The translations under genes were made by a program, and so were the position numbers. A DNA stretch of 64,000 nt from Panorpa germanica (taxonomy: Eukaryota; Arthropoda; Insecta; Mecoptera; Panorpidae): NCBI GenBank assembly GCA_963678705.1, contig OY783206.1:18983807-19047806 (forward strand), written 5' to 3'. Below are positions 1 to 64,000 of the stretch, piece by piece (within the stretch, counting starts at the first letter, position 1; the number at the start of each line of letters is the position of its first letter). The notes below the pieces were generated by a model. It was not told where the DNA came from, ran no database searches, and worked only from the letters and a program-made list of their open reading frames with translations.

Positions 1-287
1 TATAATTTGACCGCAAATATTGTGCAATAAAGGCAGGGTTTGTGTTATAAGTAATTGGTTTTAGAATTACCAAGCACACTCCTGAATAACTATGTGGATA
101 ATAGCTGGTTCTTATCTTTTTTGCTTCAAAGAGGTCTTTCTCATGAGACCTGTCATTCATTATTATAACCTCACTTTCACTGAACACAAATAAAAAAAAA
201 AAAATTTATTATCTATTACTTTATTTTTACACTTTATTATCCTTAAACTCCTTTTTCAATTGTATTTATTAAATAAATAATTTATAT
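1..287. other. AT-rich sequence, no gene recognised
   Basis: I see no coding frame or RNA gene. The gag-like frame of the neighbouring element loses its coding character at about 330 and runs into AT-rich sequence here. A poly-A run lies near 193-204. The BEL-like element is therefore cut off by deletion or by another insertion before the window edge. Confidence 0.5.
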
Positions 288-842
288 TTAGTATAATAAA
301 TTTAATAAATTGAAAATAATTTCAGGAGCAAAATTAATACAACATCGAGAAAAGGGTTCCTCACATGCAATATCTTCAGCAGATGCGGGTACGCTTGAAG
401 ATACCTCCTCTATTTCTGAGATTGCTTTTGGTTCAACTCTAACGTTTGCAGCCTTAGACGAGAGTGTGGAATTTTCTTGAGTATTTTCCTTGAGTATAAC
501 GTTTCCTCCAATATTCCGACCTAATAATGTGTTTTGCAGATTTACATTATTAATTCGAGAAAATAATCGCTTGTAAATAGCGTTTGCTCGCTGAAATTTA
601 TAAATAATTTCTTCACCGGCGTCATCATGCTCCACGGCTGCATCGATATTCCGCAATTCATCCTGAATATCTTTGAGTCCGGCTATAGCTGCTTTAACCT
701 TTTTTGCGCACACTTTCGCGAAATCTGCATCTATGTACTCGCCACCATCGTCTAGTAACTTTGAAAATCGTGTGATTTTCAATTGTATTTGATCGCGTTG
801 AGCGACAAGTACTTTTACACGATTCTTGATTTATTCAGCCAT
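288..842 (-). pseudogene. Gag-like N-terminal fragment, BEL/Pao-type (broken)
   Basis: An ATG at 842-840 opens a frame reading MAE, then an in-frame TAA at 831-833, then a continuous frame down to about 330. The protein is charged and helical, with a predicted coiled-coil-like stretch rich in K, E and A about 25-90 residues in, as expected of the N-terminal part of an LTR-element Gag. It would act in particle assembly and RNA packaging. The last 15-20 residues before the stop at 288 are AT-rich read-through, so the real gag is truncated there. With the early stop, it is not an intact gene. No zinc knuckle remains. Confidence 0.5.
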
Positions 843-1171
843 GATGGATGGCTAATGGATTGAGCTAATTGTAGCTTTTATATGCTACTAGGCTCTCTTG
901 GATTGTTACTGTGAGCCACACGGCTTCACACTCCAAGCTTTCTTGAATGTTAAATTCGAAGATTTGTGTTCTTCATGCACAATGAACGAATGGCATTTAC
1001 GCACTGCACAATCTGTTTCACAATAATACGTTCGATTAGAGTACGATGGCTTGTGGTCATGATGCACAATGACACTAATGGCATTTATGAACTACACAAG
1101 TTGGCACAATCAAACGTTTTTTTTTTTTAGTTGCAAATAGTTCTCTTACTCACATCCGGCTCGAAGGACCA

Positions 1172-1603
1172 TGTTAAGTTTTATAAAAAACCTTTAGCTT
1201 TCTATAAGGGACGTTCGCGTAAGAAATTAATCGAGCGCGAAATTTATTATGTATTTTAATTATTTATATTTTATTCTATAAATCGCTATGGGGGTGTAGG
1301 GATTTATAAGTGAATAAAATAATGGATGTAAGCTGTTTACCATATATTTAAACTTTAAAGAACGAACTTATAATTACAACTATTATCTTAGAACTATATC
1401 TTAACACTAAAACTAACAAAAAATGTAACTTTAAACCAACGTACAATGAACAAAGGAAGAAGACAACAATATAACAAAAATTCCTTTCTCTTAGGCGGAG
1501 AAGGTTCTTTATAACAATAAAATATTTAAATAATTGAATGTGATGTAAACACAGTTAAATTAAATATTCCATGTTCAATTGAATTTATATAAAATGCGTA
1601 ACA
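1172..1603 (-). repeat. Candidate 5' LTR of the minus-strand BEL/Pao-like element
   Basis: On the minus strand the segment begins TGTTACGC and ends CTTAACA, directly before the primer-binding-like sequence at 1,171-1,151. The 432-bp length suits an LTR. The outer boundary is inferred from the TGTT...AACA termini only, because the partner LTR is outside the window. Confidence 0.5.
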
Positions 1604-2785
1604 AACGTTTTGCTTCTACAAATGCAATACTGAACAATTTCAAAAAAGACTTTTTTGTATGTAGAATAAGTGTAATAATAAGCTAAAGTATCGTTTATCG
1701 TTATAAGCTAAGGTAATAAGTTAAAGTATCGTTTTTCAATATTTTTATTAAAAAACAATAGTCAAAATACCTTAAATTTTCGAGCTCTAGACCACCATTC
1801 CCCCTTAAATTCAACCAAATTAGCAAGACCAAGTACATGGAAATATTTGTAACAGAACGAATCGAAGATTTCATTAGATTGTTTTTTCACGTGCAATTTT
1901 ATCAATTCTCTACTAAACTTTAGTTATGGCATAACTGAAGTTTATGTTAAAAAATGAGTAACCACTGTTAATACAAACGAGGTATTTTCCTCGACTCGAA
2001 AATAAGACATAGATCCCACTGTTTTTTCCTCGAGGTTTTAATTCCATATACCAACACATGCGGACTACAATTGACACGTGAAATATTTGTAAACACAGAA
2101 TGTATCATTTTTTTCATCAGAATGTTGCATTTTTAAAAATGTAATACTAAAGAGAAATGGAAACAAATGGAAACGAATTCAATGTATTACAGAATCACGG
2201 ATTTATTCTACCTAATATAGCGTCTAAAGCATTTTTTTGACCAATTTCGTTAGAGTATAATAATACATTTCATAAAAATTAAAAATGGTATTAAAAACAA
2301 ATATAATTATTGACTTACTGACCTTATTCCTTTTTTATTAATAACTTTTATTGAAAATAACTTAAAAACAATAATTGTTATATAACAATTACATATATTT
2401 CACAAAATAACAAAATTAATAAACGTCTTTATGTTAACAAAATATTCAAAATAACTAACAATAATATAGTTGCTAATGTGTCAACTCCGTACAAAGTGAA
2501 GATTCAAACTAAACAAAAACCAACCCTTACAGAGAGTTGCAAAAAAAATTCCGAAGTACTTACGAATCTACCCGATAAACCATTTTCAAAACTTGTGGTG
2601 GGGCGGGGGAAGAGTGTAATTTTATTTAGGGGGCACGGAGGCGGTTTTTGCCGAGAGTAAAAATTGTGCTAGAAAGTTGAAATTTTTTATGTAGGCTGGG
2701 TAACTAATTTACGAATCGAAAAAAAATCCCAAATTTTGAAAAATAACGTCAAATAACGAATAAATTACAAGACTTACAATACAAT

Positions 2786-3864
2786 CCCAGTAAGCAATTT
2801 GGTGAAGTGCTCTATTTGGTGAAGTTCGAGTCACTCGTACAATTCTATTCTAACGCTTTACAAGTTCCTCTACCTGTCACAGATTTTGAGTTAGTTATTC
2901 TTTCTAGTATTCTTTCTTTTTCCAACATCATTCATTAAGTATTTTTGTTTCTTTCCCACATGGATATATTTTTTTTAAGTTCAAACTGAGAGAGAAACGA
3001 GATGCGTTAGACAAGTAAAATATATTTTTCACCGTTACACTTGTATACTTGTATAATATTTCGTTCAGTACAGATATTTAAAGTATATGCTATCCTTTTT
3101 CAACAAATATTTCTTTAATGGTAATAGACAGACGCTATCTCCCTCAATCCCCGAATAGAATGTATATAAACGAAGATAGTACCTAGCGATGGTAAGACAG
3201 AGGTTTTAAACCTAACGCAGACCTGCCGATCGTGAATTTTTGAATCACCAAAACAATGTAAAAAACTAATATAACGAGTATTGTTGAAAATGAATAATAT
3301 TCATTAAAAAAATCACGATGCGTACTAAAGATTACATCTATTTATTTCTTCATTTAAAAATTTATATTTTGCAGAATCTTAAAAGTAAAATTCCATTAAG
3401 TTTTTATACCCCTGCCATTCTTGCTAGTGTAAAGTTTATGACTTATACGATGCTAAGACATAGGTTTTAAACCTAACGCAGACCTGCTGATCGTGGATTT
3501 TTGAATCACCAAAACAATGTAAAAAACTAATATAACGAGTATTGTTGAAGATGATTAATATTCATTATAAAAATCACGATCCGTACTAAAGATTACATCT
3601 ATTTATTTCTTCATTTAAATATTTATATTTTGCAGACTCTAAAATGTAGAATTCAATTAGGCTAGTTTTAAGTTTATAACTCCGGTCATAAATCATAAGC
3701 CTACTCCGCTTTTAATTCAGCAGTGAACCGTCGTTGCAATGTCTGTAGCTCATAAAAAGGACCTTTCCTATGAACGACTGAATAGAAAACAAACACGTTC
3801 CAGACAAAAAATTCATGATATGTAATAGAAATTAAGTAGAATTTACTCCAAAATGTTTACTGGG
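2786..3864 (+). mobile_element. M-family TIR element (non-autonomous), in L copy 1
   Basis: The 1,079-bp segment starts CCCAGTAAGCAATTTGG and ends CCAAAATGTTTACTGGG, which are imperfect inverted termini, flanked by AT on both sides (2,784-2,785 and 3,865-3,866). L copy 3 has the uninterrupted sequence acaatattaac at about 61,864, the expected empty site with one AT. Inside is a direct duplication of about 260 bp (from 3,193 and from 3,453) starting with the motif AGACCTGC near a GATCG box. No transposase frame is present. Confidence 0.7.
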
Positions 3865-4318
3865 ATATTAACAATTACAATAGTTACTTTTGTCTAACTT
3901 TGCTTTGATTTGTAAACTTTTCATACAACACACTGAAACGTAATAAACTATTTACAGCTATCTCGAGCAAAACATTAACCATTTTTATTTTTCTAATTAA
4001 TTAATTTTTGCCTGGGGTAAATACAATCGATAACTAATTATTCTACAGACTTGATTTTTGATTGAAATAAATGTCAGTATATGTATATTGACGTTCTAAT
4101 TTTTAAAATAGCTATATCAAATTTGAATTTCAGCTTTGTCGCATGTTTTAGCTATGCATAAGACGTCACAGAAGAAATAAGTAATCGATATTATCTTCTA
4201 CTCACAATCGTTTCCGTTTTTGTTGCATAAAAGGTGTAAAATCTGCTGACGTAACATGCAGTAAAATTTTTAAAAAATAATTAAAGTGACAAAATGACTT
4301 TTATAATTGTTAATATCT

Positions 4319-4573
4319 CCCAGTAAACAATTTGGTGAAGTGCCCTATTTAGTGACGTTTCTCTCACATATTTTACTTCAATAATAGTTCGCATCAACTT
4401 TATCTTCATTTGTATTCCGGCAGGTGGAGTAATTTCGACATCTGTAGCCGATAAAGTAGACATTTTATATGAAAAAAAGTGAGAAACTGCACTATAATAG
4501 AACTCTTTTATGACAAAAAAATCATGACGCATCTTCAATATGATGTCAAAGTGACTCCAAAATGTTTACTGGG
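4319..4573 (+). mobile_element. Short M-family TIR element (MITE-like)
   Basis: The 255-bp element runs from CCCAGTAAACAATTTGG to CCAAAATGTTTACTGGG and is flanked by CT on both sides. The related sequence at about 60,113 reads aatatctcttaa without the insertion, matching an empty site with one CT. The minus-strand open frame here is not considered coding. Confidence 0.7.
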
Positions 4574-4721
4574 CTCTTAAAATATAATGAGTTGTTAACA
4601 AATAATTGGACATTTGAGGTCCTGGTAGCTAACTATCAATATTTAGCACAGTTTAATAGAAATTAAGACATAGTTCCCAAACCCCATTTAACAATAAATC
4701 AGAAATTCAAATCTTACATAT

Positions 4722-5413
4722 CCAATAAACATTTTGGAGTAAATTCTATTTAATTTCTATTACATATCATGAGTTTTTTGTCTGGAACGTGTTTGTTTCC
4801 TATTCAGTCGTTCATAGGAAAGGCCCTTTTTATGACCTACAGAGATCGCAACGACGGTTCAGTGCTGAATTAAAAGCGGAGTCGGTTTATGATTTGTGAC
4901 CGGAGTTATAAACTTGACACTAGCAGGGGTATAAAACCTAATGGAATTCTACTTTTTAGAGTCTGCAAAATATAAATATTTAAATTAAGAAATAAATAGA
5001 TGTAGTCTTTAGTACGGATCGTGATTTTTTTAATGAATATTATTCATCTTCAACAATACTCGTTATATTAGTTTTTTACATTGTTTTGGTGATTCAAAAA
5101 TCCACGATCGGCAGGTCTGCGTTAGGTTTAAAACCTCTGTCTTACCATCGCTAGGTGCTATCTTCGTTTATATACATTCTATTCGGGGATTGAGGGAGAT
5201 AGCGTCTGTCTATTACTATTAAAGAAATATTTGTTGAAAAAGGATAGCATATACTTTAAATATCTGTACTGAACGAAATATTATACAAGTATACAAGTGT
5301 AACGGTGAAAAATATATTTTACTTGTCTAACGCATCTCGTTTCTCTCTCAGTTTGAACTTAAAAAAAATATATCCATGTGGGAAAGAAACAAAAATACTT
5401 AATGAATGATGTT
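4722..5413 (-). mobile_element. M-family element, inverted and truncated
   Basis: This is the reverse complement of most of the element at 2,786-3,864. It keeps the 3' terminal repeat (CCAATAAACATTTTGG at the left edge) but lacks about 150 bp of the other end. With the 2,786 copy it forms an inverted repeat of about 0.7 kb. At this place copies 2 and 3 of L have other sequence, so a small deletion accompanied the event. Confidence 0.65.
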
Positions 5414-6397
5414 TTAAATTAAAAAATTTACAAATTCTTAACTTGATATCAAAAATGTTACTTTTTCAGATGATAAATTGAGAATCACTAATTTAAAATC
5501 AATTTCAATGACAATTTTTCTTTGTGGGGATTTCTGTGGGGAGTTATGTGGGGGCACTAATGTTATAATATAAATACAGAGGTCAAATTTAGTATGCAGA
5601 ATATTTAAAAAAACATTTCATCATGTAGAGTATTAAATTGAAGCAAAATAGTTCTCTATACGTTAGATATTAAAATTACATCCAATTGGATTGATATTTG
5701 GTGCGTTTGTAGGCAGAGTGCTACGAAATCGGACGGGACAGAGATGGGCAGAAGGGATATAGTCAATAACCCAAATAACAAATAAAACAAAATTAAAACT
5801 ATGTATGTGCATATTTTCCATAATTGCGAAAAAAAAATTACCTTAGTGGCGGTGCGAATTTGGGGAAGTGGGAGCTGGGACAGCTTTGCAATAGATAAGG
5901 GCTAGAATGATAAGAAAAGGAGGCGCTGGGGTTAGAGATGATTAGGAACGAGGCGCTTGGCACTGTTAAAACAGAAGTTAATTAGGTGTGCAAGGATATG
6001 AGTAAACACAAATTATAAGAAGCATTTATCTCATCGAATAATTATTTGAAAATAATGTACTTCTAAGGATGAAATTTAGTATGTATTATGTAAAGTATTA
6101 ATTTTGAAAATTAATTGTGAAGAGAGTGGTACGCAGAGGTCGGAAGGAGCGCTGGAAAAGTGCTTCAAGGACCGACGATGCTTAGAGAAGGAGTGATACA
6201 GGGCTGCTGAGCATGTGCCAAAGTGCTGTAAGTGGGCGCTCTCTGGCGGAGGAATTAAATTAAAGCAGCGGGAGTGATACAGACCTATAGACCCAAGAGG
6301 TAATAATAGGGGTTTAGAGGCGGGGCACTAGACATAGTTTAATAATGTGATTGATTTGGGTAAATTATAAGATTAGAACTATTTGGAATATTGAGAA

Positions 6398-7056
6398 TTG
6401 CTTATGCAAAGGCGTGGCGACACCACAAATGCACATAGTGAAACTAATATATTTTTGTTGGTACTATGCAAATCGAAATTAACAGGAGATGCAAATATAG
6501 TAACAAGTGGACGCGATATTAACTCCTGGGGAGAATTGCGAATAATTTTGTCTGATAGCTTCGGAGATCAAGGATCCGTAACTACACTGTTGAGAGATTA
6601 TTTCACAAACAATTTCATAATAGATGCCAACACCTGAAGACAACTTTATATTTACGGTGCATAACGTACGAATCAATAGAAAATTTTAATATTTAAAGTA
6701 AACAATAGGATGAATTGATTCTGGAATCATTATTAGTGGGACTAAAAAAACCAATGGGGCAATTTACCAGAACATCAAGATCCACAAATATGGAAGACAC
6801 TCTCACATATATGAAAAACCAAAGCAGAAATATGTACGAATCTAGAACAAATAAATGTGATAATTTAAAATTTAATATTAACGAATCAACCGACAGCTAT
6901 CGTCAATATAATAAACCACATGTTCAGTTTGAACAGCATGTCCCCAGTATGTACTCCAAAGCACCATGCAAAAGCTATATGTACCATAATACACATATCC
7001 CCAAAAACCTGTTCGAAACGATAGAAACTTCGATCAAACCTTTTACGTTGAAGTAG
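6398..7056 (+). pseudogene. Ty3/gypsy Gag fragment, two frames
   Basis: The first piece (6,398-6,637) contains KSKLTGDANIVTSG followed by a W and LSDSFGDQGSVTTLL, a pattern typical of the capsid region of arthropod gypsy Gag. The second piece (6,715-7,056) contains ESLLVGLKKPMGQF, the later capsid motif. Stops and a frame change separate them at 6,637-6,714. No CCHC knuckle is visible. The function would be capsid assembly. The near-identical copy at 63,510-64,000 shows the same interruption, so the break is older than the duplication. Confidence 0.6.
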
Positions 7057-7138
7057 AAAGCCAAGAATAATATTTTCGCAGAAATACAAAAAATATATAA
7101 CCCACGCACCGGCATTATTTCTAAATATTATTAGCACA

Positions 7139-7209
7139 GTTTCCAATGCCAAATTATTAATAGATACAGGCTCTTCAAGAACACTAATAAATCCAAAATT
7201 TAATTTATA
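7139..7209 (+). pseudogene. Retroviral-type aspartic protease fragment
   Basis: One frame reads KLLIDTGSSRTLINPKF before a TAA. LLIDTGSS is the catalytic flap-and-aspartate motif of LTR-retrotransposon proteases. Only this core is left, and nothing upstream in frame looks like the rest of a protease. It lies between gypsy gag and the integrase tail, in the expected order. Confidence 0.65.
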
Positions 7210-7446
7210 AAAATTACCCTGAATTAATTTATTATCAAAACAGCACATCAAACATCTACACACAATCAAGTAGCAGGCATACCTTTATTCCCAATATTTC
7301 AAGAAAAGAAAAAATTTAAAATATATTTATTCCGATTCAGCAAAAAATAACACGGACTAATAGGTCTTGATTTATTAAAATAAATTAAATGCAACAATCG
7401 ATATTCGAAACAGAATTTTAATAACCTAATGATTGTTGAATAATGA

Positions 7447-7740
7447 ATGTGTGAGGAATCTAATGATTGTGTGTATAATGTCAACATCAGAACAGAACAT
7501 TTAAATAAAAAAGAAAAAACATTAGAACAAAATAATAATAAACTAAAAAATCACCAGATTAAAGTGAATGACATCGTCTACGTTAGAGAAGGAATTGTTT
7601 CAAAAGTAAGGAATAGATACGATGGCCCCTACACAGTAACACAAGTAAAAGAACATAACATAATTAAAATACAAGATGGTAATAACAAGTCCAAGACAAG
7701 AAACATCCACGTTAATGAAGAAATTAAAGTGTATAACTAA
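7447..7740 (+). pseudogene. Ty3/gypsy integrase C-terminal domain fragment
   Basis: The 97-residue frame holds VNDIVYVREG, then RNRYDGPYTVTQV and NIHVNEEIK. This is the GPY/F-type C-terminal domain of gypsy integrases, which binds DNA and follows the catalytic core. The core (HHCC and DDE) is absent upstream. The frame ends naturally at TAA 7,738-7,740, and AAAGGGAC at about 7,799 could be a polypurine tract. Confidence 0.65.
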
Positions 7741-8237
7741 CAACTAACTGAAATCTTCTTTTATTAATCTCTTGAACACTCGATCAAGTAACTCGTTTAA
7801 AGGGACACAACTGATGTAAGTTGTTATTATCTCCGCTAATATTGAGTCGTATTAAGAAATAATGGATATGATTATAAATACATTTGGAAACAAAATCATA
7901 TATTTTTATTATACTATGTAAGAAATATATCTTAACCCATTTTCTACCGCAAAAAAAAAAAAAACAAGTGTTGGAAAAACTAATGTGGTATTTAGGCTAA
8001 TAAGTACCTACAGAATTCAAATTTTTGGTTAAAAAAATTTTCCGAACAGTAGTTTTCCTGAAATCGACTGTTCGATTTTTCGAGCATTGGCAACTATTTG
8101 GCATTTTTTTTTTTTTAAGAATTATAAAGAAATTTATTTGTTTTTATTAAAAAATTATCGTAATTTAATATATTTATTTAAATATTATTAATTAAAAATT
8201 AAATTAACATTTTTTATTGTTATTGTAACTTATTGAA

Positions 8238-10263
8238 TTATATATTTTTCTCATGGAAAGCCTCAAAGCATTTTGTGTGCAAATGAATATTGCATTTTTT
8301 GCACATAAAATACGTAGGTTTTCGACAACTACTTAATTTGCATCGACGAACTTTCTTTTCTCTCTGATGTTTTAAAACATGTTGACCTGATATTTTAGGT
8401 AGGTTAAATTCATTAAAATCTTTATCCGTAACATCATCAGAGAGAAAATCATTTTCGACATTTGGTGTTAGCAGTAGCTTTCTACCACAGAAACCCTAAA
8501 GTCTTTTTGAGCCATTGGTTTTTTCTTTTCATCTTTGTCATAACGTGCAACAAAGCAGTGTAACTTCCAAGCATTGACCATCGAAGAATTCAATACGGAC
8601 AGCCATAATGGACAATACCACTTCTTAGCACGTATGTTAATTCGATAATTTTGGACAGCATTGTCATGCAAATCCACTCCTCCCATACCCCTATTATAGT
8701 TTCGTAAAAGTAATGGCTGTTGTTGATTTATAAATTTGCCAGCTGTTGATGTACCATTTTTATTTTTCTGGTTCTTTTTCCATCTTTTCACCGTATGCGT
8801 GGGAAATATTTGATCGTGATTGGTGCAAACGGTTACCTCACTATTGTCCTGCCATCAACAAAACAATATTTTGTTGTTTAAATCAAATGCAAAATCATGA
8901 TCCCCTTTTTCCAATTGCTTGCCTGTTTTCAATACAGCACCTCCAATTCTGTTTTTGCGGACGGTACCAGTTGCACAAATATGCTTTTCCGTCAGCAAAC
9001 ACATTAAATGATACGACGTGAAGAAGTTGTCAAAAAAGACCTTATGTCGATCTGGAAATTTTACATTTTCCAACAGTCGTAGCACAACATCTGCACCTAA
9101 ACCCAGTTGTGCATTGTGATTGTCACTGGCACCTGAATAAGGCAAGAAATTATACAAATATCCAGCAGACGAACAAAGGCACCATAATTTATAGCCAAAT
9201 CTTATTGGCTTGCCTCTGATAAACATTTTGCACGAATGTCTTCCAAAGTATGGAATCATTTGCTCGTCAATTGATAGCTCCTCTTCCCAAATTCCAAACT
9301 GCATGAATTTTCTGTTAATTATATTAAACAAAGGACGCATCTGAAATGAAAAGAATTTATGTATAACCATTTCTACTAATTTTTTTTGTAATAATTTTTA
9401 TGTACCTTAGACATTTTATCATTTTTATCCAACTGGTTATTGTTGCAAAAATGTAAATGTTTTTTTACAGCTACGAATTTTGATCTGGACATGCACTGTT
9501 TGACAACAGCAACTCCTAATGTAGGGATTTTAGACCAATAATCTGAAATCGCGGGTAGAGTATGATACCAAGACAGTAATAATATAATAAAAAGAACCTT
9601 CTAAAAATTACTTCGTCAATCCTAAATTCAGAGTTTTGTTGCTGAGCATAACTATTTGTTTGGTTCACAATAAATTGAATAACTTCTGATTCAAAAAATT
9701 TCTCAAATAATTGCATTGGTGTTAAAGTCTTTAGCTGTTTATACAACTCTTTTTGAACACTATTAAGGGGCTCTATTTTATGAATATTATACTCAAATTG
9801 AGTTGTTTTATTGGTTTTTGTGGCCCATGTTGGTTGTCCAAATTCCCGCAAAGGTTTAAAAGAAACACTTGATGGTCGCTCTGAAACTATTGTCTGCAGC
9901 ACCAGCCTGTGCAATGCTTTCCACCTCATCATTTTCACCTCTAAGATCTCGTGTTGTTGTATATTCAAGAGTACCCACTACCTCATTTAAAGCAGTAACC
10001 TGTAAAACGAAGAATATATTTATTAACAATTTAATTAATTAATTTATAACATATACGTTGTATATGTACAATTTAATGTATGTATTTATATCTACCTCGT
10101 CACTCATTGGAATAAAATCATCGTCCAGTATTTCTTCATCAGTTACATCATCTACTTGAGCAGGAGGAAGAACAATTACTGTATTAATTTCGTCCTCACT
10201 ATCACTCCAGTTATCAATAATTGCCTCAATCTCTTTCATAGATAAAGCTTGACGACTAGCCAT
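8238..10263 (-). pseudogene. piggyBac transposase (DDD), broken
   Basis: The ATG at 10,263-10,261 opens an acidic N-terminal region. Catalytic-domain landmarks follow: LSIDEQMIPYFGRHS (first Asp, near 9,270), VFFDNFFTSYH (second Asp, near 9,030) and GMGGVDLHDNAVQNYR (third Asp region, near 8,670). The C-terminal cysteine-rich domain is present at 8,370-8,238 (CKLSSCRK...CKKC...HTKCF) and ends at TAA 8,240-8,238. Candidate introns are GT...AG at about 10,097-9,999 and 9,414-9,371 (acceptor TTTCATTTCAG). Lesions: an in-frame TGA near 8,853 just before WQDNSEVTVC, a frameshift near 8,470 and another near 9,900. The protein would excise and insert the element at TTAA, but this copy is inactive. 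Confidence 0.8.
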
Positions 10264-10351
10264 TGCAAATATAACTGAAATTCTCAACTAATGTAAAACA
10301 TTTGCAACGATTTCCTATGTTATTTAATAAAAATATATCTCAAATAGTTTA

Positions 10352-10835
10352 TGGACGAAATCCAACAGTAGTATCTTATATGTTAAAAATCATTGTAAAT
10401 TGTTTGATGTAAATAATTGTACTTGTCAGTTATTTCCCCTCTATTCCCTCACCTTAAGACATCGCACAAACCAAAACCTTTTATTTCAATCCAATTCGAA
10501 TACGCATTTCTTTATCTAGTCGAACGACCTTCAAATATTTTCATTCCTTTATTCTTTACAAAACCCGTTCCATTTCTGTTATAAACAAAACTACATTGTT
10601 TTATATTTAACAAGTAAAATAAAATACTAAATTTATTTCTGTATCAAAAATATAACCAGAGCTGTAACACATAAAACTTGGTAGTTGTAATTATAATTTG
10701 TAGAAAATTTATAAAGATATTAAATTAAACGAAGTGTGCTGTTTCCTTTAAATAATCGGTCCAAATTGGCTTACACCCAATTGAAAAGAACGTTGCACCA
10801 AGATCATCAACGAATCGACTCTTGACAACGTTACA
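10352..10835 (+). repeat. 5' LTR of BEL/Pao element
   Basis: The 484-bp repeat begins TGG and ends ACA. It differs from the 3' LTR at two sites only (ATATTTAAC versus AGATTTAAC, and TTTATTTCTG versus TTTAATTCTG). The target duplication GTTTA precedes it directly. Confidence 0.9.
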
Positions 10836-10853
10836 TGGACCTTTAGAGCCGGA
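10836..10853 (+). other. Primer-binding-like site of BEL/Pao element
   Basis: TGGACCTTTAGAGCCGGA starts immediately after the 5' LTR. The TGG start suits pairing with the CCA end of a tRNA. The same motif with small changes lies inside the LTR of the element at 1,151-1,171. I do not assign the tRNA. Confidence 0.6.
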
Positions 10854-11155
10854 TAATTGTGAAACCAGGTCCTTCGAAATTATATATCACGATACCGCTG
10901 AACTATCGAAGAAGAAACATTGCACTGAAGATTAGCTAGCTGCCATATAAGTCTACAATCTAGACAATCAGGTACGTGTCCAGCTTATCTTATTCAACAT
11001 CCATTCATTTAATTTAATATCGATATACTATCATACATTTTGGATTTTTCATTACGTTTCTCTCAAAATAAAACTCACCTTACCTTTAAATAAAATTCTA
11101 AAAACTGCCATTTTAATAACTCCACTTATCTCATTTTCTAATAACCGATTACAAC

Positions 11156-12358
11156 ATGTCAGTACTAAAAAGATTAAAAATTAAGAGCGCTGCAATAAAG
11201 GAAGACTTATTATCACATGATAGGTATTGCGAAACCTTTGACATACATAGCAATACCTACGATTACTGTGAGATTAAGATAAGAAAGACTTCTTTTGCAC
11301 CGCTTTTAGAGCAATTTAAGGATATTTCAATAGACTTAAAATTGAACAGTACTAATGAGGATAAAAGCGACGAAAAGCAAAGTGAAGTGTTAGAATTTCA
11401 AGACAAATATTTTAAAATAATGGCCAAATATGACAAAATAACTGCTCTTGAAGAATCATCTTCACTTGTTAAGGTTAACAGCCAATCAATTGTCTCCTTG
11501 CCAAATATAGAAATACCTTCCTTCCACGGGGATATAGGGCAATGGGAGTCCTTTAAAGAAACCTTCACGAGTCTGGTGCATAACGAACCCAGTTTTGATA
11601 TAATGAAAAAATTCCACCACTAGAAGAATTCTTTAAAGGGCGATGCAGCATCGGTGCTCTATTCCTTGCAACTTATTCCGTCAAATTACGAAATTGCTTG
11701 GCAAATGTTGGTCAGGCGATTTGAAAATAAGAAATTAATAACAATACACCACCTCAAGTCCTTTATGGAAACGCCAGCAATCAGTTATGAATCAAGCTCA
11801 AAGCTAAGAAACCTAACGGACAGTCTCACAAAGCACATTAGAGCTTTACAAACTCTAATTCCCCAAGAAATGCTTTTTGATACCTTAATAAATTATATTG
11901 CACTAAACAAATTAGACAAAATTACTCAGACTGAATGGCACAAGTCACCCGAAGCCGCAATAGACAATCCGACCTTCACCTCACTACTAAACTTTTTATC
12001 TGACAGAGCTACATTGCTTGAAACCATGTCAGGCAATATGAAAGGACTGTCAGGTGTAAATACAAGGCAAACTTTTGTAGCCAGTCAAGCGCGAAAATGT
12101 TCTATCTGTAAAAACGACCACCAAACTTTTAAATGCCCTGATCTATTAAAATTATCTATCTCAAATCGATACGCAGAAATAAGTGAAAGGCAATTATGTT
12201 TCAATTGCTTAAGGACTGGACACACAAAGAATGAATGCTCCTCTATTTTTCGCTGTCGGCTTTGTGATAAAAAACACCACTCTATTTTCAGCAACAGGAT
12301 GCTGATTTTGATTCAACAACTGACCCCAACATTACATTATCAAGCACCAGCCGGCTAA
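11156..12358 (+). pseudogene. BEL/Pao Gag with zinc knuckles, interrupted
   Basis: The ATG at 11,156 opens Gag. Motifs in order: IPSFHGDIGQWESFKETF (capsid-like region), an in-frame TAG at 11,621-11,623, then KNSLKGDAASVLYSLQL in the same frame, and cysteine motifs (CSICKNDHQTFKCPD and CFNCLRTGHTKNEC) near residues 300-360. After the knuckles the frame is lost at about 12,290-12,356. Gag would form the particle and bind the RNA. The stop replaces a position that is normally Leu in this motif, which argues against a recoded stop. Spacing and motif order are typical of the superfamily. Confidence 0.8.
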
Positions 12359-12375
12359 GTAACCATAACCCTGTT

Positions 12376-15318
12376 TTGTTATCAACAGCTGTTGTGCAAG
12401 TAGTTGACGCCAATAATAAGCTGTGTACTGCTAGAGCTTTACTTGATAGTGGTAGTCAGAGTAGTTTTATATCGGAATCGCTCGCAAGGAAATTAAAAAC
12501 ACCACCTAACAAAAGTAACATATCAGTTCTGGGTATAAGCAGTGCAAAAACTCAAATTACTAAATCACTAACAATAAATATAAAATCCGTGCACACTCAT
12601 TTTGCAACAAAATTACACTGCCTCATTTTAAAAAAAATCACCGGAAACATTCCTTCAACAAATCAAGATCTTACCGACATTACTATACCGAAAAACGTTA
12701 GTTTAGCTGATCCATTATTCCACAAATCTGAAAAAATTGATTTATTACTAGGCGCGGATATATTTTGGGATTTGCTGCGTGTCGGGCGCATGAGCTTGGG
12801 AAAGAACAAACCCACGATTCAAAAGACCACCCTGGGCTGGATTGTCACAGGTTCTTACTGTAACAAAAGCAGCAGGCAACGACACTGTTGCTTTTCTCAA
12901 CAGCAAGAAATTCAAAATCAATTAAAATTATTTTGGGAGTTAGAATCAGTTAATAACGTAACATCACAACCAGAGGAGGAGATTGCATGTGAAACTCGCT
13001 TTAAAAAGACTACCTGTCGAAATCAAGATGGCCGTTTTGTATGCAAAATACCATGTAAAGAACCCATTCATTTACTCGGTGAATCAAAGAAAATGGCTAT
13101 CAAACGATTTTATTCACTGGAGAAAAAAACTTCAGACTAACCCACAATTAAATGAGTTATATTCCACTTTTATGAAGGAGTATTTAAGCAATAAACATAT
13201 GTCCTTAAACAATAACCAAAACACCACTTCACAATCCTATTTTTTACCCCATCACGGGGTGTTAAAACCTACTAGCACTACCACCAAATTGCGGGTGGTA
13301 TTTGATGGTTCTATGAAAACCACTTCCGGATATTCCCTCAATAAATTGCAAGCAGTCGGACCTACGATACAAAATGATTTGGTATCCATCTTATTAAGAT
13401 TTAGACAATTCACATACGTTGTAGGCGCCGACATCGCAATGATGTACCGGCAAGTGCTAGTTCACGAATCCCAAAGAGACCTTCAACAAATACTTTGGAG
13501 ATTCAGCCCCAAAGACCCTTTATTATCGTATTGGTTAAACACTGTCACCTACGGCACTGCTTCAGCTTCCTTTCTGGCTATAAGAAGTTTGTGTCAACTT
13601 GGGTACGATAATGAAATATCAAATCCTTCCAAGCGCTTCCAAGGCCATTTTAGAGGATTTTTATGTTGACGATCTCTTGACGGGATCCGATACTATTAAC
13701 AACTTGTCAAAAACGTGCGCTCAAATCGATTCCATTTTAAAGAGTGGAGGTTTCACTTTACGAAAATGGGTTTCAAATGCACCACAATTACTCAAAGAAT
13801 TAAATAAAAACAGCGAGCCATGCTCCAACGTTGAATTGGGCGATTCTGATTACCTTAGAACACTAGGTGTTGAGTGGAATCCCAATCTTGATTATATAAA
13901 GTACACAATAAACAATACCAGTATTCCTAACATTAATACAAAGCGTAGTATTCTTTCATTTACAAGTAAAATATTTGATCCACTCGGGTTATTGTCGCCA
14001 TGTATAATTGTTTTCAAAATTTTATTGCAAACGTTGTGGACTGAAAACCTGGATTGGGATGACCCTGTTCCAACTGAAATCAATAACGATTGGAAATCAA
14101 CCATTGATAGCCTAATCCTAATAAACAACTTAAACATACCTCGTCACTCATTAATTATAAACCACGTAAACGTGCAATTACATGGATTTTGTGATGCCTC
14201 CGAAAAAGCATACGGAGCTTGCATATATCTAAGAAGCACTAATGTTCTCGGCAACGTTAAAATTTCACTATCGTGTGCAAAGTCAAAGGTCGCTCCTTTA
14301 AAAACTATAACCATTCCAATACTTGAGCTGTGCGCTGCCGTCATCTTGATTAAACTGTCAACAAAAATTATCAACCTCTCCAATTATGCAATTATCTGAC
14401 TCCACCATAGTACTATCATGGTTACAACACACTCCGAACACTTTAAAGACCTTCGCGTCAAACCGTACATCAGAAATTCTATATAACATGACTTCCAATC
14501 ATCATTGGCGTCATGTGAATTCTAACTCAAATCCGACAGATTTAGTATCACGAGGTGTAGAACCTCAAAACTTAATAGAGAATTCGCTTTGGTGGTCAGG
14601 GCCTTCTTGGCTACACAATGTAGAAGGAGCTTGGCCTACCAGCGAATTCACAATCAATCATATACCACACATGCGTAAATTTACTACTATCAGCACTCAT
14701 ACCAAATTAGAAACCGATATATTTTCTTTGTATTCATCATTAAGAACACTGATGAATACGCACATGAAGAGAGTTTTGAAAAATTCAAATTTAACGTGTT
14801 ATAGTGTATTGGTACAAATTGAAGCCAAACTAAATTCACGTCCATTATACCCTATGTCCACCGATCCTTCAGACCTTCGTCCCATCACACCTGGACACTA
14901 CCTGGTTGGTAGACTGTTGACAGCTCTCCCAGATGTTGATTACACAAACACTAAAATGAACAACTTACCGCGCTTCCATTTTATTCAGCAGCTTCTGCAG
15001 CACTATTGGAAACGCTGGTCAGCCGACTACGTTAACCATCAACAACAACGACAAAAATGGAAAAGAGCCACTGGACCCAACATCACACCTGGAATGCTGG
15101 TTCTCATCAAAGAAGACAACGTTCCACCTCTGCAATCGATACTAGGTCGTGTTGTTCATTCAATTGTTGGCTCTGACGATAAAGGTCGGGTCGTGGTCAT
15201 AGCCATCCAAGGAGGACAAATTAAAAGGGCTGTAAGAAAACTAGCACCCCTGCCCGAGCAGCCAAATTGGAATTCGAGCGAATCCAACGCCGGGACCATG
15301 GACGAAATCCAACAGTAG
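12376..15318 (+). pseudogene. BEL/Pao Pol: protease, RT, RNase H, partial integrase; broken
   Basis: Domains seen in order: aspartic protease (ARALLDSGSQSSFISE, near 12,440), the DLLLGADIFWDLL motif (near 12,740), RT with VVGADIAMMYRQV (13,420) and catalytic FYVDDLLTGSD (13,660), RNase H (LHGFCDASEKAYGACIYL, 14,180; ILELCAA, 14,320), and an integrase C-terminal part with QIEAKLNSRPLYP and TPGHYLVGRLLTALPD (14,815-14,940). Frame changes occur near 13,130, 13,610-13,660 and 14,390. Between about 14,745 and 14,790 the integrase zinc finger and most of the catalytic core are missing. The frame ends at TAG 15,316-15,318, overlapping the 3' LTR by a few codons. It is non-functional here. Confidence 0.85.
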
Positions 15319-15782
15319 TATCTTATATGTTAAAAATCATTGTAAATTGTTTGATGTAAATAATTGTACTTGTCAGTTATTTCCCCTCTATTCCCTCACC
15401 TTAAGACATCGCACAAACCAAAACCTTTTATTTCAATCCAATTCGAATACGCATTTCTTTATCTAGTCGAACGACCTTCAAATATTTTCATTCCTTTATT
15501 CTTTACAAAACCCGTTCCATTTCTGTTATAAACAAAACTACATTGTTTTAGATTTAACAAGTAAAATAAAATACTAAATTTAATTCTGTATCAAAAATAT
15601 AACCAGAGCTGTAACACATAAAACTTGGTAGTTGTAATTATAATTTGTAGAAAATTTATAAAGATATTAAATTAAACGAAGTGTGCTGTTTCCTTTAAAT
15701 AATCGGTCCAAATTGGCTTACACCCAATTGAAAAGAACGTTGCACCAAGATCATCAACGAATCGACTCTTGACAACGTTACA
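15299..15782 (+). repeat. 3' LTR of BEL/Pao element
   Basis: This 484-bp copy matches the 5' LTR except for two substitutions. GTTTA follows directly at 15,783-15,787 as the second half of the target duplication. Confidence 0.9.
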
Positions 15783-16667
15783 GTTTACCTGTAGTATTTG
15801 TAGTATTTATTTGTAATAATAAACAATAGCAAATTTAAAGAAAAAACACTAAAATATAACACTGAGTACTTAACTAATATAAAACACTTAGTTTTTATTG
15901 TAACCTATATCCTTAGCGAAGCACGTGCTTAATGGTTGCACATAGATGCACAAGAATAAAAAAAAATGATAAATACTTACCGACGTTCGAAAAATCGAAC
16001 ACTTCAGTTTGTTTACATCTAACGTCTAGTACATATACCAAACTCTTTAGAAAAATACTGTTATAAATAGTTTGAGTCTTTAATAATAAACTGCGTCACT
16101 GGTTTAAAAAAATAATAATTAAAAATTAATTAAAAATGCATTTCAAAAAGTATCTAAATGCAAGGTATTTTTTACACCCCTTGACCGTTGAGAGAAGGGA
16201 GGTAAGTTCGAAAATACAATTATCTTTTTATAGCAAATTAATCAAATTTTATAATAACACAAAGATATATATCAAAATCTGGTAGGAACATAGAAATATT
16301 TTAAATCAAAAATGGGTAAAATTCAGTGTTCGAAAAATCGAACAGCGGTAGATAATAGGTTAATATATATAAATTACGTGTCACGTTGTTCCTCCGCGAT
16401 GGACTCCTAAAATACTTAACCGATTTTAATCAAATTTGTACACCGTGTGCAGTTTGATCCAACTTGAAAGATAGGATAGCTTACATCTCAATTTATGATT
16501 GCAAAATTATCTTATTGTCTATTAATTATCTGTATATGACATATGACATCTGGCTACGATGATGGCGACATCTGTTGACAAGATTGAGTAAATATTCAAT
16601 AGATGGCGCTATGTAATGTAATATGACAAAACCGTTAGGCACAGCAACGCGTGGCCGGGACAGCTAG

Positions 16668-18412
16668 TTTAAAATAAATTTTAATTTAAGATGTTTTAAA
16701 TGCTAAAATATTTAAAAAAAAAAAAAATATTTACTAGCTACCTACATCCATGCAAGATTTGACAAAAACTTTTCAATGCAAAAATGCGCAACAATGGACA
16801 AATGCACTGCACGAAAATAATTTTTGATTTCAAAAATAAACGCACCAGATAATAAATTCGATACAAATGAATGTTTCTCTCTAACTAGAACCATGTACAA
16901 TGGCAGACATATTTATAGTTAGAGAGAATACCTAGAGTTCGGCTACGACACAGGCTTAAAACAAGCTATGGCCTATGAACCTATGCTGCAATGATAAATT
17001 ACCGTCTCAATAAATTGTTTATATTGTATACTGTGAAACTTCACCATTATATCGTAGATTTAAACGGCTCTTTTAAACTCTCATAAAGCATGAGAGGCTG
17101 ACCTACGCACTCTTGCAATTTGAACTATACATGCAGGACTTGTTCTATCATGTCCAGTAAGTGATCAAAAATGATTTTATTTTCTGTGTGCATTTCCATT
17201 GTGCGTTTTTGTTAGGTTTTGCAATCCTGATATTAATATAGGGATTCTAACATGTTGTCACGTTTTTTTAGTTTTTGAATTACGTATTAGCGAACTAAGG
17301 ATGCTCTCACACAGTGACTGTAGCATTGATTTGCATTAGCACACTTTAGAATGAGCTCAAGTTTCTACTATAATATTTAGAAATACACCACAGTATTAAC
17401 TATCCGCTGTCCATGAAATCGTTCATACAAAGTGGACCGCAATCGTTCTGTACAAAGTTGCATCTATCCTAGAGAGTTCAGAAATATAAGAGTCCGTGTA
17501 GAACGTAGAGACGTATGAACTACAGACTTCTTTGATACAAAACAGTGTCTTGATAAACATTAAGTTACTCATGATAAAGTGTATTTATGCTAAACAACTG
17601 GAGACAATGTGAGAGTACCCTAAAACACTCCTAGAGCTACTATCATTAAACCTTAAAAATAATTGTTACTTTCATTTACTTTTTCTCAAAAAAGTAATTT
17701 TTTAATTTAAATTTTGTTAAAAAACAACTAATCATCTATCATGATATTTGAATTTCTTAGTCATTTATTTTACTAGAACATAAACATCTGACTAGAAATA
17801 TCTTCTATTACTAAATTTTAAAATAAATGTATGTCTGAATCTAAAACCCTGTAACTTGTAAACCTCTAGTTTACACAAAAATGGCCAGCTTGTGTAATTC
17901 TTTCATTTTTTAATAAATATTTAAATAAACTTATTTAAAATTTGATCAACTATCGTTAAATATTGATAAATAAATTATATTTTACAATTAACAATCAAGT
18001 TCTTGTTACTGGTCCACTACTAAGGCAGTATCTATTATTAGGCAAATTTAGTTCACAAGATTACTTAAAAAACCATTTTAAAATTGTCTATATATAGCAA
18101 AAGATACATTTAGTTTCGTTTATTCATTTAGTTTATTTTTTCAGTCTTCAATAAATCTTTTTATATTAATATATATTTAAAATAATAAATTTTCTTTATA
18201 AAATTGTCTATAAAAAAGACTAGTTCTTAGTGTTAAGTCTTTTAAAGACACAGAACACAGTTTATATATAAATAATATACCTTCATAAATCTTCATCTTG
18301 TTTTTAAATAATGTAATATATATATATATATATAACTTCTGCAAGTATATGTATAAATTATATATTCAATTGAGAATAAGTAGTAATTTATATACAATTC
18401 TTGTCCCTGAGA
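16668..18412. other. Intergenic, no gene recognised
   Basis: I find no coding frame with family motifs and no RNA gene. The stretch is AT-rich with scattered homopolymers and a TA microsatellite at about 18,315-18,334. The last part is the 3' flank of the PGC-1-like gene, whose stop codon lies at 18,415-18,413, so a 3' UTR is expected here. Confidence 0.5.
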
Positions 18413-18624
18413 CTATTGTATTGCAGAATCTATCTCCACCAGAAAATAACCGTTTAGAAAATTATAATTTCTAAATAATGATATGCAGTATATTTGCATA
18501 AGATTTTTATTTTCGTGGATTTTTTTCATTTTAAATGTTTCTAATAAGTTGTAATAATCGGTTATTTGTTCTCTGAAGTTATCAATCGGCTCCACGTTGC
18601 TCTCGTCATTGCACATTTTTTCAT
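18413..18624 (-). CDS. PGC-1-like gene, terminal exon
   Basis: The acceptor TTAATTTCAG is at 18,625 and the phase matches the previous exon. It encodes EKMCNDESNVEPIDNFREQ and DYYNLLETFKMKK, comparable in place to the DSLDFDSLLKEA tail of vertebrate PGC-1, then ends at TAG 18,415-18,413. Confidence 0.65.
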
Positions 18625-21600
18625 CTGAAATTAACAGAACTATTATTAGATTGCTATGGAAGAAATCCTCGGTTTTAAAAACATTCTAAAAGACACAAAA
18701 AATAATTAAGACCAGAAAACACAATAAGATTTTTTTTGCTTTCAAATGTGTGACAATGGTGATGGGCGAATTAGGATTTAATCTAATTCAAAACTATATT
18801 AAAATACATACATCATAATTTAGCGGGGATGCCTATTATGAAAATATACAATAAGGTTGTGAACTCATTTTAGGGCTTAATTTTTTAATACTTTAATAAA
18901 ATTTTGATTATTAAACGTATATTGGCGTTTATATTTTATTAATATTTACATAAAGTTTAAATTTTATTTAGCTGCGTGACGTCATAGTTGATGACTTTGA
19001 AATATGAGTAATCTTATTTATTTTTCGTTGGCTATCCCGATTATTGAAACAATATGGGTCGATGCAATAGCTGCTATAGCTTTAACGTTTATTTCTACAT
19101 CTCTTTTGTAAGTCTCTTGCACAGTGATGATAAAGGTTGGCAAGTGATAGTGTGGAAGAAGACTGCGAAGCTAATACTACAATTATAGTATATAATTATG
19201 ATGGAATTATTATATTACACAATCGATATTTAATTTGTTATTATTTATTTAGTATAACGCAATATACTAGAGATTACCCCCGGCAAGCGACGAATTAATT
19301 TCTAAGCGTCTATTGAATTTCATGCCATCAAATTTTAATGCCATTTTTAAATTGAAATATTTAACTCGTTCCATATTTATTTTACATATAACAAATAATT
19401 TTTCTTATAAACTGACTTAAAAAAAATATTTTTTTCAATTTGTTCATTATTTGACCAACTTTTTTTCAAAATTTGTGAATTTTTTTTTCGATTTGTAAAT
19501 TAGCTTATGTACGATTTTGCCAATAAAATTAAATAAAGTTTAAAGAAATAGAACACGGTAGACGGGAAAGCCGAAAGGCACACAATTAATAATATATAAT
19601 AATATAAGAAAATCCTATATTATAAACATTATATCAAGGGAAAGTTTATTTGTTTATATGATTGTTTGTTTATATGTTTACGCGATTCGTATGGTGGCTT
19701 AAAATCGGCTCCGCGCATTTTCCTAAAAATTGTCTATCGTAGAGAAAAGAATTCTAAGACTTTTGACTTCCTCGTAGATTCGTAAAAGATAGAAAGTTGA
19801 CATTTTGTATATGAGTTACGGTGTTCAATGGTAATATTTTTGGAAATTTAGAAACTAAAAAATTAAAAAAGGGGGCGTTGAGAAAATTAGGGGGCTCGGT
19901 AGGAAACTTTGGAGAAACCTCAAATTTTGGATTGTGCAGTAATTGATTATGATATTGAGAAAAAAAAAGACAAAAATTTATTTGGGGGCACAGGGGCGGT
20001 TTTAGCCGAGAGTAAAAAATTGAACTAGAAAGTTGAAATTTTGTATATGAGCTAACTTTGGTACCTAATTTAGAAACCGAAAAAGAAAATCCCAAATTGT
20101 GAAAAAAAAGTTTGTCAAATAATAAACAAATTAAAAAAAAAAATTTTAAAAACATATAAAAAAATAAACATATAAACATAGAAACATATAAACATACAGT
20201 TGGAACATTATAATATAGGATTTATTTTTATAACGTTACATAACTGTACTTTTCATGTACAGTTCATCCGACATTTATTCAGTTTCCTATATAACTTTTA
20301 CACATTTTCTAATATTTATGGCTTTTACTACTTACCCAAGTCAGAGTATTTGTCAGTTCCACAGAAACCGCGTCGGTTTCCATAACCAAAATTACATCCT
20401 CTAATCACGCTTACACGGGGTGCGAAATCCTTGGCTTTATTAGATGCATTTTGACTAGAGAACTTCACAAAACCGCATAGGACTCTATAAAACAAACATT
20501 TATTGTAGATATCTGTAGATCTTTCAGATAATCGTACCTACATATAATTAAGAAAATCTACAATATAATTAAGAAATTACCCGTTTTGTCTACAGTGCTT
20601 TGCTGATTGAACTACTCCACACATTTTGAAGAACTCTTGATATTCTTCTTTCGTGTATTCTCTTTTTATATCACAGATATAGATTGTCTTCCGTTCGTCT
20701 TCATCGTCATATTTGTTTTTTTTGACATATGGTCGAGGGGATGAATCATCATAGACCCCCTTGCGCTTCCTTTCATTATTATAAATATATCTCTTAGAAT
20801 GTGGTACAGGGCTTTGGGAACGCAGTACTGGTCGTTTCATTGGTTTGTAAACCGAATCACGGAAACGTTGGCCTTCATCTTCTTCTGCATAAGAATCCGA
20901 TCCGGTTTGACTAAAAACAAAAAAAATTATTTTACTTTTCGTTAGTTTAGAAAATTTAATTAAATTAATAGATCTGTTTATTACTTGTTTCGTGATTGCG
21001 ATGGTGATCTACTATAACTTCCATCACATCTTGATCTTGACGATGATCTCTTTAGACTTTTATTATTAGTAGATACTAAACGACTTGCACTCCTTTCACG
21101 TGAATAGCTACTTCGATATGTAGCCAGATGATCATATTTAGAAGACTCTCGAGTGTGACCTCGCGAATATTTTCTACGTTTTTCTTCTCGTGATCTTCTA
21201 CGATGTTGAGAATATTTTCGTATTGGTGATTGACTGCAAATTGACTCAATTGTTTTGCTCTGTGGTGTTTGCGTAGATTTAGAAATTGTCTCTATCTTAC
21301 TTTCACGTGGCTCATCATTATCGTAGCTTATTGTTTTATCTTCTTGAACAGGCTTACATATTTTTGAAGTTGTAGATTCGTCTGCATCTTTCTCACGTGG
21401 ATTATATGTGATCTCAGTATTGCACGCTATTGAAAAACATATCCTTTGCTTAACATTAGATAAAACTGATCCTTTACATATTTTTGATGTTACTTCAGTA
21501 TTAGTTTGTTTACTGGAGTTTTCAATCAGAGATTGAATTTCGCGTGTTGACGTCACAGGTATTACCACTTCATCTTAAAGAACTTTCTTATTGTTTTTCT

Positions 21601-24600
21601 TATTGATTAAGTATTGTGCGAAATTTGGAGGCTGTGGTTCTACTTTTGGTAGATCATTATACGGTGTAGTCGTTGACATTTTTAAGTGTTGCACAGTTTG
21701 AATTGACTCTTCAACAATCGGGTGAGACTTTTTGGTTTCAATGGTATTAACTAGCACAGGATTTCTATAATTATCTGTATGTTGTATAAATTTTTTTTTT
21801 AAATTATTTCTATTTAATAACGAATTTTGTTTTGTTTTATTTTCTCCGAATTTGATGTGTCTATCTTTCGACGATATATTTCCGTCTTCTGAGTTATTAT
21901 TTTTTGTTTTAATATCACTTGAAACAGTTCCGTATAGTAACGATCGATCTTTTCTCAAAAATACAGATTTAAGAACCTCATTTTTTTTTGCTGAAATATT
22001 GTTGGATAACTTTGTACATTTTGCTGTCAAATCATTATGATGTATTTTATTATCCATTTGCGTTGACGTAATTTTGACTTTTACCTCAGTCAATTTTTTG
22101 TCGGTTTCCGTATAATTATTAATGGTTTTCGTCCGCGTCTTTTCTACATTTTTCTCCTTCCTGTAGTTGTGACGTTCTAATGCAGCTTCGGATGTAATAG
22201 TGGAAATTGATTTCTTACTTGTTACTTTCTCAAACTCTGGTTGCGAAATTAACGATTTCGAATTTTGATAAATGTTTTTCTTTTTCCATGTTTTCTGCTG
22301 ATTTAATTTTTCTCGAGAAACTGCACGAGATTTATGACTGCCACCCGAAGATTCGTTCTTTTTTTGTGATACTTCTTCCTTCATTGATTCAGTAACAAGT
22401 AATTGACTTTTCATATGCTTTTCATTTATATCATCGACGACATTTTTAGATCCAGCAATTTTAGATATTTCCTTTTCTTGTTTTTTCACTTGTGTCACTT
22501 TGCCTTCACTCTCATGTAATTTAGTAACCTTGTTTAGTAACTTATCTTTTCTAATATTATTTTGTTTTTTTATTTTCTTTAGTCCATAGTTCCTTTTACC
22601 AATTTTGTTATCACTAGATACTTTAACTTTATGATCACCTGCAGAAACTTCATAACTTCTAGGTGGAAATTGAATTTCCTCGTTTATTTTACTATCTATT
22701 TTTTTATTGTCTATTTTACTGTTTATTTCACTAACATCACAATTTTGATGACTATTTATATTTTTGGTTTTACTAGTTTCTTTTTCAATGTCTGCGCACT
22801 CATCGTCACTAAGGAATATTGGCGGTTGTTCACCCACAGGATCGTCTAATGAAATTTTTTTACCAATGCCGTATTGACGTTTTTTACTTTTCGCTGGTTT
22901 TAGGCTATGATTAATTTCCTGAAAATATAAAGAAGGGATGTAACAATTTGGTAAATATACAAACGAAAAATTTATCTTCTAATATAAATTCCATAATTAT
23001 AAAGGGTAGAGTACAATCATTAGCTACTGTATAATAAAACTGTGATTAGTAAGTAAACGAAAATATATAGCTAACTAAATGGATTTTTTCTATTGGTACC
23101 ACTTTCATAATTATTGAATTATATCTAGAAAAGAAAATAACTTACGGGATTATGTTTAGATGGAACTGATTTTTCGCATGTATTAAACATCTGGTCTGCA
23201 CAAATTGATTCTACGTCCACGCATTTATCTTCAGTATCTTTAGAATTACATGGTGTACAATTTGTAAGTTTAGAAATATTTTCGGTATTTCTATCTCGAA
23301 CAGGTGTTCGTATAGGAAGAACTTTCCTTTCTATTCTACTTGGAGTAGATTGATTATCTGTGAATGGTTCAACAAAATTACTACGTGTTAATTCGTGTAG
23401 CATATCTGCTACAACGAAAGAGCCATTTAAATCTGGCTCTTTAGATCCATCTTCACCATTTATATAACTTACTAAATCCAAAAACGAATTTTGTGAGTCT
23501 GCTATTTCATCTTTAACGTCTTCCACTTTCTCTTCTGCTGCTACTTCTTGTGTTGTTATTTCTTGTGTTGCTATTTCTTGTGCTAGCTATTGTTGTGAGT
23601 TTTCATCTTCGACAATATGAGTATTGTTTTCTAATAAAATTTCACTTGTGGAGTCGCCAATATTTTTATTCAAATTTAATTTTTCTGCACTTTCAAGAGT
23701 TTGTTACTGAATATTTTCCAAGTCAAATAAAGCACTAAGGTTATTGCAGCTTCTGGAGGAAGCCAACATATTGTCATGGGGTCTGGGAGTTTCTGGTAAT
23801 GCAACGGACTTTTCATTTTTCTTGCGTGTTGAAGTTTTTGGATAGACTGTAACATAATGAAAAACATTGAATTTATTTATTTTATATTGTGAATTTAGTT
23901 CCATAATTTCAATTGAACCACTAGCAGATTCATCGAAATCGACTAAAAGTTCTTTATGTTGATTTTTGACGATTGTCTCATATGCTGATTCTACAACATT
24001 GAAACTACCATTCAAATCTTTTGGGGAATCGTATAAATATTTTGGATCATTTGGAATAACAATAACATTACTCACCCTTGATGCTATCTTTATTTATTTG
24101 CTTTATTATTTTGCTTTTTATTTACTTTCATTTTCCTCCACATTTTTATCATCTTCAGAGTCTAAACTTCGTGATAAATTTAATGGTTGTATTTTTGCTA
24201 TGTGATTTGCTAAGCTATCTGAACGACCATGCTTGCTGGATCCTACATCTGAATCAGAGTCTGACTCAGAGTCCGAGCTGGAATCAGACTCAGAGCTGGA
24301 GCTGGAGCTAGAGCTTGAACTGCTTGAATTGCTAGAACTGCCTGAACTGCTAGAACATGATGATCTACGTTCTGTAGCAACACTCAATTTATTACAGGCT
24401 TCTGAGACGAACTCCTTATTGAAAATCTGCTTCGGACAGACATCAAGATTATCATTTCTAACAGTATATGATGAAGTAGGTCGAAGTTGCAATGATGGAA
24501 GCACTGGAGTCATTCGTGGGGGCTGTTTAGGTGTAAAAGAGCCACGCAAGAGTGATTTAGACTCTTGTCGTACAGCCATTTGTGATTCAGACTCATGCAG

Positions 24601-24733
24601 CACAGTCACTTGTGATTTTACCGTTTCGGCAACAGTCGCAGATAGTTTTACCACATTTATTTGAGTCACAGGCCTCACAACTTCTTGCACGACTTGTTTC
24701 GGGGTATGTGCTTTTCTAATCTTCTGTACCATT
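18413..24733 (-). CDS. PGC-1/Spargel-like transcriptional coactivator gene, spliced, 5' end unsure, three in-frame stops
   Basis: PGC-1 family proteins are nuclear coactivators of mitochondrial and metabolic genes, with an RS-rich region, a C-terminal RRM and a short acidic tail. Here the exons in minus order are 24,733-24,126, about 24,083-23,146, 22,918-20,985, 20,910-20,581, 20,484-20,336 and 18,624-18,413. The last four introns have GT-AG ends and matching phases. The product has poly-Ser/Asp-Glu, a Lys/Glu/Ser-rich middle, an RS region (SRERSASR, KRSSSRSR), an RRM with KTIYICDI and GVLCGFVKF, then FCGTDKYSDLDEK, like the FCGR...YADLD junction of PGC-1. In-frame stops lie at 23,706-23,704 (TAA), 23,589-23,587 (TAG) and 21,577-21,575 (TAA). 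It is either a young pseudogene, a gene with unseen splicing around the stops, or a readthrough case. Other SR/RRM proteins remain possible. Confidence 0.6.
18625..20335 (-). other. Intron of the PGC-1-like gene
   Basis: The 1.7-kb intron is bounded by GTAAGTA and TTTCAG. It contains a diverged Helitron-family copy (19,613-20,220). The remainder is AT-rich with no gene seen. Confidence 0.6.
19613..20220 (+). mobile_element. Old Helitron-family copy with inverted 5' ends, in intron
   Basis: The left end reads TCCTATATTATAAACATT. The right end is the inverse (CAGTTGGAACATTATAATA then TAGGA). The body shares with the 28.5-53.8 kb units the segments TTCTAAGACTTTTG, GTAAAAGATAGAAAGTTG and GGGGGCACAGGGGCGG. 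It is clearly more diverged than copies in the array. A TATAAACA microsatellite precedes the right end. Confidence 0.6.
20336..20484 (-). CDS. PGC-1-like gene, exon with RRM RNP1 and YSDLD junction
   Basis: The acceptor TTTATAG is at 20,488-20,485; the intron is 96 bp. The first residues GVLCGFVKFSSQNAS fit the RNP1 position of an RRM. The exon continues to NRRGFCGTDKYSDL and stops at a perfect donor G|GTAAGTA (20,335). Reading through gives a TAG five codons later, so splicing to 18,624 is preferred; the joined codon gives D-E-K in phase. Confidence 0.7.
20581..20910 (-). CDS. PGC-1-like gene, exon with first half of RRM
   Basis: The acceptor TTTTTAG joins the AA of the previous exon in phase. 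It encodes QTGSDSYAEEDEGQRFRD, basic/Ser segments and then RKTIYICDIKREYTKEEYQE, the RRM beta-1 strand (RNP2-like IYICDI) and alpha-1. The donor is GG|GTAATT at 20,580. Confidence 0.7.
20985..22918 (-). CDS. PGC-1-like gene, long K/E/S-rich exon with RS region
   Basis: The acceptor TTTTCAG at 22,921-22,919 joins in phase 0 to the previous exon. The start encodes KKRQYGIGKKISLDDPVG and PPIFLSDDE, followed by a Lys-rich low-complexity stretch. A single TAA at 21,577-21,575 separates NKKNNKKVL from DEVVIPVTSTREIQ in the same frame. The last third is RS-rich, for example RRRSREEKRRKYSRG. The donor GTAATA is at 20,984, leaving phase 2. Confidence 0.6.
23146..24083 (-). CDS. PGC-1-like gene, second block with two in-frame stops
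   Basis: The frame is continuous from 24,083 to the donor GTAAGT at 23,145, except for TAA at 23,706-23,704 and TAG at 23,589-23,587. The sequence between the stops keeps coding character (TLESAEKLNLNKNIG, ENNTHIVEDENSQQ). The block contains two related modules, PKDLNGSFNVVES near 24,020 and EPDLNGSFVVADM near 23,420. A GTGAGT at about 24,077 and a TTACAG near 23,850 could be alternative splice sites. Confidence 0.5.
24126..24733 (-). CDS. PGC-1-like gene, exon with poly-Ser tract
   Basis: The acceptor TTCTTGCAG precedes A-ATG at 24,732, so this exon may carry the initiator after a 5' UTR intron, or it may be internal. It encodes MVQKIRKAHTPKQVVQ, a proline-containing stretch (PPRMTPVLPSLQLRP) and a Ser tract of about 25 residues passing into a Ser/Asp/Glu tract. 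The donor GTAAAT follows at 24,125. The intron to the next coding block would be only 42 bp (acceptor ATAG at 24,084), weak but in phase. Confidence 0.55.
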
Positions 24734-26484
24734 CTGCAAGAAAAAATACAAAATTTATAAAAATTAATTTAGGTTATAAAAAGTCAGTGGAAAAGTCAGT
24801 CGAAAAGTATAAACAAATTTTAAAATTTTTGCTAGTGGTTTTAAAATTGTTAAAGTAAAATTACAATTCCTTTTAAGTTAATTGTAGTCAAAAATAGTAT
24901 CTATTCCAGTCAACATTTAGATATTTAATAAAATAAAAACGCCAATATACATTTATTAACATCTAAAAGAGAACAAGACCATTGTGAAAAGGTAGAAAAA
25001 CATCATATACATCTGTCGTAAGAAACATATGTTTTGATATTATAAATGTGAATAACAAAAATAAATAAAATCGATTTTTTATTTATTCTACAGACTTTTC
25101 GCACACTTCAAAAATGGCTAAAACCTAAGCGGATAAATTAAAACTAATGGGTGTTGGATTAAATTAAACTAAAGTCTGAACCTCCGTGCATTAAAGAGAG
25201 AAAGAAAAAAAAACGAAGAGAGAGAGAGAGAGATATATCGAATAAAGGGATAAACATACTGGTTCAAAGAAAGGATTTTTAAAACTTATTTTTTTTAAGA
25301 TGAAACGATACTTGGCCATTTTTGATTTGCGAAATATAGATGGCGATACTATACAGCAGGTTAAATATTATCAAAAGAACCATGTTTTTTATGTTTAAAT
25401 CGTTTTATGTAAATAACTTTAAACGCGAATCAAAATCTAAAGCTGCAAACCGTTAGATGAATACCGTATCTACATTTTAAGCTTTCTTCCACTGACTTTT
25501 AATGATTTGGGTAAAACAAAATAATGTTTTGAAAGTGAATATTCTTCTATTTTCAAATTCAATTCCAATATTTATATGCCCAGTAATATTTCTAATGGTT
25601 TGTCATAATTTTAAAACCGTATGGTTCTCAAACTTACGCTTAAGACTTAAAAATATATCGAGTATTCGATAATATTACTCAATTATTTTGTACATGATTG
25701 TACATAATATAAATTTCTACAAATACATATATGGAATGTTTTGTTGACCAATATTTTCAAAATTACTAGTATACTAGGAATTTGTGCAGATGTTGGTGAT
25801 AGAAGCAAATTGACATTTTTCAAAAATTAAAAATTAAAAAAGGGGGACGTTGAGAAAATTAGGAGGACCGGTATGAAACTTTGGAGAAAGTATATTTTCT
25901 TTAAAATCTCATTTTCATTTTCAATATTTCTGGCTTTTACAGTCCCAATATACCTAATTCATATATATATATATAAAATATTTGAAATGATAATATATTT
26001 TCTAAAACATTCAGTTCATTAGAGAGGTTATTCTGAGAAAAACTCATAATATCTCAAAGCTTAAATTTCGGGCTTGACTCCCTAATGAATTGACCGATCG
26101 ATATATACATATTTAAAAATAGTTGATAATATTAACTATTTTTAAATAAGTATATGTAAAGAAAAATTTGTAACCACTGGAAAATATGAATCTTGAATGC
26201 AAGGTATAAAAAAATTAACAGAAAATAGAATTTTTTTAAATAATTGATAATTTACTTAATTAATGATTTATTTATAAACAAAGCTTGAACATTTATCTGA
26301 TTTCTAAGTATATATGGTTTAAATAGCTCATTCGTGTGCAAAGTTATAAACGTTTTTATATTTGAAAACTTGGAGTGCTAGTACAAAGTTGTAAATCGAT
26401 TGTCATTTTAGAACACTGTTGCCATCTATATCTAACTATATAACCATGAAGTAATGTTTCACCTTAAAATGATTTATTTTTAAT
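24734..26484. other. Intergenic or upstream intron, no gene recognised
   Basis: This stretch holds a GA microsatellite (25,216-25,233), a Helitron-family fragment (about 25,795-25,885, AAAAAGGGGGACGTTGAG) and a TA microsatellite near 25,965. It could contain upstream exons or the promoter of the PGC-1-like gene, but I could not identify them. Confidence 0.4.
25216..25233. repeat. GA microsatellite
   Basis: About nine GA units, followed by a short TA run. It lies upstream of the PGC-1-like gene. Confidence 0.8.
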
Positions 26485-26965
26485 TTAAATTATTAATACA
26501 GTTGGCTATCAGGACCTAAAATATCTAGTTATTAGTTAATAAATCGTACTATTATTGGAAATATTAACAATTAAAATAGTTATTTTTGTCTCACTAGGAT
26601 CCTACCCATCCTCTCCTCTAAAGATTTGTAAACTTTTCATACAACACACTCAAACGTAATAAACTATTTACAGCTATCTCGAGCAAAACATTTACCATTT
26701 TCATTTTTTTAATTATTAAATAAATTTTTAATTATTAATAAATTAATTTTATTAATTAATTTAAGCCTGATGTTAATACAATCGATTACTAACTATCCCA
26801 CATACTTGATTTTTGATCCCAAAACCATTAAACAATAAATCAGAAATTCAAATCTTACATAGCTACACCTTCGTAAATTTTTCGATATTAACAAAAATAA
26901 ATTAAAAAAATGGACATATTGTAGCATATATATAAACAATTCTTAACATATTTAACAATATTATT
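26485..26965 (+). repeat. L-repeat tail segment
   Basis: Segments such as ACAACACACTCAAACGTAAT and AGCTATCTCGAGCAAAACAT match L copies at about 3,930, 28,390 and 61,920. The tail AGCTACACCTTCGTAAATTT matches 54,220 and 60,250. It runs directly into the head of copy 2 at 26,966, giving a tail-to-head arrangement also seen at 60,080-60,765. Confidence 0.6.
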
Positions 26966-28552
26966 AATTTCAAAAAGACTTTTTTGTATGTAGAATAAGT
27001 GTAATAATAAGCTAAAGTATCGTTTATCGTTATAAGCTAAGATAATAAGTTAAAGTATCGTTTTTCAATATTTTTATTAAAAATTTATTTTGGGGGCACG
27101 GAGGCGGTTTTTGCCGAGAGTAAAAATTGTGCTAGAAAATTGAAATTTTTTATGTACGCTGGGTAACTAATTTACGAATCGAAAAAAAATCCCAAATTTT
27201 GAAAAATAACGTCAAATAACGAATAAATTACAAGGCTTACAATACAATCCCAGTAAACAATTTGGTGAAGTGCCCTATTTGGTGAAGTTCGAGTCACTCG
27301 TACAATTCTATTCTAACGCTTTACAAGTTCCTCTACCTATCACAGATTTTGTGTTAGTTATTCTTTCTAGTATTCTTTCTTTTTCCAACAACATTCATTA
27401 AGTATTTTTGTTTCTTTCCCACATGAATATATTTTTTTTAAGTTCAAACTGAGAGAGAAACGAGATGCGTTAGACAAGTAAAATATATAATTCACCGTTA
27501 CACTTGTATACTTGTATAATATTTCGTTCAGTACAGATATTTAAAGTATATGCTATCCTTTTTCAACAAATATTTCTTTAATGGTAATAGACAGACGCTA
27601 TTTCCCTCAATATCCGAATAGAATGTATATAACCGAAGATAGTACCTAGCGATGGTAAGACAGAGGTTTTAAACCTAACGCAGACCTGCCGATCGTGGAT
27701 TTTTGAATCACCAAAACAATGTAAAAAACTAATATAACGAGTATTGTTGAAGATGAAAAATATTTATTAAAAAAATCACGATCCGTACTAAAGACTACAT
27801 CTATTTATTTCTTCATTTAAATATTTATATTTTGCAGAATCTAAAAAGTAAAATTCCATTAGGTTTTATACCCCTGCCATCCTTGCTAGTGTAAAGTTTA
27901 TGACTTATACGATGCTAAGACAGAGGTTTTAAACCTAACGCAGACCTGCCGATCGTGGATTTTTGAATCACCAAAACAATGTAAAAAACTAATATAACGA
28001 GTATTGTTGAAGATGAATAATATTCATTAATAAAATCACGATCCGTACTAAAGATTACATCTATTTATTTCTTCAGTTAAATATTTATATTTTGCAGACT
28101 TTAAAAAGTAAAATTCCATTAAGTTTTATATCCCTGCTAGTATCAAGTTTATAACTCCGGTCATAAATCATAAACCGACTCCGTTTTTAATTCAGCAGTG
28201 AACCGTCGTTGCAATGTCTGTAGCTCATAAAAAGGGCCTTTCCTATGAACGACTGAATAGAAAACGAACACGTTCCAGACAAAATATTCATGATATGTAA
28301 TAGAAATTAAGTACAATTTACTCCAAAATGTTTACTGGGATATTAACAATTACAATAGTTACTTTTGTCTAACTTTGATTTGATTTGAAAACTTTTCATA
28401 CAACACACTCAAACGTAATAAACTATTTACAGCTATCTCGAGCAAAACATTAACCATTTTCATTTTTCTAATTAATTAATTTTTGCCTGGGGTAAATACA
28501 ATCGATTAATAATTATTCTACAGACTTGATTTTTGATTGAAATAAATGTCAA
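26966..28552 (+). repeat. Long dispersed repeat L, copy 2, left part
   Basis: It matches copy 1, with the part equivalent to about 1,755-2,620 deleted, and includes an M element at the same site as in copy 1. It is interrupted at 28,552/28,553 by the 25-kb Helitron insertion and resumes at 53,798. Confidence 0.75.
27249..28339 (+). mobile_element. M-family TIR element in L copy 2
   Basis: It has the same termini (CCCAGTAAACAATTTGG and CCAAAATGTTTACTGGG) and the same AT flanks as in copy 1, so this insertion preceded the split of copies 1 and 2. It carries the internal duplication from 27,656 and 27,915. Confidence 0.7.
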
Positions 28553-28649
28553 TCTTACTATTATAATGTTCGTAATGTTCCAATTTAACATGGAAAACTC
28601 ATAAGAACTCATAGATATTTATATAGAGCGTTATTTATATATATCATCA

Positions 28650-29452
28650 TCCTATATTATAATGTTCCAACTGTATATTTATATGTTTATATGTTTATAT
28701 GTTTATATGTTTATATGTTTATATGTTTATATGTTTATATGTTTGTTGCTGAAATTCGTATGGTAGAATGGAAACGGCTCCGTCAATGTTCTTGAAAGTT
28801 TGCTATTTCGTAGAGAAAAAAATTCTAAGACTTTTGGCGTCCCCGGATTTTTCCCTGAATTTCCTGGAAACCCGTAATTTTGGAAAAACTGGAAAATTCG
28901 AAAAAATACTTTTGCAAATATCTGACGAACTAGAAAAGATAGAAAACTGAAATTTGGTGTGTGTATTGAGATCATAATTGTGCACATTTTCGAATAGTTG
29001 GAAATTTGAAATTTGAGTTCAGTAGCGGCGCGAATTTTTGAGGGCAATGTTAGAATAGAGTTAGGACGTTCAAATTTAATATGTAGGCTCGCTGTAGACA
29101 GTAATTAATGAAAAAAAATAAACAGCCCCAAATTTCCAGTGGCGGCGGGAGTTGAGACAGTAAAAGACAAAAATATTGAAAATGTAGTATTATAACTTAG
29201 GGTATGTATTAAGACACTAATTGCGCATGTTTGCCAATAATTGGATTACCAAAATTTTAATTCAGTAGCGGCGTGATTTTTTGGGGGCAATGTCGCAACA
29301 GAGCTAGAGCGTTGATATTTGGAACGTGGGCCCTATATAGAGTGTCATTAAAGACACACTATAGAAAATTGCAACTTTCCAGAGGCGGCGGGCGCTGGGG
29401 GCCAAAGACCAGAAATATGAAATATATAGATAGGGCTATAGTTTAAAAAATA
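28650..29452 (+). mobile_element. Helitron-family unit, type B
   Basis: It starts A|TCCTATATTATAATG and has a TTATATG microsatellite (28,676-28,745). Type-B units share the first 250 bp with the other units, then carry two related copies of a motif with CAGTAGCGGCG...GGGGGCAATGT about 240 bp apart. Other type-B copies lie at 33,652, 35,935 (minus), 38,362 (minus), 48,227, 49,853 and 51,477. No CTAG terminator is seen in this unit. Confidence 0.6.
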
Positions 29453-31222
29453 TCCTATAATATAATGTTCCAACTGTTTGAATCTATTCTTATCATCTTA
29501 TATTATAATGTCCGAGGTGTATGTTTGTTTTCTTATATTCTTATATGTTTATATGTTTATATTCTTATATGTTTACGCGATTCGTATGGTAGCTCGAAAA
29601 CGGCTCCGTCAATGTTTCTGAAAACTTCCTATTTCGTAGAGAAAAAAATTCTAAGACTTTTGGCGTCCCCGAATTTTTCCCTGAATTTCCTGGAAACCCG
29701 TAATTTTGGAAAAACTGGAAATAAAGTGAGCCCTTTTTTGCTGTATTACTTTCAAGTCGTAAAAGATAGAAAGTTGAAATTTTGCATGTGTATTAAGCTA
29801 TTTAATGCTGACATTTCTCAAAAATTAGAATTTCAAAAATAGAAAAAGGGGGGGTTGAAGAAATTCAGGGGCCCGGTAGGGAACTTTGGAGAAAGTTCAT
29901 ATTCTGGATTGTAGAATAATTAAGTATATTATTAATAAAAAAAAATTCAAAATTTCAAAATTTTATTTGGGGGCACGGGGGCAGTGTTTTCCGAGAGTAA
30001 AAATTGTGCTAGAAAGTTGAAATTTTGTATATAGGCTAACTTTGGTAACTTATTTACGAATCGAAAAAAAAAATCCCAAATTTTGAAAAAAAGTTGGTCA
30101 AATAAGGAATAAATTGAAAATATTTTTTATTTTGATAAAAAAATAATATTTTTTTAGTCAATTTATATGTGTGTATATGTGCGCGAGTTTATTTATTATT
30201 TCAATTTAAAAATAGAACAGTTAAATATGAAATTTAATTACGAATTATTTTATTGGATTTAAATGATACACGCCAAAAAGTCTTCGCTTTGCGACGGGGG
30301 TAAACGTTGCTGGAATTTAAATTTTTACATGAAGTTCAAGCCACACATAAAAGACAGACGTCGCTTGCGACGGGGGTAAAAGCTAGTATTCTTATATTCT
30401 TATATGTTTACGCGATTCGTATGGTAGCTCGAAAACGGCTCCATGGAAGTTTTTAAAAATTTCCTATTTCGTAGAGAAAAAAATTCTAAGACTTTTGGCG
30501 TCCTCGGATTTTTCCCTGAATTTCCTGGAAACCCGTAATTTTGGAAAAACTGGAAAAAAAGTGAACCCTTTTTTGCTGTATTATTTTTAATTCGTAAAAG
30601 ATAGAAAGTTGAAATTTTGCATGTGTATTAAGGTATTCAATGCTGACATTTTTCAAAAATTAGAAATTCAAAAAGTGAAAAAGGGGGGGTTGAAGAAATT
30701 CGGGGGCCCGGTAGGGAACTTTGGAGAAAGTTCATATTCTGGATTCTAGAATAATTAAGTATATTATTAATAAAAAAAAATTCAAAATTCCAAAATTTTA
30801 TTTGGGGGCACGGGGGCAGTATTTGCCGAGAGTAAAAATTGTGCCAGAAAGTTGAAATTTTGTATATAGGCTAATCTTGGTAACTTATTTACGAATCGAA
30901 AAAAAAAATCCCAAATTTTGAAAAAAAGTTGGTCAAATAACGCATAAATTGAAAATATTTTTTATTTTGTTAAAAAAAATAATTTTTTTTAGTCAATTTA
31001 TATGTCATGTATATGTGCGCGAGTTTATTTATTATTTCAATTTAAACATAGAACAGTTAAATATGAAATGTAATTACGAATTATTTTATTGGTTTCAAAT
31101 CATACACGTCAAAAAGACTTCGCTTTGCGACGGGGGTAAACGTTACTGGAATTTAAATTTTTACATGAAGTTCAAGCCACACACAAAAGACAGACGTCGC
31201 TTGCGACGGGGGTAAAAGCTAG
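29453..31222 (+). mobile_element. Helitron unit interrupted by another Helitron
   Basis: Its 5' part is 29,453-29,495 (A|TCCTATAATATAATG) and its remainder 30,387-31,222, ending in the hairpin and CTAG (31,219-31,222). Without the nested unit it is about 879 bp. Confidence 0.65.
29496..30386 (+). mobile_element. Complete 891-bp Helitron unit nested in a sister unit
   Basis: It starts TCTTATATTATAATGTCC after A, and ends with hairpin CGTCGCTTGCGACG (30,359-30,372), GGGGTAAAAG and CTAG (30,383-30,386) before T. A second hairpin-like terminator lies upstream at about 30,285-30,303 (TTCGCTTTGCGACGGGGG). This is the clearest single complete copy. Confidence 0.75.
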
Positions 31223-33651
31223 TCTTATATTATAATGTCCGAGGTGTATGTTTGTTTTCTTATATTCTTATATTCTTATATGTTTATATGTTTATATTCT
31301 TATATGTTTACGCGATTCGTATGGTAGCTCGAAAACGGCTCCATGGAAGTTTTTAAAAATTTCCTATTTCGTAGAGAAAAAAATTCTAAGACTTTTGGCG
31401 TCCCCGGATTTTTCCCTGAATTTCCTGGAAACCCGTAATTTTGGAAAAACTGGAAAAAAAGTGATCCCTTTTTTGCTGCATTACTTTTAAGTCGTAAAAG
31501 ATAGAAAGTTGAAATTTTGCATGTGTATTAAGGTACTTAATGCTGACATTTTTCAAAAATTAGAAATTCAAAAAGTGAAAAAGGGGGGGTTGAAGAAATT
31601 CGGGGGCCCGGTAGGGAACTTTGGAGAAAGTTCATATTCTGGATTCTAGAATAATTAAGTATATTATTAATAAAAAAAAATTCAAAATTTCAAAATTTTA
31701 TTGAGGGGCACGGGGGCAGTATTTGCCGACAGTAAAAATTGTGCTAGAAAGTTGAAATTTTGTATATAGGCTAACCTTGGTAACTTATTTACGAATCGAA
31801 AAAAATAATCCCAAATTTTGAAAAAAAGTTGGTCAAATAACACATAAATTGAAAATATTTTTTATTTTCATTAAAAAAATATATTTTTTTAGTCAATTTA
31901 TATGTGTGAATGTATATGTGCGAGTTTATTTATTATTTCAATTTAAAAATAGAACAGTAAAATATGAAATTTAATTACGAATTATTTTATTGGATTCAAA
32001 TGATACACGCCAAAAAGACGTTGCATTGCGACGGGGGTAAACTCAAGTATATTATAATGTCCCAAGTGTATATTTATATTCTTATATGTTTATGTGTTTA
32101 TATGTTTGGTTCGAATTTTGTATGGCATCTCGAAAACGGCTCCAGGGAAGTTTTTAAAAATTTTCTATTTCGTAGAGAAAAAAATTCTAAGACTTTTGGG
32201 GTCCCCGGATTTTTCCCTGAATTTTCTGGAAACCCGTAATTTTGGAAAAACTGGAAAAAAAGTGATCCCTTTTTTGCTGTATTACTTTTAATTTGTAAAA
32301 GATAGAAAGTTGAAATTTTGCATGTGTATTAAGGTATTCAATGCTGACAATTCTCAAAAATTAGAAATTCAAAAAGTGAAAAAGGGGGGGTTAAAGAAAT
32401 TCGGGGGCACGGTAGGGAACTTTGGAGAAAGTTAATATTCTATATTCTAGAATAATTAAGTATATTATTAATAAAAAAAGAATTCAAAATTTCAAAATTT
32501 TATTGCGGGGCACGAGGGCACTCTTTGCCGAGAGTAAAAATTGTGCTAGAAAGTTGAAATTTTGTATATAGGCTAACCTTGGTAACTTATTTACGAATCG
32601 AAAAAAAATTCTAAAATTTTGAAAAAAAGTTGTTTAAATAACGCATAAATTCAAAATATTTTTTATTTTGATATAAAAAATGTATTTTCTTAGTCAGTTT
32701 GTATAAAAAATTAATTGTTATTAAATGTAAAATCTTTATTATTTAATTTACATTATTTAATGTAAAAAAATTTATTATTTCAATTTAAAAATTTAATTAA
32801 ATTTTGACATGAAATTCAAGCCACTCACAAAAAACAGACGTCGCTTGCGACGGGGGTAAAAGCTAGTATATTATAATGTCCCAGGTGTATATTTGTTTTC
32901 TTATATTCTTATATGTTTGGTTCAAATTTTGTATGGCATCTCGAAAACGGCTCCATGGAAGTTTTTAAAAATTTCCTATTTCGTAGAGAAAAAAATTCTA
33001 AGACTTTTGGCGTCCCCGGATTTTTCCCTGAATTTCCTGGAAACCCGTAATTTTGGAAAAACTGGAAAAAAAGTGATTCCTTCTTTGCTGTATTACTTTT
33101 AAGTCGTATAAGATGGAAAGTTTAAATTTTGCATGTGTATTAAAGTATTCAATGCTGACATTTCTCAAAATATAGAAATTCAAAAATTGAAAAAGGGGGG
33201 GTTAAAGAAATTCGGGGGCCCGGTATGGAACTTTGGAGAAAATTCATTTTCTGGATTCTAGAATAATTAAGTATATTATTAAAAAAAAAAATTCAAAATT
33301 TCAAAATTTTATTGGGGGGCACGGGGGCAGTATTTGCCGAAAGTAAAAATTGTGCTAGAAAGTTGAAATTTTGTATATAGGCTAACCTTGGCAACTTATT
33401 TACGAATCGAAAAGAAAATCCCAAATTTTGAAAAAAAGTTGTTCAAATATCGCATAAATTCAAAATATTTTTTATTTTGATATAAAAAATGTATTTTCTT
33501 AGTCAGTTTGTATAAAAAATTAATTGTTATTAAATGTTAAATCAATATAGGACGAGTTTATTTATTATTTCAATTTAAAAATTAAATTTTGACTTGAAAT
33601 TCAAGCCACTCACAAAAAACAAACGTCGCTTGCGACGGGGGTAAAAGCTAG
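31223..33651 (+). repeat. Three head-to-tail Helitron units
   Basis: The units are 31,223-32,047, 32,048-32,866 and 32,867-33,651. The end of each abuts the next: CTAG|TCTTATATTATAATG at 31,222/31,223, CAAG|TATATTATAATG at 32,047/32,048, CTAG|TATATTATAATG at 32,866/32,867 and again at 33,651/33,652. The first unit ends at the upstream-type terminator (GTAAACTCAAG). Confidence 0.7.
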
Positions 33652-36600
33652 TATATTATAATGTCCCAGGTGTTTGAATCTATTCTTATATTCTTATATG
33701 TTTATATTCTTATATTCTTATATGTTTGGTACTGAATTTTGTATGGCAGCGCGAAAACGGCTCCGGCGATCTTTTTAAAAATTTCCTATTTCGTAAAGAA
33801 AAAAATTCTAAGACTTTTGGCTTCCCCGGATTTTTCCCTGAATTTCCTGGAAACCCGTAATTATGGAAAAACTGGAAAATTCGAAAAAATACTTTTGCAA
33901 ATATCTGACGAACTAGAAAAGATAGAAAACTGAAATTTGGTATGTGTATTGAGATTATAATTGTGCACATTTTCCAATAGTTGGAAATTTGAAATTTGAG
34001 TTCAGTAGCGGCGCGAATTTTTGGGGGCAATGTTAGAATAGAGTTACGACGTTCAAATTTAATATGTACTCTCGCTGTAGACAGTAATTAATGAAAAAAA
34101 ATAAACAGCCCTAAATTTCCAGTGGCGGCGGGAGTTGAGACAGTAAAAGCCAAAAATATTGAAAATGTAGTATTATAACTTAGGGTATGTATTAAGACAC
34201 TAATTGCGCATGTTTGCCAATAATTGGATTACCAAAATTTTAATTCAGTAGCGGCGTGATTTTTTGGGGGCAATGTCGCAACAGAGCTAGAACGTTGATA
34301 TTTGGAACGTGGGCCCTATATAGAGTGTCATTAAAGACACACTATATAAAATTGCAACTTTCCAGAGGCGGCGGGCGCTGGGGGCCAAAGACCAGAAATA
34401 TGAAATATATAGAGATAGGGCTATAGTTTAAAAAATATCCTATATTATAATGTTCCAACTGTTTGAATCTATTCTTATCTACTATTATAATGTTCCAACT
34501 GTATGTTTATAATCTTATGTTCTTATATGTTTGGTACTGAATTTTGTATCGCAGCGCGAAAACGGCTCGCACGATTTTTTTGAAAATTTCCTATTTCGTA
34601 GAGGAAAAAATTCTAAGACTTTTGGCGTTCTCGGATTTTCCCCTGAATTTCCAGGAAACCCGTAATTTTGGAAAAACTGGAAAAAAGTTGGTCTCTTTTT
34701 TGCTGTATAACTTCTTATTTGTGAAAGATATAAAGTTGAAATTTTGCATGTGTATTAAGGTATTCAATGCTGACATTTCTCAAAAATTAGAAATTCAAAA
34801 ATTAAAAAAGGGGGGGGGGTTGTAGAACTGCGGGGGCCCGGTAGGGAACTTTGGAGAAAGTTTTTATTCTAAATTCTAGAATAATTAAGTATATTATTAA
34901 TAAAAAAAAATTCAAAATTTCAAAATGTTATTTGGGGGCACGGGGGCAGTATTTGCCAAAAAAAAAATTGTGCTAGAAAGTTGAAATTTTGTATATAGGC
35001 TAACCTAGGTAACTTATTTACGAATCGAAAAAAAAAATCTAAAATTTACCCCCGTCGCAAGCGACGTTTGCCTTTTGTGTGTGGCTTGAACTTCATGTAA
35101 AAATTTAAATTCCAGTAACGTTTACCCCCGTCGCAAAGGGACGTCTTTTTGGCGTGTATGATTTAAAACCAATAAAATAATTCGTAATTATATTTCATAT
35201 TTAACTCTATTTTTAAATTGAAATAATAAACTCGCTCAATAATAAATTGACAAAAAAAATATTTTTTTTTTATAAAAATAAAAAATATTTTCAATTTATG
35301 CGTTATTTGACCAACTTTTTTTCAAAATTTTAGATTTTTTTTTTCGATTCGTAAATAAGTTACCTAGGTTAGCCTATATACAAAATTTCAACTTTCTAGC
35401 ACAATTTTTTTTTTGGCAAATACTGCCCCCGTGCCCCCAAATAACATTTTGAAATTTTGAATTTTTTTTTATTAATAATATACTTAATTATTCTAGAATT
35501 TAGAATAAAAACTTTCTCCAAAGTTCCCTACCGGGCCCCCGCAGTTCTACAACCCCCCCCCCTTTTTCAATTTTTGAATTTCTAATTTTTGAGAAATGTC
35601 AGCATTGAATACCTTAATACACATGCAAAATTTCAACTTTATATCTTTCACAAATAAGAAGTTATACAGCAAAAAAGAGACCAACTTTTTTCCAGTTTTT
35701 CCAAAATTACGGGTTTCCTGGAAATTCAGGGGAAAATCCGAGAACGCCAAAAGTCTTAGAATTTTTTCCTCTACGAAATAGGAAATTTTCAAAAAAATCG
35801 TGCGAGCCGTTTTCGCGCTGCGATACAAAATTCAGTACCAAACATATAAGAACATAAGATTATAAACATACAGTTGGAACATTATAATAGTAGATAAGAA
35901 TAGATTCAAACAGTTGGAACATTATAATATAGGATATTTTTTAAACTATAGCCCTATCTCTATATATTTCATATTTCTGGTCTTTGGCCCCCAGCGCCCG
36001 CCGCCTCTGGAAAGTTGCAATTTTATATAGTGTGTCTTTAATGACACTCTATATAGGGCCCACGTTCCAAATATCAACGTTCTAGCTCTGTTGCGACATT
36101 GCCCCCAAAAAATCACGCCGCTACTGAATTAAAATTTTGGTAATCCAATTATTGGCAAACATGCGCAATTAGTGTCTTAATACATACCCTAAGTTATAAT
36201 ACTACATTTTCAATATTTTTGGCTTTTACTGTCTCAACTCCCGCCGCCACTGGAAATTTAGGGCTGTTTATTTTTTTTCATTAATTACTGTCTACAGCGA
36301 GCCTACATATTAAATTTGAACGTCGTGACTCTATTCTAACATTGCCCCCAAAAATTCGCGCCGCTACTGAACTCAAATTTCAAATTTCCAACTATTGGAA
36401 AATGTGCACAATTATAATCTCAATACACATACCAAATTTCAGTTTTCTATCTTTTCTAGTTCGTCAGATATTTGCAAAAGTATTTTTTCGAATTTTCCAG
36501 TTTTTCCATAAATACGGGTTTCCAGGAAATTCAGGGAAAAATCCGGGGACGCCAAAAGTCTTAGAATTTTTTTCTTTACGAAATAGGAAATTTTTAAAAA

Positions 36601-36667
36601 GATCGCCGGAGCCGTTTTCGCGCTGCCATACAAAATTCAGTACCAAACATATAAGAATATAAGAATA
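33652..36667. repeat. Large palindrome of Helitron units
   Basis: The left arm, about 33,720-35,047, is the reverse complement of the right arm, about 35,328-36,655, with few differences. A roughly 280-bp spacer (35,048-35,327) contains the 3' hairpin region of the right-hand unit. Each arm carries a type-B unit and an A-type unit. The arm sequence recurs once more, direct, at about 48,240-49,565. Confidence 0.75.
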
Positions 36668-39600
36668 CTAGCTTTTACCCCCGTCGCAAGCGACGTTTGT
36701 TTTTTGTGTGTGGCTTGAATTTCATGTCAAAATTTAATTCCATTTTTAAACTGAAATAATAAATAAATTCGTCCTAAATTAATTTTACATATTATAACAA
36801 TTAATTTTTCATTCAAACTGACTAAGGAAATATATTTTTTATATCAAAATAAAAAATATTTTCAATTCATGCGTTATTTGACCAACTATTTTTCAAAATT
36901 TGGGATTTTTTTTCGATTAGTAAATAAGTTACCACGGTTAGCCTATATACAAAATTTCAACTTTCTAGCACAATTTTTACTTTCGGCAAATACTGCCCCC
37001 GTGCCCCCCAATAAAATTTTGAAATTTTGAATTTTTTTTTATTGATAATATACTTAGTTATTCTAGAATCCAGAATATGAACTTTCTCCAAAGTTCCCTA
37101 ACGGGCCCCCGAATTTCTTCAACCCCCCCTTTTTTAATTTTTGAATTTCTAATTTTTGAGAAATGTCAGCATTGAATACCTTAATACACATGCAAAATTT
37201 CAACTTTCTATCGTTTACGACTTAAAAGTAATACAGCAAAAAAGGGATCACTTTTTTTCCAGTTTTTCCAAAATTACGCGTTTCCAGGAAATTCAGGGAA
37301 AAATCCGGGGACGCCAAAAGTCTTAGAATTTTTTTCTCTACGAAATAGGAAATTTTTAAAAAGATCGCCGGAGCCGTTTTCGCGCTGCCATACAAAATTC
37401 AGTACCAAACATATAAGAATATAAACATACTAGCTTTTACCCCCGTCGCAAGCGACGTCTGTCTTTTGTGTGTGGCTTGAACTTCATGTAAAAATTTTAA
37501 TTCTATCAGAGTTTACTCCCGTCGTAAAGCGTCTTTTTGGCGTGTATCATTTGAATCCAATAAAATAATTCGTAATTACATTTCATATTTAATTCTATTT
37601 TTAAATTGAAATAATAAATAAACTCGCACATATACATTGACACATATAAATTGACTAAAAAAAATATATTTTTTTTATTAAAATAAAAAATATTTTCAAT
37701 TTATGCGTTATTTGACCAACTTTTTTTCAAAATTTGGAATTTTTTTTTTCGATTCGTAAATAAGTTACCAAGATTAGCCTATATACAAAATTTCAATTTT
37801 CTAGCACAATTTTTACTCTCGGCAAATACTGCCCCCGTGCCACCCAATAAAATTTAAAAATTTTGAATTTTTTTTTATTAATACTATACTTAATTATTCT
37901 AAAATCCAGAATATGAACTTTCTCTAAAGTTCCGTACCGGGCCCCCGAATTTCTTCAAACCCCCCTTTGTCAATTTTTGAATTTTTAATTTTTGAGAAAT
38001 GTCAGCTTTGAATACCTTAATACACATGCAAAATTTCAACTTTCTATCTTTTACGAATTAAAAGTGATACAGCAAAAAAGGGCTCAATTTTTTTCCAGTT
38101 TTTCCAAAATTACGGGTTTCCAGGAAATTCAGGGAAAAATCTGGGGACGCCAAAAGTCTTAGAATTTTTTTCTCTACGAAATAGGAAATTTTCAAAAACA
38201 TTGATGGAGCCGTTTTCGCGCTGCCATACAAAATTCAGTACCAAACATATAAACATATAAGAATATAAGAATAGATTCAAACAGTTGGAACATTATAATA
38301 TAGGATAAGAATATAAGAATATAGGAATAGATTCAAACAGTTGGAACATTATAATATAGGATATTTTTTAAACTATAGCCCTATCTCTATATATTTCATA
38401 TTTCTGGTCTTTGGCCCCCAGCGCCCGCCGCCTCTGGAAAGTTGCAATTTTCTATAGTGTGTCTTTAAAGACACTCTATAAAGGGCCCACGTTCCAAATA
38501 TCAACGTTCTAGCTCTGTTGCGACATTGCACCCAAAAAAGCACGCCGCTACTGAATTAAAATTTTGGTAATCCAATTATTGGCAAACAGGCACAATCAGT
38601 GTCTTAATACATACCCTAAGTTATAATACTACATTTTCAATATTTTTGGCTTTTACTGTCTCAACTCCCGCCGCCACTGGAAATTTGGGGCTGTTTATTT
38701 TTTTCATTAATTACTGTCTACGGCGAGCCTACATATTAAATTTGAACATCCTAACTCTATTCTAACATTGCCCCCAAAAATTCGCGCCGCTACTGTACTC
38801 AAATTTCAAATTTCCAACTATTGGAAAATGTGCACAATTATAATCTCAATACACACACCAAATTTAAGTTTTCTATTTTTTCTGGTTCGTCAGATATTTG
38901 CAAAAGTATTTTTTCGAATTTTCCAGTTTTTCCAAAATTACGGGTTTCCAGGAAATTCAGGGAAAAATCCGGGGACGCCAAAAGTCTTAGAATTTTTTTC
39001 TCTACGAAATAGGAAATTTACAAAAAGATCGCCGGAGCCGTTTTCGCGCTGCCATACAAAATTCAGTACCAAACATATAAACATATAAACATACTAGCTT
39101 TTACCCCCGTCGCAAGCGACGTCTGTCTTTTGTGTGTGGCTTGAACTTCATGTAAAAATTTTAATTCCACCAGAGTTTACCCCCGTCGTAAAGCGTCTTT
39201 TTGGCGTGTATATTTGAATTCAATAAAATAATTCGTAATTACAATTCATATTTAACTCTAATATAGTTTACCCCCGTCGCAAAGCGACGTCTTTTTGGCG
39301 TGTATCATTTGAATCCAATAAAATAATTCGTAATTACATTTCATATTTAACTGTTCTATTTTTAAATTGAAATAATAAATAAACTCGCACATATACATTG
39401 ACACATATAAATTGACTAAAAAAATATATTTTTTTTATCAAAATAAAAAATATTTTCAATTTATGCGTTATTTGACCAACTTTTTTTCAAAATTTGGGAT
39501 TTTTTTTTCGAATCGTAAATAAGTTACCAAGATTAGCCTATATACAAAATTTCAACTTTCTAGCACAATTTTTACTCTCGGCAAATACTGCCCCCGTGCC

Positions 39601-42600
39601 CCCCAATAAAATTTTGAAATTTTGAATTTTTTTTTTTTAATAATATACTTAATTATTCTAGAATCCAGAAAATGAATTTTCTCCAAAGTTCCCTACCGGG
39701 CCCCCGAATTTGTTTAACCCCCCCTTTTTCAATTTTTGAATTTCTAATTTTTGAGAAATGTCAGCATTGAATAATTTAATACACATGTAAAATTTCAACT
39801 TTCTATCTTATACGAATTAAAAGTAATACAGCAAAGAAGGGATCACTTTTTTCCAGTTTTTCCAAAATTACGGGTTTCCAGGAAATTCAGAGAAAAATCC
39901 GGGGACGCCAAAAGTCTTAGAATTTTTTTCTCTACGAAATAGGAAATTTTTAAAAACTTCCCTGGAGCCGTTTTCGAGATGCCATACAAAATTCGAACCA
40001 AACATATAAACACATAAACATATAAGAATATAAATATACACTTGGGACATTATAATACACTTGAGTTTACCCCCGTCGCAATGCGACGTCTTTTTGGCGT
40101 GTATCATTTGAATTCAATAAAATAATTCGTAATTAAATTTCATATTTAACTGTTCTATTTTTAAATTGAAATAATAAATAAACTCGCGCACATATACTAC
40201 ACACATATAAATTGACTAAAAAAATATTATTTTTTTATCAAAATAAAAAATATTTTCAATTTATGCGTTATTTGACCAACTTTTTTTCAAAATTTGGGAT
40301 TTTTTTTTTCGATTCGTAAATAAGTTACCAAGGTTAGCCTATATACAAAATTTCAACTTTCTAGCACAATTTTTACTCTCGGAAAATACTGCCCCCGTGC
40401 CCCCAAATAAAATTTTGAAATTTTGAATTTTTTTTTATTAATAATATACTTAATTATTTTACAATCCAGAATATGAACTTTCTCCAAAGTTCCCTACCGG
40501 GCCCCCGAATTTCCTCAACCCCCCCTTTTTTACTTTTTGAATTTCTAATTTTTGAGAAATGTCAGCATTAAATACCTTCATACACATGCAAAATTTCAAC
40601 TTTCTTTCTTTTACGAATTAAAAGTAATACAGCAAAAAAGGGTTCACTTTTTTTCCAGTTTTTCCAAAATTACGGGTTTCCAGGAAATTCAGGGAAAAAT
40701 CCGGGGACGCCAAAAGTCTTAGAATTTTTTTCTCTACGAAATAGGAAATTTTTAAAAACTTCCATGGAGCCGTTTTCGAGCTACCATACGAATCGCGTAA
40801 ACATATAAGAATATAAGAATATAAACATATAAACATATAAACATATAAGAATATAAGAAAACAAACATACACCTCGGACATTATAATATAAGATAAGAAT
40901 AGATTCAAACAGTTGGAACATTATAATAAACACTAGCTTTTACCCCCGTCGCAAGCGACGTTTGTTTTTTATGAGTGGCTTTAATTTCATGTCAAAATTT
41001 AATTCCATTTTTAAATTGAAATAATAAATAAACTCGTCCTATATTGATTTTACATTTAATAACAATTGATTTTTCATACAAACTGACTAAGAAAATACAT
41101 TTTTTATATCAAAATAAAAAATATTTTGAATTTATGCGATATTTGAACAACTTTTTTTCAAAATTTGGAATTTTTTTTTCGATTCGTAAATAAGTTATCA
41201 AGGTTAGCCTATATACAAAATTTCAACTTTCTAGAGAAATGTCAGCATTGAATACCTTAAAAACACATGCAAAATTTCAACTTTCTATCTTTTACGAATT
41301 AAAAGTTATACAGCAAAAAAGGCTCACATTTTTCCAGTTTTTCCAAAATTACGGGTTTCCAGGAAATTCAGGGAAAAATCTAGGGACGCTAGAAGTCTTA
41401 GAATTTTTTTCTCTTTAAAGTCTCTTTTAAAGTCTAGAGTTTACCCCCGTCGCAAAGTGACGTCTTTTTGGCGTGAATGATTTGAATCCAATAAAATATT
41501 TCGTTATTAAATTTCATATTTAACTGTTCTATTTTTAAATTGAAATAATAAATAAACTCGCGCATAACACATTGACACATATAAATTGACTAAAAAAATA
41601 TTTTTTTTTTATCAAAATAAAAAATATTTTCAATTTATGCGTTATTTGACCAACTTTTTTTCAAAATTTGGGATTTTCTTTTTCGATTCGTAAATAAGTT
41701 ACCAAGGTTAGCCTATATACAAAATTTCAACTTTCTAGCACAATTTTTACTCTCGGCAAATGCTGCCCCCCGTGCCCCTAAACAAAATTTTGAAATTTTG
41801 AATTTTTCTTTATTAATAATATACTTAATTATTCTAGGATCCAGAATATGAACTATCTCCAAAGTTCCCTACCGGGCCCCCGAATTTCTTTAACCCCCCC
41901 TTTTTCAATTTTTGAATTTCTAATTTTTGAGAAATGTCAGCATTGAATACCTTAATACACATGCAAAATTTCAACTTTCTATCTTTTACGAATTAAAAGT
42001 AATACAGCAAAAAAGGAATCACTTTTTTTCCAGATTTTCCAAAATTACGGGTTTCCAGGAAATTCAGGGAAAAATCCGGGGACGCCAAAAGTCTTAGAAT
42101 TTTTTTCTCTACGAAATAGGAAATTTACAAAAAGATCGCCGGAGCCGTTTTCGCGCTGCCATACAAAATTCAGTACCAAACATATAAACATATAAGAATA
42201 TAAACATATAAGAATAGATTCAAACACCTGGGACATTATAATATACTAGCTTTTACTCCCGTCGCAAGCGACGTCAGTTTCTTGTGTGTGGCTTGAACTT
42301 CATGTAAAAATTTAAATTCCAGTAACGTTTACCCCCGTCGCAAAGCGAAGTCTTTTTGGGTTGTATGATTTGAAACCAATAAAATAATTCGTAATTACAT
42401 TTCATATTTAATTCTATGTTTAAATTGAAATAATTAATAAACTCGCGCACATATACATGACATATAAATTGACTGAAAAAAAATATTTTTTTTAACAAAA
42501 TAAAAAATATTTTCAATTTATGCGTTATTTGACCAACTTTTTTTCAAAATTTGGAATTTTTTTTTTCGATTCGTAAATAAGTTACCAAGGTTAGCCTATA

Positions 42601-43940
42601 TACAAAATTTCAACTTTCTAGCACAATTTTTACTCTCGGCAAATACTGCCCCCGTGCCCCCCAATAAAATTTTGAAATTTTGAATTTTTTTTTATTAATA
42701 ATATACTTAATTATTCTAGAATCCAGAATATGAACTTTCTCCAAAGTTCCTTACCGGGCCCCCGAATTTCTTCAACCCCCCCTTTTTCAATTTTTGAATT
42801 TCTAATTTTTGAGAAATGTCAGCATTGAATACCCTAATGCACATGAAAATTTTCAGCTTTCTATCTCTTACCAACTCAAAGTTATACAGCAAAAAGTGAC
42901 CATTTTTTTTACCAGTTTTTCCAAAATTACGGGTTTCCAGGAAATTCAGGGAAAAATCCGGGGACGCCAAAAGTCTTAGAATTTTTTTCTCTACGAAATA
43001 GGCAATTTTCAAAAACATTGACGGAGCCGTTCTAGGAGCTACCATACGAATCGCGTAAACATATAAGAATATAAGAATATAAGAATATAAGTATATAAGA
43101 ATATAAGAAAACAAACATACACCTCGGACATTATAAATAAGATGATAAACATATAAGAATATAAGAATAGATTCAAACACCTGGGACATTATAATAAACT
43201 AGCTTCTACCCCCGTCGCAAGCGACGTTTGTTTTTTGTGAGTGGCTTGAATTTCAAGTCAAAATTTAATTTTTAAATTGAAATAATAAATAAACTCGTCC
43301 TATATTGATTTAACATTTAATAACAATTAATTTTTTATACAAACTGACTAAGAAAATACATTTTTTATATCAAAATAAAAAATATTTTGAATTTATGCGA
43401 TATTTGAACAACTTTTTTTCAAAATTTGGGATTTTCTTTTCGATTCGTAAATAAGTTGCCAAGGTTAGCCTATATACAAAATTTCAACTTTCTAGCACAA
43501 TTTTTACTCTCGGCAAATACTGCCCCCGTGCCCCCCAATAAAATTTTGAAATTTTGAATTTTTTTTTTTTTAATAATATACTTAATTATTCTAGAATCCA
43601 GAAAATGAATTTTCTCCAAAGTTCCATACCGGGCCCCCGAATTTCTTTAACCCCCCCTTTTTCAATTTTTGAATTTCTATATTTTGAGAAATGTCAGCAT
43701 TGAATACTTTAATACACATGCAAAATTTAAACTTTCATCTTATACGACTTAAAAGTAATACAGCAAAGAAGGGATCACTTTTTTCCAGTTTTTCCAAAAT
43801 TACGGGTTTCCAGGAAATTCAGGGAAAAATCCGGGGACGCCAAAAGTCTTAGAATTTTTTTCTCTACGAAATAGGAAATTTTTAAAAACTTCCATGGAGC
43901 CGTTTTCGAGCTACCATACGAATCGCGTAAACATATAAGA
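36668..43940 (-). repeat. Minus-strand block of Helitron units
   Basis: Inverse terminators CTAGCTTTTACCCC occur at 36,668, 37,430, 39,094, 40,933, 42,246 and 43,199, and inverse 5' ends (ACATTATAATATA or TAGGA) near 38,304, 38,361, 40,055, 40,890, 42,245 and 43,190. The order is that of about seven units on the minus strand, some fused or truncated (for example 41,235-41,430, where internal sequence is missing). Confidence 0.65.
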
Positions 43941-45926
43941 ATATTATAATGTCCCAGGTGTTTGAATCTATTCTTATATTCTTATATGTTTGGTACTGAA
44001 TTTTGTATGGCAGCGCGAAAACGGCTCCGGCGATCTTTTTAAAAATTTCCTATTTCGTAGAGAAAAAAATTCTAAGACTTTTGGCGTCCCCGGATTTTTC
44101 CCTGAATTTCCTGGAAACCCGTAATTTTGGAAAAACTGGAAAAAAAGTGATCCCTTTTTTGCTGTATTACTTTTAACTCATAAACGATAGAAAGTTGAAA
44201 TTTTGCATGTGTATTAAGGCATTTAATGCTGACATTTCTCAAAAATTAGAAATTTAAAAATTGACAAAGGGGGGGTTGAAGAAATTCGGGGGCCCGGTAG
44301 GGAACTTTGTAGAAAGTTCATATTCTATATTTAAGAATAATTAAGTATAGTATTAATAAAAAAAAATTCAAAATTTCCAAATTTTATTGGGGGGCACATG
44401 GGCAGTATTTGCCGAGAGTAAAAATTGTGCTAGAAAGTTGAAATTTTGTATATAGGCTAATCTTGGTAACTTATTTACGAATCAAAAAAAAAAATTCCAA
44501 ATTTTGAAAAAAAGTTGGTCAAATAACGCATAAATTGAAAATATTTTTTATTTTGATAAAAAAAATATATTTTTTTTAGTCAATTTATATGTGTTAATGT
44601 ATATGTGCGAGTTTATTTATTATTTCAATTTAAAAATAGAACAGTTAAATATGAAATTTAATTACGAATTATTTTATTGGATTCAAATCATACACGCCAA
44701 AAAGACGTCGCATTGCGACGGGGGTAAACTATAGTAGAGTTAAGTATGAATTGTGATTACGAATTATTTTATTGGATTCAAATATACACGCCAAAAAGAC
44801 GCTTTACGACGGGGGTAAACTCTAGTGGAATTAAAATTTTTACATGAAGTTCAAGCCACACACAAAAGACAGACGTCGCTTGCGACGGGGGTAAAAGCTA
44901 GTATAAGAATATAAACATATAAGAATATAAGAAAACAAACACACCTCGGACATTATAATATACTAGCTTTTACCCTCGTCGCAAGCGACGTCTGTCTTTT
45001 GTGTGTGGTTTGAACTTCATGTAAAAATTTTAATTCCACCAGAGTTTACCCCCGTCGTAAAGCGTCTTTTTGGCGTGTATATTTGAATTCAATAAAATAA
45101 TTCGTAATTACAATTCATATTTAACTCTAATATAGTTTACCCCCGTCGCAAAGCGACGTCTTTTTGGCGTGTATCATTTGAATCCAATAAAATAATTCGT
45201 AATTACATTTCATATTTAACTGTTCTATTTTTAAATTGAAATAATAAATAAACTCGCACATATACATTGACACATATAAATTGACTAAAAAAATATATTT
45301 TTTTTATCAAAATAAAAAATATTTTCAATTTATGCGTTATTTGACCAACTTTTTTTCAAAATTTGGGATTTTTTTTTCGAATCGTAAATAAGTTACCAAG
45401 ATTAGCCTATATACAAAATTTCAACTTTCTAGCACAATTTTTACTCTCGGCAAATACTGCCCCCGTGCCCCCCAATACAATTTTGAAATTTTAAATTTTT
45501 TTTTTTTAATAATATACTCAATTATTCTAGAATCCAGAAAATGAATTTTCTCCAAAGTTCCCTACCGGGCCCCCGAATTTGTTTAACCCCCCCTTTTTTA
45601 ATTTTTGAATTTCTAATTTTTGAGAAATGTCAGCATTGAATAATTTAATACACATGCAAAATTTCAACTTTCTATCTTATACGAATTAAAAGTAATACAG
45701 CAAAGAAGGGATCACTTTTTTCCAGTTTTTCCAAAATTACGGGTTTCCAGGAAATTCAGGGAAAAATCCGGGGACGCCAAAAGTCTTAGAATTTTTTTCT
45801 CTACGAAATAGGAAATTTTTAAAAACTTCCCTGGAGCCGTTTTCGAGATGCCATACAAAATTCGAACCAAACATATAAACACATAAACATATAAGAATAT
45901 AAATATACACTTGGGACATTATAATA
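43941..45926. repeat. Second palindrome of Helitron units
   Basis: The plus unit 43,941-44,901 faces its near inverse 44,963-45,926 across a 61-bp spacer made of a minus-type 5' end and microsatellite. The plus unit shows three successive terminators (ending near 44,735, 44,825 and 44,901). The right arm and following sequence also directly repeat 39,094-40,450. Confidence 0.65.
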
Positions 45927-46716
45927 CACTTGAGTTTACCCCCGTCGCAATGCGACGTCTTTTTGGCGTGTATCATTTGAATTCAATAAAATAATTCGTA
46001 ATTAAATTTCATATTTAACTGTTCTATTTTAAAATTGAAATAATAAATAAACTCGCACATATACATTGACACATATAAATTGACTAAAAAAATATTATTT
46101 TTTTATCAAAATAAAAAATATTTTCAATTTATGCGTTATTTGACCAACTTTTTTTCAAAATTTGGGATTTTTTTTTTCGATTCGTAAATAAGTTACCAAG
46201 GTTAGCCTATATACAAAATTTCAACTTTCTAGCACAATTTTTACTCTCGGAAAATACTGCCCCCGTGCCCCCAAATAAAATTTTGAAATTTTGAATTTTT
46301 TTTTATTAATAATATACTTAATTACTCTACAATCCAGAATATGAACTTTCTCCAAAGTTCCCTACCGGGCCCCCGAATTTCTTCAACCCCCCCTTTTTCT
46401 ATTTTTAAAATTCTAATTTTTGAGAAATGTCAGCATTAAATAGCTTAATACACATGCAAAATTTCAACTTTCTATCTTTTACGACTTGAAAGTAATACAG
46501 CAAAAAAGGGATCACTTTTTTTCCAGTTTTTCCAAAATTACGGGTTTCCAGAAAATTCAGGGAAAAATCCGGGGACGCCAAAAGTCTTAGAATTTTTTTC
46601 TCTACGAAATAGGAAGTTTTTAAAAACTTCCCTGGAGCCGTTTTCGAGATGCCATACAAAATTCGAACCAAACATATAAGAATATAAATATACACCTGGG
46701 ACATTATAATATATGA

Positions 46717-48226
46717 CTAGCTTTTACCCCCGTCGCAAGCGACGTCTGTTTTTTGTGTGTGGCTTGAATTTCATGTCAAAATTTAAACTCATTTTTAAAT
46801 TGAAATAATAAATAAACTCGTCCTATATTAATTTTACATATAATAACAATTAATTTTTCATACAAACTGACCAAAAAAATATATTTTTTATATTAAAATA
46901 AAAAATATTTTCAATTTATGCGTTATTTGACCAACTTTTTTTCAAAATTTGGGATTTTTTTTGATTAGTAAATAAGTTACCAAGGTTAGCCTATATACAA
47001 AATTTCAACTTTCTAGCACAATTTTTACATTCGAAAAATATTGTCCCCCGTGCCCCCAAATAAAATTTTGAATTTTCTATTATTGATAATATACTTATTT
47101 ATTCTAGAATTTAGAATATGAACCTTCTTTGACGTTTCCTACCGGGCCCCCGAATTTCTTCAACCCCCCCTTTTTTAATTTTTGAATTTCTAATTTTTGA
47201 GAAATGTCAGCATTGAATACCTTAATACACATGCAAAATTTCATCTTTCTATAATTTACGAATTAAAAGTAATACAGCGAAAAAGGGCTCACTTTTTTTC
47301 CATTTTTTCCCAAATTACGGGTTTCCAGGAAATTCAGGGAAAAATCCGGGGATGCTAGAAGTCTTAGATTTTTTTCTCTTTAAAGTCCCTTTTAAAGTCT
47401 AAGGTTTACCCCCGTCGCAGAGCGATGTCTTTGGCGTGTATCATTTAAATCCAATAAAATAATTCGTAATTAAATTTCTTATTTAACTGTTCTATTTTTA
47501 AATTGAAATAATAAATAAACTCGCGCACATATACACACATATAAATTGATTAAAAAAATATTTTTTTTTTATCAAAATAAAAAATATTTTCAATTTATGC
47601 GTTAAATGACCAACTTTTTTTCAAAATTTGGGATTTTTTTTTTCGATTCGTAAATAAGTTACCAAGGTTAGCCTATATACAAAATTTTAACTTTCTAGCA
47701 CAATTTTTACTCTCGAAAAATACTGCCCCCGTGCCCCCCAATAAAATTTTGAAATTTTGAATTTTTTTTTATTATTAATATACTTAATTATTCTAGAATC
47801 CAGAATATGAACTTTCTCCAAAGTTCCGTAACGGGCCCCCAAATTTCTGTAACCCCCCCTTTTTCAATTTTTGAATTTCTAATTTTTGAGAAATGTCAGC
47901 ATTGAATACCTTAATACACACACCAAATTTCAGTTTTCTATCTTTTCTAGTTCGTCAGATATTTGCAAAAGTATTTTTTCGAATTTTCCAGTTTTTCCAG
48001 AATAATTTGTTCCAGGGAAATTCAGGGAAAAATTCAGGGACGTAGAAAGTCTTAGAAATTCGTCCTTTACATAATATCAAAATTTAAAAAACTTTGTAGG
48101 CGCCGTTTAGAAGATACCATACAGATTTTGTTACCGGAAATATATATATATATATATATAAATATCTATGAGTTCTTATGAGTTTTCCATGTTAAATTGG
48201 AACATTACGAACATTATAATAGTAGA
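46717..48226 (-). mobile_element. Minus-strand Helitron with the outer-type 5' end
   Basis: On the minus strand it begins A|TCTACTATTATAATG (48,226) followed by GTTCGTAATGTTCCAATTT, the same 5' region as the outer insertion at 28,553, and ends at CTAG (46,720-46,717) before T. Length is 1,510 bp. A TA microsatellite lies at 48,140-48,160. Confidence 0.6.
48140..48160. repeat. TA microsatellite
   Basis: About ten TA units near the 5' end of the minus-strand Helitron at 46,717-48,226. Confidence 0.8.
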
Positions 48227-49852
48227 TGATGATATTCTTATATGTTTGGTACTGAATTTTGTATGGCAGCGCGAAAACGGCTCCGGCGATCTTTTTAAAA
48301 ATTTCCTATTTCGTAGAGAGAAAAATTCTAAGACTTTTGGCGTCCCCGGATTTTTCCCTGAATTTCCTGGAAACCCGTAATTATGGAAAAACTGGAAAAT
48401 TCGAAAAAATACTTTTGCAAATATCTGACGAACTAGAAAAGATAGAAAACTGAAATTTGGTATGTGTATTGAGATTATAATTGTGCACATTTTCCAATAG
48501 TTGGAAATTTGAAATTTGAGTTCAGTAGCGGCGCGAATTTTTGGGGGCAATGTTAGAATAGAGTTACGACGTTCAAATTTAATATGTAGGCTCGCTGTAG
48601 ACAGTAATTAATGAAAAAAAATAAACAGCCCTAAATTTCCAGTGGCGGCGGGAGTTGAGACAGTAAAAGCCAAAAATATTGAAAATGTAGTATTATAACT
48701 TAGGGTATGTATTAAGACACTAATTGCGCATGTTTGCCAATAATTGGATTACCAAAATTTTAATTCAGTAGCGGCGTGATTTTGTGGGGGCAATGTCGCA
48801 ACAGAGCTAGAACGTTGATATTTGGAACGTGGGCCCTATATAGAGTGTCATTAAAGACACACTATATAAAATTGCAACTTTCCAGAGGCGGCGGGCGCTG
48901 GGGGCCAAAGACCAGAAATATGAAATATATAGAGATAGGGCTATAGTTTAAAAAATATCCTATATTATAATGTTCCAACTGTTTGAATCTATTCTTATCT
49001 ACTATTATAATGTTCCAACTGTATGTTTATAATCTTATGTTCTTATATGTTTGGTACTGAATTTTGTATCGCAGCGCGAAAACGGCTCGCACGATTTTTT
49101 TGAAAATTTCCTATTTCGTAGAGGAAAAAATTCTAAGACTTTTGGCGTTCTCGGATTTTCCCCTGAATTTCCAGGAAACCCGTAATTTTGGAAAAACTGG
49201 AAAAAAGTTGGTCTCTTTTTTGCTGTATAACTTCTTATTTGTGAAAGATATAAAGTTGAAATTTTGCATGTGTATTAAGGTATTCAATGCTGACATTTCT
49301 CAAAAATTAGAAATTCAAAAATTGCAAAAGGGGGGGGGTTGTAGAACTGCGGGGGCCCGGTAGGGAACTTTGGAGAAAGTTTTTATTCTAAATTCTAGAA
49401 TAATTAAGTATATTATTAATAAAAAAAAATTCAAAATTTCAAAATGTTATTTGGGGGCACGGGGGCAGTATTTGCCAAAAAAAAAATTGTGCTAGAAAGT
49501 TGAAATTTTGTATATAGGCTAACCTAGGTAACTTATTTACGAATCGAAAAAAAAAATCTAAAATTTTGAAAAAAAGTTGGTCAAATAACGCATAAATTGA
49601 AAATATTTTTTATTTTGATAAAAAAAAAATATTTTTTTTGTCAATTTATTATTGAGCGAGTTTATTATTTCAATTTAAAAATAGAGGTAAATATGAAATA
49701 TAATTACGAATTATTTTATTGGTTTTAAATCATACACGCCAAAAAGACGTCCCTTTGCGACGGGGGTAAACGTTACTGGAATTTAAATTTTTACATGAAG
49801 TTCAAGCCACACACAAAAGGCAAACGTCGCTTGCGACGGGGGTAAAAGCTAG
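48227..49852 (+). repeat. Plus-strand Helitron block, third copy of the palindrome arm
   Basis: It matches 33,720-35,047 directly, and its whole length, including the two terminators (to CTAG 49,849-49,852), is the inverse of 35,041-36,66x. It shows only scattered differences by eye. Confidence 0.65.
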
Positions 49853-52800
49853 TATATTATAATGTCCCAGGTGTTTGTTTATATTCTTATATGTTTATAT
49901 GTTTATATTCTTATATGTTTGGTACTGAATTTTGTATGGCAGCGCGAAAACGGCTCCGGCGATCTTTTTAAAAATTTCCTATTTCGTAGAGAAAAAAATT
50001 CTAAGACTTTTGGCGTCCCCGGATTTTTCCCTGAATTTCCTGGAAACCCGTAATTTTGGAAAAACTGGAAAATTCGAAAAAATACTTTTGCAAATATCTG
50101 ACGAACTAGAAAAGATAGAAAACTGAAATTTGGTATGTGTATTGAGATTATAATTGTGCACATTTTCCAATAGTTGGAAATTTGAAATTTGAGTTCAGTA
50201 GCGGCGCGAATTTTTGGGGGCAATGTTAGAATAGAGTTACGACGTTCAAATTTAATATGTAGGCTTGCTGTAGACAGTAATTAATGAAAAAAAATAAACA
50301 GCCCCAAATTTCCAGTGGCGGCGGGAGTTGAGACAGTAAAAGCCAAAAATATTGAAAATGTAGTATTATAACTTAGGGTATGTATTAAGACACTAATTGC
50401 GCATGTTTGCCAATAATTGGATTACCAAAATTTTAATTCAGTAGCGGCGTGATTTTTTGGGGGCAATGTCGCAACAGAGCTAGAACGTTGATATTTGGAA
50501 CGTGGGCCCTATATAAAGTGTCATTAAAGACACACTATAGAAAATTGCAACTTTCCAGAGGCGGCGGGCGCTGGGGGCCAAAGACCAGAAATATGAAATA
50601 TATAAAGATGATAGGCTATAGTTTAGAATATATGTTCTTAGATATAAATAAAATAGATCCCTGTGTTAAAATTTGACAAACTTGTTCAGTAGCGCAGGTA
50701 TGTGGGGGGTACTAATGCTAAAATATTAATACAAAGCTAAAATTTAGTATGCAGATATAGATTGACATATTATTAACGAAAATATAAAAAAAACTACATT
50801 TTCTTAAGTGTAACACTAGAGTGGGGTGTGATAAACCGAGTATAAGGACAAAATAGAGGTACAACGATAATATTTTCAAATTACATTCAATAGTAGAATG
50901 GAATTGATTTTTGGTACGTTTGTTGTGCTGTGAAATCGAACAGTAGTGAGAGGTATAGGGGGGAAATAGTTAACAGCCCCAAATATCAAATTAAAAAAAT
51001 AGAAACTACGCATGTGGATATTTGCGAAAAATAAATTTAACCTTAGTAGCGGCGTTAAATTGGGGAAGTGGGGGCGGGAAAGGCTTTGCCAAAGAGCTGA
51101 ATTTTGAAATTTCGATCATTTATAAAAGTAGAGGTAGGTAAAGGTTATAAAGGTAGAGAGAATTGTTACGAGCAAAATAGATTGTTATGCCTAAAATTTG
51201 ACAAATATTAAATATTTTTTATTTTGATAAAGAAATATATTTTTTTAGTCAATTTATATGTGTTAATGTATGTGTGCGACTTTATTTATTATTTCAATTT
51301 AAAAATAGAATTAAATATGAAATGTAATTACGAATTATTTTATTGGATTTAAATCATACACGCCAAAAAGACGTCGCTTTGCGACGGGGGTAAACTCTGC
51401 TGGAATCTAAATTTTTGCATGAAGTTCAAGCCACACGCAAAAGACAGACGTCGCTTGCGACGGGGGTAAAAGCTAGTATGTTTATATGTTTATATGTTTA
51501 TATGTTTATATGTTTAAATGTTTATATGTTTGGTACTGAATTTTGTATGGCAGCGCAAAAACGGCTCCGGCGATCTTTTTGAATATTTCCTATTTCGTAG
51601 AGAAAAAAATTCTAAGACTTTGGCGTCCCCGGATTTTTCCCTGAATTTCCTGGAAACCCGTAATTTTGGAAAAACTGGAAAATTCGAAAAAATACTTTTG
51701 CAAATATCTGACGAACTAGAAAAGATAGAAAACTTAAATTTGGTATGTGTATTGAGATTATAATTGTGCACATTTTCCAATAGTTGGAAATTTGAAATTT
51801 GAGTTCAGTAGCGGCGCGAATTTTTGGGGGAAATGTTAGAATAGAGTTAGGATGTTCAAATTTAATATGTAGGCTTGCTGTAGACAGTAATTAATGAAAA
51901 AAAATAAACAGCCCCAAATTTCCAGTGGCGGCGGGAGTTGAGACAGTAAAAGCCAAAAATATTGAAAATGTAGTATTATAACTTAGGGTATGTATTAAGA
52001 CACTGATTGCGCATGTTTGCCAATAATTGGATTACCAAAATTTTAATTCAGTAGCGGCGTGATTTTTTGGGTGCAATGTCGCAACAGAGCTAGAACGTTG
52101 ATATTTGGAACGTGGGCCCTATATAGAGTGTCTTTAAAGACACACTATAGAAAATTGCAACTTTCCAGAGGCGGCGGGCGCTGGGGGCCAAAGACCAGAA
52201 ATATGAAATATATAGAGATAGGGCTATAGTTTAAAAAATATCCTATATTATACCAACTATTATATTGTTCCAACTGTTTGAATCTATTCTTATATTCTTA
52301 TATTCTTATCTTATATTATAATGTCCCAGGTGTTTCAATCTATTCTTATATGTTTATATTCTTATATGTTTATATGTTTGGTACTGAATTTTGTATGGCA
52401 GCGCGAAAACGGCTCCATCAATGTTTTTGAAACCCGTAATTTTGGAAAATCTGGAAAAAAGTGATTCCTTTTTTGCTGTATTACTTTTAATTCGTAAAAG
52501 ATAAAAAGTTGAAATTTTGCATGTGTATTAAGGTATTCAATGCTGACATTTCTCAAAAATTAGAAATTGAAAAATTGAAAAAGGGGGGGCTGATGAAATT
52601 CGGGGGCCCGTTAGGAAACTTTGGAGAAAGTTCATATTCTGGATTCTAGAATAATTAAGTATATTATCAATAAAAAAAAATTCAAAATTTCCAAATTTTA
52701 TTTGGGGGCACGTGGGCAGTATTTGCCGAAAGTAAAAATTGTGCTAGAAAGTTGAAATTTTTTATATAGGCTAACTTTGGTACCTAATTTACGAATCGAA

Positions 52801-53797
52801 AAAAAAATTCCCAAATTTTGAAAAAAAGTTGGTCAAATAACGAACAAATTTAAAATATTTTTTATTTTGTTAAAAAAAAAAATTTTTTTTAGTCAGTTTA
52901 TATGTGTAGCGAGTTTATTTATTATTTCAATTTAAAAATAGAATTAAATATGAAATGTAATTACGAATTATTTTATTGGATTCAAATCATACTTGACCAA
53001 AGGACGTCGCATTGCGACGGGGGTAAACTCTAGAGATCTTATATTCTTATATGTTTGGTAGTAAATTTTGTATGGCAGCGCAAAAACGGCTTCGTCAATG
53101 TTTTTGAAAATTGCCTGTTTTGTAGAGAAATTTTTTTTAAGACTTTTGGCGTCGCAGGATTTTTCCCTGAATTTTCTTAAAACCCGTAATTTTGGAAAAA
53201 CTGGAAAAAAAAGTGAACCTTTTTTGCTGTATTACTTTTAATTCGTAAAAGATAGAAAGTTGAAATTTTGCATGTGTATTAAGGTATTTTATGCTGACAT
53301 TTCTCAAAAATTAGAAATTCAAAAATTGAAAAAGGGGGGGTTGAAGAAACTCAGGGGCCTGGTAGAAAACTTTGGAGAAAGTTCATATTCTAGATTCTAG
53401 AATAATTAAGTGTATTATTAATAAAAGAAAAATTCAAAATTTCAAAATTTTATTTAGGGGCACGAGGGGCAGTAATTTCCGAGTGTCAAAATTGTGCTAG
53501 AAAGTTGAAATTTTGTATATAGGCTAACCGTGGTAACTTATTTACTAATCGAAAAAAAATCGTAAATTTTGAAAAAAAGTTGGTCAAATAACGCATGAAT
53601 TGAAAATATTTTTTATTTTGATATAAAAAATATATTTCCTTAGTCAGTTTGAATGAAAAATTAATTGTTATAATATGTAAAATTAATATAGGACGAATTT
53701 ATTTATTATTTCAGTTTAAAAATGGAATTAAATATTTACATGAAATTCAAGCCACACACAAAAAACAGGCGTCGCTTGCGACGGGGGTAAAAGCTAG
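49853..53797 (+). repeat. Plus-strand Helitron units, 3' end of the insertion
   Basis: It starts with the tandem junction CTAG|TATATTATAATG. It includes a type-B unit extended by sequence resembling the gypsy leader (50,690-51,130), a terminator at 51,473-51,476, a further type-B unit, A-type units with terminators at 53,030-53,033 (CTAG of the upstream type), and the final terminator at 53,794-53,797. Confidence 0.65.
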
Positions 53798-54386
53798 TAT
53801 ATGTATATTGACGTTCTAATTTTTAAAATAGCTATATAAAATTTAAATTTCAGCTTTGTCGCATGTTTTAGCTATGCATAAGACGTCACAGAAGAAATAA
53901 GTAATCGATATTATCTTCTACTCACAATCGTTTCCGTTTTTGTTGCATAAAAGGTGTAAAATCTGCTGACGTAACATGCAGTAAAATTTTCTTTAACGTT
54001 GGATCCCTTTAAATAATTAAATTTAATTATTTGTCACTTAAGTGACAAAATGACTTTTTTAATTGTTAATATTTCTTAAAATATAATGAGTTGCTAACAA
54101 ATAATTGGACATTTGAGGTCCTGGTAGCTAACTATCAATATTTATCACAGTTTAATAGAAATTAAGACATAGTTCCCAAACCCCATTTAACAATAAATCA
54201 GAAATTCAAATCTTAAATAGCTACACCTTCGTAAATTTTTCGATATTAACAAAAATAAATTAAAAAATGGACATATTGTAGCATATATATAAATAATTTT
54301 TAACTTGATAGCAAAAATGTTACTTTTTCAGATTATAAATTGAGAATCAATAATTTAAAATCAATTTCAATGACAATTTTTCTTTT
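53798..54386 (+). repeat. Long dispersed repeat L, copy 2, right part
   Basis: It continues the sequence broken at 28,552 and matches 62,070-62,630 and 4,078-4,270. After about 54,386 similarity to copies 1 and 3 ends. Confidence 0.75.
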
Positions 54387-54572
54387 TTTATTGTATATAA
54401 GCTTTTTCGTTTTATGTACGTATGCAATGCTCTACGATTTAGGGCTCATTACGTGTCGCGTCGTATATTTTTAATAAATTTTATTTGTATGAATATAAAT
54501 TGGTAGCGCTTTACAAATACTTTTATATTTAAAAATTATAATTACTAAATATTTGACAAAAAAACCTTATTA

Positions 54573-55240
54573 CCCAGTAAACATTTAGTGAAGCAGAATG
54601 GCTTGGTGAAGTTCGAGTCACTCGTACATTTCAATTCTAACGCTTAACAAGTTCGAGCAACAATACAGAAACCAATTTTAGTTCAAATTTATTCCCTACC
54701 TGTCAAGAATGTAGTTTTAGCAAGTTCGTTAATAGTTCAAAAGTGGTACACAAAAGTCGCTTTTAGTTCAAATTGATTCCCTACCTGTCACAGATTTTGT
54801 GTTAGCTGAATTTTTTTCATAATAATATTTTATCTTTTTCCAACATCATTCATTAAATAGCTGTTGTTTCTTTCACACTTCGATATATTTTTTTTAGTTC
54901 ATTTTCATTCCTTTGTGATAAAGAAACGAGATGCAGTTAGACAAGTAAAATATATTTTTCACCGTTACACTTGTATACTTGTATAGTATTTCGTTCAGTA
55001 CAGTATGTTTAAAGTATATGCTATCCTTTTCAACAAATATTTATTTAATGGTAATAGACAGACGCTGTTTCCCTCAATCCCCAAATATAATGCATTTAAA
55101 CGAATATTCTATTAAGACAGAGGTTTTAAAACAGAGGTTTTAAACCTAACGCAGACCTGCCAATCGTAGATTTTTGAATCACCAAAACAATGTAAAAACT
55201 AATATAACAAGAATTATTAAAGATAAAAAATATACATTAT
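54573..55240 (+). mobile_element. Diverged M-family element
   Basis: It starts CCCAGTAAACATTTAGTG and shares TTCGAGTCACTCGTACA and AACCTAACGCAGACCTGCC with other M elements. The right end is not clear. The inverse subfamily copy lies at 58,013-58,615. Confidence 0.5.
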
Positions 55241-56693
55241 TTTATTATAGACCCAAACAAAAATATAATAAATAAAATTCTGAGTGATAACCCAAAAGGG
55301 GCAAAGTACAAAAAAACCACTCAGTTTCAAAAAGAATATTCTAAAAACTACTAATAAAGGAAAACAATGGAGTTCCAAATACAAATCAAACATTTAAAAT
55401 TTCAAAGGAAAACCCTTATAAAAAAAAACAAAGACACATCCAACTTGACACGTTAAATAGAAAGGATTTGAAACCAACCAAAGTATTCATAATAGCCTTG
55501 AGTCCTATGTCTTAATTTCTATAAAACTGTACACTATATTGATAAAGTTGGTTACTAGAACCTCAAATGTCCAATTATTGTTTAATAACTCATTATATTT
55601 CAGGAGAAATTAACAATTGAAAAATTCATATTTTCTCTTTAATTATTATTAAAGGGATTTAACGTTGTACACATTCCAACTGCATGTGACATCACAGCCG
55701 CTAGTTGCTATCTCTTTTATACAACAGAGCGTAAAAGAGATAGCATATTTAAGATAAAACTTTGGCAAGTTTACAGGTTACCAACCTTACAGCTCATAAA
55801 TCTCCGCTATATGTATTAATATATCAAATATTATTTATAGCTAGTTTAAGGAACAATAAAATTCCATTATTATGTCTGCCGTAACAGGGTTAAATAAAAT
55901 AAAAACTTCTTATTATTTGACTTGACTTGATTATTTCGACTACCAACGGCTACAAAACATTACCACGGCACTGAAGTACTCAACAAATAACTGACGTTAA
56001 AATGCATTTTACGTCATACAAATATGGCCAACCTTTTCTAGCGCTAAAACTACAATTCGATATTCAATAATGAATCAATATGAATTCACCGCCGCGGATC
56101 CGAACCAAAAACAATTTCAGAATGAAAGCCCTACTCAAAAATAGAATAGATTTACACCTTTTCTGTATTAAAGTAGCATAATATAAAACATTAACTAGTT
56201 TCAAATATAACTAACAAATTACGGAAAACCCGGCTTGGAAAAATTAAAATGTTGTAAGAAAAATTAATTATACACAATAACAAATATATTTTACGCAATA
56301 TTAAATAAATTTACGTAATAAAGTAGACTGAAAACTCAGATATAAAAATGTTTTCAAATTAAGAAGAAAGTCTTTCAAATATTATTGCAATAATTATAAA
56401 GATTCCGTCAAATAACCGTAATACCGAACTGTTGTACCCATCAAACATACCATAACGTCAAGGTATGGATTAAAAATCAAAACAAAAAACTAATAGGTTA
56501 AGGCAAGAAATTTATTAGAAATAAACTTAATGCATTGTACCTACAATTAATATGTGTTTTCCCAGGATCAAGCAAAATATATACAAAACAATCCCTTGGA
56601 GTTGAAATTATAATGGCAAAGTGAAAACACAACAACAGTAAATAAGAAAATGTAAATTGTGAAGCATAATATACATATAAGGGAAGTCTTTAT
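55241..56693. other. No gene recognised
   Basis: AT-rich DNA. A short inverted pair GCTATCTCTTTTA / TAAAAGAGATAGC lies at about 55,707-55,745 and could fold as a hairpin. I see no coding motif or RNA gene. Confidence 0.4.
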
Positions 56694-57565
56694 TTAAGCA
56701 GCAACAAAGGCAAAATCTTCGTACAATCTTCCGCATTCATAATATCCAGTGTGACTTTTTGTATTTGTTACGTATGCTCGCGCAGGGGCATCGCATATGA
56801 ATGCTCTTATTTGCACTAAATATGTTTTATTATCTACTACAACACCATTAGCTATCAAATATTTTAGCTCTTCACTGAAAACTTTAATGTACTCTGCAAT
56901 TGAAGTGGGTTTACTGTCGCCATGATAAGCTCCTATTAAAAAAACGTGCGGATTTTTCCAATTAACAATATTACCTAATATAGGCCATAACTGACTTTTA
57001 GAACTCTTTGCAAGTGGAAGGCCATCTATTCCTATATCTAAAATTATAGAATTAGGTATAAAAGCATTGCCCTTAATTGTTTTAAGGATAAACCATAATG
57101 AAGATAAGCACCATTGCATATATTAACAATATTGGACTGTTTGGGGGTAGAACGGAAAGTTCTGGAATCTTTTGGCAAATCAGGAAATGCTGGTTTTAAT
57201 ATACACAATAGTTCATTCACTGCTATATTTAAAATATTATGTCTTATCACCCATTCTGATAATTGCGATTGAATATCATTATTAACTTTGGAACTGCCAC
57301 AGCTGTACTCATTAACAGAATCTTCAATTAATTCATTAGTAGAATAATCGTTATTTAAATCAGAAAATACAGTATTCAAAGTACAGCCTAATTCTTGTAC
57401 ATTTATGTCAGGTATTGCATTAGCAATACTACTTTGATTCACAGGTTTAGATCTCCGCGTCCTTGCGTATGCGGATAAATCTCCAGCTGCTAATAGTTGT
57501 TTAGTTTATCTGTCTATTAGTTTATTATAATGACGCTTTGATATTAGATGCAGTGGTTTAGGCAT
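56694..57565 (-). pseudogene. Transposase-derived protein fragment (ICDAPA-type), broken
   Basis: The ATG at 57,565-57,563 starts MPKPLHLISKRHYNKLIDR, then an in-frame TAA, then a frame continuing to about 57,070. After a one-base shift it goes on with ILDIGIDGLPLAKSSKSQLW, NPHVFLIGAYHGDSKP, VQIRAFICDAPARAYV and SHTGYYECGR, ending at TAA 56,694. The DGLPL-KSSKSQ-WPIL and ICDAPA motifs are shared by many uncharacterised, transposon-derived proteins of insects and cnidarians. I suspect relation to CACTA/EnSpm-like Tnp2 proteins but cannot confirm it. The downstream Cys-rich part is missing, so the copy is truncated as well as broken. Confidence 0.5.
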
Positions 57566-58012
57566 GTTTATAGTAATAGAAGTGTACTTACTTGATTGAT
57601 AGAGTAGAAAATAAAGCAAAATTGATGTAGACTGAAATAGAAAAACAAAAATTTAAGATATTTAATATTTTAGTTTAAACCAATGAATATACATAAATTT
57701 AATAAAAAATATGTAATACAATATATAATACATAAAAGGGGTACTCATAATAATTACCAATATAACTTTTATATAAAATACATAAAAAATAATTTACAAA
57801 ATGGTGGTACAATAACCAGGTGGTTCTCAACAACGTACGTTGTTACATATAGAAAGAAATTTTCAAGAAATTACAACTTACTATATATTTAAATATAACT
57901 GCACAAATATAACTATAAAAATATAAAACTATTAATGACTATTTAATAAACGGTATTAAAATAATTTTAACAGCAAAAAGAAGTTAGAAACTTTTGGAAA
58001 CTTTACTACGTA
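57566..58012. other. No gene recognised
   Basis: Very AT-rich DNA with short open frames of low complexity. It may hold the 5' flank of the transposase-derived fragment. Confidence 0.4.
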
Positions 58013-58615
58013 CACAGTAAACCGTTAGATCGTTGAATGTCAGGCTCATATTCCGCTATTTAAATCTAAACGAATAGTAGCCGATCATTGCCGAACAAGT
58101 AAGAATGAGAGTGAAAGCAATCTTATATATGTCATTATACATCCGTTTGTTGAAAAGGGATAGTATATAATTTATACATATCTTTGAAATGAAATAATAT
58201 ACGAATATAATAAAATAACCATGAAAAATATTTTTTGCTTGTCTAACCACATCTCGTTTCTCTCTCACTTAGCAGATTGATTCCTCAATTTGGAATAAAA
58301 GGAATGAAAATGAACTAAAAAAAATATATCCAAGTGTGAAAGAAACAACTGCTATAACTAAGTATTATTATGAGAAAAATTCTAACAACTAACACAAAAT
58401 CTGTGACAGGTAGAGAATCAATTTGAACTAAAAGCGACTTTTGTGTACCACTTTTGAACTATTAAACGAACTTGCTAAAACTACAGATATCAGATTTTAT
58501 TTCACAAAATCTTGACAGGTAGGGAATAAATTTGAACTGAAAGTGGTTTCTGTGTTGTTGCTTCGAACTTGTAAAGCGTTAGAATTGAAATGTACTTCAC
58601 TAAATCTTTACTGGG
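58013..58615 (-). mobile_element. Diverged M-family element, inverted
   Basis: The right end CTTTACTGGG and the left end ACAGTAAACC are imperfect inverses. CTGTGACAGGTAG, AAGCGACTTTTGTG and the region near 58,150-58,260 are inverse to 54,573-55,030. It stands about 3 kb from that copy, with the transposase-derived fragment between them. Confidence 0.5.
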
Positions 58616-58710
58616 TCTAAAGCATTTTTTTGACCAATTTCGTTATAGTATAATAAAACATTTCATAAAAATTAAAAATGTTAGCAAAAACAAATATCAT
58701 TATTGACTAA

Positions 58711-59812
58711 CCTCCACTGGCGTAGCTAGGTATGAGCCAGTCGGTGCTGTGCACCGGAGCCACCAAGCTCAGGGGGCCCTCGGACTTTTATAACTTGTAT
58801 TTATATTTTAACGGTGTTAACGGTTAACCGTGAAGTTATACTCTTAGTAAATAGTTATTCCCGACAATGCATACAAAACTTTTATAACAAAAACATAAAC
58901 AATAACAAACATTCTAAATAGCATACTAGGTATTTAATTCTAATGTGAGGTATGCAGTAATAACTAGATCGGAAAATAGCCAGCCGGTTGATATAGAAGT
59001 AAAAGAAACGTTTTTAGCTTTTTATGCATCATTCAAACATTATGCAGCAGATTTAGTCAAACAGGTGACTACATTTTTTATCGACAAAAATATTGATTTA
59101 AAAAAATGTGTAGTTCAAGGTTATGATGGAGCCAGTGTGATGAGCGGTGTGTATAATGGTGTACAAAAACAGATTAAGGATATCCAACCTAACGCGGAGT
59201 ACATACATTGCTCCACTCATAATTTAAATTTGGTGGTAGTTGATGCTGTTAGCACTTGTATCGAATTACAGATTTTTGTTCGCAACGTTACAAGATTTGT
59301 ATAATTTGTTCGGAAATAGCATCAAACGTTGGGATCTGTTGTCAAAATTCACTAGCGAATCGGACACTACTCTAAAAAAACTGAATCCAACTAGATGGTT
59401 TAGTAGGGTCAGTACAATATCTGCAATAAACCTTCGTTTTTTCGATATTATCAAAGCGTTATCAGAAATAGTTCTCAAGAGTTCCAGTAAAGACGAGCGT
59501 AGTCAAGCAGAAAGTATTAAAACTAAAATGCTAAATTTCGAGTTCGTGTTCCTTTGCGAATGACATCAATTATGCATCTAAAACTTTACAAAAAACCAAT
59601 AACAATTTGGACGAGGCAAGTAGAGCTTTAGCGGAGACAAATGCAAAGATGCAAATTTATAGAAATGACTTCGAATCCTTCAAGTACAAAGCCAGTGAAT
59701 CTGCAAGAAAATATGGTATAGATTCACATTTTAAAGAAAAAAGGCAAAGGAACCTGATAAACTACCAACTACCTGATAAACCGAACTTGAAAAAGTGTAA
59801 AAAATAGTAAAC
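58711..59812 (+). mobile_element. hAT-like element fragment
   Basis: The left edge CACTGGCGTAGCTAGG resembles the CAGNGGCGTAGC-type ends of hAT elements, followed by a short GC-rich leader and a transposase frame. It lies inside an L-type segment (58,617-58,710 matches 2,223-2,310). The right end is not visible as an inverse repeat. Confidence 0.45.
58945..59806 (+). pseudogene. hAT/ZMYM1-like transposase fragment, broken
   Basis: The frame from 58,945 reads through DLKKCVVQGYDGASVMSG and EYIHCSTHNLNLVVVDA, the region of the RNase H fold around the second catalytic Asp in ZMYM1/hAT-like transposases. A shift at about 59,275 moves to a second frame with LKKLNPTRWFSRV, and another near 59,560 to a third (59,607-59,806) ending at TAG. 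The N-terminal zinc finger and the first Asp are missing, as is the usual dimerisation domain. It is a dead fragment of a DNA transposase. Confidence 0.6.
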
Positions 59813-59819
59813 AAAATAT

Positions 59820-60765
59820 TCAAAATAACAAACAATTATGTAGTAGCTAATGTCAACTTAGTACAAAGTGAAGATGCAATAATATAAATAACAATACTAA
59901 AAAAATTGATCAAAAAACGCCTGTTTCTTAGGCACTGCGAAAAATAATAACGCAGAAATAATAATTACAAATATATAAACAATAATATCCATACGACTTT
60001 TAAATCAACACCGTGTGTGTACATTTAAAGGATTTAATGTATAACAGAATCACGGATTTACTCTACTTAATTTAAATAATTAAAGTAACAAAATGACTTT
60101 TTTAATTGGTAATATCTCTTAATATATAATGAGTTGTGAACAAATAATTGGACATTTGACGTCCTGGTAACTAACTATCAATATTTAGCCTGGTTTTATA
60201 GAAATTAAGACATTAAACAATAAATCAGAAATTCAAATCTTACATAGCTGCACCTTCGTACATTTTTCAATATTAACAAAAATAAATTAAAAAATGGACA
60301 TATTGTAGCATATATAAAAATAATTCTTAACTTGATAGCATAGCATACTTATAACTTAAATCTCATTTATTTCAAAACTACTTTTATCGGCATGGTGTTG
60401 TAGAAAGAAAAACTATTCAATCGAATCGTGTGAAATTTTAATATGTTATTCACAACATCAATAGCTATATCGTTGGAACTAGAATCACTCTTTTATTTGA
60501 ATAATTTCGTATCTTTTGCATTAAATGAGTGGTAAAAAAAAACAGTTTTGAGAATTTTACTTTAAAAAAACGCGCAATTTTGTCAATTTTCAATTTTTTT
60601 CTTTAGATCCGACCATAACTGTTACTAAATCATACTAATTAATAATTTTCTTGGTTTTTATTTATCAGATAAATAGAAGAGCCAAAATCGGCAACACTAT
60701 CTAGGTCTAACTTTTTGACAGGGTCTACTTCAGCGCCATTTTTAACATATTTAACAATATTATTA
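59820..60765 (+). repeat. L-related fragments
   Basis: The parts at 59,820-59,880 (ACAAAATATTCAAAATAAC) and 60,040-60,350 match pieces of L (2,440; 54,050-54,300). The stretch 60,360-60,740 is unrecognised AT-rich DNA. It runs into the head of copy 3 at 60,766. Confidence 0.5.
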
Positions 60766-62630
60766 ATTTCAAAAAGACTTTTCTGTATGTAAAATAAGTG
60801 TAATAATAAGCCTAAATAGTTAAAATATCGTTTTTCAATATTTTTATTATAAAAAAACAATCGTCAAAATACCTTAAATTTTCGAGCTCTAGACCACCGT
60901 TCCCCCTTAAATTCAACCAAATTAGCAAGACCAAGTACATGGAAATATTTGTAACAGAACGAATCGAAGATTTCATTAGATTGTTTTTTCACGTGCAATT
61001 TTATCAATTCTCTACTAAACTTTAGTTATGGCATAACTGAAGTTTATGTTAAAAAATGAGTAACCACAGTTTATGCAAACGAGGTATTTTGCTCGACTCG
61101 AAAATAAGACATAGATCCCACTGTTTTTTCCTCGCGGTTTTATTTCCATATACCAACACACATGCGGACAACAATTGACACGTGAAATACTTGTAAACAC
61201 AGAATGTATCATTTTTTTCATCAGAATGTTGCATTTTTAAAAATGTAATAGTAAAGAGAAATGGACACAAATGGAAATGAATTCAATGTATTACAGAATC
61301 ACAGATTTATTCTACTTAATATAGCGTCTAAAGCATTTTTTTGACCAATTTCGTTAGAGTATAACAATACATTTCATAAAAATTAAAAATGTTAATAAAA
61401 ACAAATATAATTATTGACTTACTGACCTTATTCCTTTTTTATTAATAACTTTTATCAAAAATAACTTTAAACAATAATTGTTATATAACAATTACATATA
61501 TTTCACAAAATACCAAAATTAAAAAACGTCTTTATGTTAACAAAATATTTAAAATATAGTTGCTAATGTGTCAACTCCGTACAAAGTGAAGATTCAAACT
61601 AAACAAAAACCAACCCTTACAGAGACTTGCAAAAAAAATTCCGAAGTACTTACAAATCTACCCGATAAACCAGTTTTCAAAATGTGCAGAGTGGGGGGTA
61701 ATTTTATTTTGGGGGCACGGAGGCGGTTTTTGCCGAGACTAAAAATTGTGCTAGAAAGTTGAAATTTTTTATGTAGGCTGCGTAACTAATTTACGAATCG
61801 AAAAAAAATCCCAAATTTTGAAAAATAACGTCAACTAACGAAAAAATTACAATACTTACAATACAATATTAACAATAGTTACTGTTGTCTAACTTTGTTT
61901 TAATTTGTAAACTTTTCATACAACACACTCAAACGTAATAAACTATTTACAGCTATCTCGAGCATTTACCATTTTCATTTTTCTAATTAATTAATTTTTG
62001 CCTGGGGTAAATACAATCGATTACTAATTATTCTACAGACTTGATTTTTGATTGAAATAAATGTCAATATATGTATATTGACATTCTAATTTTTAAAATA
62101 ACTATATCAAATTTGAATTTCAGCTTTGTCGCATGTCTTAGCTATGCACAAGACGTCACAGAAGAAATAAGTAATCGATATTATCTTCTACTCACAATCG
62201 TTTCCGTTTTTGTTGCATAAAAGGTGTAAAATCTGCTGACGTAACATGCAGTAAAATTTTCTTTAACGTTGGATCCCTTTAAATAATTAAATTTAATTAT
62301 TTGTCACTTAAGTGACAAAATGACTTTTTTAATTGTTAATATTTCTTAAAATATAATGAGTTGCTAACGAATAATTGGACATTTGAGGACCTGGTAGCTA
62401 ACTATCAATATTTAGCACAGTTTAATAGAAATTAAGACATAGTTCCCAAAACCCATTAAACAATAAATCAGAAATTCAAATCCTAAATAGCTACACCTAC
62501 GTAAATTTTTCGATATTAACAAAAATAAATTAAAAAATGGACATATTCTTAACTTGATAGAAAAAATGTTACTTTTTCAGATGATAAATTGAGAATCACT
62601 AATTTAAAATCAATTTCAATGACAATTTTT
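60766..62630 (+). repeat. Long dispersed repeat L, copy 3 (lacks M insertions)
   Basis: It aligns with copy 1 except that the M elements at 2,786, 4,319 and 4,722 are absent. It therefore preserves the empty sites for M (about 61,864) and for the 25-kb Helitron (about 62,066). Confidence 0.7.
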
Positions 62631-64000
62631 TTTTGTGGGGATTTCTGTGGGGAGTTATGTGGGAGCACTAATGTTATAATATAAATACAGAGGTCAGATT
62701 TAGTATGCAGAATATTTAAAAAAATATTTCATCATGTAGAGTATTAAATTGAAGCAAAAGAGTTCTCTATACGTTAGATATTAAAAATACATCCAACTGG
62801 ATTGATATTTGGTGCGTTTGAAAACAGAGTGCTACGAAATCGGACGGGACGGAGATGGGCAGAGGGGATATAGTCAATAACCCCAAAGAACAAATAAAAC
62901 AAAATTAAAACTATGTATGTGCATATTTTCCATAATTGCGAAAAAAAAATTACCTTAGTAGCGGTGCGAATTTGGGGAAGTGGGAGCTGGGACAGCTTTG
63001 CAATAGATAAGGGCTAGAATGATAAGAAAAGGAGGCGCTGGGGTTAGAGATGATTAGGAACAAGGCGCTTGGCACTGTTAAAACAGAAGTTAATTAGGTG
63101 TGCAAGGATATGAGTAAACATAAATTATAAGAAGCATTTATCTCATCGAATAATTATTTGAAAATAATGTACTTCTAAGGATGAAATTTAGTATGTATTA
63201 TGTAAAGTATTAATTTTGAAAATTAATTGTGAAGAGAGTTGTACGCAGAGGTCGGAAGGAGCGCTGGGAAAGTGCTCCAAGGACCGACGATGCTTAGAAA
63301 AGGAGTGATACAGGGCTGCTGAGCATGTGCCAAAGTGCTGTAAGTGGGCGCTCTCTGGCGGAGGAATTAAATTAAATAAGCGGGAGTGATACAGACCTAT
63401 CGACCCAAGAGGTGATGATAGGGGTTTAGAGGCGGGGCACTAGACATTGTTCAATAATGTGATTATTTTGGGTGAATTATAAGATTAGAACTATTTGGAA
63501 TATTGAGAATTGCTTATGCAAAGGCGTGGCGACACCACAAATGCACATAGTGAAACTAATATATTTTTGTTGGTACTATGCAAATCGAAATTAACGGGAG
63601 ATGCAAATATAGTAACAAGCGGACGTGATATTAACTCCTGGAGAGAATTGCGAATAATTTTGTCTGATAGCTTCGGAGATCAAGGATCCGTAACTACACT
63701 GTTGAGAGATTATTTCACAAACAATTTCATAATAGATGCCAACACCTGAAGACAACTTTATATTTACGGTGCATAACGTACGAATCAATAGAAAATTTTA
63801 ATATTTAAAGTAAACAATAGGATGAATTGATTCTGGAATCATTTTTAGTGGGACTAAAAGAACCAATGGGGCAATTTACCAGAACATCAAGATCCACAAA
63901 TATGGAAGACACTCTCACATATATGAAAAACCAAAGCAGAAATATGTACGAATATAGAACAAATAAATGTGATAATTTAAAATTTAATATTAACGAATCA
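62631..64000 (+). mobile_element. Second copy of the Ty3/gypsy leader and gag relic
   Basis: It matches 5,523-6,89x closely and continues beyond the window. It holds the gag piece 63,510-63,749 with the same stop and the start of the second gag piece from about 63,827. No intact frame is visible. Confidence 0.6.
63510..64000 (+). pseudogene. Ty3/gypsy Gag fragment, second copy, cut by window end
   Basis: It carries the same motifs as at 6,398 (KSKLTGDANIVTSG; ILSDSFGDQGSV) with a few substitutions (G to R after W, K to E in the GLK-PMG motif). It is interrupted in the same place, showing that the gag was already broken when it was duplicated. Confidence 0.55.

Follow-up and report, generated by a model that had tools for sequence, protein, structure and literature searches.

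The block at 28553–53797 (+ strand) of a 64,000-nucleotide stretch of the Panorpa germanica genome (contig OY783206.1; hereafter referred to as the window) is very probably a nest of non-autonomous Helitrons, in which a composite element inserted in a host repeat, L, holds 15 later copies that nearly always entered through the 5′ regions of older units. The original prediction had left two histories open, namely a concatemer that moved as a whole and growth by nesting; 16 successive insertions speak for nested growth, whereas the concatemer did not find support. Nested growth is thus the most likely history, and arrival of the block as one 25-kb piece is unlikely. These results suggest self-targeting as a way in which Helitron arrays can expand.

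Block edges and the empty site

The block is flanked by A28552 and T53798 and lies within L copy 2, of which the left part covers 27081–28552 (+) and the right part 53798–54386 (+; 93.5% identical to 62068–62634). The left edge reads ...AAATGTCAA|TCTTACTATT, with TC at 28553–28554, and the right edge reads GGGGTAAAAGCTAG|TATATGTAT, with CTAG at 53794–53797. The same point is uninterrupted in L copies 1 and 3; the block-free sequences are AAATGTCAGTATATG at 4069–4083 and AAATGTCAATATATG at 62059–62073, and two uninterrupted matches with at most one mismatch were seen in 0 of 100 shuffles.

For alignment to the L copies, the 201 bases on each side of the block were joined. Against copy 1 the joined sequence shows no gap across 394 bases (97.7%), and its alignment with copy 3 spans 402 columns (95.8%) and has a single 5-base gap at left-flank bases 92–96, which is more than 100 bases away from the junction. 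Thirty-nine of the 40 bases spanning the junction match copy 1, compared with 27 at each of four shifted boundaries. The idea that the block had been inserted like one Helitron, at an A/T target without duplication and with the empty site preserved in the same window, is therefore borne out by the Helitron-type edges (TC at 28553, CTAG at 53797), by the ungapped alignment to copy 1 across A28552|T53798, and by the uninterrupted copies 1 and 3. The predicted terminal hairpin is present, its CGTCG/CGACG stem lying 14 bases short of the right end (53797), but when folded as DNA this stem comprises only 5 bp and is no stronger than in shuffled sequences (z −0.5). The longest ORF listed within the block is 157 aa.

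Composition of the block

The block peels into 16 Helitron insertions, one for each of its right ends. A simple automatic procedure parsed composites wrongly and failed to assign some right ends, for the window as well as for six loci, so the nest was resolved manually and checked explicitly. The canonical features of non-autonomous Helitrons were found: CTAG in 16 of 16 elements, a left A and a right T in 16 of 16 each, TC in 13 of 16 (12 of the 15 later copies), the hairpin near the right end of the block, and A|T targets without duplication. The elements that lack TC (D6, G, and E5) are read as 5′ trimmed, or, for E5, alternatively as having lost TCA. Net lengths of the later copies range from 788 to 1,800 bp, except for E4 (4.6 kb). 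Units occur on both strands, and 10 of the 16 right ends have their closest relative, among the sequences compared, at another locus.

The outermost element is a composite Helitron of 2,412 bp net, consisting of 28553–28643 (+), which is a 5′ head of the TCTTACTATTATAATGTTCG type, and 51477–53797 (+), which bears the terminal hairpin and CTAG. Its head is followed by TCA TCA (28644–28649, +), the 5′ remnants of E4 (28644–28646) and E3 (28647–28649), each severed 3 bases from the 5′ end by the next insertion. E1 (28650–31222, +), a composite Helitron of 1,679 bp net with TC, CTAG, A, and T all in place, lies in front of the TC of E2, and N1 (29493–30386, +; 894 bp) interrupts the microsatellite of E1's inner unit. 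E2 (31223–32866, +), a 1,644-bp two-unit composite with an inherited joint (CTCAAG|TATATT) at 32047, occupies TCA|TATATT of E3. E3 (32867–33651, +; 788 bp net with 28647–28649) in turn occupies TCA|TATATT of E4 (33652–49852, +), which measures 4,639 bp net with 28644–28646 and without D3 and its contents. E5 (49853–51476, +; 1,624 bp) is located at the microsatellite of the outer composite.

D3 (36668–48232, −; 818 bp net) contains all other minus-strand copies as well as G, and its healed target is the center of the C−/C+ palindrome described below. Within D3, D6 (37430–40932, −; 1,703 bp net) lies in the D3 microsatellite and D7 (39094–40893, −; 1,800 bp) in that of D6; D5 (40933–43145, −; 1,316 bp net) is placed at the D6 head and D4 (42246–43142, −; 897 bp) at TCA|TATATT of D5. 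D2 (43199–48229, −; 807 bp net) lies at TCA|TTTATT of D3, D1 (44963–46716, −; 1,754 bp) at TCA|TATATT of D2, and O1 (46717–48226, −; 1,510 bp) in front of the TC of D1. G (43942–44901, +; 960 bp) lies in the D2 microsatellite in a clear opposite orientation. A target duplication at G was considered and dropped, since all 40 bases compared across the healed microsatellite are identical to those of an unsplit copy.

The interior of E4 is a duplication-inversion-duplication, which nesting alone leaves unexplained and in which a misassembly is possible. It comprises a truncated copy, C+trunc (33705–35046, +), an inverted copy, C− (35045–36667, −), which lost its CTAG end at the 35045 junction, and a third copy, C+ (48233–49852, +), which bears the CTAG end of E4. 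C+trunc is 99.55% identical to C− and 99.33% identical to C+, compared with 94% for the best copy among sampled loci, and the three copies differ from one another by 6 to 8 mismatches over 1.3 to 1.6 kb. E4 is enlarged by an inverted local duplication.

Joints and healed target sites

Nested copies use three entry points in the 5′ region of older units: 3 bases past the start (TCA|TATATT), immediately ahead of the TC, and the 8-bp microsatellite. Apart from the outer one, every right end in the window (15 of 16) falls in the 5′ region of a sibling (reference positions 1–66), 14 of these in the same orientation. Six joints are offset by 3 (five CTAG|TATATT and one CTAG|TTTATT). The missing TCA of the sibling is found at the far left of the inserted copy in five of these six joints, the exception being the joint at 49852, where no TCA remnant is seen on the far left. 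Another nest, the first in L014_16, shows two TCA and two offset-3 tails. Of the 15 internal joints in the window, 2 are directly abutting CTAG|TC joints, and the units that they connect are unlike.

In the healed-site test, 40 bases across each rejoined target were compared with an unsplit homologue, using real and shifted boundaries. The healed sites of N1, D4, and D7 (38/40) and of D6 and G (40/40) match the homologue closely, and shifted boundaries score at most 33. The best match is the element's own locus for E1 and O1, and the real boundary is tied with or close to alternatives for E2, E3, D1, and D3. The test does not support the junctions of D2 and D5, where a shifted boundary scores higher (37 versus 30 and 34 versus 29), and a shifted boundary is higher by one for E4 and E5. 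At 10 of the 16 elements the test is therefore uninformative for the boundary.

Occurrence of the joints in the genome

Elements of the family carry a TC...TATATTATAATG head and a GCGACGGGGGTAAAAGCTAG tail. Exact 20-base right ends occur 2,198 times in the genome, compared with 0 for the reversed-pattern control. Using strict patterns, we found the head core within 12 bases of 632 of the 2,198 right ends and the microsatellite directly after 264 of them (reversed-pattern controls, 0 in both cases). By eye, the first 100 head joints listed comprise 59 offset-3 joints (CTAG|TATATT) and 28 joints directly before TC.

The 100 right ends listed for C1:0–9.26 Mb were taken as a census, and all 100 are directly followed by T. 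Fifty-two lie in the 5′ region of a sibling in the same orientation and one in the opposite orientation; the remainder comprise 2 weak body matches (opposite orientation) and 45 ends elsewhere, a class that includes three TA-repeat matches and one end 13 bases upstream of a sibling. When distinct 90-base downstream sequences are counted, 43 of 46 own-family joints fall in the 5′ region in the same orientation. One end counted as elsewhere (L027:1986) can be read as falling within the body of an older, equally oriented unit, in which case the figure becomes 43 of 47. One possible 10-base target duplication was seen, at L018.

It had been anticipated that an array made of non-autonomous sisters would be unusual. 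In the census, 54 of the 100 right ends lie within 3 kb of another, compared with 6 on average and never more than 19 in 1,000 random placements, and such an array is therefore not unusual in this genome. Two array stretches grew by local duplication: at C1:4073–4088 kb a 5.28-kb unit is locally duplicated (99.6% over 10.3 kb), and L014_16 holds two 1,293-bp units (99.8%). Small composites move as units, as shown by a 2.1-kb composite with stacked heads that is present at two sites, L019 and L025 (98.7% over 2,117 bp).

Target preference and orientation

Targets outside the family favor A|TAT followed by approximately 12 AT-rich bases. On this basis the 5′ bias might reflect target-sequence preference alone, heads and 8-bp microsatellites simply being good A|T sites that require no active homing; relative to background A|T sites, the head site indeed ranks at the 99th percentile and those in the microsatellite exceed the 95th. 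Body sites that score equally high (e.g., position 602 in A and 1386 in B) are, however, hardly used. A target matrix built from 41 outside insertions expects 11 to 22% of insertions in the 5′ region in the same orientation, whereas 43 of 46 distinct joints were observed (P ≤4e-25), and orientation among the distinct joints is 43:1 (P 5e-12) although A|T is self-complementary. We therefore consider preference alone somewhat unlikely. Among outside insertions, neither the first 18 right flanks (T versus A; P 0.13) nor 14 left flanks (P 0.73) showed a significant strand asymmetry.

Discussion

The nested reading of the block has to be weighed against histories in which the array was formed in another way. 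Repeated bypass of the terminator could yield a rolling-circle concatemer, that is, a 25-kb multimer inserted once as a unit. Published tandem arrays are read in this manner, as described in PMC4067079 and PMC5876387, the outer edges of the block resemble those of a single Helitron, and the composite at L019/L025 did move as a unit. A concatemer predicts repeated like units joined CTAG|TC, an arrangement not found in the window, and the few abutting joints there and in the genome-wide list, the offset-3 joints with TCA left behind, and the right ends whose closest relatives lie at other loci all count against it. Moreover, units of both orientations are present and can be peeled off one from inside another, and transposition from the outer TC must pass seven intact + strand right ends, which makes this history very improbable. 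Homologous recombination joining Helitron circles to resident copies would give head-to-tail duplicates with the same-orientation joints that were observed; 49% of recovered Helraiser circles are reported to have precise junctions and about half do not (PMC5876387), and two loci do show local tandem duplication. Such recombination does not predict the far-side TCA, the A and T flanking every peeled element, the microsatellite joints, or neighbors of different subfamilies, and most units are less like their neighbors than like units at other loci, so that we regard it as scarcely credible. Chimeric reads can produce structures such as the palindromic C copies and the 35045 junction, but the mismatches between the C copies argue against a simple fold-back read, the block starts with TC and stops with CTAG to the base, and similar arrays occur at many loci; an assembly artefact at the block is accordingly highly unlikely.

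Under the nested reading, one small composite Helitron landed at the A|T of repeat L and some 15 relatives later landed inside it. An insertion 3 bases inside a sibling leaves TCA to its left and creates CTAG|TATATT to its right; head-to-tail arrays thus grow from the left, and the TCA stack is a record of this growth. The strand and position bias could arise because a shared, putative RepHel transposase nicks the plus strand of the sibling and opens it at TC, such that its first bases, once opened, would offer the single strand that an incoming plus-strand circle prefers as its target. We tentatively propose, at somewhat less than even odds, that this lineage homes strand-specifically to sibling 5′ ends through the nicked TC, with arrays, composites, and satellite-like repeats as the consequence.

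If this proposal is correct, homing alone would give rise to multi-headed composites and, after local duplication, to satellite-like higher-order repeats, the TCA stack would be a readable insertion record, and head-to-tail arrays elsewhere that have been taken as rolling-circle concatemers may share a nested origin. A strand-specific preference for sibling 5′ ends would amount to transposition-coupled target choice, which could be tested with Helraiser (PMC5876387) or with the active Helitron family described in wheat (PMC13286980). The system offers a path from a dispersed element through composites to satellite-like repeats.

The Panorpa elements share several features with Helibat1/Helraiser as described in PMC5876387, including the A|T target, a conserved 5′ dinucleotide, a 3′ tetranucleotide after a hairpin, use of the plus strand, and circle intermediates. 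Helibat1/Helraiser belongs to another sequence family, and the accessible part of that account contains no mention of 5′-end homing. The DINE-1/HINE Helentrons are likewise non-autonomous rolling-circle elements with a microsatellite, but according to PMC4067079 they have a T-rich/TT target and subterminal inverted repeats, whereas the elements studied here have an A|T target and TC/CTAG ends. Tandem arrays of Helitrons are also known from Myotis and Bombyx; PMC4067079 and PMC5876387, which cite them, give rolling-circle concatemers or bypass of the terminator as their origin, and tandem arrays, compared to concatemers, are cited in PMC5876387 as support for rolling-circle transposition. In contrast, most of the head joints listed here are offset by 3, and the remnant is kept in five of six such joints in the window, which fits nesting; the joints are legible base by base, and the majority of those read indicate nested insertion. 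A further parallel is FoHeli of Fusarium oxysporum (PMC5148889), which shares self-insertion and several 5′ termini with one 3′ terminus, and whose composites are proposed to extend from the outer 5′ terminus as far as the first 3′ terminus, as here. FoHeli is described from single or few cases in a non-canonical group, whereas the Panorpa family combines canonical A|T targets, hundreds of joints, a measured orientation and position bias, a TCA tally, and a 16-element nest. Self-insertion and tandem Helitron arrays are thus already known, and what looks new is the measured strand-specific bias toward 5′ ends.

Edges of the block and structure of its units

The block at 28553–53797 interrupts the second of three copies of a host repeat, L, that lie within 64 kb in one common orientation (1715–6888, 27081–54386, and 60815–64000). 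L has an internal inverted repeat (2924–3415 versus 5413–4923, 97%), and copy 2 carries a 260-bp tandem duplication (27650–28137). The original prediction of Helitron-like edges (TC/CTAG at an A/T target) was borne out: the first bases, TCTTACTATT, directly follow A28552, and the terminal CTAG is followed by T53798. The predicted empty site is likewise kept within the window, the insertion point being unbroken in L copies 1 (4069–4083) and 3 (62059–62073), which are paralogous, not allelic, sites. The joined flanks align gap-free with copy 1 over 394 bases (97.7%); their alignment with copy 3 spans 402 columns (95.8%) and has a single gap, of 5 bases, which lies over 100 bases away from the junction.

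As read from the sequence, a unit (approximately 0.8–1.8 kb) begins with TC, a few variable bases, and TATTATAATGTYC, followed by an 8-bp microsatellite (TATTCTTA/TATGTTTA) and the body; the unit closes with a hairpin bearing GGGGTAAAAGCTAG, often preceded by an inner, “pre-terminator” hairpin that carries CTCAAG or a similar motif. Here, “head” denotes the 5′ start, “5′ region” the head plus microsatellite, and “right end” the 20-base 3′ terminus with CTAG. The block contains 16 right ends, eight per strand, those at 42246, 43199, and 44963 with one mismatch each. Because the longest ORF among those listed is 157 aa, we take the units to be non-autonomous.

Stepwise removal of nested elements

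The block grew by nested insertion. The original prediction had left open whether a concatemer moved as a whole or later insertions enlarged one Helitron; the second reading is favored by stepwise removal of the innermost element, with four marks (TC, CTAG, left A, and right T) checked, which took 16 steps, equaling the count of right ends. CTAG, left A, and right T were found in 16/16 elements and TC in 13/16; in G, D6, and E5, which lack TC, the first base is a T at, or a few bases before, TATTATAATG. What remained was a 2,412-bp composite at an A|T of repeat L.

In the plus-strand nest, E1, the microsatellite of whose inner unit holds N1, is inserted before the TC of E2; E2 and E3 use the target TCA|TATATT of E3 and E4, respectively; and E4 adjoins E5, which lies within the outer composite. 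In the minus-strand nest, O1 is inserted before the TC of D1, D1 at TCA|TATATT of D2, and D2, which holds G, at TCA|TTTATT of D3; D4 lies within D5, D5 at the D6 head, D7 within D6, and D6 within D3. D3 sits at a palindrome center inside E4 and entered later than the palindrome copies.

Healed sites were compared with unsplit homologues. For N1, D4, D6, D7, and G, 38–40 of 40 bases matched (at most 33 with a shifted boundary), and the outer site matched L copy 1 at 39 of 40 (27 when shifted). The test discriminates these five nested sites and the outer site; among the remaining 10, E1 and O1 matched their own locus best, E2, E3, D1, and D3 gave tied or near-equal scores, and D2, D5, E4, and E5 scored higher with a shifted boundary. 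A naive automatic peeler left unparsed right ends in the window (one on the plus and two on the minus strand) and at the fetched loci L012, L013, L014_16, L018, L020, and L029_30; it peeled locus L027 fully in five steps with zero right ends remaining, the last target site being read as older body.

Insertion three bases inside a sibling, at TCA|TATATT, has a signature: TCA stays behind to the left of the new copy, and its right border reads CTAG|TATATT. The TCA remnant is present at five of the six such joints in the window (one reading TTTATT) and absent at joint 49852. In the first nest of L014_16, two TCA remnants are matched by two CTAG|TATATT-type tails.

Abundance, position, and orientation of insertions

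The genome (464 Mb, 249 contigs; window, C3:18983807–19047806) contains 2,198 exact right ends (1,107 + 1,091), and a control pattern read backwards gave 0. Among the 100 right ends listed, all in C1:0–9.26 Mb, 54 have a neighbor within 3 kb, whereas 1,000 random placements averaged 6 and never exceeded 19. Arrays are habitual for this family in that region, and the expectation that an array of sister non-autonomous units would be unusual did not hold.

For these 100 right ends, up to 100 bases of downstream sequence were classified. The next base was T in 100/100. Same-orientation entry into a sibling 5′ region accounted for 52 (20 at 3–5 bases within the head, nine just before TC, three at other head offsets, and 20 in the microsatellite) and opposite-orientation entry for one; two were weak body matches in the opposite orientation. 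The other 45 lay elsewhere; they include an end positioned 13 bases upstream of a sibling, as well as the L027 end, which we read as lying in an older body. Merging own-family joints by distinct 90-base downstream sequence left 43/46 in the 5′ region in the same orientation. In the window, 15/16 right ends enter the 5′ region, 14 of those in the same orientation. Strict genome-wide patterns placed the head core within 12 bases of the right end in 632/2,198 and the microsatellite directly after it in 264/2,198. The first 100 listed of the 632 comprised, by eye, 59 joints at offset 3, 28 before TC, and 13 others, approximately 5 to 9 of these 100 looking like chance.

Target preference is a possible alternative source of this pattern. 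Outside insertions (41 right flanks) favor A|TAT followed by approximately 12 AT-rich bases, and relative to background A|T sites the head site scores in the 99th percentile and the microsatellite above the 95th; A|T sites in the body score equally high. When all A|T sites of four element types were weighted by the outside-insertion matrix, the expected same-orientation share in the first 110 bases was 11, 22, 18, and 16%, versus the observed 43/46 (P ≤ 4e-25), and the orientation ratio was 43:1 (P = 5e-12); these P values presume independent joints, copies having been merged only at identical downstream 90 bases. With both sides compared, 54/62 right ends from the window and long fetched loci were distinct at 95% (49 at 93% and 57 at 97%). 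These data show that insertions are biased in position and orientation.

In 5/5 observed cases, a right end belonging to another Helitron family (GCGAAGCGCTAG or GATGAACGCTAG type) adjoins the head TC of this family (L012, ~3571 and ~5058; L014:421; L019:5506; L009:3704; three by script, two read from sequence), at loci selected for carrying the block's family, which suggests that the same 5′ site is used across families.

Composites and local duplication

Joints with a broken terminator (CTCAAG) recur within the block (32047, 40060, and 45929) as well as at several of the fetched loci; units so joined are inherited as a single unit. A 2.1-kb composite with stacked TCA occurs at L019 and L025 in different flanks with 98.7% identity over 2,117 bp, showing that this small composite is mobile.

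Segment C, a repeat inside E4, is present there in three copies of 1.3–1.6 kb in the order + − + (33705–36667 and 48233–49852). These are 99.3–99.55% identical to each other and at most 94% to fetched loci elsewhere; parts (~0.73 kb) occur in other block units at 97.5–98.1%. Junction 35045 has a few shared bases (short homology). We read the arrangement as one local rearrangement, or misassembly.

At C1:4073–4088 kb (L029, L030), a 5.28-kb unit of several Helitron copies forms nearly three tandem repeats, with 99.6% self-identity over 10,344 bp at a one-unit shift; this array is a satellite-like higher-order repeat made from a Helitron nest. L014_16 contains a pair of 1,293-bp units (99.8% identity). 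Because both units are repeated near-identically, we infer satellite-like later growth of some arrays. L018:494–4284 is a 5′-trimmed nest beginning at TATTATAATG with an apparent 10-base repeat, TATTGTCTAA, on both flanks, unlike a normal Helitron insertion.

Other elements in the window

An older solo relative (19264–20218, minus strand, 954 bp) has the edges A|TCCTATATT ... CTCTAG|T; along ~350 bp it shares 76–81% identity with copies in the block. The window also contains a BEL/Pao retrotransposon (10351–15782; 485-bp LTRs 99.6% identical, coding region split among several frames) and, on the minus strand, an ORF with a DDE_Tnp_1_7 transposase domain (8855–9370; Pfam E = 3e-36), presumably piggyBac-type.

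Possible mechanism and relation to known Helitrons

HUH nucleases have single-stranded DNA as their substrate; the Helraiser model places a plus-strand nick at the left end, where a fork begins (PMC5876387). A sibling in the process of opening could then expose its first tens of bases, in a single orientation, to an incoming circle.

The titles and abstracts surveyed, with thin coverage of subscription papers, yielded no report of a measured 5′-region bias, and the available text of a silkworm paper (PMC3789558) lacks the words tandem, head-to-tail, nested, and array; given this limited literature coverage, the measured bias is only likely to be new. For Fusarium Helitrons, PMC5148889 reports self-insertion, multiple 5′ termini, and composites; PMC4067079 ascribes the tandem arrays of bat and silkworm to terminator bypass.
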